Positions 1-64,000 of a stretch of 64,000 nucleotides of DNA are shown piece by piece. The stretch lies in NCBI GenBank assembly GCA_020205615.1, contig CM035170.1, positions 55,666,812-55,730,811 on the forward strand. Reading direction: 5' to 3'. Each line of letters opens with the position of its first letter. The stretch's first letter is position 1. A program made the position numbers and the translations under genes. This DNA is from Panax quinquefolius (lineage: Eukaryota > Streptophyta > Magnoliopsida > Apiales > Araliaceae). A model generated the notes under the pieces. The model was not told the origin of the DNA, did no database searches, and was given only the letters and a program-made list of their open reading frames with translations.

Positions 1-388
1 GTGACTTCTCACGTAAGCATCAATAATCAATCTTGTGTGTACTCTTATGCAACCACAGCCAGACATCTTTGTACTTTTACTACAGAGTAGTTCAACAGTT
101 TTAACGGTAAAACTTCCGTCGTTATTTTCATAAAAATATTTTTGTCATTTTCCCAATCCGATAATAATTCCGTTGTGGGGTCCACCAATGATTGTACCGT
201 CGTACGGATATTCCCCGATAAAAAGAATATTTCCCAACCAATCGAATATTATACAACAACTTGCATACTTTTCAAAATTTATAAATATTACCCACAACTA
301 TAACATTATCTCAAATCCACACCATAATTTTGAAAAAAATATATTTTGAGAAATTTAAATCTTTATTCATAAAATTTGGGGTCTCACA
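1..388 (-). repeat. 3' LTR of element A, partial at window edge
   Basis: Bases 1-388 match 6841-7231 closely and end in the same TCTCACA terminus, which reads TGTGAGACCCC on the element strand. Interior sequence follows at once at 389. The rest of this LTR lies left of the window. Confidence 0.85.
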
Positions 389-443
389 ATCTCCCCTCCT
401 TATGAAATTTAAGCCCTCGAAATTTACTGAACGATACTGTATC

Positions 444-1079
444 TTAGAAGAGGTGAGGATACCTTGACTTCATTTCAGATTCTAACTCTTGAGGTATAAC
501 CTTTGAGTGTTGAATACGATCCTTCTTATCTAAGATTTTAACACGTATCTCCTCATACATTAAATCTTCTGCTATCACGTCTAGTTCTAATTTAATAACG
601 TGGTTCTGGTCATCCACATATTTACGTAACATCGGTACGTGAAAAACGTTATGAACACACGACATTCTTGGCGATAAAACGAGTCTATAGGCCACAGTTC
701 CTACTCGATCAAGGATTTCAAATGGGCCAATTGAATCGAGGGTTGAGATTTTCTCTCTTCATTGATTCTTGCTTCTAGAATAACGCCCTCTTGAACCTTC
801 TTCTTCACATTCATCAGCTCTGAGTATGTAGCTTGAGCGGTTTTAACTTTATCGATTAAAGTCGATTCTAATCGTATATTTGTTATCTTCACGTGAGTCC
901 CTAGAGTCTTTAACTCTATCTTCATCATTTGTAAGTTATACGAAATGGGTTTTTGTGTAAACAACATCGCACTCGTAAACGCATAGGATCTTCTATTTAA
1001 TGCTTTAGCTACCACGTTCTTTCTTCCACAATGATATTGAATGGTATGATCGTAATCTTTAACAGCTCGAGCCAACGTC
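444..1079 (-). pseudogene. Element A pol remnant: RNase H tail joined to integrase C-terminus/chromodomain
   Basis: Read on the minus strand, 1079-701 encodes the RNase H C-terminal tail (a KDYDHTIQYH-type stretch followed by a degenerate VVAKAL) and the start of the integrase N-terminal linker. At about 760-740 it jumps straight to the integrase C-terminal segment. Positions 700-444 then encode the conserved VHNVFHVPMLRKYV stretch, and a chromodomain-like end follows: EEIRVKILD, with YPHLF at the close. The zinc-binding HHCC motif and the DDE catalytic core of integrase are missing. The same joint occurs in element B, so the deletion predates both insertions. Frame breaks separate the two parts. 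No function is expected. Confidence 0.8.
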
Positions 1080-1114
1080 TTTGGCGCATTATACGTTCAT
1101 TTTGGTTGAAGAAA

Positions 1115-1385
1115 TATTTAAGGGATTTTAGAAATGGGTTTTGTGCTGGGGTCAATACAAATTCGATTTCATGCTCTAGGGGTAGGCTAAGAAGTCTTCA
1201 AGAATACGTCAGGAAATTTATTAACAATAGAAATATCATTCAAAACGGTGACCCTCATCCAAGACTTTGATAGTACGTCACATTGATACCAATCAACTTG
1301 TCATCGTCATTCACGACGTCGCCTACAGAAAGTCTGGCTTCGGTGCATTCCACACAAGGAAGTCACCAGAGAAAGGCTCAGGGCT
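1115..1385 (-). other. Element A: protease-RT linker remnant plus about 110 bp of foreign filler
   Basis: Positions 1115-1265 match the linker before reverse transcriptase in element E (59120-59240). Positions 1273-1385 do not match E but resemble 10510-10625 in element B. No RT catalytic motif remains between these parts and RNase H, so the RT domain has been replaced by a short junction. Confidence 0.6.
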
Positions 1386-1387
1386 CT

Positions 1388-1800
1388 TTACTTGTGGCTT
1401 AATATAACAGTGATTGACTTTAGTGGTTTGGTTGCTTGAATTCGCATAACAGGTTGGGTAGGAATATGAAAGCTAACAACCTTACAAAAAGCTTGATGAG
1501 TAGTTAACCAATCGATCCCTAAAATCACATCAAAGGCAAGTATTTTCAAAGAGATAATATCGACAGGTAACGTGAAAGTGTCGATTTGAATCAATAAGAT
1601 TTATAAACAGTGGAGGTAACAAAGGTTTCTACTAACGAAGTTTCAACCAATAAGTCAACGTCTAACTTCTCCGGAGTTAAATTTAAACGTTGAACACAAG
1701 CAAGAGAGATAAAAGAATGGGTAGAACCGGTATCTAATAAGGTATAGACTTCGCAAGAATTTATAATTAACTAACCCGTGCTAACTTCCCTCAGGTTACT
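1388..1800 (-). pseudogene. Element A retroviral-type aspartic protease remnant
   Basis: The minus strand encodes a pepsin-like retrotransposon protease. The catalytic-site motif LLDTGS lies near 1745-1725, and the conserved [16 protein letters not shown] stretch lies at about 1550-1490. The catalytic Asp is kept here, unlike in elements B and E. The frame is broken between the active site and the downstream half, and the region runs into gag on one side and the truncated linker on the other. Confidence 0.75.
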
Positions 1801-2990
1801 CGCTCTTTGAGAAGTCACGAAAAATGCTCTCCCTGAAACCACCGACTTTGTTTTGTCCGTATCCGCCTTTGGTGCCACCGTCCCAGCTGGACTTGATTTT
1901 GCTACAGGACAAAATCGAGCTATGTGACCGTCTTTTCCACAACTAAAACATACCTTGGAAGGCTATGGACAGTTTGGTCTTATACGTCCCTCCCCTCCGT
2001 ATTTGAAGCATACGATAGGTGGTCGTTCTCTTTCCTTAACCACGGGTGCTGATGCTGACGTCTTTCCATCATTGTTGAATCTTCTCTTTTTGAAATGTCC
2101 ATTCTTATTGTCTTGGCCATGATTACCACCGAAGTGGTTACCATTTCTGGCATGTTGATTCCCTCCAAGTTTGTTGTCACCGCTTCGATGACTGCTACCA
2201 CTGGTATTATCATTTTGTCGGCTGCTTTCTCTTGGTTGAGTTGACTCGTTATCGCACTCCAATAACTGAGCCCTATTTACAACATCTGAATACAAACACA
2301 ATTTATGAGAAATTAGATATTGATGTATCTCAGGTTTCAAACCTCTTAGAAACATTCGCGTCATTCTTTCCTCATTGTCAATCAAGTGAGACATAAATCG
2401 GGACAACTCGGCAAACTTAGCTTCATACTGCGATACGGTCATATTGTTCTACTCCAACTTGATGAACTCTACCTCTTTCATGTGACGAATACTTTTGGGA
2501 AAGTATTTGTTGTTGAATAGTTCTTGGAACTTCTCCCAAGACATCTTCAGTGCGGCAGGTTGAGTACGCTTTACCGATTCCCACAAGTAATCTGCCTCTC
2601 CTCGCAACATAAAGGTGGCAAAGGGAACCTTTTGATCCTCGGAGCATCCCAAGACATCAAATATCTTGGTGATCTGCTTCATACACGTCTCCGCCTTAAG
2701 TGGTTTTGGCTCTCTAATAAACTCCGGTGGTCCCAGCTCCTTGAACTATTTAGCGGTGACAGTTAGAGAGTTGCCAGTGTTTCTACCTGCATTTTGGATA
2801 GGAGTCTCCCTTGCTTGATGTTGTACGAATTGCAGAAAGCTCCTAAACATTCCGTCGTTCGCCATTTGGTCGGTGTTGTTGTTCACCTGAGGATTATGCC
2901 TTCCTAATGCACATTATCCTGGGTGTTGATCTGGGTGACTCAACGGTCTCCTGTGCTCCATTGCTATTCTAAACATTCTCGGATGTCATT
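1800..2990 (-). pseudogene. Element A gag (capsid/nucleocapsid) pseudogene
   Basis: The minus-strand frames 2682-2449 and 2442-1963 together encode the retrotransposon gag domain (EKFQELFNNKYFP, then EVEFIKLEQ, then [14 protein letters not shown]). A charged, Asn/Gly-rich nucleocapsid follows. Of its two zinc knuckles, the first is degraded (CFKYGGEGRIRPNC: the second Cys and the His are lost) and the second (near 1955-1920) is close to consensus. A stop follows a few codons after the putative start near 2993, and there is a frameshift near 2445. Gag would package the RNA; this copy is broken. Confidence 0.8.
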
Positions 2991-3157
2991 TGCAAATACT
3001 GTTACAAAACAAGGGTTAATTGACATGCAATATATTATCCCTATACTCTGACCAACCAATTAAATACCAAATAAACTTAGGTAGGTCATACTAGCGAAGG
3101 AATTCCTCGTCTCTCCCCTCCTAGTTCTTGTCCCACATCTTAGCCAGGGATCATATC

Positions 3158-3174
3158 CCTAAGCTTTGATACCA
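3158..3174 (-). other. Element A primer binding site (initiator Met tRNA)
   Basis: On the element strand the sequence two bases inside the 5' LTR is TGGTATCAAAGCTTAGG. It is close to the TGGTATCAGAGC complement of plant initiator methionine tRNA, with one mismatch in the core. Confidence 0.8.
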
Positions 3175-3714
3175 ACTATGACGCCCCCAAAATAGGTATA
3201 CATCACCCATCTTGAGTCGCCAAATACATGGTAAAATATTCAAATACAACTTAATAATACAATTGTCGTGTAGAATACGACAAGACATAACTGAGAGTTT
3301 TAATAAGAATATTGTCATCTAGACAATATTCACACTCAATAGAGTCCTCATTACATTTATTGTCACACTATTTAACACAATAGTGAGGACTACTAATGCT
3401 ATCATCTGGACCGTCACTCTGTTCCCTGACTAGTTCCGGCTACGTTCTCATTTTTTGAAGAGAACAGTGAAAGAAAGGGTGAGCTCAACTAGCCCAGTAA
3501 GAAATATTATGACTAAGATAATGCAAAATAATTTATCGTTAGCCTTCAACAGTGTTAAACTGATAAAATATAATAAACATCAAGTTTAACTGCAGTGGAA
3601 CAAGCAATCCATTAGAAGAGTCAAGTAGAGAATAAAATCTACTATCTTCTACGATTTAAAAGGTTTTTCATCACTTTTATCGCTGAGACTCAGCTTAATA
3701 AATAATCCACATCA

Positions 3715-3960
3715 TCCATGCACTACGGCCAAGGATATTCATTAGTATCACGACCATAAATTATCCATGCACTACGGGCCAAGGATATTCGTGTATTCAT
3801 CAATGATTATGATCATGCCAACAACTGTCCATCAATGCACTACGGCCAATGAGGATTTTTTACCACATCATTTGTAACATTACGGTCATGATTATACCGA
3901 ATAATCCCTGGTCATAATCATACCAAGTCCATCTATGCACTACAGGCCAAAGATGACTTT
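3715..3960. repeat. Degenerate direct repeats in LTR A (CACTACGGCCAA motif)
   Basis: Four copies of a CATGCACTACGGCCAAGGAT-like motif are spaced about 60-70 bp apart. They are divergent relatives of the CACTACAGGCCAAAGAT repeats in the B and E LTRs, so the array is an old feature of this LTR family. Confidence 0.7.
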
Positions 3961-4259
3961 ACGCATAATATAAGCATGAGGATGATGACAATTCAATAAA
4001 ACAAGTTCAAGAATAAATTTTAAAGATTTATAAGTTAATTTATCCTGAACTCAATAACGTCCAAATTGTCAACATGATACTGCTTTGTGGAGTAAAATTT
4101 AAGAATGCTCAGAAGAATATTTCCATGAAAAGATACTGGATGAAGTGCAAATATCAAGGATATTCCACTAATTTCATGGAGTATAGAAGCCAAAACTTTA
4201 ACCAACTGAGTATAATAGAATATATGAAACCGCAAATGGATTTTTGCCGCCATGCGGTA

Positions 4260-4640
4260 ATCCACGTAGACAGATTATTCCAACAGAATAATAAAGAATG
4301 GAATAATAGAAGAATTCACCAGGCGTGCGTAATCCGCACAGACAGGTTATTCCAACAGAATAATAAAGAATGGAACCAGGTCATGCGTAATCCGCACAGA
4401 CAGGATGTTCCAACAAAATAATAAAGAATGGAACCAGGTCATGCGTAATCCGCACAGACAGGATGTTCCAATAGAATAATAAAGAATGAAATAACAATAG
4501 AATTCACCAGGCATGCGATAGATCATGCGAATGGGTTATTCTAACAGAATAATAAAGAATGGAATAACAGAAGAATTTCACCATGTATGCGGTACTTCAC
4601 ATAGACAGGTTATTCCAACATAATAATAAAGAATTGAATA
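4260..4640. repeat. Tandem repeat array in LTR A, units of about 58-83 bp
   Basis: Six copies of a unit built around CCAACAGAATAATAAAGAAT are separated by a GCGTAATCCGCACAGACAGG segment. The two central units are 58 bp and the outer ones longer. The open frame through part of the array reflects the repeat, not a gene. Confidence 0.8.
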
Positions 4641-5472
4641 ACAACCCTTACGAGTATTGAAAGAAAAATAACTCTCTTCATGAATACGAAAGAATAATAC
4701 CCCTTACGAGTACAACAAATAATATCCCTTACCTTAGAAAGAAGAGTATTCCGACTGGTAGGGCGAGAATATTCTTGAAGAAAACTTTCACTATTTTCTA
4801 CACTCAAAGCTTTCTTAAACAATAAAGAAATACGCTCAAGATTATAGAAGAAGAATTCTCTGAACATCTTGTGTAATTTTCAATTCTAACTAAGCATTCT
4901 ATTTATAGGAGAATGGAAAGGATACTATGTTGCACTATGCAATAAAATATAATATATTCTATTTATAATCAAATAAAACAAAACTTTATAAAAAGTATTA
5001 TGTTTTATATAAAAGTTTTACTATGGAAACAATATGCAGTGTACTATGCAAACACTATGCATAATAAAATATAATATATTCTATTTAAAATCTAATAAAA
5101 TAAATAACTTTATAAAAGTATTTTATTTTATATAAAAAGATTTTACTATACAAACACTATCCGAAACTATGCAAATATTATGCATAATAAAATATAATAT
5201 ATTTTATTTAAAATCTAATAAAACAAATAACTTTATGAAAGTATTTTGTTTTATATAAAAAGTTTCCTATTTTATTACATTTATAATAATAATAAAATAA
5301 ACTTTATCATCATTATTATAATTTACAATATTAATCCACCAGATCGTTCCCAGGAAAGAGGGGGATTTCCAATAAGGATTTTTCCCTATTGGCGCGCAAT
5401 TAGGTGACCAAACCTCTCATTGGCAGAACTTCTAGACATCGTTAATATTGAAAATAATAATATTAATTACTT

Positions 5473-6720
5473 GGGCAAAGGGTCAAAAAAGCCCCTGATG
5501 TTTACTGCAATGTCCCACTTGCACCCTAAACTAATTTTTTTCCAAAAGTACCCTTAACGTTACATTTTTGGGTCATCCGTGCCCCTGCCGTTAACAAAAG
5601 ACAAACGGGGTTAAAATGTGATGACGTGGCAGGCTTAAATATAAAATATATTCTAAATAAAACAATATATATCATTTAATCAAAACAAAAAATACTAAAA
5701 TTCAAAATTAAAAAAGCATAACATATTTACATCATTTATTCAAAATAATAAAATTCAAATTATTTTGTTAACTAATAAAAACAATTAATTAAATAAAATA
5801 AGTTGTATAACATATTTACATCATTTAATCAAAATACTAAAATTCAAAACATAACATATTTATATCAAATACTAATTTAAAAATTACTAAAATACTAATT
5901 TAAAAAAAATTAAAATACTAAAAAAATTAAATTAAAAAAATACTAAAATTCAAATTATTTTGTTAATTAATCAAAACAACAAAAAATCAAATTACATCAT
6001 TAAAATACTAAAATCATAATACTAAATACTAATTGATATAAAATTTTTAAATTTCTAAAATCATAATACTAAATAATATTTTTAGACTACATAAAAATTT
6101 GATGATGTAATAATCTATACATAATATATATATGTTATAAATAATATAAATAATTTGATGATGTAATAATCTATACATAACAAAGATATGTTATAATTTG
6201 ATGATGTAATAATATTTTAAAAATTCAAATTACATCATAATATTTTTAAATTGATATGATTTTAAAATTAATATTAAAAATTACTAAAATAATCATAATA
6301 CTCAGCTTTTAAATTTTAAAAATATTATTTAGTATTATAATTTTAGTAATTTAAGTATTTTGATTAAATGATATAAATATGTTATACAACTTATTTTATT
6401 TAATTAGTTATTTTGATTAGTTAACAAAATAATTTGAATTTTATTATTTTGATTAAATGATGTAAATATGTTATGCTTTTTTATTTTGAATTTTAGTATT
6501 TTTTGTTTTGATTAAATGATATATATATTGTTTTATTTAGAATATATTTTATATTTAAGCCTGCCATGTCATCACATTATAACCCCGTTTGTCTTTTGTT
6601 AACGGCAGTGGCACAGATGACCCTAAAATATAACGTTAAGGGTACTTTTGGAAAAAAATTAGTTTAAGGTGCAAGTGGGACATTGGGGTAAACATCAGGG
6701 GCTTTTTTGACCCTTTTCCC
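5473..6720. mobile_element. Mutator-like foldback element with arms of about 600 bp
   Basis: The ends are inverted copies, GGGCAAAGGGTCAAAAAAGC at the left and the complement of GGGAAAAGGGTCAAAAAAGC at the right. The inverted similarity extends through almost the whole element, with a centre near 6095. Flanks of about 10 bp, TTAATTACTT and TTAATAAATT, match at 8 of 10 positions, which suits a decayed 9-11 bp target duplication of Mutator-type elements. The interior is extremely AT-rich and encodes no transposase. It lies in LTR A and is therefore younger than that LTR. The superfamily assignment is inferred from the ends and the duplication length. Confidence 0.8.
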
Positions 6721-7231
6721 TTAATAAATTCATCGTCTCAATTATTTATTTAATAATATATATAAATATCGACAATAATTGAATCAAATAACGTGAGATA
6801 CTATCGCAAAGAATTATCGTAGCAATAATTGAACAAAAAGCGAGTGACTTCTCACGTAAGCATCAATAATCAATACCGTGCTACTATGCAACCACGCCAG
6901 ACATCGCATCGCTTACTACTGAAAGTAGTTCAATAGTTTTAACAAGAAAACTTCCGCCGTTATTTTCATAAAAATATTTTGTCGCTTTCTCAATCCGATA
7001 ATAATTACATTGTGGGGTCCACCAATGATTGTATGCATGGTCATTTGGATATTCCCCGATAAAAAGAATATTTCCACCAATCGAATATTATACAACAACT
7101 TGCATACTTTTCAAAATTTATAAATATTACCCACAACTCTAACATTATCTCAAATCCACACCATAATTTTGAAAAAAAAAAAAATATTTCGAGAAATTTA
7201 AATCTTTATTCATAAAATTTGGGGTCTCACA

Positions 7232-9686
7232 GTATATAAACTCAAAAGGAGTCCTCATTATAATTATTGATACACTATTTTACAAAATAGTGAGTACTAC
7301 TAAAACAACTATCCTGAACCATCACTCCATACCCCGGCTAGTTCCTGCTATATTCTCGTCTCCTGAGAAGAAAAATGGAACAAAAAGGAAAATGGTGAGA
7401 TCAACTAGCCCAGTAAAGAATATTATGACTAAGATAATATACAACAAATTATCATTAGTCTTCAATAGGGAAAAATCTGATAGAATATAATAGACAACAA
7501 GTTTTAGATCAACAACTGCAGTGGAAACAACAATTAATTAGAAGAAATAAGTAGATAATAAAATCTACTATCATCTATGAATTTAGAAGTCCATTATGAA
7601 TATTTTATCCTTGTAACATCAATCAAATATACATCTTGAATCAAATATTCATCTTTGCACTACAGGCCAAAGATATTCATCAGTTGGTCATGTTCATCTC
7701 AACACTTGTTCATCTTTGCACTACGGGACAAAGATATTCATCAAAAAATCATTCATCTTTGTACTACATGCCAAAGATATTCAGTAATATCATCATTTAG
7801 GACTGAGGATGATTCTTAAAGAAAATGAATCCAGTGAGACAAAAGGACAAATATTAGGGATTCGTATTATAGTTTATCCAAGTTCAATAATACTCCATAA
7901 TAACCAATTGTGAAGCAAAATTCAAAAATAAAGATCAAAACATGGATACAATCAAAGATAGTAACCATAATAGACATCTTGGACAAAAAGAAAAAAATTA
8001 TTGAATAAAGGTCAGTATTCGTGAATAATTAAAGGTCGATATACGTAAATAAAGTCTTATATCGTGAATAGTAACCTCGACACAAAAAGGTAGAAATTTC
8101 ACAATAATATTTATATAATATTTCGGCATAATGATATTAGAAGAAATAATATCATTTATAAAAAAAATAACATCTCTTACCTCAAAAGAATAGTTCTTCT
8201 GGCAGGAATATCAGATATAACGCTGAAAGGAACTTGCACCGAATAGCAACACTCAAAGTATCAAAATACTCACAAAAATATGTTTGAGAATATAGAGAGA
8301 GAAAACTTTAGTTTCTGGTGTGATTTTCAGTTCTAACCTAAGCACTCTATTTACAGGAAAATGCTTAGAACACCAAAGTAGAAAATTTAATAAAATAATA
8401 TTATAATTTTTAAAATTCCTACGCCCACTTTGAAATTCTGAATTCATCATGCTTAACAACAAGTGGGGCCCACCAATCATAACAAAAACGTTTTTCATAA
8501 AAAAAATAATTAAAACTTCAAAAATCAATTATTCTAGAACTGCAATAATTCATAATAAATAGCCCTTTTAATTATCAGAAAAATTCGAATCTTATGTCCA
8601 TTCCATAGGAAATTCAATTCTCTACAACTTTGTAAGTTTAAGTTTTTCCAAATTCCAAGCAAAAATTGACCGAAATCCACATACAGACGATTTTACGGGC
8701 TATAATCCAATTTTAGTCAAAAATAGGGTCCACCAACATGTTTAACATGTTTTTAATATTTATTGTAACAAAAATACTCTTCTGCCTCATTTATTCATAT
8801 ATCACACATTCATTGTAAAAATATCACCATTATTATATTATTATAATATAATAATATATTTAAATAAATTATTTTATCAGAAAAGATAAAATATTAATTT
8901 TCAACAATTGTCACTTTTCTAAAAAAAAATCCTCCATTTATATCCACATAAATAAATATTTTTCTTATCATATAAATCAATAATTAATTATTCACAAATA
9001 ATATTACAGAATCACAATAATGACAATCAGTTCGTTCCTAGGAAAGAGGAGGCTTTCCAATAAGGTGACCAAACCTCTCCTTAGACAGAACTTTCTAGAC
9101 ATTGCCAATAATGTTATCTAGTAATATTATTAAAATAATATGAATTATTAATCTGATAATGGGAAATACTGTGTAGTGACAATTATTGAAACAACAACAA
9201 TATAAAATATCAATGTAGCAATTATTGAATCAATAAAATAAAATATTGAACAGTAATTACTGTAACAATTATTGAGTAGTGATTTCTTACATAAGAATCA
9301 ATAATTGGTGCAATACCGTGTGCTACTGTGCAACATCGCGTATTACTGTGTTTTAACCACCGGGTATTCCAACAGTATTAATGGTAACAACTACGACGTT
9401 ATTTATAAAAAAAACTCATACTTATCGTTTTCTTCATCTAATCGCTTTTCGTTATGGGGTCTACATAAGGCTGCGTCGTCGTATGAATATTCCCCGACAG
9501 CAAGAATATTCCACGACCAAACGAATATTCTCCGACAACAATGAATATTTTACAATCACTTGCTTATTTAAAATATTTACGCATTTTACCCATAACTAAT
9601 CACATTAATCAAATCAACCCCTTACTATTTAAAAATAATAATTAGAGAAAATTAAATCTTTATTTATAAAAAGTTGGGGCCTTACA
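7232..9686 (-). repeat. 3' LTR of element B, interrupted by element A
   Basis: It aligns with 12822-18333 minus the H insertion. It ends in CCTTACA at 9686, which reads TGTAAGGCCCC on the element strand. The first about 150 bp are absent because A inserted here; the bases GTATA at 7232-7236 should be A's target duplication. It holds three CACTACAGGCCAAAGAT repeats (7660-7780). Confidence 0.88.
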
Positions 9687-9689
9687 ACC

Positions 9690-10495
9690 TCCCCTCCTTA
9701 TAAAATTTCGTCCTCGAAATTGACGTGCATAGGACATGCTCCTTCCTATCCAAGATCTTGACTGGTACCTCCTCGTACGTTAAATCTTTTGCTATCTCGT
9801 CTGGTTCTAACTCAATAATGTGGTTCGGGTTGTCCACATATTTACATAACATCGATACGCAAAAAATGTTATGAACACGCGTCATACTTGGTAGTAAAAT
9901 GTGTCTATAGGCCACAGTTCCTACTTGATCGAGAATCTCAAATGGACTAATAAATCGAAGGTTTGAGCTTTCCTCACATCGCCGATTCTCGCTTTTGGAA
10001 TAACAACTTCTTGCATCTTCTTCTTCATATTCATCAGCTCCAGGTCTGTAGCTTGAGCAGCTTTAAATTTATCGATTAAGGTCGGTTCTACGCGTATATT
10101 TGGCATCATCACGTGGGTCCCTAGAGTATTTAACTCTATCTCTATCATTTGTAAGTTATACAAAATGGGTCTTTATGTTAACAATATCGCACTCGTAAAC
10201 GCATAAGATCTTTTACTCAACACGTCATCTACCACGTTCGTTTTTTCCAAGTTGGTATTGAATGGTAAGGTCGTAATCTTTCAACAGCTCGAGCCAACGT
10301 TGTTGTCGCATGTTGAGTTCTTGGAAGTTCTTCTCAAATTCCTCGCTCTGTTCGAATTTTGTATCTTTTTGATTTAGCTGAGTTAATGGAGTAGAGATTC
10401 GAGAAAATCATTCCACGAATCTCCGATAGTAACCAACTAAGCCTAGAAAGCTACTTATTTCGATTACTGACTTAGGTTGCTCTCAACTATGACTC
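9690..10495 (-). pseudogene. Element B pol remnant: RT connection, RNase H tail, integrase C-terminus
   Basis: On the minus strand 10495-10330 encodes the region after RT (a GYYRRFVE-like stretch and the TPLTQL segment). It then jumps from FQEL directly to NMRQ near 10312, which removes the RNase H catalytic part. Positions 10163-9921 encode the RNase H to integrase linker, and 9915-9690 the integrase tail, with HNIFCVSMLCKYV and a chromodomain-like EEVPVKILD. The integrase HHCC and DDE core is missing through the same joint as in A. Several frameshifts are present. Confidence 0.8.
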
Positions 10496-10499
10496 ATAT

Positions 10500-10625
10500 C
10501 CCAATCTTGGATAGCATGTCACAGTGGCACCTATCAGTTTACCACCGCACGAATATGACGCCTCCTATAGAGAGTCTGGCTTCGATGCATTCCACAAAAG
10601 AAGTCACCAAATAGAGGCTAAGGTA
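10500..10625 (-). other. Element B: foreign filler replacing the RT core
   Basis: About 110 bp here resemble 1273-1385 of element A (for example the shared AGTCTGGCTTCG and TGCATTCCACA) but do not match element E. They sit between the RT N-terminal remnant (10630-10680) and the RT connection segment, exactly where the catalytic core should be. Confidence 0.55.
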
Positions 10626-10639
10626 CCAACTCTTGTAGT

Positions 10640-11265
10640 TAGGTTTTTAACTCCTGAAGTTCAATAGGAGCCATTCGATATGAGATTTTAGAAATGGGTT
10701 TTGTACCGGGTTCAAAGTCGATACAAAAATCAATATCACGCTCTGGGGGTAGGCCAGGAAGTTCTTCAAGAAATACGTCAGGAAATTCACTAACAACAGA
10801 ATATTATTCAAATCTGACGTATTCAAGTCCGTGACATGGGTAAGAAAGCTTGATATCCGTTTTTCAATAAATGAATGACTTTATGGCTTGATATGACAGT
10901 GATTGACTTTAATGGTTTGGTTACTTGAATTCGTACAGCAGGTTGGTTAGGAATATGAAAACTAACAACCTTACAAAAATAATCAATTTTAGCATGATGA
11001 GTGGTTAACCAATCAATCCCTAAGATCACATCAAATGCAAGAATTTTCAAAGATATAAGATCAACAGGTAGGGTGAGGGTACCAATTTGAATCAAGCAAA
11101 ATTTATAAATAGTGGATGTAACAAAAGTTTCTCCTAACAAAGTTTCAACAAATAAGTCAAAGTCTAATTTTTCAGTAGTCAAGTTCAAACGTTGAGCACA
11201 AGTAGGAGAGATAAAAGAATGGGTAGAACCGGTATTTAATAAGGTATAGACTTCGCAAGAATTAT
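10640..11265 (-). pseudogene. Element B protease and RT-linker remnant with a mutated active site
   Basis: The minus strand carries the aspartic protease fold: the active-site motif near 11250-11230 reads LLNTGS rather than LLDTGS, so the catalytic Asp is replaced by Asn. [21 protein letters not shown] follows at about 11050-10985. Positions 11188-10823 stay open for 121 codons and continue into the KSITVISSHK linker. A frame break separates the active site from this frame. The protease should be inactive even if the frame were restored. Confidence 0.75.
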
Positions 11266-11267
11266 AA

Positions 11268-12489
11268 TCAACTAAACCGTGCTAACTTCGTCGGGTTACT
11301 CGCTTTTTGAGAAGTCACAAAAAATGCTCTTCCTGAAACCGCCGACTTTGTTTTGTCTGTATTCGCCTTTGGTGCCACCGTCCCAGCTGGACTTGATTTC
11401 GCTATAGGACAAAATCGAGCTATGTGACCGTCTTTTCCACAACTAAAACATACCTTGGAAGGCTGTGAACAGTTTGGACTTATGTGTTCCTCATCTCCGC
11501 ATCTGTAGCATCTAACTTGCGGTATTTCTCCTCCCCTAGAATTCGTTGCTGGTGTTGGTGCCGACATCTTCCTGTCATTGTTGAATCTTCTCTTTTTAAA
11601 ATTTCCACTTGACTCACATTTCCTATTATCTTGGCCAAGATTACCACCGAAGTGGTTACCATTTCTGGCATGATAATTTCCTCCTCGATGGTTATCATTG
11701 TTCTGATGACCGTTGTCGTCGGTACAATTATCATCGAGTTATTGATCATTATTCTTCAGTTGAGCCGACTCATTATCGCGCTCCAATAACTGAGCCCTAT
11801 TCACAACATCTGAATATAAACAAAGTTTGTGAGAAATGAGGTATTGACATATTTCGGGTTTCAAACCTCGCAGAAACATTCGCGTTATTCTCTCCTCATT
11901 ATCAACCAAATGGGATGCAAATCGGGACAACTCGAAAAACTTAGCTTCATACTGCGACACGTTCATATTGTTTTGTTCCAGCTTGATGAACTCTACCTCC
12001 TTCATGTGATAAATACTTTCGAGAAAGTACTTGTCGTTGAACAATTCTTGGAACTTCTCCCAAGACATCTTTAGTGCGGCAGGCTGAGTACGCTTAATCT
12101 GCCTCTCCTTGCAACATGAAGGTGGCGAAAGGAACCTTTTGCTCCTCTGAGCATCCCAAGACATCAAATATCTTAGTGATCTGCTTTATCCACGTCTCTG
12201 TCGTAAGTGGTTCTAGCTTTCCCAAAAACTCCGGCGGTCCCAACTCCTTGAAATGCTTAGCGGTGACCATCCGTGAGTTGCCAGTGTTTCCACCTGCATT
12301 TTGAACAGTAGTCTCTCTCATTTGGTTTTGCATGAATTCTAGAAACTTCCTAAACATACCATCGTTCGTCATTTGGTCGATGTTATTGTTTACAAGAGGG
12401 TTATTGCCTTCCTTATCTTGGGTATTGATCAGTGGTGACTCAACGGTTTCATGTGCTCCATTGCTTATCTCAACATCTTCAAATGCCAT
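11268..12489 (-). pseudogene. Element B gag pseudogene
   Basis: It starts at the ATG whose complement is 12487-12489 (MAFEDVEISNGAHE). The N-terminal region is open to about 12094. A small deletion at about 12097, after QGEAD, shifts the frame, and the gag domain continues in 12080-11739 ([26 protein letters not shown]). The nucleocapsid (11567-11268) has two zinc knuckles: CYRCGDEEHISPNC and CFSCGKDGHIARFC, both with the CCHC residues kept. It is similar to A and E gag throughout. Confidence 0.82.
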
Positions 12490-12652
12490 TTTACTGTCAC
12501 AAAACAATGGTTAATTGACATGCCACATATTATCCCTATATTCTGACCGACCAATTAAATAACAAATAAGCTTAGGTAGGACACACTAGTGAAGGATTTA
12601 CTCGTCTCTCCCCTCCTAGTTCTATTCCCTGATCTCTGCCAGAGACCATATC

Positions 12653-12669
12653 CCTAAGCTCTGATACCA
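12653..12669 (-). other. Element B primer binding site (initiator Met tRNA)
   Basis: On the element strand it reads TGGTATCAGAGCTTAGG and begins two bases inside the 5' LTR. Its first 12 bases are the perfect complement expected for plant initiator Met tRNA, so this is the best-preserved primer site in the window. Confidence 0.88.
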
Positions 12670-14170
12670 ACTGTGACGCCCCCAAAATAGGTATACATCA
12701 CCCATTCTGAGTCGCCAAATACATGGTATAGAAATAACTACAACTTCATTAATACAATTGTCGTGCAAAATATGACAACCCAGAAACTGTGAGTTTAAAT
12801 ACAAATATTGTCTAATAAACAGTATACAAACTCAAATGGAGTCCTCATTACAATTATTGATACACTATTTTACAAAATAGGGAGGACTTCTAAAACAACT
12901 ATCCTGAACCATCACTCCATACCCCGGCTAGTTCCTGCTATATTCTCGCCTACTAAGAAGAAAAATGGAACAAAAAGGAAAAGGGTGAGCTCAACTAGCC
13001 CAGTAAAGAATATTATGACTAAGATAATATACAACAAATTATCATTAGTCTTCAATGGGGAAAATCGATAAAATATAATAGACAACAAGTTTTAGATCAA
13101 CAACTGCAGCAGAAAAACAACAATTCATTAGAAGAGTTAAGTAGATAATGAAATCTACTATCATCTATGAATTTAAAAGTCCATCATGTCCCTGTAACAT
13201 CAATCAAATATACATCTTGAATAAAATATTCATCTTTTCACTACAGGCCAAAGATATTCATCAGTTGGTCATGTTCATCTCAACACATGTTCATCTTTGC
13301 ATTACGGGCCAAAGATATTCATAAAAAAATCATTCATCTTTGCACTACAGGCCAAAGATATTCAGTAATATCATCATTTAGGACTGAGGATGATTAAAAA
13401 TATCTTAAAAAAAACGAATCCAGTGAGACAAAATGACAAATATTAGGGATTCGTATTACAGTTTATCCAAGTTCAATAATACTCCATAATAACCAATTGT
13501 GAAGCAGAATTCAAAAATAAAGATCAAAACATGGATATAATCAAAGACAGTAACCATAATAGACATCTCGGACAAAAAGGAGAAAATTTCATTTTTCGGT
13601 GAATAGTGACGTATTCGTGAATAATGCTGTTTACGTGAATAGTGTCGTATACGTGAATAGTAACCTCGACACAAAAGGTAAAAATTCCACAATAATATTT
13701 ATATCAATATTTTGGCATAATGATATTAGAAGAAATAATATCATTTATAAAAAAATAACATCCCTTACCTCAAAAGAATAGTACATCTGGCTGGAATATC
13801 AGATATAACGCTGAAAGGAACTTGCACCGAATAGCAACTATAATATCCGAGATATTTTTTTTTATGTAATTTAAGAATTATTAATAAACGAATTTATATG
13901 AAACTTTTGGAAGATTTCATTTATTAGATGTATATGTGTTGTACATATATATGTTATTTCAAGATATGTGATGAGATGTATTTAAATGGTTGGTTAAGTT
14001 TTATTTAACTATTTAAATTGATTAAGTAGGGAATTATTCTATTTATTATGTGGGATGGTATTAAATCATGAGCTGGAGTTCGAAGTGGAATTTAGAGATG
14101 CGGACTGTGTATTCGAGTCCAGAACGTCGAAATTAGTCAGGATAGACTGTAATCACGAAAAAGTGTCACA

Positions 14171-14223
14171 GTTGACTTTTTGGTAAAAGTCAACCAGTTG
14201 ACTTTTTCTAGGAAAAAGTCAAC
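14171..14223. promoter_or_regulatory. Two adjacent perfect hairpins each carrying paired W-boxes
   Basis: GTTGACTTTT-TGGT-AAAAGTCAAC (14171-14194) is followed after two bases by GTTGACTTTTTC-TAG-GAAAAAGTCAAC (14197-14223). Each arm holds TTGACT, the core bound by plant WRKY factors, which gives four W-boxes in 53 bp, two on each strand. They lie about 450-500 bp upstream of the TATA-like stretch. The regulatory role is inferred. Confidence 0.6.
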
Positions 14224-15365
14224 AATGAATTTCAGAGATGAATTTGACTAAACAGATAGTCCCATGACGTCCGGAACGTCGACTTTAGTAGGAATCGATA
14301 TATGGTTTGCAAAGTTTGGTTCCGAAGGGTAAAATAGTCAAATAGCTTATTAATTGATTAATTGATTATAATAATATATGTATTTTTTTATAATAGAAAT
14401 CAGCTGAACTGATGGACCCATGAGACTATTAAATTGGGACAAGGGAGGGAGTATACGTATATTACATAATAGCTAAGGTGGAAGTAATTTATTTTATTCC
14501 TTAAAATCAAAATTCTTTTTATTTTTCTAACTCCCACATTCATTTTCTCTAACTCCCACATTCTTCCTATTAATTAATTATATTATTGTAGTATTAAGTA
14601 TTGTGAGTAACTAATCATTAGAGTTGGGGGTTATGGGAGTTGGGGGTTATAGGAATCAAAAGACTCTAACAAAGCTATACATATATACAAACACACTTTT
14701 CATTTAAGAAAATTCCACCAAGTGAGTAAACATGGAGAGAAATTGAGAGCCTAAGAGAGTTAGAACTAATTTTGGAGGATTACTGAGGATTTGACAAGTA
14801 AGGAGAAGGAGCATCATATTAAACCAAGAAGAAATTCATCAAAAGGTAATTCATGAACCCATTTTATTTTTATAAGAAAAATGAGAAGAAAATGCATATA
14901 AAATTGGTAAATGATTTGTTGTGACTTTGTGTTGCCATGTTACTGTTGTTTGATGATTATAGATCATTAACAACAAAAGATGTGGGTTAATCATGCATCA
15001 AATTCATAGAAAATCAAAGAATTAAGCAATGCATGCTCTACCTTTGATAAAATGTCTCTAAGGTGCTAAATTAATCAAAAAGGTGGAAGTTTGTTGAAGT
15101 TTGATGTTGTGAAATGTGAAAACATGTGAGAGTAGATGATCTGGGCATTAGGAATGAATAATTTAATTGCATGCTAGAAGCAAAATCACGGATTTTTGTC
15201 AAATTGGGTTTAACTAGTAATCTGTGATTTTTAGGGTTTTTTGGAGCCTCGGAATCATGTTGTATATGACTCAATTAACGTATGTAATAATTTTATAAAA
15301 TAGTATGTAACATGAGGTACAACCTGTCCAAATTTCATAGGAAAGGGAGTTAAATTGAGCAAGTT

Positions 15366-15715
15366 ATGAAAATTGTAGAGTAAACTCTAAAAATCGTAGA
15401 GTCAATGAAAATCGTAGAGTAAACTCTGAAAATCGTAGAGTCAATGAAAATCGTAGAGTAAACTCTGAAAATCGTAGAGTCAGTGAAAATCGTAGAGTAA
15501 ACTCTGAAAATCGAAGAGTCAGTGAAAATCGTAGAGTAAACTCTAAAAATCGTAGAGTCAATGAAAATCGTAGAGTGCAGATAGTAGAGTGAAAATCGTA
15601 GAGTCAACACTGAAAATCGTAGAGTCAGTGAAAATCGTAGAGTGGACTCTAAAAATTGTAGAGTGCAGATAGTAGAGTGAAAATCGTAGAGTGAACTCTA
15701 AAAATTATAGAGTAA
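15366..15715 (+). repeat. Tandem array built from AAAATCGTAGAGT
   Basis: The dominant unit is 39 bp and contains two AAAATCGTAGAGT cores, one followed by CAATG and one by AAACTCTG. Roughly 18 cores occur in about 350 bp, decaying towards the 3' end. Repetitive open frames on the minus strand (15350-15610) are an artefact of the period being divisible by three. Confidence 0.85.
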
Positions 15716-18333
15716 AGTTTATATTACAACTACTATGCGTTGCTAATAGTTGATGTGCATGATTATACAATTGTGTAGGGCACGTGAAGTGCAAATAGCT
15801 ATAAGCTGTCAATCTGTTATTGGTAAACAACAATCAAGGCAAGTTTCTTACCCTATTTTTCAGTATGAATTTATTCAACTCTTATTCAGTTGATTGCAGC
15901 GAGGGTAAGTTTGGGCTTGTGATTAAATAATCATTCGTGCAAGCTCCTCTATTGTAAAGTTCTATAACTTCAATTGTGATGCGAAACGTTATTGATGATT
16001 ATTCAGTTCCTATTGTAACTGCTATACTTTAAAGTTCGTATACCCTTAATGAACTATATTCAAGCATGCTTTCTAGCTTTCAATTTAGCTAGATGTTATT
16101 GATGCAAACGTAGTATATTGTTTGAACAATCCTTTGAAGCTATTGAATGTTTACCAATCCAAATTGCTTTGGTGAGGTCCCACATGAATACTAAGATGAA
16201 CAACCCGGATAACGGGGTAACTGATGTCGGGCATATAGTCCCATTTACGCTTATGCGTTTAAACTTTATACTTGTGCATAATGTAGGGTATGATAGGCTG
16301 ATCACCTAGAGTACTTACAGAGACCGTTTATAATCTATTTGATTGTTAAATCTTCTGATGGTTTTTGATGAAACAAAGTAATGTTCAGGGTATCTAACAC
16401 CCCTTAATATGCTATTGAGAATTCCAGAACTCTTATCTTGATATTCCAGTTTATCTCTTGATATTTATTTCAACTGTTGAGAAATATTCATACTAATGCT
16501 TTTACTTCTGATGTATGTTCTCAAACTACTTTATATACTTGCTGGGCAATTTGTGCTTATTCTTGCTTAAACCTTTCAGTTAAGGATGATAACGCTGAGG
16601 GCTCGGGCAAGGACAAAGGAAAGTCTAAGATGAAATGATGAGAGTTATTTATGTAATAATTATATTTCTGCATATGATGTGATGTAGTGATAAACGCTAA
16701 GTTTAAGTTTTAGTTTATTAAAGGTTGTAAAGATTTGGGACTTTATTTTGAATAAGTGTGTAATAGTTAATATTATTATTATTATTATTAGAGTTACTTA
16801 GATAAATGATGATGTATGTTGTATCGTGAGCACCATGTCCTGTAATCGATGTAACACAGATTTGGGGGCGTCACAGCAACACTCAAAGTATCAAAATACT
16901 CACAAAAATACGCTCGATAATATAGATAGAGAAAACTTCAGTTTCTGGTGAGATTTTCAATTCTAACCTAAGCACCCTATTTATAGGAAAATGCTTAGAA
17001 CACCAAAGCAGAAAATTTAATAAAATAATATTATTATTTTTAAAATTCCTATGCCCACTTTGAAATTCTGAATTCAGCATGCTTAACAACAAGTGGGGCC
17101 CACCAATCATAACAAAAATATTTTTCATAAAAAAATAATTAAAACTTCATAAATCAATTATTCTGGAACTTCAATAATTAATAATAAATAGCCCTTTATC
17201 AGAAAAATTTGAATCTTATGTCCATTCCATAGTAAATTCAATTCTCTACAACTTTGTAAGTTTATGTTTTTCCAAATTCCAAGCAGAAATTGACCGAAAT
17301 TCACATACAGACGATTTTACGGGCTATAATCTAATTTTAGTCAAAAATAAGGTCTACCAACATGTTTAACATGTTTTTAGTATTTATTGTAACAAAAATA
17401 CTCTTCCGCCTCATTTATTCATATATCATACATTCATTGTAAAAATATTATCATTATTATATTATTATAATATAATAATATATTTAAATAAATTATTTTA
17501 TCAGAAAAGATAAAATATCAATTTTTAACAATTGTAACTTTTCTAAAAAATTCCTCCATTTATATCTACATAAATAAATATTTTTATTATCATATAAATC
17601 AATAATTAATTATTCACAAATAATATTACAGAATCACAATAATGACAACCAATCCGTTCCCAGAAAAGATGGGGCTTTCCAATAAGAATTTCTCCTTACT
17701 GGCGCGCAATTAGGTGACCAAACCTCTTCTTAGACAGAACTTTCTAGACATTGCCAATAATGTTATCTAGTAATATTATTAAAATAATATGAATTATTAA
17801 TCTGATAATGAGAAATACTATGTAGTTACAATTATTGAAACAACAATAATATAAAATATCAACGTAGCAATTATTGAAACAATAAGATAAAATATTGAAC
17901 AGTAATTACTGTAATAATTATTGAGTAGTGACTTCTTATGTAAGAATCAATAATTGGTGCAATACCGCATGCTACTATACAACACCACGTATTACTGTGT
18001 TTTAACCACCGGGTATTCCAACAGTATTAACGGTAACAACTACGTCGTTATTTATAAAAAAAACTCATACTTTTCATTTTCTTCATCCAATCGCTTTCCG
18101 TTATGGGGTCCACACAAGGATGCGCCGTCGTACGAATATTCCCCGACAGCAAGAATATTCCACGACCAAATGAATTCTCTGATAACAATGAATATTTTAT
18201 AACCACTTGTTTATTTAAAATATTTGCGCATTTTACCCATAACTAACCACATTAATCAAATCAACCCCTTACTATTTAAAAATAATAATTAGAGAAAATT
18301 AAATCTTTATTTATAAAAAGTTGGGGCCTTACA

Positions 18334-21300
18334 GGTGGCATGGTTGTAAAATTGTGATGTTAAATTTAAGGACATATGTCATTTTATACAATTATCAACA
18401 ATAACAAAAAGGCTTTTTTAAGAACGGAAGGGTAAACACTATTTACTGTTTTTGGTTGAATTTTGTGGGAAAGTATGGTTTTGGTGCCACAAGACAATTT
18501 GTTCTTAGTGAATCTATTTTTGCTGAAGGAATGGAGAATGACAGGATTTGTTTGGATTGGTTCTAAAACATTCTTTTCCACATCATATCATGAAAAATCT
18601 TCAGTCCTCCATTAAAAAAATGACAGTGTTTTATGTACTACATTGAGACTCCACAAGATTTGTATGTGGGAAAGATTTGTTTCTCCCTTTTCTCTCCTTT
18701 TATCTTTGTAAAGTGACCCTCTTATTTTTTTTTTCTTTCTTTTTTTATTTATTTGTTTGTTTTGGTGGTTTGTAGGCAGGTTTAGATTTTTCTGGATATC
18801 TATTTTTAAAGTAAACTCTATCAAAAATTTCTTGAAACTAGTACCGACTATTTGAATCTATTCCCACTTTAAAATTTGACAAACCACAATAACGACTCAG
18901 ATTTCATCTATCTTAATCTAAAGGCTCAGATTTCATTTAAAAAAAACAACCGTCCAAATCAAAAACCCGCCTACACTCTACCTAAGTCTCGCCCCCTTCC
19001 CTTGTACTCTCCTCCAATTACACCCTCTGCTCTTTATACCTTTGTCTCTTTGTCTCTGTATACTCTATTCCTTCCCCTCTTTGTCTCTGTATACTTTATT
19101 CCTTCCTTTATTTGTCTCTTTCTTTCGGCAACGCCACTTTCTGCTCTGTATACCTTTTCGAAAAAGAAGCTTAACAACTTTATCAATGGTAAAGCCCCTC
19201 AAAACCCAATTTCTCTTTATTGTATCTTATTTTGTATCTGAAATCATTTATTGTCCTTTCGTATTACCCTAAAAATTAGTTTGAAAATAAAAAAAAAGTT
19301 ATTTAAAATATTCAAAATTAGTGTTCCTGTTGAAAACCTGTTCGAACATGATCACGAAAAATAGGTGAAAACATAATTAAGAACCACTTGAGCCCGAATC
19401 AATACTCTGTAAATCCTTAATCCCATAAATTAGGAACTTACAAGCATAAATACTTTGTAAGCAAAAATTAGGTGTTGTCCATTACTCGGTCATGTTTGCC
19501 ATTGCGGGAATAGCAGTGGATTATGCTGCTCTTAAAGTAAAACCATTCCTGAGAAGCTTAGGGAACAGTTGTTTGCACACAGAAATCCCCATAATCTAAA
19601 CAAAGAAGAGTCTTAAGAGTACTTAGAATTTATGTAATCATGCTTTTGTTTTTCTCCTTTATCCTACTAATAGTGGCATTGCTTCTGTAAAATACTGAAG
19701 CAATCCCCATAATCTAAACAAAGATGAGTACTTAAGAGTACCCAGAATAATGATAGTTGGTCACCCATCTAAGTACTGAAGCAAATGGTTATATTGTGCT
19801 ATTTTTGGTTATTCTTTCCTTTCTAGCATTTAAATTGGCATCATGGAGTTGCAAAACATGCTTCGAATTGGTATTTTCTATTTGAAGATTGAAAGTGTTA
19901 CCTGTTTTTTACAATTCTGTTTGTTTGTTATAGTGCAACCAATTTTTGTGACTTGAAGAATTTTCTCAAGCTCAGCTCAGTCCATATGCCTTGGAGAATA
20001 CAAAACAAATTTATAGTGAATTTCTCAGTTGAATTCTATTTTACTTCCACTGTTTGAGTTATGTATCATTTCATTATCCCTCTTTCTTGGAGGAGAAGAT
20101 GAGAATCACTACACATGGCTAATTAATAATGAGAATGGAAACCTAAGCTGTTATAATTCACATAATAAAACTGCTATAAAAATAAGGCTGCAGAATGTGT
20201 TTGTGACTATATGGAAGCTCCATCTGTTGAAAAATGTGGAAATAGTAAGATCAAATACAACATACAACAGATCCATCATAATCAATAACAAAAATCAAAA
20301 TAATATCATAACAATGTATGATGGTTTTTTTTTTTAACACAAGTATATTCAGACTAATTGTGTCAAAAACATTTTGACACATCATTTGTAGAGGAACAAG
20401 GTAGATCAAGAACAATATTTCACAACAGTACACATTGCTTCTTATGGAATAAATTTTAAAATAAAGATCGCTGGATCCCTCAATAGATAGAGAATTAAGA
20501 CTAAAGTGCCAAGTAGTGAGAGAAATCCTAACTATATATAAATTATACAAGAATTACAATCAATCAATCTATACAAAAACATACCTCCCAAACTACAACA
20601 AAATGCCAATCAAATTAAATGCTTATTACATTTGAATGCAAGATGTTCTGGTATATATCTTCTATTTGGTTGATGAGAATTAGTAGTAAAGATTCTAAAT
20701 TAGAGTTAGATATGATGGAAGATGTTTTTATATATAATAAAGTTAGATCTTCTGTTTGGTTCATGATATATAATTGTACAGAAGATGTTTTTATACATAA
20801 TAAAGTGGTTGTAATATATATTTGTAGTATATGATTTGATCTTTTTTTATTAGTTAGCATCATGTTAACGTGTGTTACTTATAAACTGATTTGTTGTACC
20901 AACTTCATAACCATATTTTCCTTAGATTAGTGTGATCTAAGGAAATAGAAACAATGATTCCAGTAGATTCTAATTCTCACACTTCATATAACTTCCTGAA
21001 CCACCACATGGTGTCCATGCACCCACTTCAAATATCAAATTTAAAAGAGCATGTATCTCAACCAACAACCTTGAATCCTGAAGTAGTAAGCAAAGACTCG
21101 AATTTTCAAGAAGAAATACTCCAATAAGTGAGAGATATGAACCCAAGGATTACAACAAATTATTCTATAAACTTAGTGAACCCAAACATTGATAGCACCC
21201 ATCCCAACCAGCCAACCTTCATTCTCTGGGTGCTAAAGTGATCTCCTATGCAAAAATAAAATGGATTATCATAAATATAAATTTACACTCATTGATCTTA

Positions 21301-21570
21301 AAAAACAAGCTGGGAAGGATATAAAATTTAAACTAGATTATATCAACAGGAATGAATACAAACGATAAAGAAAACTAATGAAATAACAAATGAAAGAAGC
21401 ATTCTGCTAGCCCGGTTGTACTTTTTTAAATAAATAAATAACACAATAAGGCAACAGATAATTTATGTAAACAAAAAACTTAACAAATGCATGTACATTT
21501 TAAAATACATAACACAATATGTATTATGTAATTGATGTTCATTATCCATAGCTTATGAAATTTACTGTAG
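18334..21570. other. Non-LTR spacer with no identifiable gene
   Basis: Sequence here does not match the flanking elements. Positions 18960-19140 are pyrimidine-rich with two copies of a CTTTGTCTCTGTATACT segment, which could be a promoter leader. A short frame at 19489-19596 (beginning MFAIAGIAVDYAALKV) has protein-like composition but no confirmed exon borders. Positions 19599-19650 and 19703-19750 are a near duplicate of about 55 bp. Positions 20715-20805 contain two copies of a GAAGATGTTTTTATA unit. I see no recognisable protein, tRNA or rRNA. Confidence 0.5.
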
Positions 21571-22070
21571 GTACAACCGTTTCAACTGCACAATCATCGA
21601 CCAATGGACGATGTTGTTATATTTGGTAGTGTAAGTTTATCATCTGATTAACTCTCTCTAAATATATCTTATTGATTTTTTTAATAACTTATTTATTTTA
21701 ATTTATTTTCATTAATGTCGTGATAGATGGATGACCACCTAGAAAACACCGTATGATAATAATTTCTTATCATTTTCTTACTTTTTATCTTATCTTTTTA
21801 CCAGCTTATTTACTATTCAACGTTCTTTTGCCTACAGGTTCGAAGACTTCGTCATAATAATGTGGGAGTGGTAATTCGTAATGAGTATGAACTAAATTGT
21901 CTCCGTTTACGTGAGGTATTGTATACTCACACCTATTTCTCATTCATTTTTCCTTCTTTTTTTTTTGGCTTTTAAGAAGCGTTTTCTTACACATAAGGAG
22001 AAAAAAAAGGTCTGATGCTTTGGCAAATGCCAAATTTAAGGGGAAACAAAAATCAACTTCTTCTACCTAA
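21571..22070 (+). pseudogene. Unidentified gene 3' fragment, four short exon-like pieces
   Basis: Four blocks bounded by AG and GT signals stay in one reading frame with phase-0 joints. They are 21571-21630 (20 codons; donor GTAAGT), 21727-21750 (8 codons), 21838-21915 (26 codons, including RHNNVGVVIRNEYELN) and from 21977. The last block reads 12 codons into a TGA at 22013. A one-base length change in the A8 run at 22001-22008 would instead carry the frame into a basic tail (SDALANAKFKGKQ) ending at 22070. An in-frame TAG lies directly upstream of 21571, so the first block needs a splice acceptor, and one is present. I do not recognise the protein. It could be a remnant cut off at its 5' end or chance. 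Confidence 0.4.
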
Positions 22071-22208
22071 GGAAGAAAAAATTAAGATTGCCAACTGGTA
22101 TCACTTTTAATCATATTCTTTTCTCTCTGTTTTTACAATGGATTTGGATGTTATTGAATTTAAAAAAATTTAAGTTTTGTTTTATGTAGAACGTTTGATT
22201 TGTCATCA

Positions 22209-22456
22209 TGTTTTGAACTACTTGGCTGTGACAAGCCACGCATTGCTATCATTTTCACCAGTATTTTGTACATGAGTATCCCTCGTCTGATTTTGCATGA
22301 ACTGCAAAAAGCTTCTAAACATCCCATCATTCATCATTTTTCAGTATTGTTGTTTATAGGAGGAATACTGCCTTCCTGTTGCACGTTCCCCTGGGTGGTG
22401 ATTAAATGTGTCTCCGCGGTCTCATTCAATCCATTGTTAATATTTCCAGCGGCCAT
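22209..22456 (-). pseudogene. Element D gag N-terminal fragment
   Basis: The complement of 22454-22456 is the ATG of gag (MAAGNINNGLNE). The fragment runs leftward to about 22209, where similarity to element E (60704-60949) stops abruptly against unrelated DNA. Nucleotide identity with E is very high. Only the variable N-terminal part of gag is present, so the copy was truncated or recombined. Confidence 0.75.
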
Positions 22457-22624
22457 TTTCAAATACTACCACAAAACAAGGGTTAATTAACAGATTAACA
22501 TATCACATATTAACTATATGCTCCAACTTCCCAACCAAATAAACTTAGGTATGACACACTAGCGAAGGATTACTCGTCTCTCCCCTCCTAGTTCTATTCC
22601 TCGATATCCGCCAGAGACCATATC

Positions 22625-22641
22625 CCTAAGCTTTGATACCA
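22625..22641 (-). other. Element D primer binding site
   Basis: TGGTATCAAAGCTTAGG on the minus strand lies two bases inside the LTR end, as in elements A and E. It shows that the LTR at 22644 acts as a 5' LTR towards the left. Confidence 0.8.
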
Positions 22642-22643
22642 AC

Positions 22644-25600
22644 TGTGACACCCCCAAATTAATAGGTATACATCACCTATTCTGAGTCGCCAAATACATG
22701 GTATAGAAATAAATACAACTTCAGTAATACAATTGTCGTGCAAAATACGACAACACATATAATGTGAGTTTGAATACAAATATTGTCTAATAGACAGTAT
22801 ACAAACTCAAAAGGAGTCCTCATTACAATTTTTGATACACTATTTTACAAAATAGTGAGGACTACTAAAACAACTATCCTGAACCATCACTCCATACCCC
22901 TAGCTTAGTTCTCGCTATGTTTCTCACCTCCTGAGAAAAAAAATGGAACAAAAAGGAAAAGGGTGAGCTAAACTAGCCCAGTAAAGAATATTATGACTAA
23001 GATAATATACAATAAATTATCATTAGTCTTCAACAGGAAAAAATATGATAGAACATAATAGACAACAAATTTTAGATCAACAACAGCAGCGGAAACAGCA
23101 ATCCATTAGAAGAGTAAAGTAGAGAATGAATTCTACTATCTTCTAAGATTTAAAAGTCCATCATCAATATTTTATCCCTGTAACATCAATCAATATACAT
23201 CTTGAATCAAATATTCATCTTTGCACTATAGGCCAAAGATATTCATTTGTATCTAAGATTTAAAAGTCCATCATCAATATTTTATCCCTGTAACATCTAT
23301 CAATATACATCTTGAATCAAATATTCATCTTTGCACTATAGGCCAAAGATATTCATTTGTATCACCAGTTGGTTATGTTCATCTCAACACCTGTTCATCT
23401 TTGCACTACGGGCCAAAGATATTCATCAGTTAATCATTCATCTTTGCACTATAGGCCAAAGATATTCAGTAATATCATCATTTAGGACTGAGGATGATGA
23501 AAAATATCTTAAAGAAAACGAATCCAGTGAGACAAAAGGAAAAATATTAGGGATTCATATTACAGTTTATCCAAGTTCAATAATACTCCATAATAACCAA
23601 TTGTGAAGCAGAATTCAAAAATAAAGATCAAAACATGGATATAATCAAAGACAGTAACCATAATAGACATCTCGGACAAAAAGGAGAAAATTTTATTTTT
23701 CGGTGAATAGTGACGTATTCGTGAATAATGCTATTTACGTGAATAGTGTCGTATACGTGAATAGTAACCCCGACACAAAAAGGTAGAAATTCCACAATAA
23801 AATTCATATCAATATTTCGGCATAATGATATTGAAGAAAAAAATAACATCCCTTACCTCAAAAGAACAGTATTTCTGATTCAAATATCGGATGTAAAGTC
23901 GAAGAAAACTTGTACTGAATAGCAACTCTCAAAGTATCTAAATACTCACTAAATACGCTCGATAATATAGAGAGAGAGAAAAAAAACTTGTTTTTGGTGT
24001 GATTTTTAATTCTAACTAAGCACCCTATTTATAGGAAAATGTTAGAACGTCAAAGCAGACTAAATAATAAAATAATATTATTATTTTTTCTTCATTCCAT
24101 GCCCACACTTGCTGAACAAGCTGGAGCATGCCATCGTTGAAAAATTTTCAGCAGCACACATGTTTTCAAAAATAAAAGTGGGTCTCACCCATAATTTTAA
24201 TAAAAATATTTAATTTCTGAAACATCAATAATTCATAAAAAATAGTCTTTTTATTAGAAAAATACGAATTTTATGGCCATTCTATAGGAAATTAAATTCT
24301 CTACAACTTTGTAGCTTTGCGTTTTTCCAAATTCCAAACGACAAAATGCCAAAATCCACATACGGACAATTTTTAATACCTCCATTCTGAAAAAATATTG
24401 ATAAAACACCCCAGCATTAATTCCTTCATTTATAACCTCATAAAATATATAAATCCATCATTTATATCCACATAAAATAAATATTTCCTTATCATATAAA
24501 TTAATAATTAATTATTCATAAATAATATTACAGAATCACAATTATGACAACCAGGTCGTTCCTAGGAAAGAGGGGGCACTCCGATAAGAATTTCTCTTTA
24601 TTGGCGCGCAATTAGGTGACCAAACCCCTTTCTTAGACAGAACTTCCTTAGACATTGCCAATAATGCTATCTAATAATATTATTCAAATAATATGAATTA
24701 TTGATCTGACAATGGAGATATTGTGCAGTGATTGAAAGTAGTATGCAAACAAGCCAATCATGTTTGATGATAAAGCATATACTTTGTAACAATCTTATTC
24801 ATTTATTAATAAAAAGTATTAATTTATTAAAGGCTTTTAATTATCTACATGATGCTGTTTTATAATATGTGATAAACCCATAGTTTTAAGCAATGCTTTT
24901 AGAATAATGATGATGATCATTCTAATGAGATCTAAATTCTTTGAAAGCTTAAAACTAAAATAGTTCCCAATCGTTGGATTACTAAATTGGGGATTAGTGA
25001 ATCCGGATAGATTGGTACATACGCTGCTTGCTCATTGGATGAGGATGATTGATCTCATGATCATTTGTGTGGAGACACTAAAGCAAGTATGTAGGTGCTT
25101 ATTAGAGAATAAGTTCACTGAACGTGGCTCGCTAAGGAATACCTAATGGAGTTTTATTTGCTCGTCAATAGGAATTCTCAGTAGTGATAGTAGTACAAGT
25201 GATCCTTGGACTTGAGATCATCATAGTATCTTGTGTATGATGAGTTATACTTTGACTTATTCCTTAAGACCCTTAGGGTATATCAAAGGGTATGCTTGGG
25301 TATAATAAGTTGTATGCGTGGAGATAATGTATGATCAATAAAGAATCTACCACTTCTATAAAAGAAGAGAAATGTCCTATGTGATTCGATAAATGACAAC
25401 CCAATGAGTCCTTGGCTGCTGCGTAATGAAATTAAAAAGGAGTTTCTAATTTGCATTATTTGGAGTTGTGCATTTAAGGATCGAAATACATATAATTAAA
25501 TAAAATAAGACTTGACAATAATTCCATGTCTTATATTTAATTGGGACATCAGAATGGTGGAAGGATTGAATTGTTGCGGTAACTATTTACTCAAAGGTTC

Positions 25601-27109
25601 TTTAATGATTAATGTTGAAATCTATATTATCCGGAAAGTCGCTTGATCGCTAGGGAGGCTTATCCCTATTGTAGAATAAATATTATTTATTTAAATAAAT
25701 TAATTATTTAATTTATTTATTTAAATAAGATTAGAATTGTTCTAATTGATTTATTCACAACCTGTTTAATATGGAGAACCTAAAGGGTCACACCATAAAA
25801 GGAAGAATAATTATTTAAGAAGTTAATGGCATAATCGTAATAATATAGTTAAGTATATTTAATTTAATCTATGGTGATAGAATAAATTAAATAGCTTAAT
25901 ATTTATTATTTAATATTTTAGAAATATTAAATATAAATTAATAAGAGGAGTCTTATTAATATTATTACAATTATTATTATTTTAATTTCTAAAAGAGTTT
26001 AGGAATTAATTTAATATAAGTACTCTCATTTATTCCTAATTGGATTAGGAAGGAAAATTAGTTAAAAGAGTTTAATTAATTATCCCTAATAAGATTAGGG
26101 AGCTTAATTAATTAAATAAACTCAATTCCTTAATTGTTAAGGTGGGTTGCCCACATCTATAAATAAGAGGAGTCTTATTATGGGTGGGATGGGTTGTTGA
26201 CTTTAACAACTACGTAATAATTCCAAGTTGTTGGGAGTACACCTTTTTCTATAGAGATGGAAAAACTAGGGTTTAGCCAACCACCCTTCATCTTGAATTT
26301 TATTCTTCCTTGGTGGATCACCTCTAGAGGCCAAACGTTTGGGTGGCTAACGTTGATCAAAGGAAGGAACCAAACCCGGTGGATTCAAGTTGAACGCGAA
26401 AAGGATTGAGAGTGAACTTGTACACGAGGAAGCTCGATCTTCAAGGGTATGATTCTTATTCATCTTTTCGCTTAATTAATAATTATGCATAAAGGATGAT
26501 CCGGTTTTATGGTTTGTAAATTTTAAACTCGATTTTACACGCTTAGCATTTTTTTTTTTGCAATTTGATTGCAAGTATGAATATTACAAACCTAATAAAG
26601 ATAATTATTGAAACAACAATAATATAAAATATCAACGTAGCAATTATTGAATCAATAAAATAAAATATTGAATAATAATTCATAATAATTATTGAGTAGT
26701 GCCTTCTTCAGAAGAATCAATAATTCAAAATATCGTGCAATACCGCAACAAGCATCGCAACCACGCCAGACATCAGATTTTAACCATCGGTATTCCAACA
26801 CCGCTAATCTGTGAACCATTACGTCGTTATTTATAAAAACTCAAACTTGTCGTTTTCTTCATCCGACCGTTTTCCATTATGGGACCCACAAATGGTTGCG
26901 CTGTCGTACGAATATTCCCCGCTAGCAAGAATATTCCACGACCAAACGAATATTCCCCGACAATAATGAATATTTTATAACCACTTGCTTATTTTACAAA
27001 ATTTGCACATTTCATCCATAACCAAAGTATTATATCAAATTAACACTTTATTATTCAAAATAATAATAGAGGAAATTCAATTTTATTTATAAAAAGTTGG
27101 GGTCTTACA
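22644..27109 (-). repeat. LTR shared by elements D and E (about 2.6 kb plus a 1.87-kb insertion)
   Basis: It runs from TGTGACACCCCC to GGTCTTACA and matches 61137-63662. Interior sequence abuts both sides: gag start and primer site of D at the left, integrase tail of E at the right. A segment of about 105 bp is duplicated in tandem at 23150-23255 and 23256-23360. Four CACTA-GGCCAAAGAT repeats lie in 23215-23470. Confidence 0.88.
24733..26603. mobile_element. Insertion of about 1.87 kb in the D/E LTR, probable solo LTR
   Basis: The LTR sequence is interrupted after GTGCAGTGA and resumes at AATTATTGAAACAACAA; the uninterrupted version is at 63130-63160. The insert starts TTGAAAGTAGTATGC and ends near ATTACAAACCTAATAAAGAT. 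It is AT-rich, has no coding frame and no terminal inverted repeat, and its exact borders are unclear: a GAT triplet is present on both sides, but there is no perfect 5-bp duplication. The leader-like 3' part suggests an LTR. The family is not recognised. Confidence 0.5.
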
Positions 27110-27447
27110 ACCTCCCCTCCTTATGAAATGTCGTCCTCAAAATTGACGTACGTACCTGGTGTTTCAAAAAGGTGAGGATACCTCGCTTTCATTTCTGATT
27201 CCAACTCCTAGGTCATTTCTTCAATAGCATGGTTTCTCCACAAAACCTTAACTTGTGGTATAACCTTCGTGCGTAAGACATGCTCTTTCCTATCCGAGAT
27301 CTTAACAGGTACCTCCTCATACGTTAAATTTTCGGCTATCTCGTCTGGTTCTAACTCAATAATGTGGTTCGGGTCTTTCACATATTTACGAAGCATAGAT
27401 ATTAAAAAATATTATGAACACGAGACATGTTTGGAGGTAATGCGAGT
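27110..27447 (-). pseudogene. Element E integrase C-terminus with chromodomain, separated by F
   Basis: On the minus strand it encodes the end of integrase: a LRKYV..PNHIIELEPDEI stretch, then EEVPVKISDRKEHVLRTKVIPQVKVLW, written here in parts only, with NHAIEEMT. This is the chromodomain-like tail typical of plant chromoviruses. It joins 56790 onward once F and one copy of the CGAGT duplication are removed. Chromodomains steer insertion to heterochromatin in relatives; here the frame is broken. Confidence 0.8.
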
Positions 27448-28770
27448 TGATGAGTAGGTTTTATACCTATGAATCTGATATTATTAAACTTAATTATTGC
27501 TATATTTAATTGTTTTTAGTATCTTTTTATGTGTTTTTGTGTTTATTTCTTGTAGGTTGGAGCTTGATGGACAAATTGGTCATTTGGGAGAAGAAAAAGG
27601 TCAAAAATCATTAAAATTAGAGCTGAGTGGCATTTTTGTAATTATGTGGTCCTGGTCAAGCTCCTATGGGCTTGGAAATGGCCTGGGTTGAGCGCCTAGG
27701 CGCTCATGTGCGGCTAAAGAAGGATTTTTCTACTTCTAAGTGGGTTGTTGAAGCCAAGAAGGAATCTAAAGGAGGGCTGAGACTAATACAAATAGGAAAA
27801 GACTTTAGAAAAGACGTATCACTCAATTTTGCAAGAGATTTGCAGAGAGGACAATGAAGAAAAACACGAAGGGGAATTGCAAGGGCTGAAGATCAAAGAG
27901 AGAGTATTGGAGAAAATTCAGAGTTTCTTCTTCTCTTCTCTAGTTTTATCTTTTGTAATTATCTAGGATGTTGGATTATTAATATGGATGATGTTTTTCT
28001 TTATTATTATTATGAACTAAATTTTCATTAAAATCGCAACGGAACTTGGTATGTAGTTTAAATTGAACCTTTCCATTGAATGAAAGTTGGTTTTTATTGA
28101 ATTATTTATTATATCTTTTGTTTATTGATTAATTGTTTGGCCAACAATTACTGTGATAATCTATATAAAATTAGAAGATGGAGCATAGATTGAGATATGG
28201 ATATAATAACACCTGTTCATATAATCTGATTAGGGTTAATATGATTAGCATGTAGGATAGGAATATACATATGTGTCTTTTGTATCCATTGAAAGAATTT
28301 GTGCGTAAAACCCTAAGTAACTTGATTCACATAGGAATATAGTGAGTTGATTAAATAGGGTGTTCCTTGTAACTCTGTGTCTTAAGGATCAGATTTAGGA
28401 GGATTTGTTCACGTGTCTTTGGAAGAAGTGCATGAGCACTATAAAACATTCTTGGATAATGATTCATATTAATTAATTGATTTAAATGGGAAGTAAATTG
28501 GTTTAAATGAAATACCAAGGGAAGTCGTAATCTTAACCTGTTAAATATGCAGTTATTCTTCTGAAATTCTAATTTTAATTATTAGTTTAGTTAAGTTTAA
28601 TTTTCAAATCACAAATAATATTTCGTAGTTTAAAATAGGATTAATTGCATTGGAATTATTAATTGATAAATATTAGTCTATTTTCTCGTGGGAACGATAT
28701 CATTGCGCTAAATATTACAATTGAACGTGTATACTTGCGTGTTAAAGTGCTATTAAAAAATTAGGCAATA
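27448..28770 (+). repeat. 5' LTR of element F
   Basis: It starts TGATGAGTAGG and ends GGCAATA (the 3' copy ends GGCAACA). Length is 1323 bp, with very high identity to 32067-33372. It contains the 16-bp palindrome GAGCGCCTAGGCGCTC at 27690-27705. Confidence 0.9.
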
Positions 28771-28776
28771 AGTTTT

Positions 28777-28794
28777 TGGCGCCGCTGCCGGGGA
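28777..28794 (+). other. Element F primer binding site (Asp tRNA type)
   Basis: TGGCGCCGCTGCCGGGGA lies six bases inside the 5' LTR. It closely resembles the TGGCGCCGTTGCCGGGGA primer site, complementary to aspartate tRNA, that is usual in Athila elements. Confidence 0.8.
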
Positions 28795-28904
28795 AATTAG
28801 TTTAATATTTTGTCATTATTAATTTCAATCAAATTAATCTTAATTTAAATATTTATTTTATTTTATTTTATTTCTCTCTCTAGTCTAATTCGTTTTCAGG
28901 TACC

Positions 28905-29984
28905 ATGGACAACTATGACTATCATTGGCCATATTCGAGAATGACTCGGCCAAGAGAGGCAGAGAATTATGGACTCGATGAATTGTCAGCACAATTTGGG
29001 ACACTTTCGAGGAAGATTAACGCTTTATCAGCACAACTTATACAAAGTGTAGCAGTAATATGTGAGTATTGCAGTGGAAACCATCCGAGTAATCAATGTG
29101 CCATCAGTTTTGAGTCGATACAATATAGTGGCAACTTCGGCAATTACCCCAATAATTATGAATATTCCAACAATTATCATCATGAGTGGGTAAATCCACT
29201 AAATATTTCATGGAGCGATGAAAATCTAGCCCAACCCTTTGCTTTAAGCCAATCATACACTCCTGAATTACAAATTCAAGCTCCTAATCACGAAGAAGAA
29301 AAGATTTTAAACTTGGAGGGACTTATTTCCAAGTTCTTGGTTTTGATTGAGGAGGAGACGAATAGTCAGGAGATGTTGATTCAAAATCTTGAGAACAAAG
29401 TGGGACAACTTTTTAACGCCATCATTAATCGCCCTCAAGGTGAAGTGACAAGCAACATGATTCCCGAGACTGATGGATTGCCCATGCTAAATCTGGAACC
29501 GGATGTGCCAAAAGAAAAGGATGTGGAAAGGGAGGAAACAAGTGGGGAACAAGAAAAGAAGGTCGCCAAAGATCTAGCCTTGAGTTCCGAAATAGGTGAA
29601 CCAATTTTGATAGTGCCCCATATATCTTCACCGCCAAAGTTTAAGGATCAGGCTAGATTTGCAATCCCGTGCCCAATTGGTAGTCATTTTTTCAATAAAG
29701 CTATATATAACATGGAAGTTAGCTTAAAATTGGTGTCATGGTGTGAAGAGAAAGGGAATAGAGATGAAGAACCAGTTGTTCTGGAAAAGCTTCAACGCAA
29801 AAATTCATTCACAGATACAATTCAGAAAATGCCTAGTACTTTGAAGGTTGTAAAAGAGAATCTACCTATAAAGAACAAGCTAGGTGAATTTGAATTAATG
29901 ACCCTTACTAATGGGAAACTCTCAAAAAATATGTTATTACTAATGGTTGGAGGGTTCCTCAATTTTCGAAGGGGAATTGGATAG
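28905..29984 (+). CDS. Athila-like gag fragment, 359 codons, intact frame
   Basis: The frame starts at the first ATG after the primer site (MDNYDYHWPY) and is uninterrupted to a TAG. Residues 53-65 form a CX2CX3HX4C zinc knuckle (C53, C56, H60, C65) of the spacing seen in Athila gag. A Gln/Asn/Tyr-rich segment follows, then a predicted coiled stretch around 150-175 with ENKVGQLFNAIINRPQGE, which recalls the Athila NLE.QVGQLA..L..RP.G motif. The usual capsid domain at the N-terminus is missing, and the C-terminus departs from homology and ends before any protease. It could bind RNA, but no particle-forming core is seen. The intact frame suggests recent activity or selection. Confidence 0.7.
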   Translation: MDNYDYHWPYSRMTRPREAENYGLDELSAQFGTLSRKINALSAQLIQSVAVICEYCSGNHPSNQCAISFESIQYSGNFGNYPNNYEYSNNYHHEWVNPLNISWSDENLAQPFALSQSYTPELQIQAPNHEEEKILNLEGLISKFLVLIEEETNSQEMLIQNLENKVGQLFNAIINRPQGEVTSNMIPETDGLPMLNLEPDVPKEKDVEREETSGEQEKKVAKDLALSSEIGEPILIVPHISSPPKFKDQARFAIPCPIGSHFFNKAIYNMEVSLKLVSWCEEKGNRDEEPVVLEKLQRKNSFTDTIQKMPSTLKVVKENLPIKNKLGEFELMTLTNGKLSKNMLLLMVGGFLNFRRGIG

Positions 29985-30230
29985 AGAAAGTCGAAGCAGT
30001 CGGGTTGGGGACGTTAAACTAAGCACGCACTAGGAGGCAACCTAGACTTGGATTTTATCTCTTTAAATTTTAGTTCATTAATTTTATTTTAGTTCATTTA
30101 GTTATGTATTTTATCTTAGTTTAGGGATGTATGTTCAGTTCTAATCTCCTTGCAAATGATAACTGAGAATTGGGTTCATGGCTTGCAAGTTAGAAGGATA
30201 AAAGAGCACAAATTTTGGCTAAGGCTGGCC

Positions 30231-30423
30231 CAAGTGCCTAGGCGCCCAAAACAAGCATATTCCAAGCGCCTAGACGCTTAACTGCAGAATGCCCAGACAC
30301 GCCCAAGCGCCTAGGCGCCCATTCCAAGCTATTTTCAAGCGCCTAGGCGCTCACCATCACCATCGATTACATTCCCAAGCGCTGGCGCGCCCAACCTTCA
30401 CAATTTCAAGCGCCTAGGCGCTC
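30231..30423. repeat. Cluster of AGCGCCTAGGCGCT palindromes
   Basis: Six copies of a CAAGCGCCTAGGCGCCC/CTC unit lie about 30-40 bp apart (starting near 30231, 30263, 30304, 30336, 30376 and 30407). The best copies contain the perfect 14-bp palindrome AGCGCCTAGGCGCT. They are strongly GC-rich in an AT-rich element. Related copies occur in both LTRs (27690-27705; 32279-32330). Confidence 0.8.
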
Positions 30424-32050
30424 TACCTGTTCACTTGAAAAAAATAAAGCCCTAAGTAAGGCAATTCTAATTCAAACCCAATTCCTTTCACTCCTAATTC
30501 AAAAGCAACTCCTTCTAAGCCCTTGCACCACAATAACACCAACTCTTGCACTCTCCCAATCAAAATCTAATATATCTTCTCCAAACCACAATCAAGAAAA
30601 AAGCAAGATAAAGTCAACTTCTTTATCTCCTACTTGGATTCCAACTGCAACAATTTAAAGCAAAGTTCAAGCTTCAAGATTTGCTCTAAACCAAGTTTGG
30701 GGGAGGTTCACATAGGGGTCTAAGCCTGCAAGTGATTGGCGCTCCATAGCAGTTCCCACCACCTCCACCCTTGTCCGTGTACCCTCCCAACTGACTTAGC
30801 TCCTGAGGATGATGCTAATACAGAAGAAGTAGATGATGCTGATGAAGAGTAAAGCTTTAATCTTTCAGGGAAGTCCTCAGTGCCTAATTTCTTATGTTTT
30901 TTTATATACAATGAGGACATTGCATATATTAAGTTTGGGGGTGCATTCTTCCAGTTGCATTACAGTCAGTTAGTTGCATTCATTTAGTATAACTTATTCA
31001 TTTTGTAGTTTTTCATTTAGTTTTCATTCTAATTTCTTAAATTTTCAATAATAAAAAAAAGTTTCAAGTATTTGCATGTTTCTAGCTGTTAGATAGTTTA
31101 AGTCTGTTTTGGCCAATGATGAGATTGGAATTTAGTAGACAAGTATAGTATTGACTGTTAAGACTTTGATGTGATTTCTTGTCATGATTTGAATCTTTAC
31201 CTGTTTGAAACTGATATAATAAGGATAACACAGTAAAAACAACTATGTTGACTGATTGAGTCTAAATTGACATATAATAGAATTCTTAAGGATAATGCTA
31301 ATTTGAATGAAAGAAACTCATGAATAGGTAATGATAGCTAAAGTTAGATAAGAACCTAAGCTTGGGGGAAAATTTGGGATATATAAGGTATATAAAAATT
31401 AAAATAAAATAAAAAATAACTCGTGGCTAGTCTTGTTTCGAGGCCTTTGTTACTTGAGTAAGTACGCCCGAGGGGATTGTCTATACACCTAGAGCCCTAA
31501 AGCCTGAATGGTTTGGGAGTCGTTGGTTGAAAGCTTGCTAAGGGGTAGCAATGTTAGCCTAAGGGAATAAGACATTGCACAGCCATGAGTAAAAAAAAGA
31601 AAAAAAAGAATAAAAAGAGAAAAAGAGCAAAAAGCCCCCGTAAGTGAAAAAAATAAAGCATAAGTATCCCATCTTGACCTTTAGATTTGGTTGGTGTTTG
31701 ATTTTAGCTGGATCTAGCCATTTTTTGGATTTCTTAAGTTTACACTGTATGATGCCTTCAAAGAGACCTTGTATGTGTTAAATTTGATTTTATATCAGTT
31801 AGCATAGTTGTTGAGCACACACGCATTATATCAGTAATAACATGGTAAGATTTGATGATTGATTGGGATATTATTAATCTGTCTTAGTATGATGTACTAG
31901 CATGTTTATTGTGATTTATCTGAGGCTTGATGAATAGATTTTGTTCTGTTTGACTGCTGGACTCGTAGGCATGTAGATAACTGCATTTGCATGTGCATTG
32001 CACATTTAATTATTAAATTATGTTTTGTTGCTTGGGGAAAAATAATTGAT

Positions 32051-32066
32051 TAAGTTTGGGGGTATT
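32051..32066 (+). other. Element F polypurine tract
   Basis: TAAGTTTGGGGGTATT lies directly before the 3' LTR start TGATGAG. It is the typical plus-strand primer of Athila relatives. Confidence 0.75.
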
Positions 32067-33372
32067 TGATGAGTAGATTTTATACCTATGAATCTGATAT
32101 TATTAAACTTAATTATTGCTATCTTTAATTGTTTTTAGTATCTTTTTATGTGTTTTTGTGTTTATTTCTTGTAGGTTGGAGCTGGATGGACAAATTGGTC
32201 ATTTGGGAGAAGAAAAAGGTCAAAAATCATTAAAATTAGAGCTGAGTGGCATTTTTGTAATTACATGGTCATGGTCAAGCGCCTAGGCACTTGGAAATGG
32301 CCTGGGTTAAGCACCTAGGCACTCATATGCGGCTAAAGAAGGATTTTTCTACTGCTAGTGGGTTATTGAAGCTTAGAAGGAATCTAAAGGAGGGCTGAGA
32401 CTAATACAAATAGGAGAAGACTTTAGAAATGACGTATCACTCAATTTTTCAAGAGATTTGCAGAGAGGACAACAAAGAAAATCACGAAGGAGAATTGCAA
32501 AATTTCAAGATCAAAGAGAGTATCGGAGCCGAATTCGTGGTTTCTTCTTCTCTCTAGTTTTATCTTTTGTAATTATCTCGGGATGTTTGGATTATTAATC
32601 TAGATGATGTTTTTCTTTATTATTATTATGAACTAAATTTTCATTAAGATTACAACGGAACTTGGTATGTAGTTTAAATTGAACCTTTCCATTGAATGAA
32701 AGTTGGTTTTTATTGAATTGTTTATTATATCTTTTGTTTATTGATTAATTGTTTGGCCAACAATTACTGTGATAATCTATATAAAATTGGAAGATGGAGT
32801 ATAGATTGAGATATGGATATAATAACACATGTTCATATAATCTGATTAGGGTTAATATGATTAGCATGTAGGATAGGAATATACCTATGTGTCTTTTGTA
32901 TCCATTGAAAGAATTTGTGCATAAAACCCTAAGTAACTTGATTCACATAGGAATATAGTGAGTTGATTAAATAGGGTGTTCCCTTGTAACTCTGTGTCTT
33001 AAGAATCAGATTTAGGAGGATTTGTTCACGTGTCTTTGGAAGAAGTGCGTAAGCACTATAAAACATTCTTGGATAATGATTCATATTAATTAATTGATTT
33101 AAATGGGAAGCAAATTGGTTTAAATGAAATAGTAAGGGAAGTTGTAATCTTAACCTGTTAAATCTGCAGTTATTCTTGTGAAATTCTAATTTTAATTATT
33201 AGTTTAGTTAAGTTTAATTTTTAAATCGCAAACAATATTTCGTAGTTTAAAATATGATTAATTGCATTAGAATTAGTAATTGATAAATATTAGTCTATTT
33301 CCTCGTGGGAACGATATCCTTGCTTGCTGAATATTACAATTGAACGCGTATACTTGCATGTTAAAGTGCTAT
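32067..33372 (+). repeat. 3' LTR of element F (main part; last 16 bp at 56774-56789)
   Basis: It matches 27448-28754. The hAT transposon entered 16 bp before the LTR end, duplicating AGTGCTAT. The LTR resumes at 56774 (TAAAAATTAGGCAACA) and is followed by the F target duplication. Confidence 0.9.
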
Positions 33373-33391
33373 TAGGGGTGAAAAATGATCC
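33373..33391 (+). repeat. hAT left terminal inverted repeat
   Basis: TAGGGGTGAAAAATGATCC pairs with the complement of 56748-56765, with one extra A. Subterminal CGAGT/ACTCG motifs follow to about 33760 and could be transposase sites. Confidence 0.88.
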
Positions 33392-34036
33392 AAGTAACTC
33401 GGTACCCGATTCGGATTCGACCCAAAAATATGATCCGGGTATCGGTTTTGATAGCATCCGAGTCGAATATGGGCCAAAGGCTCGTTTTTGGGTTATAATA
33501 CTGATATCGAATCTGAGCAGAGTACTACTCACTCATTTTAGGGTTTGAACCATCCTCATTCATCTGATCCTTACTCGATCCTTGCTCGATGAACCTTACT
33601 CGTTTAAGGGTTTGGTACTGCTCGATCTCTGATAAAGAAGTGGAAAGGTTTAGTTCACGGTGAATTAATCTCTTGAGTCTTGAGTCGAGTCTTGATTCTT
33701 TAAACAATCTTCAGTTCAGACTTCAATCGACTCCGACCTCTCGACTCTCGAGACTTCTCAGTCTCACTTCACTGACTCTTCAATGGCCTCTTCGCCTCTT
33801 CGTTTAGTGATTCAATCTCAGAATCACTAAAGCCCTATTCCCAAAACACGATTGATGAAGCTGAAGCCATAAAGGTCGAAGTGAAAATGCGTGTAAGTCA
33901 GTTCTTATTTATATATTTATATATATATATATATTCTTCTTCTGATTACTTCTATAGTTTTGTTATACCAAAAATCCCCAATCAAAAAATTTAAACCCCA
34001 ATTTTTAGCTTTCAAGATTCAATTCGATCTTATTCA

Positions 34037-34206
34037 ATGGAACACTTTGATGCTTCAGGTATGTTCAGTATAGATTTGTAGTTTTTTGTTGATGGGTATG
34101 TGGTTTTGAAAGATTTTATCGATTTATGTAATGTTATGTTCATGTGCTTTGTTAACTATTTATACATCTGAATTATTGTTAACTATTTACTGATTATCTG
34201 ATGTTC

Positions 34207-34245
<39 letters not shown>

Positions 34246-37200
34246 ATTCTTGCATCTGTAACATGATATATGAATACAGCAAAAAAAACATGATATATGA
34301 GCGACAAAGCAAGTATTTACTCATAATCTTTTCTCTCAATTCGTTCATATGATGTCTCTCAATTTCCTTTTCTCCATCGTAATTCTCATTATAATAGTTA
34401 GTGGGCCTATCTGGTTGTCTTCATGGCATACATATATATCATTTTTTGGTGCGATTTTTCAGTGTATACTTACAGAAATTTTCTTAATTTTTGCATGTTT
34501 GCCTCTAAAAACTCATCTTTATTAAAGATGGGAGCTGTCTTGACATGGCTCTGCTTAAATTATCTTCTGTTTTTCCTTATTAATCCTATGAAATAAACCA
34601 AGGAAGGTATCAAATTCTAATACAGTACAACACTACATCCTAAGGAATAGACAGCATTCACTTACGAGATTAATTTTATTGATTTAATGACCTATAATGG
34701 CATCAAAATAACTGCCCAAAGTGGAGTTTGTCATCCTTATTGAGCAACATATTGAATTTAGATTGTATTCTGAATGAAGCATTTGATGTTGGTTGCCTGT
34801 GGAATATGTTATTTAGATTGTTAATCATTTTCCCCTTAACTGTAATGGTATAGTAGACATGTCATTTCATCTGTTCATGCGGTCATGCCTTCCCTTTAAT
34901 CAGCTTATATATGGGGTTTAGACTACCTTCCTTAATAATCTGGTTATCAAATAATTACTGGTGAAGAAAAAACTAAGAAACAAAGTGAAGAAAACAACTG
35001 GCAACCAACTACCATTTAAATTTAGTTGAGTTACCTTATGCCAACAACAGGAAGAGTATATGCATTCTCCTCTTCCCTTATACAACCCTAAAAACCTTGT
35101 ATATATATATGGATGGGTCTGTTCTGCTGTCTAGAAGTGAGTCTTTAGTCTGATAGCAGGGTGCACTTTAGGCCTTTTAGCAGTCTGATAGCATGGTGAA
35201 CTTCATGGCATACATATATATAGCATGACTGATTGACTGTTGTATTTTAATTTATTTGACATTGTATTTCAAAATGTATTTAGTTGAATGTAATACTCAT
35301 TACGACAATTTTATTATGCATGCATATGTTATATCCTTTGTATCTAATTCTGATAATTTTTTTTATTTATTTGTTTAAGGTAACAATGAGATCATAAGTT
35401 TGATTGAAGACCCATCTGGACCATCTCAAGTGCCGAATACTCAAACTAAAAATCAACCTAAACTTATTGGTGATTCTCAGCCAGAAAATGTTACTGAGGT
35501 TGAAGTTGAAGCTAAGCATGGGAAAAAAAGAAAAAAAAAACCTCAAAACCATGGGATGAGTTTACTATTGTGACATTAAAAGATGGAACTAAGAAGGTTG
35601 AGTGCAAGCATTGCCATTCAAGGCTTGCTCTTCAAAATTCGGGTTCTACCACTCATTTAAATAGGCACATGAACTCTTGCTCTATTCGGCTGGCTTCAAT
35701 TTCTGGCTTCGGAAAACCCAAGCAACAGGTATTATCTTATCCTACTTTAAAAGTTGAAGGTAAAACTGGTAACTTGAATTTCTTCAAGTATGATAAAGAA
35801 AAAGTAAGGGAGCTTTTTGCTAAGATGATATGTGTGCATGAATACCCTTTTCGTATGATTGAGCATGAATTTTTCATACTATTTTTGAAAACTTTGAATC
35901 CAAGATTTGATCCCATTTCTAGGGTGATAGTAAGGACTGATTACATGAAGCTTTATGCTTTAAAAAAGAAAAAAATTAAGGCTCTGTTTGATGGTATTAG
36001 TAGGATAAGTTTAACTTCTGATTTATGGACTTCTAATCAAACTATTGGTTATATGTGTCTCACTACTCATTTTTTGGATTCGGATTGGAACTTGCATAAA
36101 AGGGTTATCAATTTTTGTACCATGGCACCTCCACATACTGGTCTTATGATTTCTGATTCTATTTTGCATTGTATAACTGAGTGGGGAATTGAAAATAAAA
36201 TATCGACCGTGACTCTTTATAATGCATCTACAAATGATTCTGCTGTAAGTCATCTTAAGGATAATTTTACATTGAAAGGTGGCCTTTATTTTAGTGGTAA
36301 AATATTTCATGTTAGATGTTGTGCCCACATTTTTAACTTGATGGTGCAAGATGGTTTGGGGATTATCCAAAATGTTATTCAAAACGTTCATGAGATTGTC
36401 AAGTACTTGAAAATGTCTCTATCTCGTCTTCATAAATTTGGTGAGATTGTGAAAAATTTGCAATTACCGTCTTCAAAAATATTGATCTTAGATGTCCCTA
36501 CTAGGTGGAACTCCACATATGCCATGTTAGAGTCTGCTTTGCAATTCAAGGATGTGTTCCCATTGTACAAAGAGAGAGACCTTCATTATAACTCTTTGCC
36601 TAGTAAGGAAGATTGGGACAGGGCTAAGAGGGTTTTTAAATTTTTAGAAGTGTTTAATGAAGCAACAAATGTATTTTCTGGCTGTGAATATCCTACTTCC
36701 AATTTGTTTTTACCTGAGATTTGGAAAATCAAGGAGCTATTGAATGAAACTATTGTTGATGATTGTGAATATATGAAAGAAATGGCTTACAAGATGAAAG
36801 AGAAGTTTGATAAATATTGGGAACAATGCAACTTACTGATGGTTATTGCATCTATCTTAGATCCAAGATATAAGATGCAATTAGTTATATTTTGTTTCCC
36901 AAAGATGTATGTCAGTGAGTTTGAAGCCAAGAGGAACTTAACACTTGTTCAAAATGCTTTGCAAGAACTATTTGACGAATATGTGTCACTTTACAATGCA
37001 GAACAAGTTGTTAATAGTCAATGTGGAACTTCAATTGCTAAACCAATGGTTTCTGTTGGTGGATCTAAGAGTAAGACCAAGAGTAGAGCAGAGTTTGACA
37101 GTTGGGCTCAAAACATGGACATTGCATCCCCATGTTTGAAGTCTAATTTGGAAATTTACTTGGAAGAAGGGAGATTGGTTTGTAATGCTGATGATAATTT

Positions 37201-37578
37201 TGATGCTTTAAAATGGTGGAAGGCAAACACTTTAAAATTCAAGGTTTTGTCTAGGATGGCAAGAGATATATTGTCCATACCTGTGACTACTGTGGCCTCT
37301 GAATCAACATTTAGTGCTGGGGGAAGGGTTCTTGACCAGTTCAGGAGCTCTTTAAAGCCCGACACGGTTCAGGCTTTGATTTGCACAGGTGATTGGTTGC
37401 GAGCTGAGTATAAGATTAAGAAAAGCATGATTGTAAGAATTAATTTATTTAATTGTTTTTACATAAATAAACACATATGCAAATAATATCATGGATTAAT
37501 ATTAGTTGTTTGACAATGTAAGCTGATGAAGATTCAATGCAGGAGGTGAGCTTGGAGACCGAAGTGCTGATACAGTGA
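34037..37578 (+). pseudogene. hAT-family transposase, nearly intact, one homopolymer frameshift and a lost catalytic Asp
   Basis: The proposed model is exon 1 at 34037-34058 (MEHFDAS), an intron to 35379, exon 2 at 35380-37432, an intron with GT-AG ends and exon 3 at 37543-37578. The 638-codon frame from 35570 holds a BED-type zinc finger (C12, C15, H29, H33), the first catalytic Asp in SDLWTSNQ (D151), RCCAHIFNL, a conserved PTRWNSTY (311-318) and the C-terminal hATC region with the catalytic Glu in ASESTFS (E578). The second catalytic Asp, usually in LDNAS, is Tyr217 (LYNAS). An A10 run (35531-35540) breaks the frame between the acidic N-terminal part and the BED finger; it may be a sequencing error. 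It would cut and join element ends in the nucleus, but the Tyr change predicts inactivity. Confidence 0.85.
34208..34243. repeat. TA dinucleotide microsatellite
   Basis: About 17 TA repeats lie in the transposase intron. A shorter TA tract lies at 33908-33932. Confidence 0.85.
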
Positions 37579-38102
37579 AGAAATTTATAATATATTGTTG
37601 ATATTGTGATACATTGTTGTTTACATTTTAGTTTTTAAATTGAACTATTGAACTGTTTACTTTGTTTAGTGTTGAACTTGGACTGTTAGACTTTGGTTAT
37701 TTTGTTTGGAACTTTGGATTTTCTTTTGAGCATTTTGGAATTTGGTTTATGAAATGGTGTCAAACTATTAGCTTTAGTGCTTGAGTTTGGAATTCGGAGT
37801 TTAAATATTTGACTTGCAGCCTTGAGTTGATAACGCACAACTAGTTTGGTGTAAAGTCTTAAAAAAGATAAGTTTCTTATCTTTTTTATTTTGACATTTT
37901 CTTTTATTTTTTTACTAGTTAGTTTTTTACTTGTTTCTTACCATCTTCAATATTTGCAGGATTTAAGCTTGGACTTTAGGCCTTGGATAATTGATTTGCA
38001 GTCATTACCAAGCAGTTGACATGCCTATTACTGCCTACTGGCTAGGGTTGTTGAAAGGTAACAATAAAGTCTCATTTTCCTCCATTTTCTTATGTGTTTC
38101 AG

Positions 38103-38174
38103 TAAAGAAATGAAAAGTTGTTTTACAAACTTCTAATTGATAATGTTGAGGAACTGCTACCAATAGTGTACACT
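38103..38174 (+). pseudogene. Captured fragment of NADP-dependent malic enzyme
   Basis: After an acceptor-like TGTTTCAG the plus strand encodes RNEKLFYK followed by [15 protein letters not shown]. This is the conserved N-terminal segment of plant malic enzyme, which decarboxylates malate to pyruvate. Homology stops after the Thr where the enzyme continues with a Pro; the frame then runs a few foreign codons to a stop near 38197. Only 24 residues are present, so it has no enzymatic potential. It lies about 0.5 kb downstream of the transposase on the same strand, and I infer capture by the hAT. Confidence 0.8.
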
Positions 38175-38579
38175 GCTGACCACTTTCTTGCCGAAGTATA
38201 GACCATTTCCCCCCTATGTTTTAAGTTTTTAATGCAATATAACTTTGAAAACCTTTATTTATTTTATTCTTATAGGCTTTGAAGTGGTTGGGGTTTCATG
38301 AATTTAATCCAATGGGGTAAGAACCATTCTCTTTTGATAACTTATGTATCTCATTATTGTTTCTGGTATAAGAATCTTAACATTTTTACCACTATCATGT
38401 TCATGGCACTGTTAAGCTTGAGATGGTTATATTATATATGGAATGTTAATTTCAGACTTCTTGCCCAACTCTGTAGTTTAAAAATAAGCCTATTGAATTT
38501 CTCAAATTGCCAAACTGTCCATAATGTTTCAATTTAGTTAATAATTACGTTTCTTTGATTGAGCTGTTATATTATTTAC

Positions 38580-38775
38580 AGAATTTTTGTGAAGGGCAGA
38601 CAAGCATTGACAATGGTGAGGTTTGGTGCTGAAATAGTTTTCAGTTCCAAAGATAGCACAATCACAGACGAGGATATAGACAGGATCATTGCTAAAGGAG
38701 AAGAAGCAACAACTGAGCTTGATGCCAAGATGAAGAAATTTACAGAAGATGATATCAAATTTAAAATGGATGACA
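38580..38775 (+). pseudogene. Captured ISWI chromatin-remodeller exon (CHR11/CHR17-like), part 1
   Basis: From MVRFGAEIVF (38610) the plus strand encodes SSKDSTITDEDIDRIIAKG and then KMKKFTEDDIKFKMDD, nearly identical to the segment after the helicase domain of plant ISWI ATPases. An acceptor (TTTACAG) lies at about 38580, and the first about 30 bases do not match ISWI. The donor is GTATAT at 38776. The codon split across this donor is completed exactly by the second piece at 55325 to give MDDTADLYDF. The fragment has no ATPase domain and no complete HAND or SANT domain. The intron now holds element G. Confidence 0.88.
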
Positions 38776-38816
38776 GTATATCAATTTTTTATTTTCACAA
38801 CTTCAATAATGCTATA

Positions 38817-39483
38817 TGTTGGGTCATGATATTTTATCTCATTGGGCCGGGTAGATTGGGCTTACTCCTTTAATTAATCTATTGGACCTTTATTATTGAA
38901 CCATGAAAGTCCTTGAGCCCAGTTATCCTATTATTTCCATTTTGACTTATAAGACCGGCCTGGTCCGAAGGGTCGATCCTTTGACATTTTAATATCTATT
39001 ATTTTGACTTGCAATGATGAAAAAAGCATGACGGTTGACTAGAGAACCTGCCATGCATTAATGTGGATGGGATTATAACCTACGGCCAGTAGAAAACAAG
39101 GACCAAAAGCAAGTGGATAAACTACATGCAATTTGGTAGAACCCATCGATCAAGGGGGTGTGTCGTAGTAGTAAGTGGGTGGCACCAGAATCCGCAAAAG
39201 GAGAGTATGGCTTAGCAAGGAAGTCTTCACAAAGAGGTATGTACACACATTTTTATCATTCATATTTACAGACACACAACGAATTATTATCATCATCTAT
39301 CTCAATACACTAGGCATTACATCCTCCATTTTGTTAACCTTGTGAACACGTTTACTGACTCTCACGCCTGAGCTATCCCCCGACTTTAACAAACCGCCAA
39401 GCTTTTGGGTGTTTATCGTGTTTATCGTGGCAGATCGTATGCCTTATGTGATTGGGACGTGGCGTAAGATCTTGGCGCTAACA
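38817..39483 (+). repeat. 5' LTR of element G
   Basis: It starts TGTTGGGTCATG and ends GCGCTAACA. It aligns with 54602-55262 but with short clustered differences (for example around 38846-38866 and 39085-39200). The interior begins TCAAGCGCTAGAAGGAGGGG, a primer-site-like segment whose tRNA I did not assign. Confidence 0.88.
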
Positions 39484-39574
39484 TCAAGCGCTAGAAGGAG
39501 GGGCCGCCATCTAGTGTTATTTAAATTTTCAATCACAATTGTTTAACTTACTTCTAAGATGATGAGGAGTAGAG

Positions 39575-41350
39575 ATGGTACACCGTAAAGGCAAAGCGAT
39601 GGTCGCCGGCTCATCATCGCCAGATTTCAAAGAAGGGACCGTCTGGTCCCTTCTAAAAGTGCTCACGAAAGCACGGCCTCTAAACACAACTCAGAGAACT
39701 TCGTCCAAGATCCACGGTGGAGCCGCACGGAAGTTGGTTTTCAACGCCGATAAGGAGCGTGATCCCGATCGTAAGTGTGGAAGGCTCACCACCGTGACTC
39801 ACCGCCAAGTGGTCAAGAGGATGAGTCGCCAAATCATGCGAGGATGGCGACGGGCAAGCGAGATAAGGCTTTGGAGGTTCATTAAAACAAAGGGAAGATA
39901 TAGCCAAACAGATGCTTCGTGGTCGAAAGTTAAGGGACGCAAGCATCTAGCCATGTTCAACCGAGAGACGGAGTAGTATAAGGAGATACCTCGGCGGGAG
40001 GGTAAGGAGCCGGAACATTCTATGATGTGTTCAGGGATCGCTCATGCAGTAGAGGAGATCAAGAGCGTAACACCCTCGGCCTCAAGAAGGCAATCGATGG
40101 TCGCTGGTTCACCGTGATCGCGCGATGATGATTTAAGAAGCGTGTCAAGAGAAATCGTGCGTAAACCCAAGAAGAGAGAGTACCGCAAGACAACCATTCT
40201 CATCATGGGGATGAAATTATACGTCCTAGTAGATCAAGAAGTCCCACAAGGGCAGTGGGATCGGCAGGAAGAGGTCGATCCACTCAAAGGCCGAACGTCG
40301 CTCAGAAGAAGGAGATCTCATCGCAACCCGGCGGTGTTGATTTTCCGTAAAGGAGTTGAAAGAACTCAAAAAAAAATTGGGCCGAGGTCCAACAGTGAAA
40401 GACACTCCTGGAAAGAAGGCGTCCCCTTTTTCCTCCAATATTCTCAAGGAGAAGGCAGATATCACCAAAAAGTTGCCTCATATGGAGAGCTATGATGGGT
40501 CCGAAGATCCTTATGACCATAGTCAGGCGTTCGACCGGCTGATGGACTATTATGACTTCACTGATGCTGCCAAGTGTCACACTTTTGTCACGACGCTGAG
40601 CAAAGACGCAAGACAGTGGATGGGGACTTTGCCATCGGATTCGATTTCCTCTTGGACCGAGCTTTGTGATAAGTTTCATGCACGTTTTGGAAGCAACCGA
40701 AGAAGGGGAAAGCCTACAGGTTCTTTAGCACAGATCCGACAGTTCACCAGCGAATCTTTAGGCCAATATGTGAAGAGGTTTAGGGAAGCGGTTGGTCAGG
40801 TGTCCGATCTTAATGATCTCCAAGTCGTGGGTTTATTCCGTAATGGGCTAGATCTGTTTAAGTCGGAGAAGTTGGTGAAGAAGTTGATGTTTCACCATCC
40901 GGTGCTCGCGTAAGCCTTTCGACAAGGTATAAGGCTATATTATCGTAGAAGAGGCTATGAATAGTCCGAAAATCCTTCTTTGAGCCAATTAAAGGAGGTA
41001 GAGGTTCCCAAGGTCAAGTTGATCGTAGAAGAATGGGGGATACAATCAGGGTCAAGGTAGTTCAAAGAAGTATAATAACTCGTGGCGCAAGCAAGGCGCA
41101 AGCCATGCACCTGCTTCGCCTCCAAGGTTAATAAGGTCTACACCCAATCGAACACGAGAGAGGTCGGTAATTTTGGATCAAATCGAAAACCAAATTTTCT
41201 TTAAGCCACCTCGTGATAATTATAGACGACGACACATGGCAACCCTCAGAAATATTGTGGTTATCATCAAGTCACCGCCACGCCACTTAATGAAAAGGTT
41301 GCAATTTAAAGGATTTCGTGGAGAAGAAGATTAGAGGCGGCTTGGTCGAT
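39575..41350 (+). pseudogene. Element G gag
   Basis: Positions 39575-39976 are a basic N-terminal frame starting MVHRKGKAMV. The capsid region is 40356-40913: SFSS-like NIL, then MESYDGSEDPYDHSQAF, a DARQWMGTLPSDSISSW segment and LGQYVKRFREAVGQV. This is the gag domain of Tat/Ogre-type elements. Positions 41230-41350 retain a degraded YCGYHQ segment where the nucleocapsid zinc site is expected. Frame changes near 40350 and 40915 split the gene. Gag would form the particle in the cytoplasm. Confidence 0.75.
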
Positions 41351-41499
41351 TCAAGATGTGGTCGAGAAGGACCGCCAGATCAGCAGACTATCATCACCGT
41401 ACTATTCAGACGGCTCAAGCCCTACCCATCCAAAATGCTCCAGTACCACCGCCAAGGCAAGTCGTTGATGTAATAACCGGTGGGTCTGTAGGGAAGTTG

Positions 41500-41870
41500 G
41501 TAGGGAGGAAGAGAAGGGCTTATCTTGATTCTTGGCCATGTATCCGTGATAGATGCTACCTCAAGATCGATGTACCATTCCAGTGAACCGCCATATCATT
41601 TACGGATGCGTATTATCCTTCTGAGCCCATCGAGCCGCATGAAGGGGCTCTTGGTGATCACAAAGACAAGTAGGCTCAGGGATGGATGAAAGCGCATGAT
41701 GATAGACAATGGGTCTTCGATGGACATTCTCAGATGCCCATGCTTATCGTAGAATGCATCTTAATGGGCACAAAATGGAGGTCGGACAGAGGCTCTCTAT
41801 ACTGCTTTAAGAATGACCCGCCAGAGAGTTGCAGGCACTATTGAACTCCCTGTTATCTTCGGCACAGCCT
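41500..41870 (+). pseudogene. Element G protease region, degraded copy
   Basis: This stretch aligns with the inverted copy at 50302-50598, whose frame is open and shows IDNGSS, an aspartic-protease active-site motif. In this forward copy the frame is broken around SEPIEPHEGAL, and the active-site stretch reads in several frames. Confidence 0.6.
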
Positions 41871-42329
41871 CTCAGCAGGTAGAGATAACGTGCAAATTCT
41901 ATGTTGTGCATGTGGATTCGGCTTACAACGCCATACCGAAGACTCCACGCTGACAGCTCTCCAAGTTGTGACCTCCATCCCACATTTCAAAATCAAATTC
42001 CCCACTACGCATTGAGTAAGAGAGGTGGTGGGAGACTTAGACCGCCCGACGATGTTATCTAATGTCATTATTTCATCCTAATGGGGTCAATAAATGTAAA
42101 AGACGATGGCAATTGAGATCTAACCCTTCACTGAGAGCAGCTCGGAACCGTTGGTGATCCCTGCAGGGGGGGCGGAGGAGATTGAGTTGGTTATAGGAAA
42201 GCCGGACAAGACAGTGAGGATTGGTTCTGGCTTACTGTAACCTCTTCTTCGGACGAACCTTATGGAACTCTTACGCTGCTATGTGGATATTTTTGCATGG
42301 GAGCCACAAGACATGCCGGGAGTTAGCCG

Positions 42330-43000
42330 AAAGGTTGCTAAGCATAAATTGGAGATAGATCCTTCGAAAAAGCCGCCTTAACGAAAGAGGCGGATATTTG
42401 CTCCAGAGCGCGAGAAGATCATCGACGAAGAGGTTACGAAACCGCTAGTCACCGACTTCATCTACGAAATTGATTACCCGTAATGGATAGCAAATGTGGT
42501 GTCAAAAGTATGTATGGAAAATGGCGGGTTTGCATCGACTACACCGATCTCAATAAAGCTTGTCCGAAGGACTTTTATCCTCTCGCCCCATATCGATCAA
42601 ATTTCATCGATGCCACTTCGGGTATGATTACTACTAAGCTTTATGGATGTTTTTTCAGGTTATCATCAAATATCCATGTGCAAAGAGGACATTCCAAAGA
42701 CAGTGTTCATTACACACCGTTTGGTGTACGCCTATAAAAAGATGACTTTTGGCCTTATAAATGCTGGAGCTACCTACCAAAGAATGATGAACTTCATTTT
42801 CGACAGGCAACTGGGGAGGAACATGGAGGTTTATGTAGATGACATGATCGTGAAGAGTATGCAGATTCAGAAGCATTTGGACGACCTGGAGGAATGTTTT
42901 CAGATCGTCTGCTATCGCTAATTGAGACTTAATCCGCCCAAATGTACTTTCTACCTTGGTGCGAGAAAGTTTTTGGGTTATCCGTCACCGTAGGGGCATC
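42330..43000 (+). pseudogene. Element G reverse transcriptase
   Basis: WRVCIDYTDLNKACPKDFYPL (in two short runs) is the RT fingers/palm segment with the Tat-type LNKACPKD. DVFSGYHQISMCKEDIPKT follows, then FGLINAGATYQRMMN, and the catalytic box VYVDDMIVKS near 42830-42860 is intact. Frames change near 42640 and 42920. Downstream PPKCTFYLG and GIEANPEKIQ (42935-43020) complete the thumb. It would copy element RNA into DNA. Confidence 0.8.
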
Positions 43001-43229
43001 GAGGCCAATCCGGAGAAGATCCAGCCATTCTTGATATGAAGACTCTCGGTCATTCAAAGACGCCCAACATCCGATCGGTAGGATTGTGGCTTTGAGGAGG
43101 TTCGTCGCGCCAAGTCTCATGGAGAGATGCCTTCCTTTCTTTGACACATCAAGGGGTCAAGAATGCGAAGACGCTCCAAAGGACTTCAGAGTGTGAAGAC
43201 GCCTTCCAAGGCATAAAGACATATCTGCC

Positions 43230-44070
43230 TTCCGCTTCCTTTATTAATAAAGCCCCGCCCAAAGAGAGAGACTTTATATTTATACCTTGCAAATGAGTTC
43301 ATTACGCGTAGGAGCAAGATTGGTTCGGGAGATCGCTGGGAAGCAAAGATCCGGCCTATTATGTCGCCCACGCCCCACGAGATGTCAAACCAGTATCCAA
43401 ATATTGAGAAATTTGCCTTTGCTTTAATAATTGCTAGTAGAAAGCTTCGATAATATTTTCAAGGTCGACTCTCGGTCGCCTATACGGATCGACCATCAAG
43501 AAGGTGATGGGCAAGCCGTAGGTTTCAGTGTAGACTAAGCAAATGGACTATGGAGTCATCCCCAATTTTTTATCGAGTACCATCCCCGAATGCCATCAAA
43601 GGTCAAGCTCGCCGATTTTATGGTGGAATGTTCATTCACCGGCAGATGCCGAGTTTCCTGAAGTCAATCGTCTGACGGGCAATTGCCGCTTCTTCAAATA
43701 GGATCGTAGGCTTGGACGTCAGATGCAGATGGATCCTCTACGATGATCATTAGTGGAGCAGAATTATTTTAATAAGTCCGGAGGGATTCAAGGTTCAAAG
43801 AAGCCATCGTGTTCGGGTTTAAAGCAACGAACAACGGTTTCGAGTAATGGTTGGATTAGCAGTGTCCGATTGGCAAAGAGTCTCAAGTCCAACAATTTGA
43901 TTATCTATAGTGATTCTCAATTGGTCGTTAAACAATTGTTTGAGATTATGAAGATCGTGGGACCTTGATAATCAAATACCGGCGTAATTAAGAGACCGAC
44001 TTCAATATTTCGCTTCGTATGAGTTTCAGAGCATAGAGCGAAATGACAATTCTATTATCGATGCATTGTC
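43230..44070 (+). pseudogene. Element G RNase H and second RNase H-like domain
   Basis: Around 43340-43400 the sequence reads PAYYVAHAPRDVKPVSKY, matching the first RNase H of Tat elements. Positions 43820-43960 encode SLKSNNLIIYSDSQLVVKQL, part of an archaeal-type RNase H (the SDSQLVV motif), as known in Tat-clade elements. Both are disrupted by frameshifts. Confidence 0.65.
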
Positions 44071-44369
44071 GGTTCGCCACTACAGATGCGTATGTTTTCC
44101 ACGGATCGGTATATATTTGGAAGTTTTGGCGAAGCAGCCAAGTGTTCAAAGACGAAGCGTTGATGTGTATCGAAATGATCTAGCCGCTTGGATGACCCCT
44201 CACATCGAAAGTATTTGGCGGATGGCATCCTTCCTTCTGATCGATGTTCGTCAAAAGAAGATTAAGTACAAGAGTGCCAATTTTAGTCTTATTGATGGGG
44301 ATCTCTATCGATTGGCATTTTCCTCACCATTGTTGAAATGTTTGGTTCCGTCCCGAGGTAGAGTATGCT

Positions 44370-45354
44370 CTTCTGAGGTTCACAAGGGTATTTATGGATC
44401 ATCATATGGCTGCCAAGTCTTTGGCTCATAAAGTACTTCGACAAGGATACTATTGGCCTACAATTTTCAAAGAAGCTATAGAATATGTCAAGAAATGTGA
44501 AAAATGCCAGCTTAATAGTCCGATCCCACATCAGCCACCGGAAGAGCTATATTCGATTTTATTTCCTATACCCTTCGCTGTCTGGGGGTGGATATATTGG
44601 GACCGTTGCCTAAAGCTAAAGGTCAGGTCAGCTTTGTCATAGTTGCTATCGATTACATGACTAAGTGGGAAGAGGCGAAACCACTTCGGTCAATAACGGA
44701 ACAAGAATGCCTAAAGTTCATAAAAGAGTCTATAGTGTTTCGCTTCGGGATCCCTAAGGTGTTGATATCGGACAACCTGACGCCAGCTCAGGGTTCAAAA
44801 TTTGAAGGATTTTTAAATGATCCGGGATTCAACACAAGAAAACTTCGTGGCTCATCCACAAAACGAATGGGCAAGTCGAGGTGACCAACAGGACGCTGTT
44901 GAACGGAATCAAGCGCAGACTAGATGAAGCTAAAGGGAGATGGCCAGAAGAATTGCTGAGCGTGCTGTGGGCATACCGAACTACACCGAGGACTACCACA
45001 GGGGATTCACCCTTTCGATTGGCCTATGGTACTGATGCCTTAGTCCCAGTCGAAATCGGATCTCCAAGTCTTCGGGTAAGTCAATTCAAAGAAATCTACA
45101 ACGACGAAGGACTGAAAGCTAACTTGGACCTGCTAGAAGAAGTCAGAGAGGAAGCTTTGCTCAAATTGGCTGCTTATCAACGAAGGGTGGCCAAACATTA
45201 CAACAAAGGGGTCAAACTTCGTAGATTCGAAGTAGGAGACTTCGTCCTTAGAGAAGCCGAAGCCTCTACGCCTCAAAACACAGGAAAGCTAATGCCGAAC
45301 TGGGAAGGGCCATATGAAGTGATCGAAGTACCGGGCCGTGTACTTATCGGTTAA
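44370..45354 (+). pseudogene. Element G integrase
   Basis: The zinc-binding N-terminus spans 44376-44520: a His-containing VHKGIYG, then HKVLRQGYYWP and CEKCQ. The core follows: DILGPLPKAKGQ with the first Asp, VLISDN with the second, and NGQVEVTNRT with the Glu, which straddles a frame change near 44870. Positions 44881-45354 are open and carry WAYRTTPRTTTG, PFRLAYGTDALVPVEI and the C-terminal NWEGPYEVIEV. Integrase would insert the cDNA; this copy has at least three frame breaks. Confidence 0.8.
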
Positions 45355-45500
45355 AAAAGGCACTAGATGGTTCCAGATCAAGAATACTTGGCATGTCAAG
45401 CAGCTTCTAAATATTTTCAATAAAGATTAAGTCAGTTTATCGGAAGTCTGTACACGATTGTTCGTTATCAATAAAAAGTCACTTTTTCATAATTTATCCT

Positions 45501-46045
45501 GGTCCTATTTGTCCTAAGGTCACTATGGTGTAAGGAGGTATGGTAGGACTCGCTGGCCATTCGATGGTAGCCCAAGGTCCTTATGATCCTATATTGATCT
45601 TATCAGGGTGGTAAGTCAATGGTCACTATTGATCCTGGTCCTATTTGTCCTAAGGTCACTATGGTGTAAGGAGGTATGGTAGGACTCGCTGGCCATTCGA
45701 TGGTAGCCTAAGGTCCTTATGATCCTATATTGATCTTATCAGGGTGGTAAGTCAATGGTCACTATTGATCCTGGTCCTATTTGTCCTAAGGTCACTATGG
45801 TGTAAAGAGGTATAGTAGGACTCGCTGGCCATTCGATGGTAGCCTAAGGTCCTTATGATCCTATATTGATCTTATCAGGGTGGTAAGTCAATGGTCACTA
45901 TTGATCCTGGTCCTATTTGTCCTAAGGTCACAATGGTGTAAGGAGGTATGGTAGGACTCGCTGGCCATTCGATGACAGCCCATAAAGGTCCTTATGATCC
46001 TATATTGATTTTACTAGGGTGGTAAATCAATGGTCACTATTGATC
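45501..46045 (+). repeat. 136-bp tandem array 1 (4 units)
   Basis: GGTCCTATTTGTCC recurs at 45501, 45637, 45773 and 45909, exactly 136 bp apart. The fourth unit diverges in its second half. It lies just downstream of integrase. Confidence 0.92.
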
Positions 46046-46462
46046 CTTGTATCTTGGCCCTTATATATTTGTTCTACCCCGAGAGGTAAGCAAGATTTCG
46101 ATGGTGCAAGGAGGATCGACTAAGTTCACCTCACACATGACTGATCTCACACTTCGGTATCGATGAGCATATATTACTTTATTTTGTTTAAATATTGAGT
46201 TCGGGCCATTTAATTCAGCTTAAGTTGAATCTCGTCCAAAAAAAATTCACTTTACTATATTTCATAAATTAATCATATATGTGCCATATCCGATTCACTA
46301 GTCGGGATTAGTTTATTAATATGAATTATTGACAAGAAATTAATCAAAACGTAGTCATGATCAAGATGCTTAAAAAGATTCATTCATTCATGTTAATAAT
46401 AAACCAATCCCATAATTACGTAAACTTTAAAGTAGTTAAATTTTTACATAAAATAAAAACAG

Positions 46463-47957
46463 AAGAACATTCAGCCCCACCTTCATCATCGGAGTTGAGC
46501 AATGCCAGTCCAACTAAGCGTACCGATAGCTTCTCTTTTCCTCGCTCAAAGAATCTTCGCATTCCCTCAGAGTATACCTTCAAGATTTCGGCATTAAGTT
46601 CGTCCAATTCCTCAGAGTCTGCTCGAATTTTCTCCGGATCTCTTCAATCGAGAGGGCCCCATCCTTCAAGATCCTTTATTTTGTGGCGAAGTTTGTGACG
46701 CTTAGCCTTATGCCTTCGTTTCTTCGTCTTGAGCCTTCGTCTCACCTCACCAAGTTGTATAACTAAGCTTCGGTTATCAAGAAAACTCCTCATTTTTTGC
46801 CTTCAGAGTAAGTTTTCTTCACCAAACCAAAGATTCATATCGACAAAAGCTTGTTGGCTAGCTTCGACGCAGCCCAACCCATCCTCGTGGCTTTAACTCG
46901 TCAGTCGATGTCTACAAATCCATCCTAGCCCGATCTAATTCTCGCTTTGAAGACCGTTGATGGTATGAAAAGCATCTTCACGACCGCTCTCTCTCGATCC
47001 AAGGTTGATTTCAAAGATTTTATCTCTTGTCTCATGAAATCTTCCTCGGCCTCTCCATTTATGTGTCTCGGACGCAATCGTCCGAAGACAGCATTAGCTT
47101 GCATATTTTCAAAATATTCAAGTCAACGTCCAAATATTCAAAGGAGAACAGAGATATAGAAGAAGAAGAAATTTTTATGTACCTTAGCCAAATAGCTCAT
47201 CCCTCATCGAAAGATTTTGTTCGTCAGTGATCACCAAACCGGGTCGCCGTTGTTCCAACGAAAGCTCCAAAGAGGTCGAAGGGGAAATTGGCATTGAACT
47301 TGGGCCACAAGGTCGGAGATCCCACAGCCTCGGCATGGTAACCCTGACCTGAGGGACCGGGTCGTTCGGGGGAAAGTCTTGGCCTTTCGGGAGAAAAAGT
47401 CGGTTGTTCAGGAGGGGTAGGGTCCGCGTGTATGTTTTCAATTGTAGGAGATTTATTTGGGGTGGGTCCTTGAGGTGTTGAGGCAGAGGCAGAACTCGGA
47501 TGGCTATCAGGAGTTCGCTTTCTCTTCCTGGATAGCGTTGGAATCCCTTCGTCCTGGTCACCGTCTTCGTCAATCTGTATTTCTACAGGGGGCACGAAGG
47601 GTGGGATGACCGAAGACTGAGGCACCCTGAGTTCTTCGGCAATTAGAGGGGTTATTTTTGTTTTTAATTTTTTGGTCCGAATGACACTTCTTCGATCAGG
47701 ATGATCGAGTAAGCCTCCTCGTCGAGGATTAGCTATGGGGGTTGGCTCTGTTTCTGGTGTGGATTCGGGAGGGCTAACAAGAGGGGTTGACCTGGGTTTT
47801 CTGGTGGCTCTCCTCTTCTGACGAGGATGAAGAGCCTCTTCTGGTACAATAACCTCTTCAGCCTCTGCTTCTTCTGTTCTAAATTCATCCGTATGAATTT
47901 CTGGGGTCGGTTCAGCTTCGGGAGTGGCTTCTGTTGGTATATTCTCAACAGCTTCCG
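46463..47957 (-). pseudogene. Element G antisense gene, truncated copy 1
   Basis: It aligns with 51770-53285, the 3' two thirds of the antisense gene. It includes the acidic, Pro/Ser-rich segment (minus 47625-47224; EIQIDEDGDQDEG, SRKRKR, SPERPRLSPERPGPSGQG) and the C-terminal SDELNAEILKVYSEG. It is cut at 47957-47966, where the sequence reverses direction. Several frame breaks occur. Confidence 0.75.
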
Positions 47958-47960
47958 AAG

Positions 47961-49436
47961 ATGCTTTTCATACCATCAACGGTCTTCAAACAGAATTAGA
48001 TCAGGCTAGGATGGATTTGAAGACATCTGACGACGAGTTAAGGGCCACGAGGGATGGGTTGGTCGCGTCAAAACCACCCAACAAGCTTTGACTGATATGA
48101 ATGCTGGTTTGGTTGAAGAAAACTTACTCCTGAAGGCAAAAAATGAGGAGTTTTCTTCAGCCAACTGAAGCTTGGTTATACAGCTTGGTGAGGCTGAGAT
48201 GAAGGCTCAAGACGAAGCACGAAGGCATAAGGCTAAACGTCACAAACTTCACCACAAAATAAAGGATCTTGAAGGATGGGGCCCTCTCGATCAAGAGATC
48301 CGGAGCAAATTCAGCGGACTCACAGAATTCAGACGAACTTAATGCCGAAATCTTGAAGGTATACTTTCGGAGGTACGAAGATTGCTTAGAGCGAGGAAAA
48401 AAGAAGCTATCTATCGCTTTTTCGGTTGGACCGGATTGCTTTCAACTCCGATGATGAAGGTGGGGCTGAATGTTAGATCTGTTTTTATTTTATGTAAAAA
48501 TTTAACTACTTTAAAGTTTCTGTAATTATGGGATTGGTTTATTATTAACATGAATGAATGAATCTTTAACTGTCTTGATCATGACTTCTGTTTCGATTAA
48601 TTTCTTGTCAATAATTCAGTATTAATAAACTAATCCCGACTAGTGAATCAGATATGGCACATAACAGTTAATTTATGAAATATAGTAAAGTGAATTTTTC
48701 GGACAGGATTCAACTTAACTGAATTAAATGAACTGAACTCAACAATTAAACAAAATAAAGTAATATATACTCATCGATACTGAAGTGTGAGATCAGTCAT
48801 GTGTGAGGTGAACTTAGTCGATCCTCCTTGCACCATCGAAATCTTGCTTACCTCTCGGGGTAGAACAAATATATAAGGGCCAAGATACAAGGATCAATAG
48901 TGACCATTGATTTACCACCCTAGTAAAATCAATATAGGATCATAAGGACCTTTATGGGCTGTCATCGAATGGCCAGCGAGTCCTACCATACCTCCTTACA
49001 CCATTGTAACCTTAGGACAAATAGGACCAGGATCAATAGTGACCATTGACTTACCACCCTGATAAGATCAATATAGGATCATAAGGACCTTGGGCTACCA
49101 TCGAATGGCCAGCGAGTCCTACCATACCTCCTTACACCATAGTGACCTTAGGACAAATAGGACCAGGATCAATTATGAAAAAGTGACTTTTTATTGATAA
49201 CGAACAATCGTGTACAGACTTCCGGTAAACTGACTTAATCTTTATTGAAAATATTTCCGAAGCCTGCCAGCATGCCAAGTATTCTTGATCTCGGAACCAT
49301 CTAGTGCCTTTAACCGATAAGTACCTGGCTTTGGTACTTCGATCACTTCATATGGCCCTTCCCAGTTCGGCATTAGCTTTCCTGTGTTTTGAGGCGTAGA
49401 GGCTTCGGCTATTCGGTCATGTCTGTGACAGATGTC
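47961..49436 (-). repeat. Inverted arm of the G hairpin (inverted copy of 50580-52306)
   Basis: From 47961 rightward the sequence is the reverse complement of the antisense-gene C-terminus, spacer, tandem array and integrase tail found at 52306 down to 50580. The arm differs from its partner mainly by having two rather than four 136-bp units (48891-49168). The integrase tail (minus 49440-49242) ends in NTWHAGRLRKYFQ. Confidence 0.82.
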
Positions 49437-50580
49437 CTCTTTGCACATGGATATTTGATGAGAACCTGAAAAAGCATCCATAAAGCTTAGTAATGCATAC
49501 CCCGAAGTGGCATCGATGAGTCGATCGATATGGGGAGAGGATAAAGTCCTTCTGGACAAGCTTTATTGAGATCGGTAGTCGATGCAAACCCGCCATTTTC
49601 CATTCTCGCTTCGCACTAACACCACATTTGCTATCCATTCGGGTAATCAATTTCAGAGATGAAGTCAACAACTAGCGCTTTAAGAACCTCTTCGTCGATG
49701 ATCTTCTCCGCTCGAGCAAATATCCGCCTTTCCGATTTAACCGGCTTTTTTCAAGGATCTATCTCCAATTTATGCTTAGAACCTTTCTGGCTAACTCCCT
49801 AGATGTCTTGTGGCTCCCATGCAAAAATATCCACATAGCAGTCAGTAAGAGTTCCATAAGGTTCGTCCAAGAGGTTCTCGCAGACCGTAACCAATCCTCA
49901 CCGCCTTGTCTCGGCTTTCTATAACCAACTCAATCTCCTCCGTCCCCCCTGCAGGATCACCAACGGCTCGAAATGCTCTCGGTGAAGGGTTCGATCTCAA
50001 TTGCCATCGCCTTTTTCTGCTCAATCGACCCCCATTCTGGATGAAATAACAAAGATTCCGATAACATCGCTTGCCAGTCTAAGTCTCCCACCACCTCTCC
50101 TACCCATGCTACCGGGGAATTTGATTTTGAAATGTGGGATGGAGGTCACAACTGAGAGTCACAACGAGTCTTCCCAAAGATGGCGTTGTGGTCGAATCCA
50201 CATGCACAACATAGAATTTGCACGTTATCTCTACTCACCGAGGGGTCAGCCAAGATAACAGGGAGTTCAATAGTGCTCGCAACTCTAACTCGGGTCGTTC
50301 ATTAAACCGTGATAGAGGAGCCTCCGTCCACCCTCCATTTTGTGCCCATCAAGATGCATCCTCCGATAAGCATGGGCATGCGAATGTCCACCGAAGACCC
50401 ATTGTCTATCATCATGCGCTTCACATCCACCGAGCCTACTTGTGTTGTGATTACCAAGGCCCCTTCATGCGGCTCGATGGGCTCTGAAGGATAATCTGCA
50501 TCCGTAAATGATATGACGGTTCCTGGGAATGGTCTGTCAATCTTCAGGGTAGCATCTGTCACAGACATGACCGAATAGCC
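49437..50580 (-). repeat. Hairpin loop: inverted copy of the G protease-RT segment
   Basis: About 1.14 kb correspond, inverted and collinear, to about 41560-42690. The protease part (minus 50598-50302) is open and shows IDNGSS. The RT part (minus 49671-49417) stops at the SNIHVQRGHL/MCKEDI position, exactly where the inverted integrase tail starts. Both edges carry inverted copies of a TATTCGGTCATGTCTGTGAC segment. Confidence 0.75.
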
Positions 50581-50745
50581 GAAGCCTCTACGCCTCAAAA
50601 CACAGGAAAGCTAATGCCGAACTGGGAAGGGCCATATGAAGTGATCGAAGTACCAAAGCCAGGTACTTATCGGTTAAAGGCACTAGATGGTTCCGAGATC
50701 AAGAATACTTGGCATACTGGCAGGCTTCGGAAATATTTTCAATAA
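50580..50745 (+). pseudogene. Element G integrase C-terminal tail, copy 2
   Basis: It encodes AEASTPQNTGKLMPNWEGPY (one short run) and PKPGTYRLKALDGSEIKNTW and ends RLRKYFQ with a stop. It is better preserved than the same segment at 45255-45430, where an insertion breaks the frame. Confidence 0.75.
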
Positions 50746-50822
50746 AGATTAAGTCAGTTTACCGGAAGTCTGTACACGATTGTTCGTTATCAATAAAAAG
50801 TCACTTTTTCATAATTTATCCT

Positions 50823-51365
50823 GGTCCTATTTGTCCTAAGGTCACTATGGTGTAAGGAGGTATGGTAGGACTCGCTGGCCATTCGATGGTAGCCCAAGGT
50901 CCTTATGATCCTATATTGATCTTATCAGGGTGGTAAGTCAATGGTCACTATTGATCCTGGTCCTATTTGTCCTAAGGTCACTATGGTGTAAGGAGGTATG
51001 GTAGGACTCGCTGGCCATTCGATGGTAGCCCAAGGTCCTTATGATCCTATATTGATCTTATCAGGGTGGTAAGTCAATGGTCACTATTGATCCTAGTCCT
51101 ATTTGTCCTAAGGTCACTATGGTGTAAGGAGGTATAGTAGGACTCGCTAGCCATTCGATGGTAGCCTAAGGTCCTTATGATCCTATATTGATCTTATCAG
51201 GGTGGTAAGTCAATGGTCACTATTGATCCTGGTCCTATTTGTCCTAAGGTCACAATGGTGTAAGGAGGTATGGTAGGACTCACCGCCATTCGATGACAAA
51301 TTTCATAAAGGTCCTTATGATCCTATATTGATTTTACTAGGTGGTAAATCAATGGTCACTATCGA
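50823..51365 (+). repeat. 136-bp tandem array 2 (4 units)
   Basis: Unit starts fall at 50823, 50959, 51095 and 51231, exactly 136 bp apart. The array is near-identical to array 1 and is followed by the same spacer. Confidence 0.92.
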
Positions 51366-51795
51366 TCCTCAGATCTTGCCCTTATATATTTGTTCTACCC
51401 CGAGAGGTAAGCAAGATTTCGATGGTGCAAAAGGAGGATCGACTAAGTTCACCTCACATACGATCGATCTCACACTTCTGTGATCGATGAGCATATATTA
51501 CTTTATTTTGTTTAAATGTTGAGTTCAGTTCATTTAATTCAGTTAAGTTGAATCCTGTCCGAAAAATTCACTTTACTATATTTCATAAATTAACTGTTAT
51601 GTGCCATATCTGATTCACTAGTCGGGATTAGTTTATTAATACCTGAATTATTGACAAGAAATTAATCAAATGTAAGTCATGATCAAGACAGCTTAAAGAT
51701 TCATTCATTCATGTTAATAATAAACCAATCCCATAATTACAGAAACTTTAAAGTAGTTAAATTTTTTACATAAAATAAAAACAGGACGAACATTC

Positions 51796-54239
51796 AGGCC
51801 CCACCTTCATCATCGGAGTTGAGCAATGCCGGGTCCAACTAAGCAGCCGATAGCTTCTCTTTTCCTTGCTCTCGGCAATCTTCGTACCCCTCCGAGTATA
51901 CCTTCAAGATTTCGGCATTAAGTTCGTCCGAATTCCTGTAGTCTGCCTGAATTTGCTCCCGGATCTCTTCAGTCAAGAGAGGGCCCCGTCCTTCAAGATC
52001 CTTTATTTTGTGGCGAAGTTTGTGACGTTTAGCCTTATGCCTTCGTTCTTCGTCTTGAGCCTTCGTCTCAGCCTCACCAAGTTGTATAACCAAGCTTCAG
52101 TTGGCTGAAGAAAACTCCTCATTTTTTGCCTTCAGGAGTAAGTTTTCTTCGACCAAACCAGCATTCATATCAGTCAAAGCTTGTTGGCTAGCTTCGGACG
52201 CAGCCAACCCATCCCTCGTGGCCCTTAACTCGTCGTCAGATGTCTACAAATCCATCCTAGCCTGATCTAATTCTGTTTGAAGACCGTTGATGGTATGAAA
52301 AGCATCTTCATGACCGGCTATCTCTCGATCCAAGGTTGATTTCAGCATGTTTATCTCTTGTCTCATGAAATCTTCCTCGGCCTCTCCATTTATGTGTCTC
52401 GGACGCAATCGTCCGAAGACAGCATTAGCATGCATATTTTCAAAATATTCAAGTCAACGTCCAAATATTCAAAGGAGAACAGAGATATAGAAGAAGAAGA
52501 AATTTTTATTTACCTTAGCCAAATAGCTCATCCCCTTATCGAAAGCGATTTAAAATTCGTGTGATCACCGAACCGATTGGTCGCCGTTGTTCAACGAAAA
52601 GCTCAAAGAGGTCGAAGGGGAAATTGGCATTGAACCTGGGCCACAAAGTCGGAGATCCCACAGCCTCGGCATGGTAACCCTGACCTGAGGGACCGGGTCG
52701 TTCGGGGGAAAGTCTTGGCCTTTCGGGAGAAAAAGTCGGTTGTTCAGGAGGGGTAGGGTCCGCGTGTATGTTTTCAATTGTAGGAGATTTATTTGGGGTG
52801 GGTCCTTGAGGTGTTGAGGCAGAGGCAAAACTCGAATGGCTATCAGGAGTTCGCTTTCTCTTCCTGGATAGCGTTGGAATCCCTTCGTCCTGGTCACCAT
52901 CTTCGTCAATCTGTATTTCTACAGTGGGCACGAAGGGTGGGATAATCAAGACCGAGGCACCCTTAGTTCTTCTAAGCTAGAGGGGTTATTTTTGTTTTAA
53001 TTTTTGGTTCAAGGACACTTCTTCGATCAGATGATCGAGTAAGCCTCCTCGCCGAGGATTAGCTATGGGGTTGGCTCTGCTTTACGGTGTGGATTCGGAG
53101 GGCTAACAAGAGGGGTTGACTGGGTTTTCGGGTGGCTCTCCTTCCGACGACGAGGATGAAGACCTCTTCGCACAAGAACCTCTTTAGCCTCTTCTTCTTC
53201 CATTTCTAAATTCATCCAGATTAATTTACGGGGTCGGTTCGACTTGAGAGTGGCTTCGCATTGGTATATTCTCAACAGCTTCCGAAGATTTCCCGGACAA
53301 AAAATCTTCGAACTCCTTTATTTCTAAGGAGCTCGGTCTGATCAGAGATACTGCATAAAACAAGCAATCCTATGTTAAATTACACATCATAAAATATTTT
53401 CAAAAACATTTTTATATATACGAAATAAACCAATACTTACATTTATGGTCATATAACCATGCTTGCTTCGAGAGGAGTCCATATTTCCACTCCTCCTTGG
53501 GGAAATTGTCGAAAAGTTCCATCATTTCCACTTCCCGTTCTTCAGAAATGTCTCCGAAGTCAGCAGAGATCTTTTCGTCACCGCCTAGCTTCAGAGAGAA
53601 GAAATCTCGGGACCTTTGACGTAGAACCACTTCTCATGCCATCCCCTATTGCTCAAGGAGTGTTCACTCAAAGAACGCCTCTCGAACTTTTCTCCAGACT
53701 TCGGAGAATGTTTGCTAAGGGCCTTGAACCCCTTCTCCCTGGATTGTACTATTTTGTAGACAGTGAAGAAGAAGTCAAGGGAGGGCTCGACGCCCAACTC
53801 ATGGCAGAAGGCCACAAAGGCCAGAATGTGAATATAGGAGTTTGGTACCAACTGGGAGAACCCCACACCCAGGAACCCCAGTAGGGTCACTATAAAAATG
53901 TGCAGGGGAAAACGAACCCCTTCTCCAAGAGGTCACGGGGACGGTAGTTCAACCTTCCTACCGTTGGTACATCTTTTCACCCGATCCGGGTACCGATCAA
54001 GTGGGTATTCTAATATGGAACCGAGATCAACCCTCTTTAGTTCAAATTCGATCCACGATAGAAGGAGTGTTGGCATGCGAGAAGCGATCCGTACTCCTGT
54101 AGTATTCAGAGGGGGTTTTTGGAGTTTTTGGTTTGGGGTTTACACTTGTGGTTCCTTCACGAGGGTTGGGGTTTGGTGGAACCACTGTGATCGGTGTTAC
54201 CAGTATTGGGGAACTTTGTTCAGAGTTGTGGGAAGCCAT
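51796..54239 (-). pseudogene. Element G antisense gene, full-length copy (gypsy-associated transposase_28-like)
   Basis: The likely start is the ATG complementary to 54237-54239 (MASHNSEQSS), after which comes a Pro/Thr-rich leader. The segment at minus 53890-53591 (FLGVGFSQLVPNSYIHILAF, then FCHELGVEPSLDFFFTVYKI) resembles the family called putative gypsy-type transposon (PF04195), which is common in antisense genes of Tat-clade elements. A disordered acidic/Pro-rich middle (minus 52949-52536) with an SRKRKR basic patch follows. The coiled-coil C-terminus (minus 52435-51839) has long Glu/Lys/Arg heptads and ends SDELNAEILKVYSEG. The function of the family is unknown. Frame breaks near 53590, 53400, 53060 and 52540 make this copy a pseudogene unless they are errors. 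Confidence 0.75.
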
Positions 54240-54583
54240 TTGTGACGATTTGCAGAGAAAGATCAAAAAGTTTGGAAGGCGCTCGAATTTCAAATGAACA
54301 GGTAAAACTGTCAAATTTGATAAAGTTATCCTTTTATACTGACGGTTACACGGTGTTCAAGGCTGGTACATTAAATGTTAGTAATAATTTGGAATTTGAA
54401 TGGGAAGCGTCCGGTCTCGGGTCCAGATATTTAATAGATAGGGCCTTTCTGATTTGGGCCTTTAATCTCCTTTCATCTCATTTTGTGAGCAATAACCGTA
54501 CATTTCAATTACTTTCTTTATTATGGATTTTCAATAAAATATCATGGACTATTTATAGTTTTCTATTAAACATTCTGCTCAAC

Positions 54584-54601
54584 AAAAAAACTAGGGGGCA
54601 A
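54584..54601 (+). other. Element G polypurine tract
   Basis: AAAAAAACTAGGGGGCAA lies immediately before the 3' LTR start TGTTGGG, as expected for the plus-strand primer. Confidence 0.75.
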
Positions 54602-55262
54602 TGTTGGGTCATGATATTTTATCTCATCGCCGTAGAGATTGGAACTTACTCCTTTAATTAATCTATTGGACCTTTATTATTGAACCACGAAAGTCCTCGT
54701 GGCCCGCTTATCTTATTATTTCCATTTTGACTTATAAGACCGGCCTTTAGGTCAGGTGGGTCGATCCTTTGGACATTTTAATATCTATTATTTTGACTTT
54801 GCAATGATGAAAAAACATGACGGTTGACTAGAGAACTCATCATGCATTAATGTGGATGGGATTATAACCTACGTGGCGGTAGAAACAATGACCAAAAGCG
54901 TTGGATAAACTACGTGCGATTTGGTAGAACCCATCGATCGAGGGTGTGTGGTAGTAGTGGGTGGCGCGGTAATCCGCGCGAGAGTATAGGCTTAGCGAGG
55001 AATGCACAAAGAGTGAGTAGTGCACACACATTTTATCATTCATATTTACGTATTACACAACGAATTATTATCATCATCTATCTCAATACACTGGTGATTA
55101 CATCCTCCATTTTTTGTTAACCTCATGAACACGCGTTCTCGACTCTCACGCCTCGAAATTTATCCCCGAACGGTAATCAAACCGGTGTTTATCGTGTTTC
55201 TTGTCATCGCGGGATCGGCGTCTTATGTGATTGGGACGTGGCAGAAGATCTTGGCGTTAACA
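54602..55262 (+). repeat. 3' LTR of element G
   Basis: It starts TGTTGGGTCATG and ends GCGTTAACA, and is followed by the CTATA duplication and the ISWI intron. Confidence 0.88.
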
Positions 55263-55324
55263 CTATATATGGTGATCTTTTCAGAATGGGATAATGCTAA
55301 ATTTAATTGTCTGGCATTGTGCAG

Positions 55325-55356
55325 CTGCTGATTTGTATGATTTTGGTGATGAAAAG
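55325..55356 (+). pseudogene. Captured ISWI exon, part 2
   Basis: After the acceptor TTGTGCAG the 32 bases complete the split Thr codon from 38775 and encode TADLYDFGDEK, matching plant ISWI. A donor GTGATT follows. Intron phase and both splice signals are kept, which shows that genomic DNA rather than a spliced copy was captured. A near repeat GTGCAGCTGCTGATT lies at 55363-55377. Confidence 0.85.
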
Positions 55357-55441
55357 GTGATTGTGCAGCTGCTGATTAGTGGTGAAGACGCTGATTTTTA
55401 GTATATGTAATATCCAACTATATCTGACTCATTCAGCTAAG

Positions 55442-55530
55442 TACATTTGTCATTCGAGATGCGGAGGAGTACAAGAATTTCTGTGATCGCCCAAAGGACC
55501 AGAGACCACAAACAGAAGAAGTCATTGGGG
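55442..55530 (+). pseudogene. Possible captured exon of unidentified origin
   Basis: A block between an acceptor (GCTAAG) and a strong donor (GTAAGCC) has protein-like composition. One frame reads FVIRDAEEYKNFCDRPKDQR followed by PQTEEVIG. A second frame is also open. I do not recognise the gene. Its position between two captured genes makes capture likely. Confidence 0.45.
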
Positions 55531-55637
55531 TAAGCCATTAAGTTCATACTGTTCATTATACTCGTAAGTTTAGCCTTCAAGTTGGTTCATCAACGTGTTT
55601 AACACTTACCAAAAGTATTTGTTGTTATGCTTTGCAG

Positions 55638-56367
55638 ATTTTGCATGTTGGGAACCTAAATAAAAATGCTTAGAAGGCACTCATAGCTGCAGAATACTGT
55701 GGTGTAAAAGTTGAACTGGTAAAGGATTTTCATATGGGTGTATCAAATAAAACACCTGAGTTTCTGAAAATGAACCCAATGGGAAAGGTGCATGCTATTT
55801 GGATTAAAAAAACTTATGCTAGGTATCTGGTTTGCAACTTGTTTCTGTACTAAACAATTCCTTTGTTCTTGTAGGTTCCAGTGCTTGAAACACATGATGG
55901 TGCCATTTTTGAGAGTAATGCAATAGCACGTTACGGTGAGACCAAGTCCTCTTGTAGGTATTCGAAATTTTGATCAAATGTTCTAACTGTACTCTTTTAT
56001 TGCTTTCTGCAGTTGCTCGCTCGAAGCCTGATAATTCCCTTTTTGGCTCTTCGGCAATTGATTATGTAGGCCATTTCGTTTTACTTTTTCTTTCTCTGCA
56101 GCTTTCTGTTTCAACTTGTTACAATTAATATTATAATAAAACTAACAAAATTTCTTGTGAACTTGATGATGTGGTCATTTATCTGTTATTTGGCAGGCCA
56201 ACATTGAGCAATGGATTGATTTTGCATCGTTGGAGATTGATGCCAATATATCTGTAGATGGAGAGTATATCTTTCCATGTGGACATGCATTTCATGCCCA
56301 ATGCCTGATTCCCCACGTTATGAGGTGTAGAGACCAAACTCAAAGAAAGATATATAGAAGTTTTTAA
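55638..56367 (+). pseudogene. Captured eEF1B-gamma exons fused in frame to a VPS18 RING segment
   Basis: Four exons with GT-AG borders are visible: 55638-55787, 55875-55935, 56013-56065 and 56197-56367. The first three and the start of the fourth encode the glutathione-transferase-like N-domain of elongation factor 1-gamma (KALIAAEYCGVKVEL, TPEFLKMNPMGK, FESNAIARY, IEQWIDF). At about 56260 the frame passes without a break into YIFPCGHAFHAQCLI and HVMRC, the C-terminal RING-type zinc finger of the vacuolar sorting protein VPS18, and ends at TAA 56365-56367. An in-frame TAG in exon 1 (55672-55674) replaces a Tyr/Phe codon. Initiation at Met 55733 would bypass it and give about 110 residues. Expression is unknown. 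Confidence 0.88.
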
Positions 56368-56765
56368 AGAAAGATACAAAGAGTTAAAAGATGAGTTGTG
56401 ATATCCTGTTCTGTGAGCGTTTGTAATTATGTTTAGAAACAAATGTAAATTTTGTCATCGTTTGAACACATGTATTTTTATATATAAACGAAATTGAAGT
56501 TTTTTGTAAGTTTTTATTTTATGTCTCATTTTGGTGTGATCCATCTGAGACTCGAGCTCGAATAGAAGGCTCGCGAATTACTCGTTGTGAAAACGAGTCG
56601 AGTAACTTCGAGCCGAGTAGTATCGATTAATTTATCGAGTCGAACTTGAGCAGCCTTGAAAATTATCAGTTCGAATTCGAGTCAAACCTGAACACAAATT
56701 TTTTGATCCGAGTTGAGCTTGAGCATTATGGTGTTCGGATCGACTCGGGATCATTTTCACCCCTA
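56368..56765 (+). repeat. hAT right subterminal region and terminal inverted repeat
   Basis: After the fusion frame there is a short AT-rich leader and then a segment rich in CGAGT/ACTCG motifs (56550-56740), mirroring the left end. The terminal repeat is 56748-56765 (GGATCATTTTCACCCCTA). Confidence 0.85.
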
Positions 56766-56794
56766 AGTGCTATTAAAAATTAGGCAACACGAGT

Positions 56795-57584
56795 CTATAG
56801 GCCATATTTCCTATTCGGTCAAGAATCTCAAATGGACCAACAAATCTTGGATTAAGCTTTCCTCTATTCCCAAATCTTGTAACCCCATTCCATTTCCTCT
56901 CTTCCCAAATCTTATAACTCCCTTCCATGGAGCAATACGTAATAATACATAATCCCCAATATTAAATTCCACATCCTTTCGATGAAGATCCGCATAACTC
57001 TTTTATCGATCTTATGCCGTTTGTATACGTTGTTGAATTGTTTGGATCTTTTCTGTAGTTATGCGTACCAATTTTGGTCCCAACAATGTTGCTTCTCCCA
57101 CCTCATCCCAGCATATGGAGAGCGACACTTTTATCCATACAATGCTTCAAATGGAGCCACATCTATACTTGCTTGATAACTGTTGTTGTAGGAGAATTCC
57201 ACCAATGGTAGGTACTTATCCCAACTCCCTTTGAAATCTAGGACACATAGTCTTAATAGATCTTCAAGAGTTTGAATAGTCCTCTCTCGATTGCTTCGTC
57301 CGCTTTGAGGATGGTATCTTTGAATCGAATCAGAAATCCGCGCCCATAGCTTTCTGCAAGCTAACCCAAAATCGTGAAGTGAATCTTGGGTCACGATCCG
57401 AAACTATGGATACTGGCATGCCATGCAATCTCACAATCCCATTCACATACATATTAGCAAGACGTTCAAGGGAATAAGTCTCCCATATAGGCAAGAAATG
57501 GGCAGACTTTGTTAATCTATCAACAATGACCCAAATCGCATCTATGCCTTGAGAAACCTTGGGAAGACCCATAACGAAATCCAT
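56795..57584 (-). pseudogene. Element E integrase core
   Basis: Minus 57584-57330 encodes MDFVMGLP, a [16 protein letters not shown] segment with the first catalytic Asp and [11 protein letters not shown] with the second. Minus 57394-57131 continues in another frame with HPQSGRSNRERTIQTLED, where the Glu position is kept although the usual DGQSERT is altered, and VEFSYNNSYQAS. The C-terminal region to 56795 is broken and continues across F at 27447. Confidence 0.8.
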
Positions 57585-57602
57585 GGTAATGTGTTCCCAC
57601 TT

Positions 57603-57926
57603 CTATTTCGGAATCTCAAGTGGTTGCATTGGACACTTTGGCACTTGATGTTCCGCTTTTACACGTTGACAAGTTAAACACCTCGAGATAAACTTCGCGA
57701 TCTCTCTTTTCATATTGCTCCACCAAAATGTATGTCGAAGAATATGATACATTTTGGTACTCCCAAGATGGATTACAAATGGTGTGTTGTGTGCTTCCAT
57801 CATGATTCTATGCTTCAAGTCAGAATCGTTAGGAACACAAAGTCTGGAGTTGACTCGAAGTATTCTTTCTTTATCAATTCTTACTTCTGGAATAACACCT
57901 TCTTGCACTTTCTTCATACGCATCAA
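57603..57926 (-). pseudogene. Element E integrase zinc-binding N-domain
   Basis: The frame encodes the linker EGVIPEVRID and the HHCC zinc site: HNTPFVIHLGSTKMYH, then CLTCQ. It is intact over 107 codons. This is exactly the segment lost in A and B, which jump out of homology just after the EGVIPEARI-like stretch. Confidence 0.8.
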
Positions 57927-58139
57927 CTCCAGGTCCGTAGCTTAAGTAGCTTTAACTTTATCGATTAAAGTCGGTTCTACTCGTATGTTTGATATCATCA
58001 CGTGGGTACTTGGAGCCTTTACCTCTATCTCCATCCTTTACAAGTCATACAAAATGGACCTTTGTGTTAACGACATTGCACTCGTACCCGTATATGATCT
58101 TTTACTCAATGTGTTAGCTACCACGTTTGCTTATCCAGG

Positions 58140-58457
58140 ATGATATTGGATGGTATGGTCGTAATCTTTCAACAACTCGAGCCAACGTCATTGCCGCATA
58201 TTGAGTTCCTTTTGGGTGATGAAATATTTGAGGCTTTTATGATCTGTATAGATCTCCACTTTCTCCCCATACAGGTAGTGTCTCCAAATCTTCAACGCAA
58301 AAACAACTGCTGCCAACTCCAAATCATGAGTAGGATAATTCCTCTCATATTCTTTGAGTTGTCGTGAGGCATAGGCTATGACTTTCGAGAAAATCCTTAC
58401 ACGAATCTCCGATAAGTAACTACCAAGCCCGAAGCTACGTACTTGATTCCTGGCCAC
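58140..58457 (-). pseudogene. Element E RNase H, 5' part deleted
   Basis: The minus strand encodes [37 protein letters not shown] and the TDHKSLKYF motif. The beginning of RNase H with its first catalytic Asp is missing, because the RT connection (YRRFV, 58410-58397) is followed directly by the VIAYAS segment. About 250 bp are deleted. Confidence 0.75.
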
Positions 58458-59445
58458 CGACTTTGGTTGCTCCCAACTTTGTATTGCTTCAATCTTTGCC
58501 AGGTCAACGATACTCCATGTTTTGACACCACGTGCCCAAGGAATGCTACTTCCTCAAGCCAGAACAAGCATTTCTTCAGCTTGGCATATAGCTTGTTGTC
58601 ACGAAGCCTTTGAAGTACCAGCTTCAAATGGTGCTCATGATCTTCACGGCTTTTGGAATAGATGAGGATGTCATCAATAAAGATAACAACGAACTGATCC
58701 AAATATTCCTTGATGAACACACAATTCATCATATCCATGAAAGCAGCAGGAGCATTAGTCAATCTAAAAGACATGACTAAGAATTCATAATGTCCGTACC
58801 AAGTTCTGAAGGCAGTCTTTGAATATCCTCAGTTTTAATCTTCAGCTGATGATATCCAGAACGAAGATCGATCTTTAAAAAGAATTGTGCTCCTTGCAAC
58901 TGGTCAAATAAGTCATTTATGCGAGGTAGCGGATACCTATTCTTGATGGTGACATGATTCAATTCCCGGTAGTCAATACAAAGTCGCATACTCTCGTCTT
59001 TCTTCTTTACGAATAAAACAGGAGCACCCCAAGGAGATGTACTAGGATGAATAAAATCGATGTCCAACAACTCCTGTAGTTGGACCTTTAACTCCTGAAG
59101 TTCAATAGGATCCATTCGATATGGGGTTTTAGAAATAGGCTTTATACCCGGTTCAATGTCAATAAAGATTTCAACTTCATGTTCTGGAGGTAGACCGGGA
59201 AGTTCTTTAGGAAATACATCAGGAAATTCAATAACAATAGAAATATTATTCAAATCTGACGTGTTTTTGATCAAGTCCGTGACATGGGCTAAGAAAGCTT
59301 GACATCCGTTTTTCAATAAACGAATAGCTTTATGGCTTGATATGACAATGATTGACTTTAGTGGTTTGGTTGTTTGAATTCGCATAACAGGTTGGTTAGG
59401 AATATGAAAACTAATAACCTTGCGAAAAATAATCAATTTTAGCAT
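58397..59445 (-). pseudogene. Element E reverse transcriptase
   Basis: Minus 59445-58777 encodes the linker and fingers: [37 protein letters not shown] and [15 protein letters not shown] with the first catalytic Asp. A frameshift near 58800 is followed by 58774-58397 with [15 protein letters not shown], the catalytic [11 protein letters not shown] and FLGHVVS. All core motifs are present. It would reverse-transcribe element RNA if the frame were continuous. Confidence 0.85.
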
Positions 59446-60949
59446 AATGAGTGGTTAACCAATCAATCCCTAAAATCACATCAAATGCAAGTATTTTCAA
59501 CGAAATAAGATCGACAGGTAATGTGATGGTACCAACTTGAATCAAGCAAGATTTATAAACAGTAGATGTAATGAAAGTTTCTCCTAACGGAGTCTCAACA
59601 GATAAGTCAAGGTCTAATTTATCCGGAGTCAAGTTCAAACGTTGAGCACAAATAGTAGAGATAAAAGAATGGGTAGAACCGGTATTTAATAAGGTATAAA
59701 CTTCGCAAGAGTTTATGATTAGCTTACCCGTGATCACCTCGTTCGGGTTCCTCGCATTTTGAGACACCACGTCAAACGCCTTCCAGAACCATCGACTTTG
59801 ACTTGTCCGGGATGTACTTTTTTGAGTCACCATCCCCGTTGAACATGGTTTCGCAACAACACAATCTCTTGCTATATGACCTTCCTTTCCACAGTTATAA
59901 CACACCTTGGATTGTTGTGGGCAGTTTGGGCTGATGTGTCCCTCTTTCCCGCATTTATAATAAATGACCGTTGCTCGTTCTCCTCCCCTAGAAACAATTG
60001 ATGTTTGTGCTGACGTCTTCACGTTATCATTGTTGTACTTTCTCTTTTTAAAATCTCCCCCTGACTCGCTTCTTCTACCATCATGGCCACAATTACCACT
60101 AAAGTGGTTACCGCTTTTGTCTAAATGATTTCCTCCCCGCTGGTTGTCATTGCTCCAATGATTGCTGCCATCGGTATGACCCTGGATGTGGTCCCTCAGT
60201 TGAACATACTTATTATCTCGCTCTAATAATTGAGCCCTATTTACAACATCTGAATATAAAGAAAATTTATGAGAGATAAGATATTGCCGAATCTTGAGTT
60301 TTAGACCTCTCAGAAACATCCTCGTCATTCGTTCCTCATTCTCTACCAAATGAGGTGCAAACCTGGATAACTCTGCGAACCTCGCCTCGTACTGGAACAC
60401 CGTCATATTGTTTTGTTCCAGTCTAATAAACTCTACCTCCTTCATATTACGAATACGTTCAGGAAAGTACTTGTCATTAAACAGTTTCTGAATCGTTTCC
60501 CAAGACATGTTGAGTGCGGTTGGCTGGGTACACTTCACAGACTCCCACTAGTAGTCTGCCTCACCACGGAACATAAAGGTGGCGAATGAAACCTTCTGTT
60601 CCTTTGTGCATCCCAAGACATCAAATGTCTTGGTAATTTGTTTGACCCACGTTTCCGCCTTAATCGGATCCGGCTTTCCCGTAAATTCTTGTGGTCCCAA
60701 CTCTTTGAACTACTTGGCTGTGATAAGCCACGCATTGCTATCATTTCCACCAGTATTTTGTACATGAGTATCCCTCGTCTGATTTTGCATGAACTACAAA
60801 AAGCTTCTAAACATCCCATCATTCATCATTTTTTTGGTATTGTTGTTTATAGGAGGAATACTGCCTTCCTGTTGCACGTTCCCCTGGGTGGTGATTAAAT
60901 GTGTCTCCACGGTCTCATTCAATCCATTGTTAATATTTCCAGCGGCCAT
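59411..60949 (-). pseudogene. Element E gag-protease
   Basis: The ATG is complementary to 60947-60949 (MAAGNINNGLNE). A TAG stop lies in the gag domain near 60551 (ADY-stop-WESVK, where relatives have Leu). The open part, minus 60538-59411 (375 codons), has the gag domain, an Asn/Gly-rich nucleocapsid and two zinc knuckles; in the first, [14 protein letters not shown], the leading Cys is Tyr, while the second, [14 protein letters not shown], is intact. Protease follows with LLNTGS (catalytic Asp to Asn) and [12 protein letters not shown] frame change near 59420 leads to RT. Confidence 0.85.
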
Positions 60950-61117
60950 TTTCAAATACTACCACAAAACAAGGGTTAATTAACAAATTAACATATCACA
61001 TATTAACCATATGCTCCAACTGCCCAACCAAATAAACTTAGGTATGACACACTAGCGAAGGATTACTCGTCTCTCCCTTCCTAGTTCTATTCCCCGATAT
61101 CCGCCAGAGACCATATC

Positions 61118-61134
61118 CCTAAGCTTTGATACCA
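61118..61134 (-). other. Element E primer binding site (initiator Met tRNA)
   Basis: TGGTATCAAAGCTTAGG on the minus strand lies two bases inside the 5' LTR and is identical to that of A and D. Confidence 0.85.
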
Positions 61135-61136
61135 AC

Positions 61137-63662
61137 TGTGACACCCCCAAATTAATAGGTATACATCACCTATTCTGAGTCGTCAAATACATGGTATAGA
61201 AACAAATACAACTTCATGTCTGATACAATTGTCGCGTGCAAAATACGATACACATATATTAATGAGTTTGAATACAAATATTGTCTAATGAGGCGATATA
61301 CAAACTCAAAAGGAGTCCTCATTATAATTATTGATACACTATTTTACAAAATAGTGAGGACTACTAAAACAACTATCCTGAACCATCACTCCATACCCCG
61401 GCTAGTTCCTGCTATGTTCTCACCTCCTGAGAAGAAAAATGGAACAAAAAGAAAAAAGGTGAGCTAAACTAGCCATGTATAAGAATATTATGACTAAGAT
61501 AATATATAATAAATTGTCATTAGTCTTCAACAGGAAAAAATATGATAGAACATAATAGACAATAAATTTTAGATCAACTACTGCAGCGGAAACAACAATC
61601 CATTAGAAGAGTCAAGTAGAGAATGAATTCTACTATCTTCTAAGATTTAAAAGTCCATCATCAATATTTTATCCATGTAACATCAATCAATATACATCTT
61701 GAATCAAATATTCATCTTTGCACTATAAGCCAAAGATATTCATTTGTATCACCAGTTGGTCATGTTCATCTCAACACCTGTTCATCTTTGCACTACAGGC
61801 CAAAGATATTCATCAGTTAATCATTCATCTTTGCACTAAAGGCCAAAGATATTCAGTAATATCATCATTTAGGACTGAAGATGATGAAAAATATCTTAAA
61901 GAAAACGAATCCAGTGAGACAAAAGGAAAAATATTAGGGATTCGTATTATAGTTTATCCAAGTTCAATAATACTCCATAATAACCAATTGTGAAGCAAAA
62001 TTCAAAAATAAATATCAAAACATGGATACAATCAAAGATAGTAACCATAATAGACATCTTGGACAAAAAGGAGAAAATTTCATTTTTCGGTGAATAATGT
62101 CGTATTCGTGAATAGTGTCGTATACGTGAATAGTGTCGTATACGTGAATAATAACCCCAACACAAAAAGGTAGAAATTCCACAATAAAATTCATATCAAT
62201 ATTTCGGCATAATGATATTGAAGGAAATAATATCATTTACGAAGAAAATAACATCTCTTACCTCAAAGGAACAGTATTTCTGACTGGAATATCGGATGTA
62301 AAGCCGAAGGAAACTTGCACTGAATAGCAACTCTCAAAGTATCTAAATACTCACCAAATACGCTCGATAATATATATAGAGAGAGAGAAAAAAAACTTAT
62401 TTCTGGTGTGATTTTCAATTCTAACTAAGCACCCTATTTATAGGAAAATGCTAGAATGCCAAAGCAGACTAAATAATAAAATTATATTATTATTTTTTCT
62501 TCATTCTACGCCCACACTTGCTAAACAAGCTGGAGCATGCCATCATTGAAAAATATTTAGCAGCCCACATGTTTTCAAAAATAAAAGTGGGTCTCACCCA
62601 TAATTTTAATAAAAACATTTAATTTCCGAAACTTCAATAATTCATAATAAATAGCCCTTTTATCAGAAAAATATGAATTTATGTCCATTCCATAGGAAAT
62701 TAAATTCTCTACAACTTTGTAGCTTTAAGTTTTTCTAAATTCCAAACGAAAAATGCCCGAAATCCACATACGGACGATTTTTAATACCTCCATTCCGAAA
62801 AAAAATCTTGATAAAACACCCAAAAGATTAATTCCTTCATTTATAACCACATAAAATAAATAAATCCATCATTTATATCCACATAAAATAAATATTTCCT
62901 TATCATATAAATCAATAATTAATTATTCACAAATAATATTACAGAATCACAATTATGACAATCAGGTCGTTCCTAGGAAAAACGGGGCTTTCCGATAAGG
63001 ATTTTTCCTTATTGGCGTGCAATTAGGTGACCAAACCCCTTTCCTAGACAGAACTTCCTTACACATTGCCAATAATGCTATCTAACAATATTATTCAAAT
63101 AATATGAATTATTGATCTGATAATGGAGATACTGTGCAGTGACAATTATTGAAACAACAATAATATAAAATATCAACGTAGCAATTATTGAATCAATAAA
63201 ATAAAATATTGAACAGTAATTATTGTAACAATTATTGAGTAGTGCCTTCTTTCGTAAGAATCAATAATTCAAAAATCTTTAATGCGATACTGGTATCATC
63301 TTGTGCAACCATGCGTATTACTGTATTTTAACCACCGGGTATTCCAACAGTGTTAACGGTAACCATTACGCCGTTATTTATAAAAACTCAAACTTGTCAA
63401 TTTTTTTCATCCGACCGTTTTCCGTTATGGGGACCATAAATGGTCATTGTAGCCGTCATCTAAATATTCCTCGACAAAGAAGAATATTCCACGACCAAAC
63501 GAATATTCCCCGACAACAATAAATATTTTATAACCACTTGCTTATTTTGCAAAATTTGCACATTTCACCCATAACCAAAGTATTATATCAAATTAACACT
63601 TTATTATTCAAAATAATAATAGAGGAAATTCAATTTTATTTATAAAAAGTTGTGGTCTTACA
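61137..63662 (-). repeat. 5' LTR of element E (2526 bp)
   Basis: It runs from TGTGACACCCCC to GGTCTTACA, uninterrupted, and is collinear with 22644-27109 without its 1.87-kb insert. It has three CACTA-GGCCAAAGAT repeats (61715-61855) and GTGAATAGTGTCGTATAC repeats (62090-62150). Short scrambled differences from the partner LTR occur (for example 61215-61255 and 61290-61300). Confidence 0.9.
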
Positions 63663-64000
63663 ATATACGTTAAATCAACAAAATAATAATTAATTTTTTA
63701 TGAGTTTGTGGCTTAGGCACCAAACTATAATATTGTATAAAAATCAACATTGCCGCAATGTGCAAGACTTGCTCCAAAAATACGTTATGTTGGGAAAGAA
63801 AATGAGTGCTCCAAACGTCAATTGGGACAACTTTCACGATACTAAAGAGAGCGATTAAAACATTGTGCCCCCGTCTAGCCTACATTTTTTCCTTCTTTAC
63901 CACCGAACCGTCATCGCCGATCATGACTAGAACGAGAATCAAATAAAAGGTCTCGCCTTCAACCAATGACTTTGTCTACCAAAATTTCACATCCTGTAAT
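63663..64000. other. Flank to the right of element E, nothing identified
   Basis: The sequence after the LTR end is AT-rich and does not match any element in the window. No frame or RNA is recognisable. Confidence 0.6.

Follow-up and report, generated by a model that had tools for sequence, protein, structure and literature searches.

A hAT insertion enclosing a transposase reading frame and intron-containing pieces of several host genes on one strand

Gene capture by hAT elements and the present locus

Pack-MULEs and Helitrons are the best-known examples of elements that capture pieces from several genes, and how unlinked genes come to be captured is left open in the accessible part of a 2026 review. 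Among hAT elements, Hatvine-6 of grapevine carries genic exons and introns alongside its transposase (PMC2528002), while in maize two Ds2 and nine Ds-l4 elements hold gene fragments, a condition termed rare for hATs in the available text of PMC3260210. Pack-TYPE elements include hATs too, with more in maize than in rice (PMC8903248, in the part at hand), and among animal Pack-TIRs, which are nearly all single-copy, 208 are hATs according to the accessible text of PMC8277862.

Here we describe a hAT insertion found in a window of 64 kb, the whole stretch of DNA that was analysed. It resembles Hatvine-6, whose copies share transposase and terminal inverted repeats (TIRs) around a variable and often genic interior; unlike in the present element, several donors per element or a common strand and frame are unreported in the accessible portion of PMC2528002. 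As in the maize Ds2 and Ds-l4 elements with their filler DNA, hAT ends surround intron-containing fragments of genomic source, for which repair of excision breaks was suggested there. In contrast to our element, the Ds2/Ds-l4 cases named in the available sections of PMC3260210 have one donor gene each and lack a full transposase ORF. With Pack-hATs the insertion has in common gene fragments within hAT TIRs (here of the host coding genes for NADP-malic enzyme, ISWI, CRL and eEF1B-gamma), an 8-bp duplication and a transposase activity predicted to come from elsewhere (PMC8903248). However, it has a transposase ORF of its own, and the pipeline of that study, as far as its available description goes, admits elements with no transposase hit and classes any transposase match as autonomous; the 638-aa transposase ORF found here is such a match. 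Template switching, with gap-filling and FoSTeST models, was proposed as the source of the Pack-TIRs in the accessible text of PMC8277862, those cases being from animals.

An earlier note on this DNA had called such capture less usual for a hAT that still has a transposase frame, a judgement that does not hold against the precedents in grapevine Hatvine-6, maize Ds2/Ds-l4 and Pack-hAT. Thus gene capture by hATs is already known, while the element described here is unusually composite and is distinctive for the common strand and frame of its pieces. Our literature search, most subscription journals lying outside its coverage, returned no five-donor in-frame hAT. The locus offers a readable hAT example of the gathering of unlinked exons: five donors, introns and phases retained and a transposase ORF attached. 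Elements of this class would count as autonomous in one published pipeline. If a common strand and frame were general across copies, coding selection on such chimeras would become testable.

The insertion, its transposase and a nested retrotransposon

The insertion is delimited by four features:
33365..33372, left target-site duplication, 8-bp AGTGCTAT, read from the sequence
33373..33384, + strand, left hAT terminal inverted repeat, 12 bp, TAGGGGTGAAAA
56754..56765, - strand, right hAT terminal inverted repeat, 12 bp, TAGGGGTGAAAA
56766..56773, right target-site duplication, 8-bp AGTGCTAT, read from the sequence

These are the exact hAT ends and 8-bp duplications that had been noted before, the 12-bp TIRs pairing with 0 mismatches and AGTGCTAT standing on both sides. 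If 1 mismatch is allowed, the TAGGGGTGAAAA pattern has 2 matches, both at the outer hAT ends. At least 2 matches were also reached in 11 of 100 shuffles, so that the TIR alone is weak evidence; the insertion is convincing because an identical 8-bp AGTGCTAT flanks both ends. Short TIRs and an 8-bp duplication, as in the hAT superfamily, are both present, and positions 33373-56765 are a single hAT insertion of 23,393 bp, or about 6.9 kb without a nested LTR retrotransposon. Inside the 64-kb window there was no further copy of the element.

The transposase is represented by three features:
34037..34058, + strand, predicted first transposase coding exon (MEHFDAS), a prediction from the sequence and a GT donor
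35382..35569, + strand, predicted stretch coding for the transposase N-terminus, its frame differing from that of the main ORF
35570..37486, + strand, main transposase ORF, 638 aa, with the RNase-H and dimerisation domains of a hAT; Y at residue 217

The main ORF contains both the RNase-H and the C-terminal dimerisation domain of a hAT transposase (PF14372, 1e-32; PF05699, 2.6e-30) and matches Hermes in a profile comparison (2e-22). Among the best 120 of 1790 matches, those with a species name are from angiosperms, and the closest partial-length match has 84% identity over 65% of the query. Between the N-terminal part and the main ORF the frame changes within an A-rich run, a break that may be genuine or a sequencing error. 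Essential residues of Ac include D301, D367 and E719 (PMC6027215, in its available part), and the spacing of residues 151 and 217 here equals the 301-367 spacing of Ac. When the ORF was aligned with 13 relatives picked from the best 120 of 1790, residue 151 was D here and in 12 of them (N in one) and residue 578 was E here and in 11 (two being gapped), while residue 217, aspartate in 13/13, is tyrosine. Since the second catalytic aspartate is thus replaced by Y217, the transposase is predicted to be inactive. Of the intact D, D, E and intact coding frame of an autonomous hAT, D151 and E578 are retained; position 217 is Y and the N-terminal frame differs. Consequently, the earlier wording that the element still has a transposase frame is borne out by the 638-aa ORF and its hAT domains and overstated as regards Y217 and the out-of-frame N-terminal part.

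Further downstream the hAT is interrupted by a second element:
38812..38816, left 5-bp duplication CTATA, flanking the LTR element
38817..55262, LTR retrotransposon, a later insertion within an ISWI intron, not itself captured
55263..55267, right 5-bp duplication CTATA, flanking the LTR element

This retrotransposon of 16,446 bp, the LTRs of which start with TGTTGGG and finish with AACA, split the hAT after capture, its insertion point lying in an intron of one of the captured genes. Its two LTRs are 83% identical; the differences are clustered in GC-rich tracts with many gaps, the AT-rich tracts are identical, and the pattern looks like consensus error. An LTR clock, by which 83% identity would mean an old insertion, was considered and dropped in view of these clustered gaps and of the little damage seen in the captured exons and the transposase ORF. 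This rejection concerns the clock alone, and the LTR insertion itself stands. The age signals do conflict, young-looking captured pieces being set against the 83% LTR identity of a later insertion.

The captured gene pieces and their common frame

Downstream of the transposase and on its strand follow, in this order, pieces of NADP-malic enzyme, a stretch X, ISWI, CRL (CRUMPLED LEAF, a chromophore lyase), eEF1B-gamma and a RING protein:
38103..38174, + strand, NADP-malic enzyme exon piece, starting with a stop codon where relatives continue open
38175..38612, + strand, stretch X, open and in the common frame at 38175-38195, 38276-38316 and 38582-38612 if the predicted splicing is right
38613..38775, + strand, ISWI exon piece, from a solved-structure search and protein alignments
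55325..55356, + strand, second ISWI exon, TADLYDFGDEK when joined to the preceding exon
55437..55529, + strand, CRL exon, from homology search
55638..55787, + strand, eEF1B-gamma exon, interrupted by a stop at 55670
55875..55935, + strand, eEF1B-gamma exon, from homology and predicted splicing
56013..56065, + strand, eEF1B-gamma exon, from homology and predicted splicing
56197..56265, + strand, eEF1B-gamma exon part; a few unassigned bases precede the RING piece
56266..56331, + strand, RING piece of likely VPS18 origin, joined to eEF1B-gamma within one exon and in the same frame; stop at 56367

Searches of solved structures confirmed three donors named before: NADP-malic enzyme (E 4.7e-8), ISWI (E 5.1e-9) and eEF1B-gamma (E 2.3e-16; four exons with three introns). 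The frame of the malic enzyme piece starts RNEKLFYK, from 38106 on, and its E value depends on that start, an alternative query with a wrong start giving E 0.038. The ISWI piece is 85% identical to Camellia CHR11 and ends after DEK, beyond which two Camellia ISWI proteins (P0121, P0124) differ; this suggests that the end is a natural exon end. For the eEF1B-gamma piece, the highest identity to any of 117 plant proteins is 85%. An exon that the earlier note had listed as unidentified is indeed present and can now be assigned to CRL (E = 1.3e-11, search of solved structures).

The donor of the RING piece is the weakest of the names. In two solved-structure searches VPS18 was found with E 0.018-0.021, ranked third and second, outranked by RNF4 in both and by RNF13 in one, and Pfam returned RING-type families only. 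The piece fits what we take to be the plant VPS18 motif. From sequence comparison VPS18 is thus likely; the previous assignment survives as to a RING piece and a likely origin and, behind other RING proteins, stops short of proof. Stretch X gave nothing credible among solved structures and no homologue via Pfam or NCBIfam; it may be chance-open sequence. A protein search with X plus the RING piece yielded 2 candidates, none scored, and since VPS18 itself, expected in the length range, was absent, this search says little on X and lends no support to VPS18. A listing of open stretches in 33373-35381 and 37577-38102, as candidates for additional captured exons, gave short ones only.

Two further claims of the earlier note agree with these results. 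Transposase and gene fragments all lie on the same strand, enclosed by a single pair of hAT ends and a single duplication; introns and splice phases are retained in the pieces, so the source was genomic DNA and, because introns are kept, not mRNA.

Joined at predicted GT-AG sites, nine exons on the common strand form a single frame of 296 codons with no frameshift, in which codons 1, 163 and 296 are stops. Three joins lie within exons (malic enzyme/X, X/ISWI, eEF1B-gamma/VPS18), two run across introns with phase 0 on either side (ISWI/CRL, CRL/eEF1B-gamma). We modelled five independent donors, treating the passage from malic enzyme to ISWI via X as a single join and adding a further join inside an exon and two joins across introns, these last weighted by plant phase frequencies. 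The modelled chance of a shared frame was 0.019, and of frame plus strand 0.0013, both calculated after the pattern had been noticed and with splice sites around X chosen by the analyst. For these reasons the figures are no more than suggestive. Transcription that reads through from the transposase is predicted to be able to yield, once the pieces are spliced, a single chimeric mRNA; as two stops interrupt its frame, at most two ATG-started stretches, of 119 and 112 codons, would be open in it.

Among the best 120 of 1203 matches to the captured exons, those with a species name are from angiosperms, as with the transposase, which marks the window as plant DNA; 101 cover eEF1B-gamma only, 3 cover ISWI only, and 16 eEF1B-gamma alignments extend slightly into the RING part. 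These 16 were judged from their coordinates to be probable run-on rather than chimeras. Besides the stop, the eEF1B-gamma piece deviates at 1 of 56 columns that are conserved to at least 95% among the 117 plant proteins, the internal stop having been coded X as a fragment letter in a column below 95% and hence being absent from the deviating columns. In a leave-one-out control, real eEF1B-gamma proteins had a median of 0 and a maximum of 7 deviating columns. This conservation was considered as a sign of selection on the chimera and dropped, recent capture accounting for it equally well. By their sequence the captured pieces look young.

Origin of the composite element

We favour, with a probability of roughly 0.6, that a plant hAT gained intron-containing pieces of NADP-malic enzyme, ISWI, CRL, eEF1B-gamma and likely VPS18 by repair with template switching. 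A break within the hAT, from failed repair after excision or from a stalled fork, would have been repaired with short stretches copied from several loci. The composite would then have transposed here as a unit; if Y217 had arisen by that time, another copy would have supplied the transposase in trans. The LTR retrotransposon entered after the composite had formed. Two observations speak against repair filling: random filling does not predict a common strand and frame (about 0.001 modelled), and a looser scan for Helitron ends picked up, within an exon of eEF1B-gamma, a single CTRR-T site at 55716 that has a weak hairpin.

Another route, possible and on balance unlikely, is that two adjacent hAT copies contributed one end each to a hybrid element that enclosed a pre-existing mosaic of gene pieces. 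In the accessible literature, Pack-CACTA elements and local pairs of hATs are proposed to have taken such a route, and a single hAT event would suffice. However, the five-gene mosaic would have to be made by other means, while the block contains no borders of another carrier; moreover, inner hAT ends are absent, the TIR pattern occurring, within 1 mismatch, at the outer ends only.

The common strand and frame also invite a scenario of exon shuffling, in which the hAT stepwise assembled a spliceable in-frame five-gene fusion, strand and frame being kept by selection on a translated message that two nonsense changes later silenced. We consider this improbable.

It is also improbable that a Helitron or a Mutator-like element delivered the mosaic into the hAT, even if Helitrons and Pack-MULEs are the best-known carriers of several genes (as the available part of a review has it). 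The 2,738-bp block, from which the LTR element was excluded, was scanned for Helitron, CACTA-type and 8-10-bp-TSD borders. Instead of the CTRR end with a hairpin before the T that marks a Helitron, none of the 17 CTRRT sites in the block had a hairpin of at least 6 pairs with half or more G/C; CACTA-type ends were absent from it as well, although decayed ends could escape such a scan. The only candidate inner element with an 8-bp TSD and a 7/10 TIR, 38233-56359, was dropped, as it lies at the shuffle expectation (mean 1.17; at least one in 63 of 100 shuffles) and leaves the malic enzyme piece outside. Capture by the hAT, for which the earlier note had argued from the absence of other element borders, is therefore supported, the scans having turned up no convincing border of a Helitron, of a CACTA element or of another element with TIRs.

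An artificial join by the draft assembler, to which the consensus-error-like LTR differences (83% identity, GC-rich gaps) might point, is hardly credible, since both nested insertions carry exact duplications, the within-exon junctions keep the frame and 296 codons run without a frameshift.

Beyond the earlier note, the present analysis adds the replacement of D by Y, the break of the transposase frame near its N-terminus, the common frame of the exons and a short repeat at one of the junctions:
55316..55377, + strand, direct repeat of 18 bp where the ISWI and CRL pieces meet, copies at 55316-55333 and 55360-55377

The two copies are 44 bp apart, a configuration matched in 0/100 shuffles. For an origin by repair with template switching, this repeat is a possible scar of a switch.

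Long terminal repeats of the nested retrotransposon

Alignment of the two long terminal repeats (LTRs) of the LTR element nested in the hAT transposon placed them as follows:

38817-39483, first LTR
54602-55262, second LTR

The pair matches at 83% in this alignment, with mismatches and gaps concentrated in GC-rich tracts, while the AT-rich tracts are identical. The differences resemble consensus error more than normal ageing.

Internal repeats

Within the LTR element, at 45409-53100, segments recur in direct order at a spacing of about 5.3 kb, with one further, inverted copy between them. Each recurring segment carries a 136-bp tandem array.

Flanks of the hAT insertion

On the minus strand, the right flank of the hAT (56774-57373) resembles an integrase tail, presumably of the Ty3/gypsy type, that breaks off at the hAT; the left flank gave no clear continuation of this reading.

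ISWI segment in Camellia

Among the matches listed, three short Camellia proteins (P0121, P0124 and P0216; two named CHR11 or CHR11-like, one without a name) each gave two tandem matches to the same captured ISWI segment, which hints that this exon region may be duplicated in Camellia as well.
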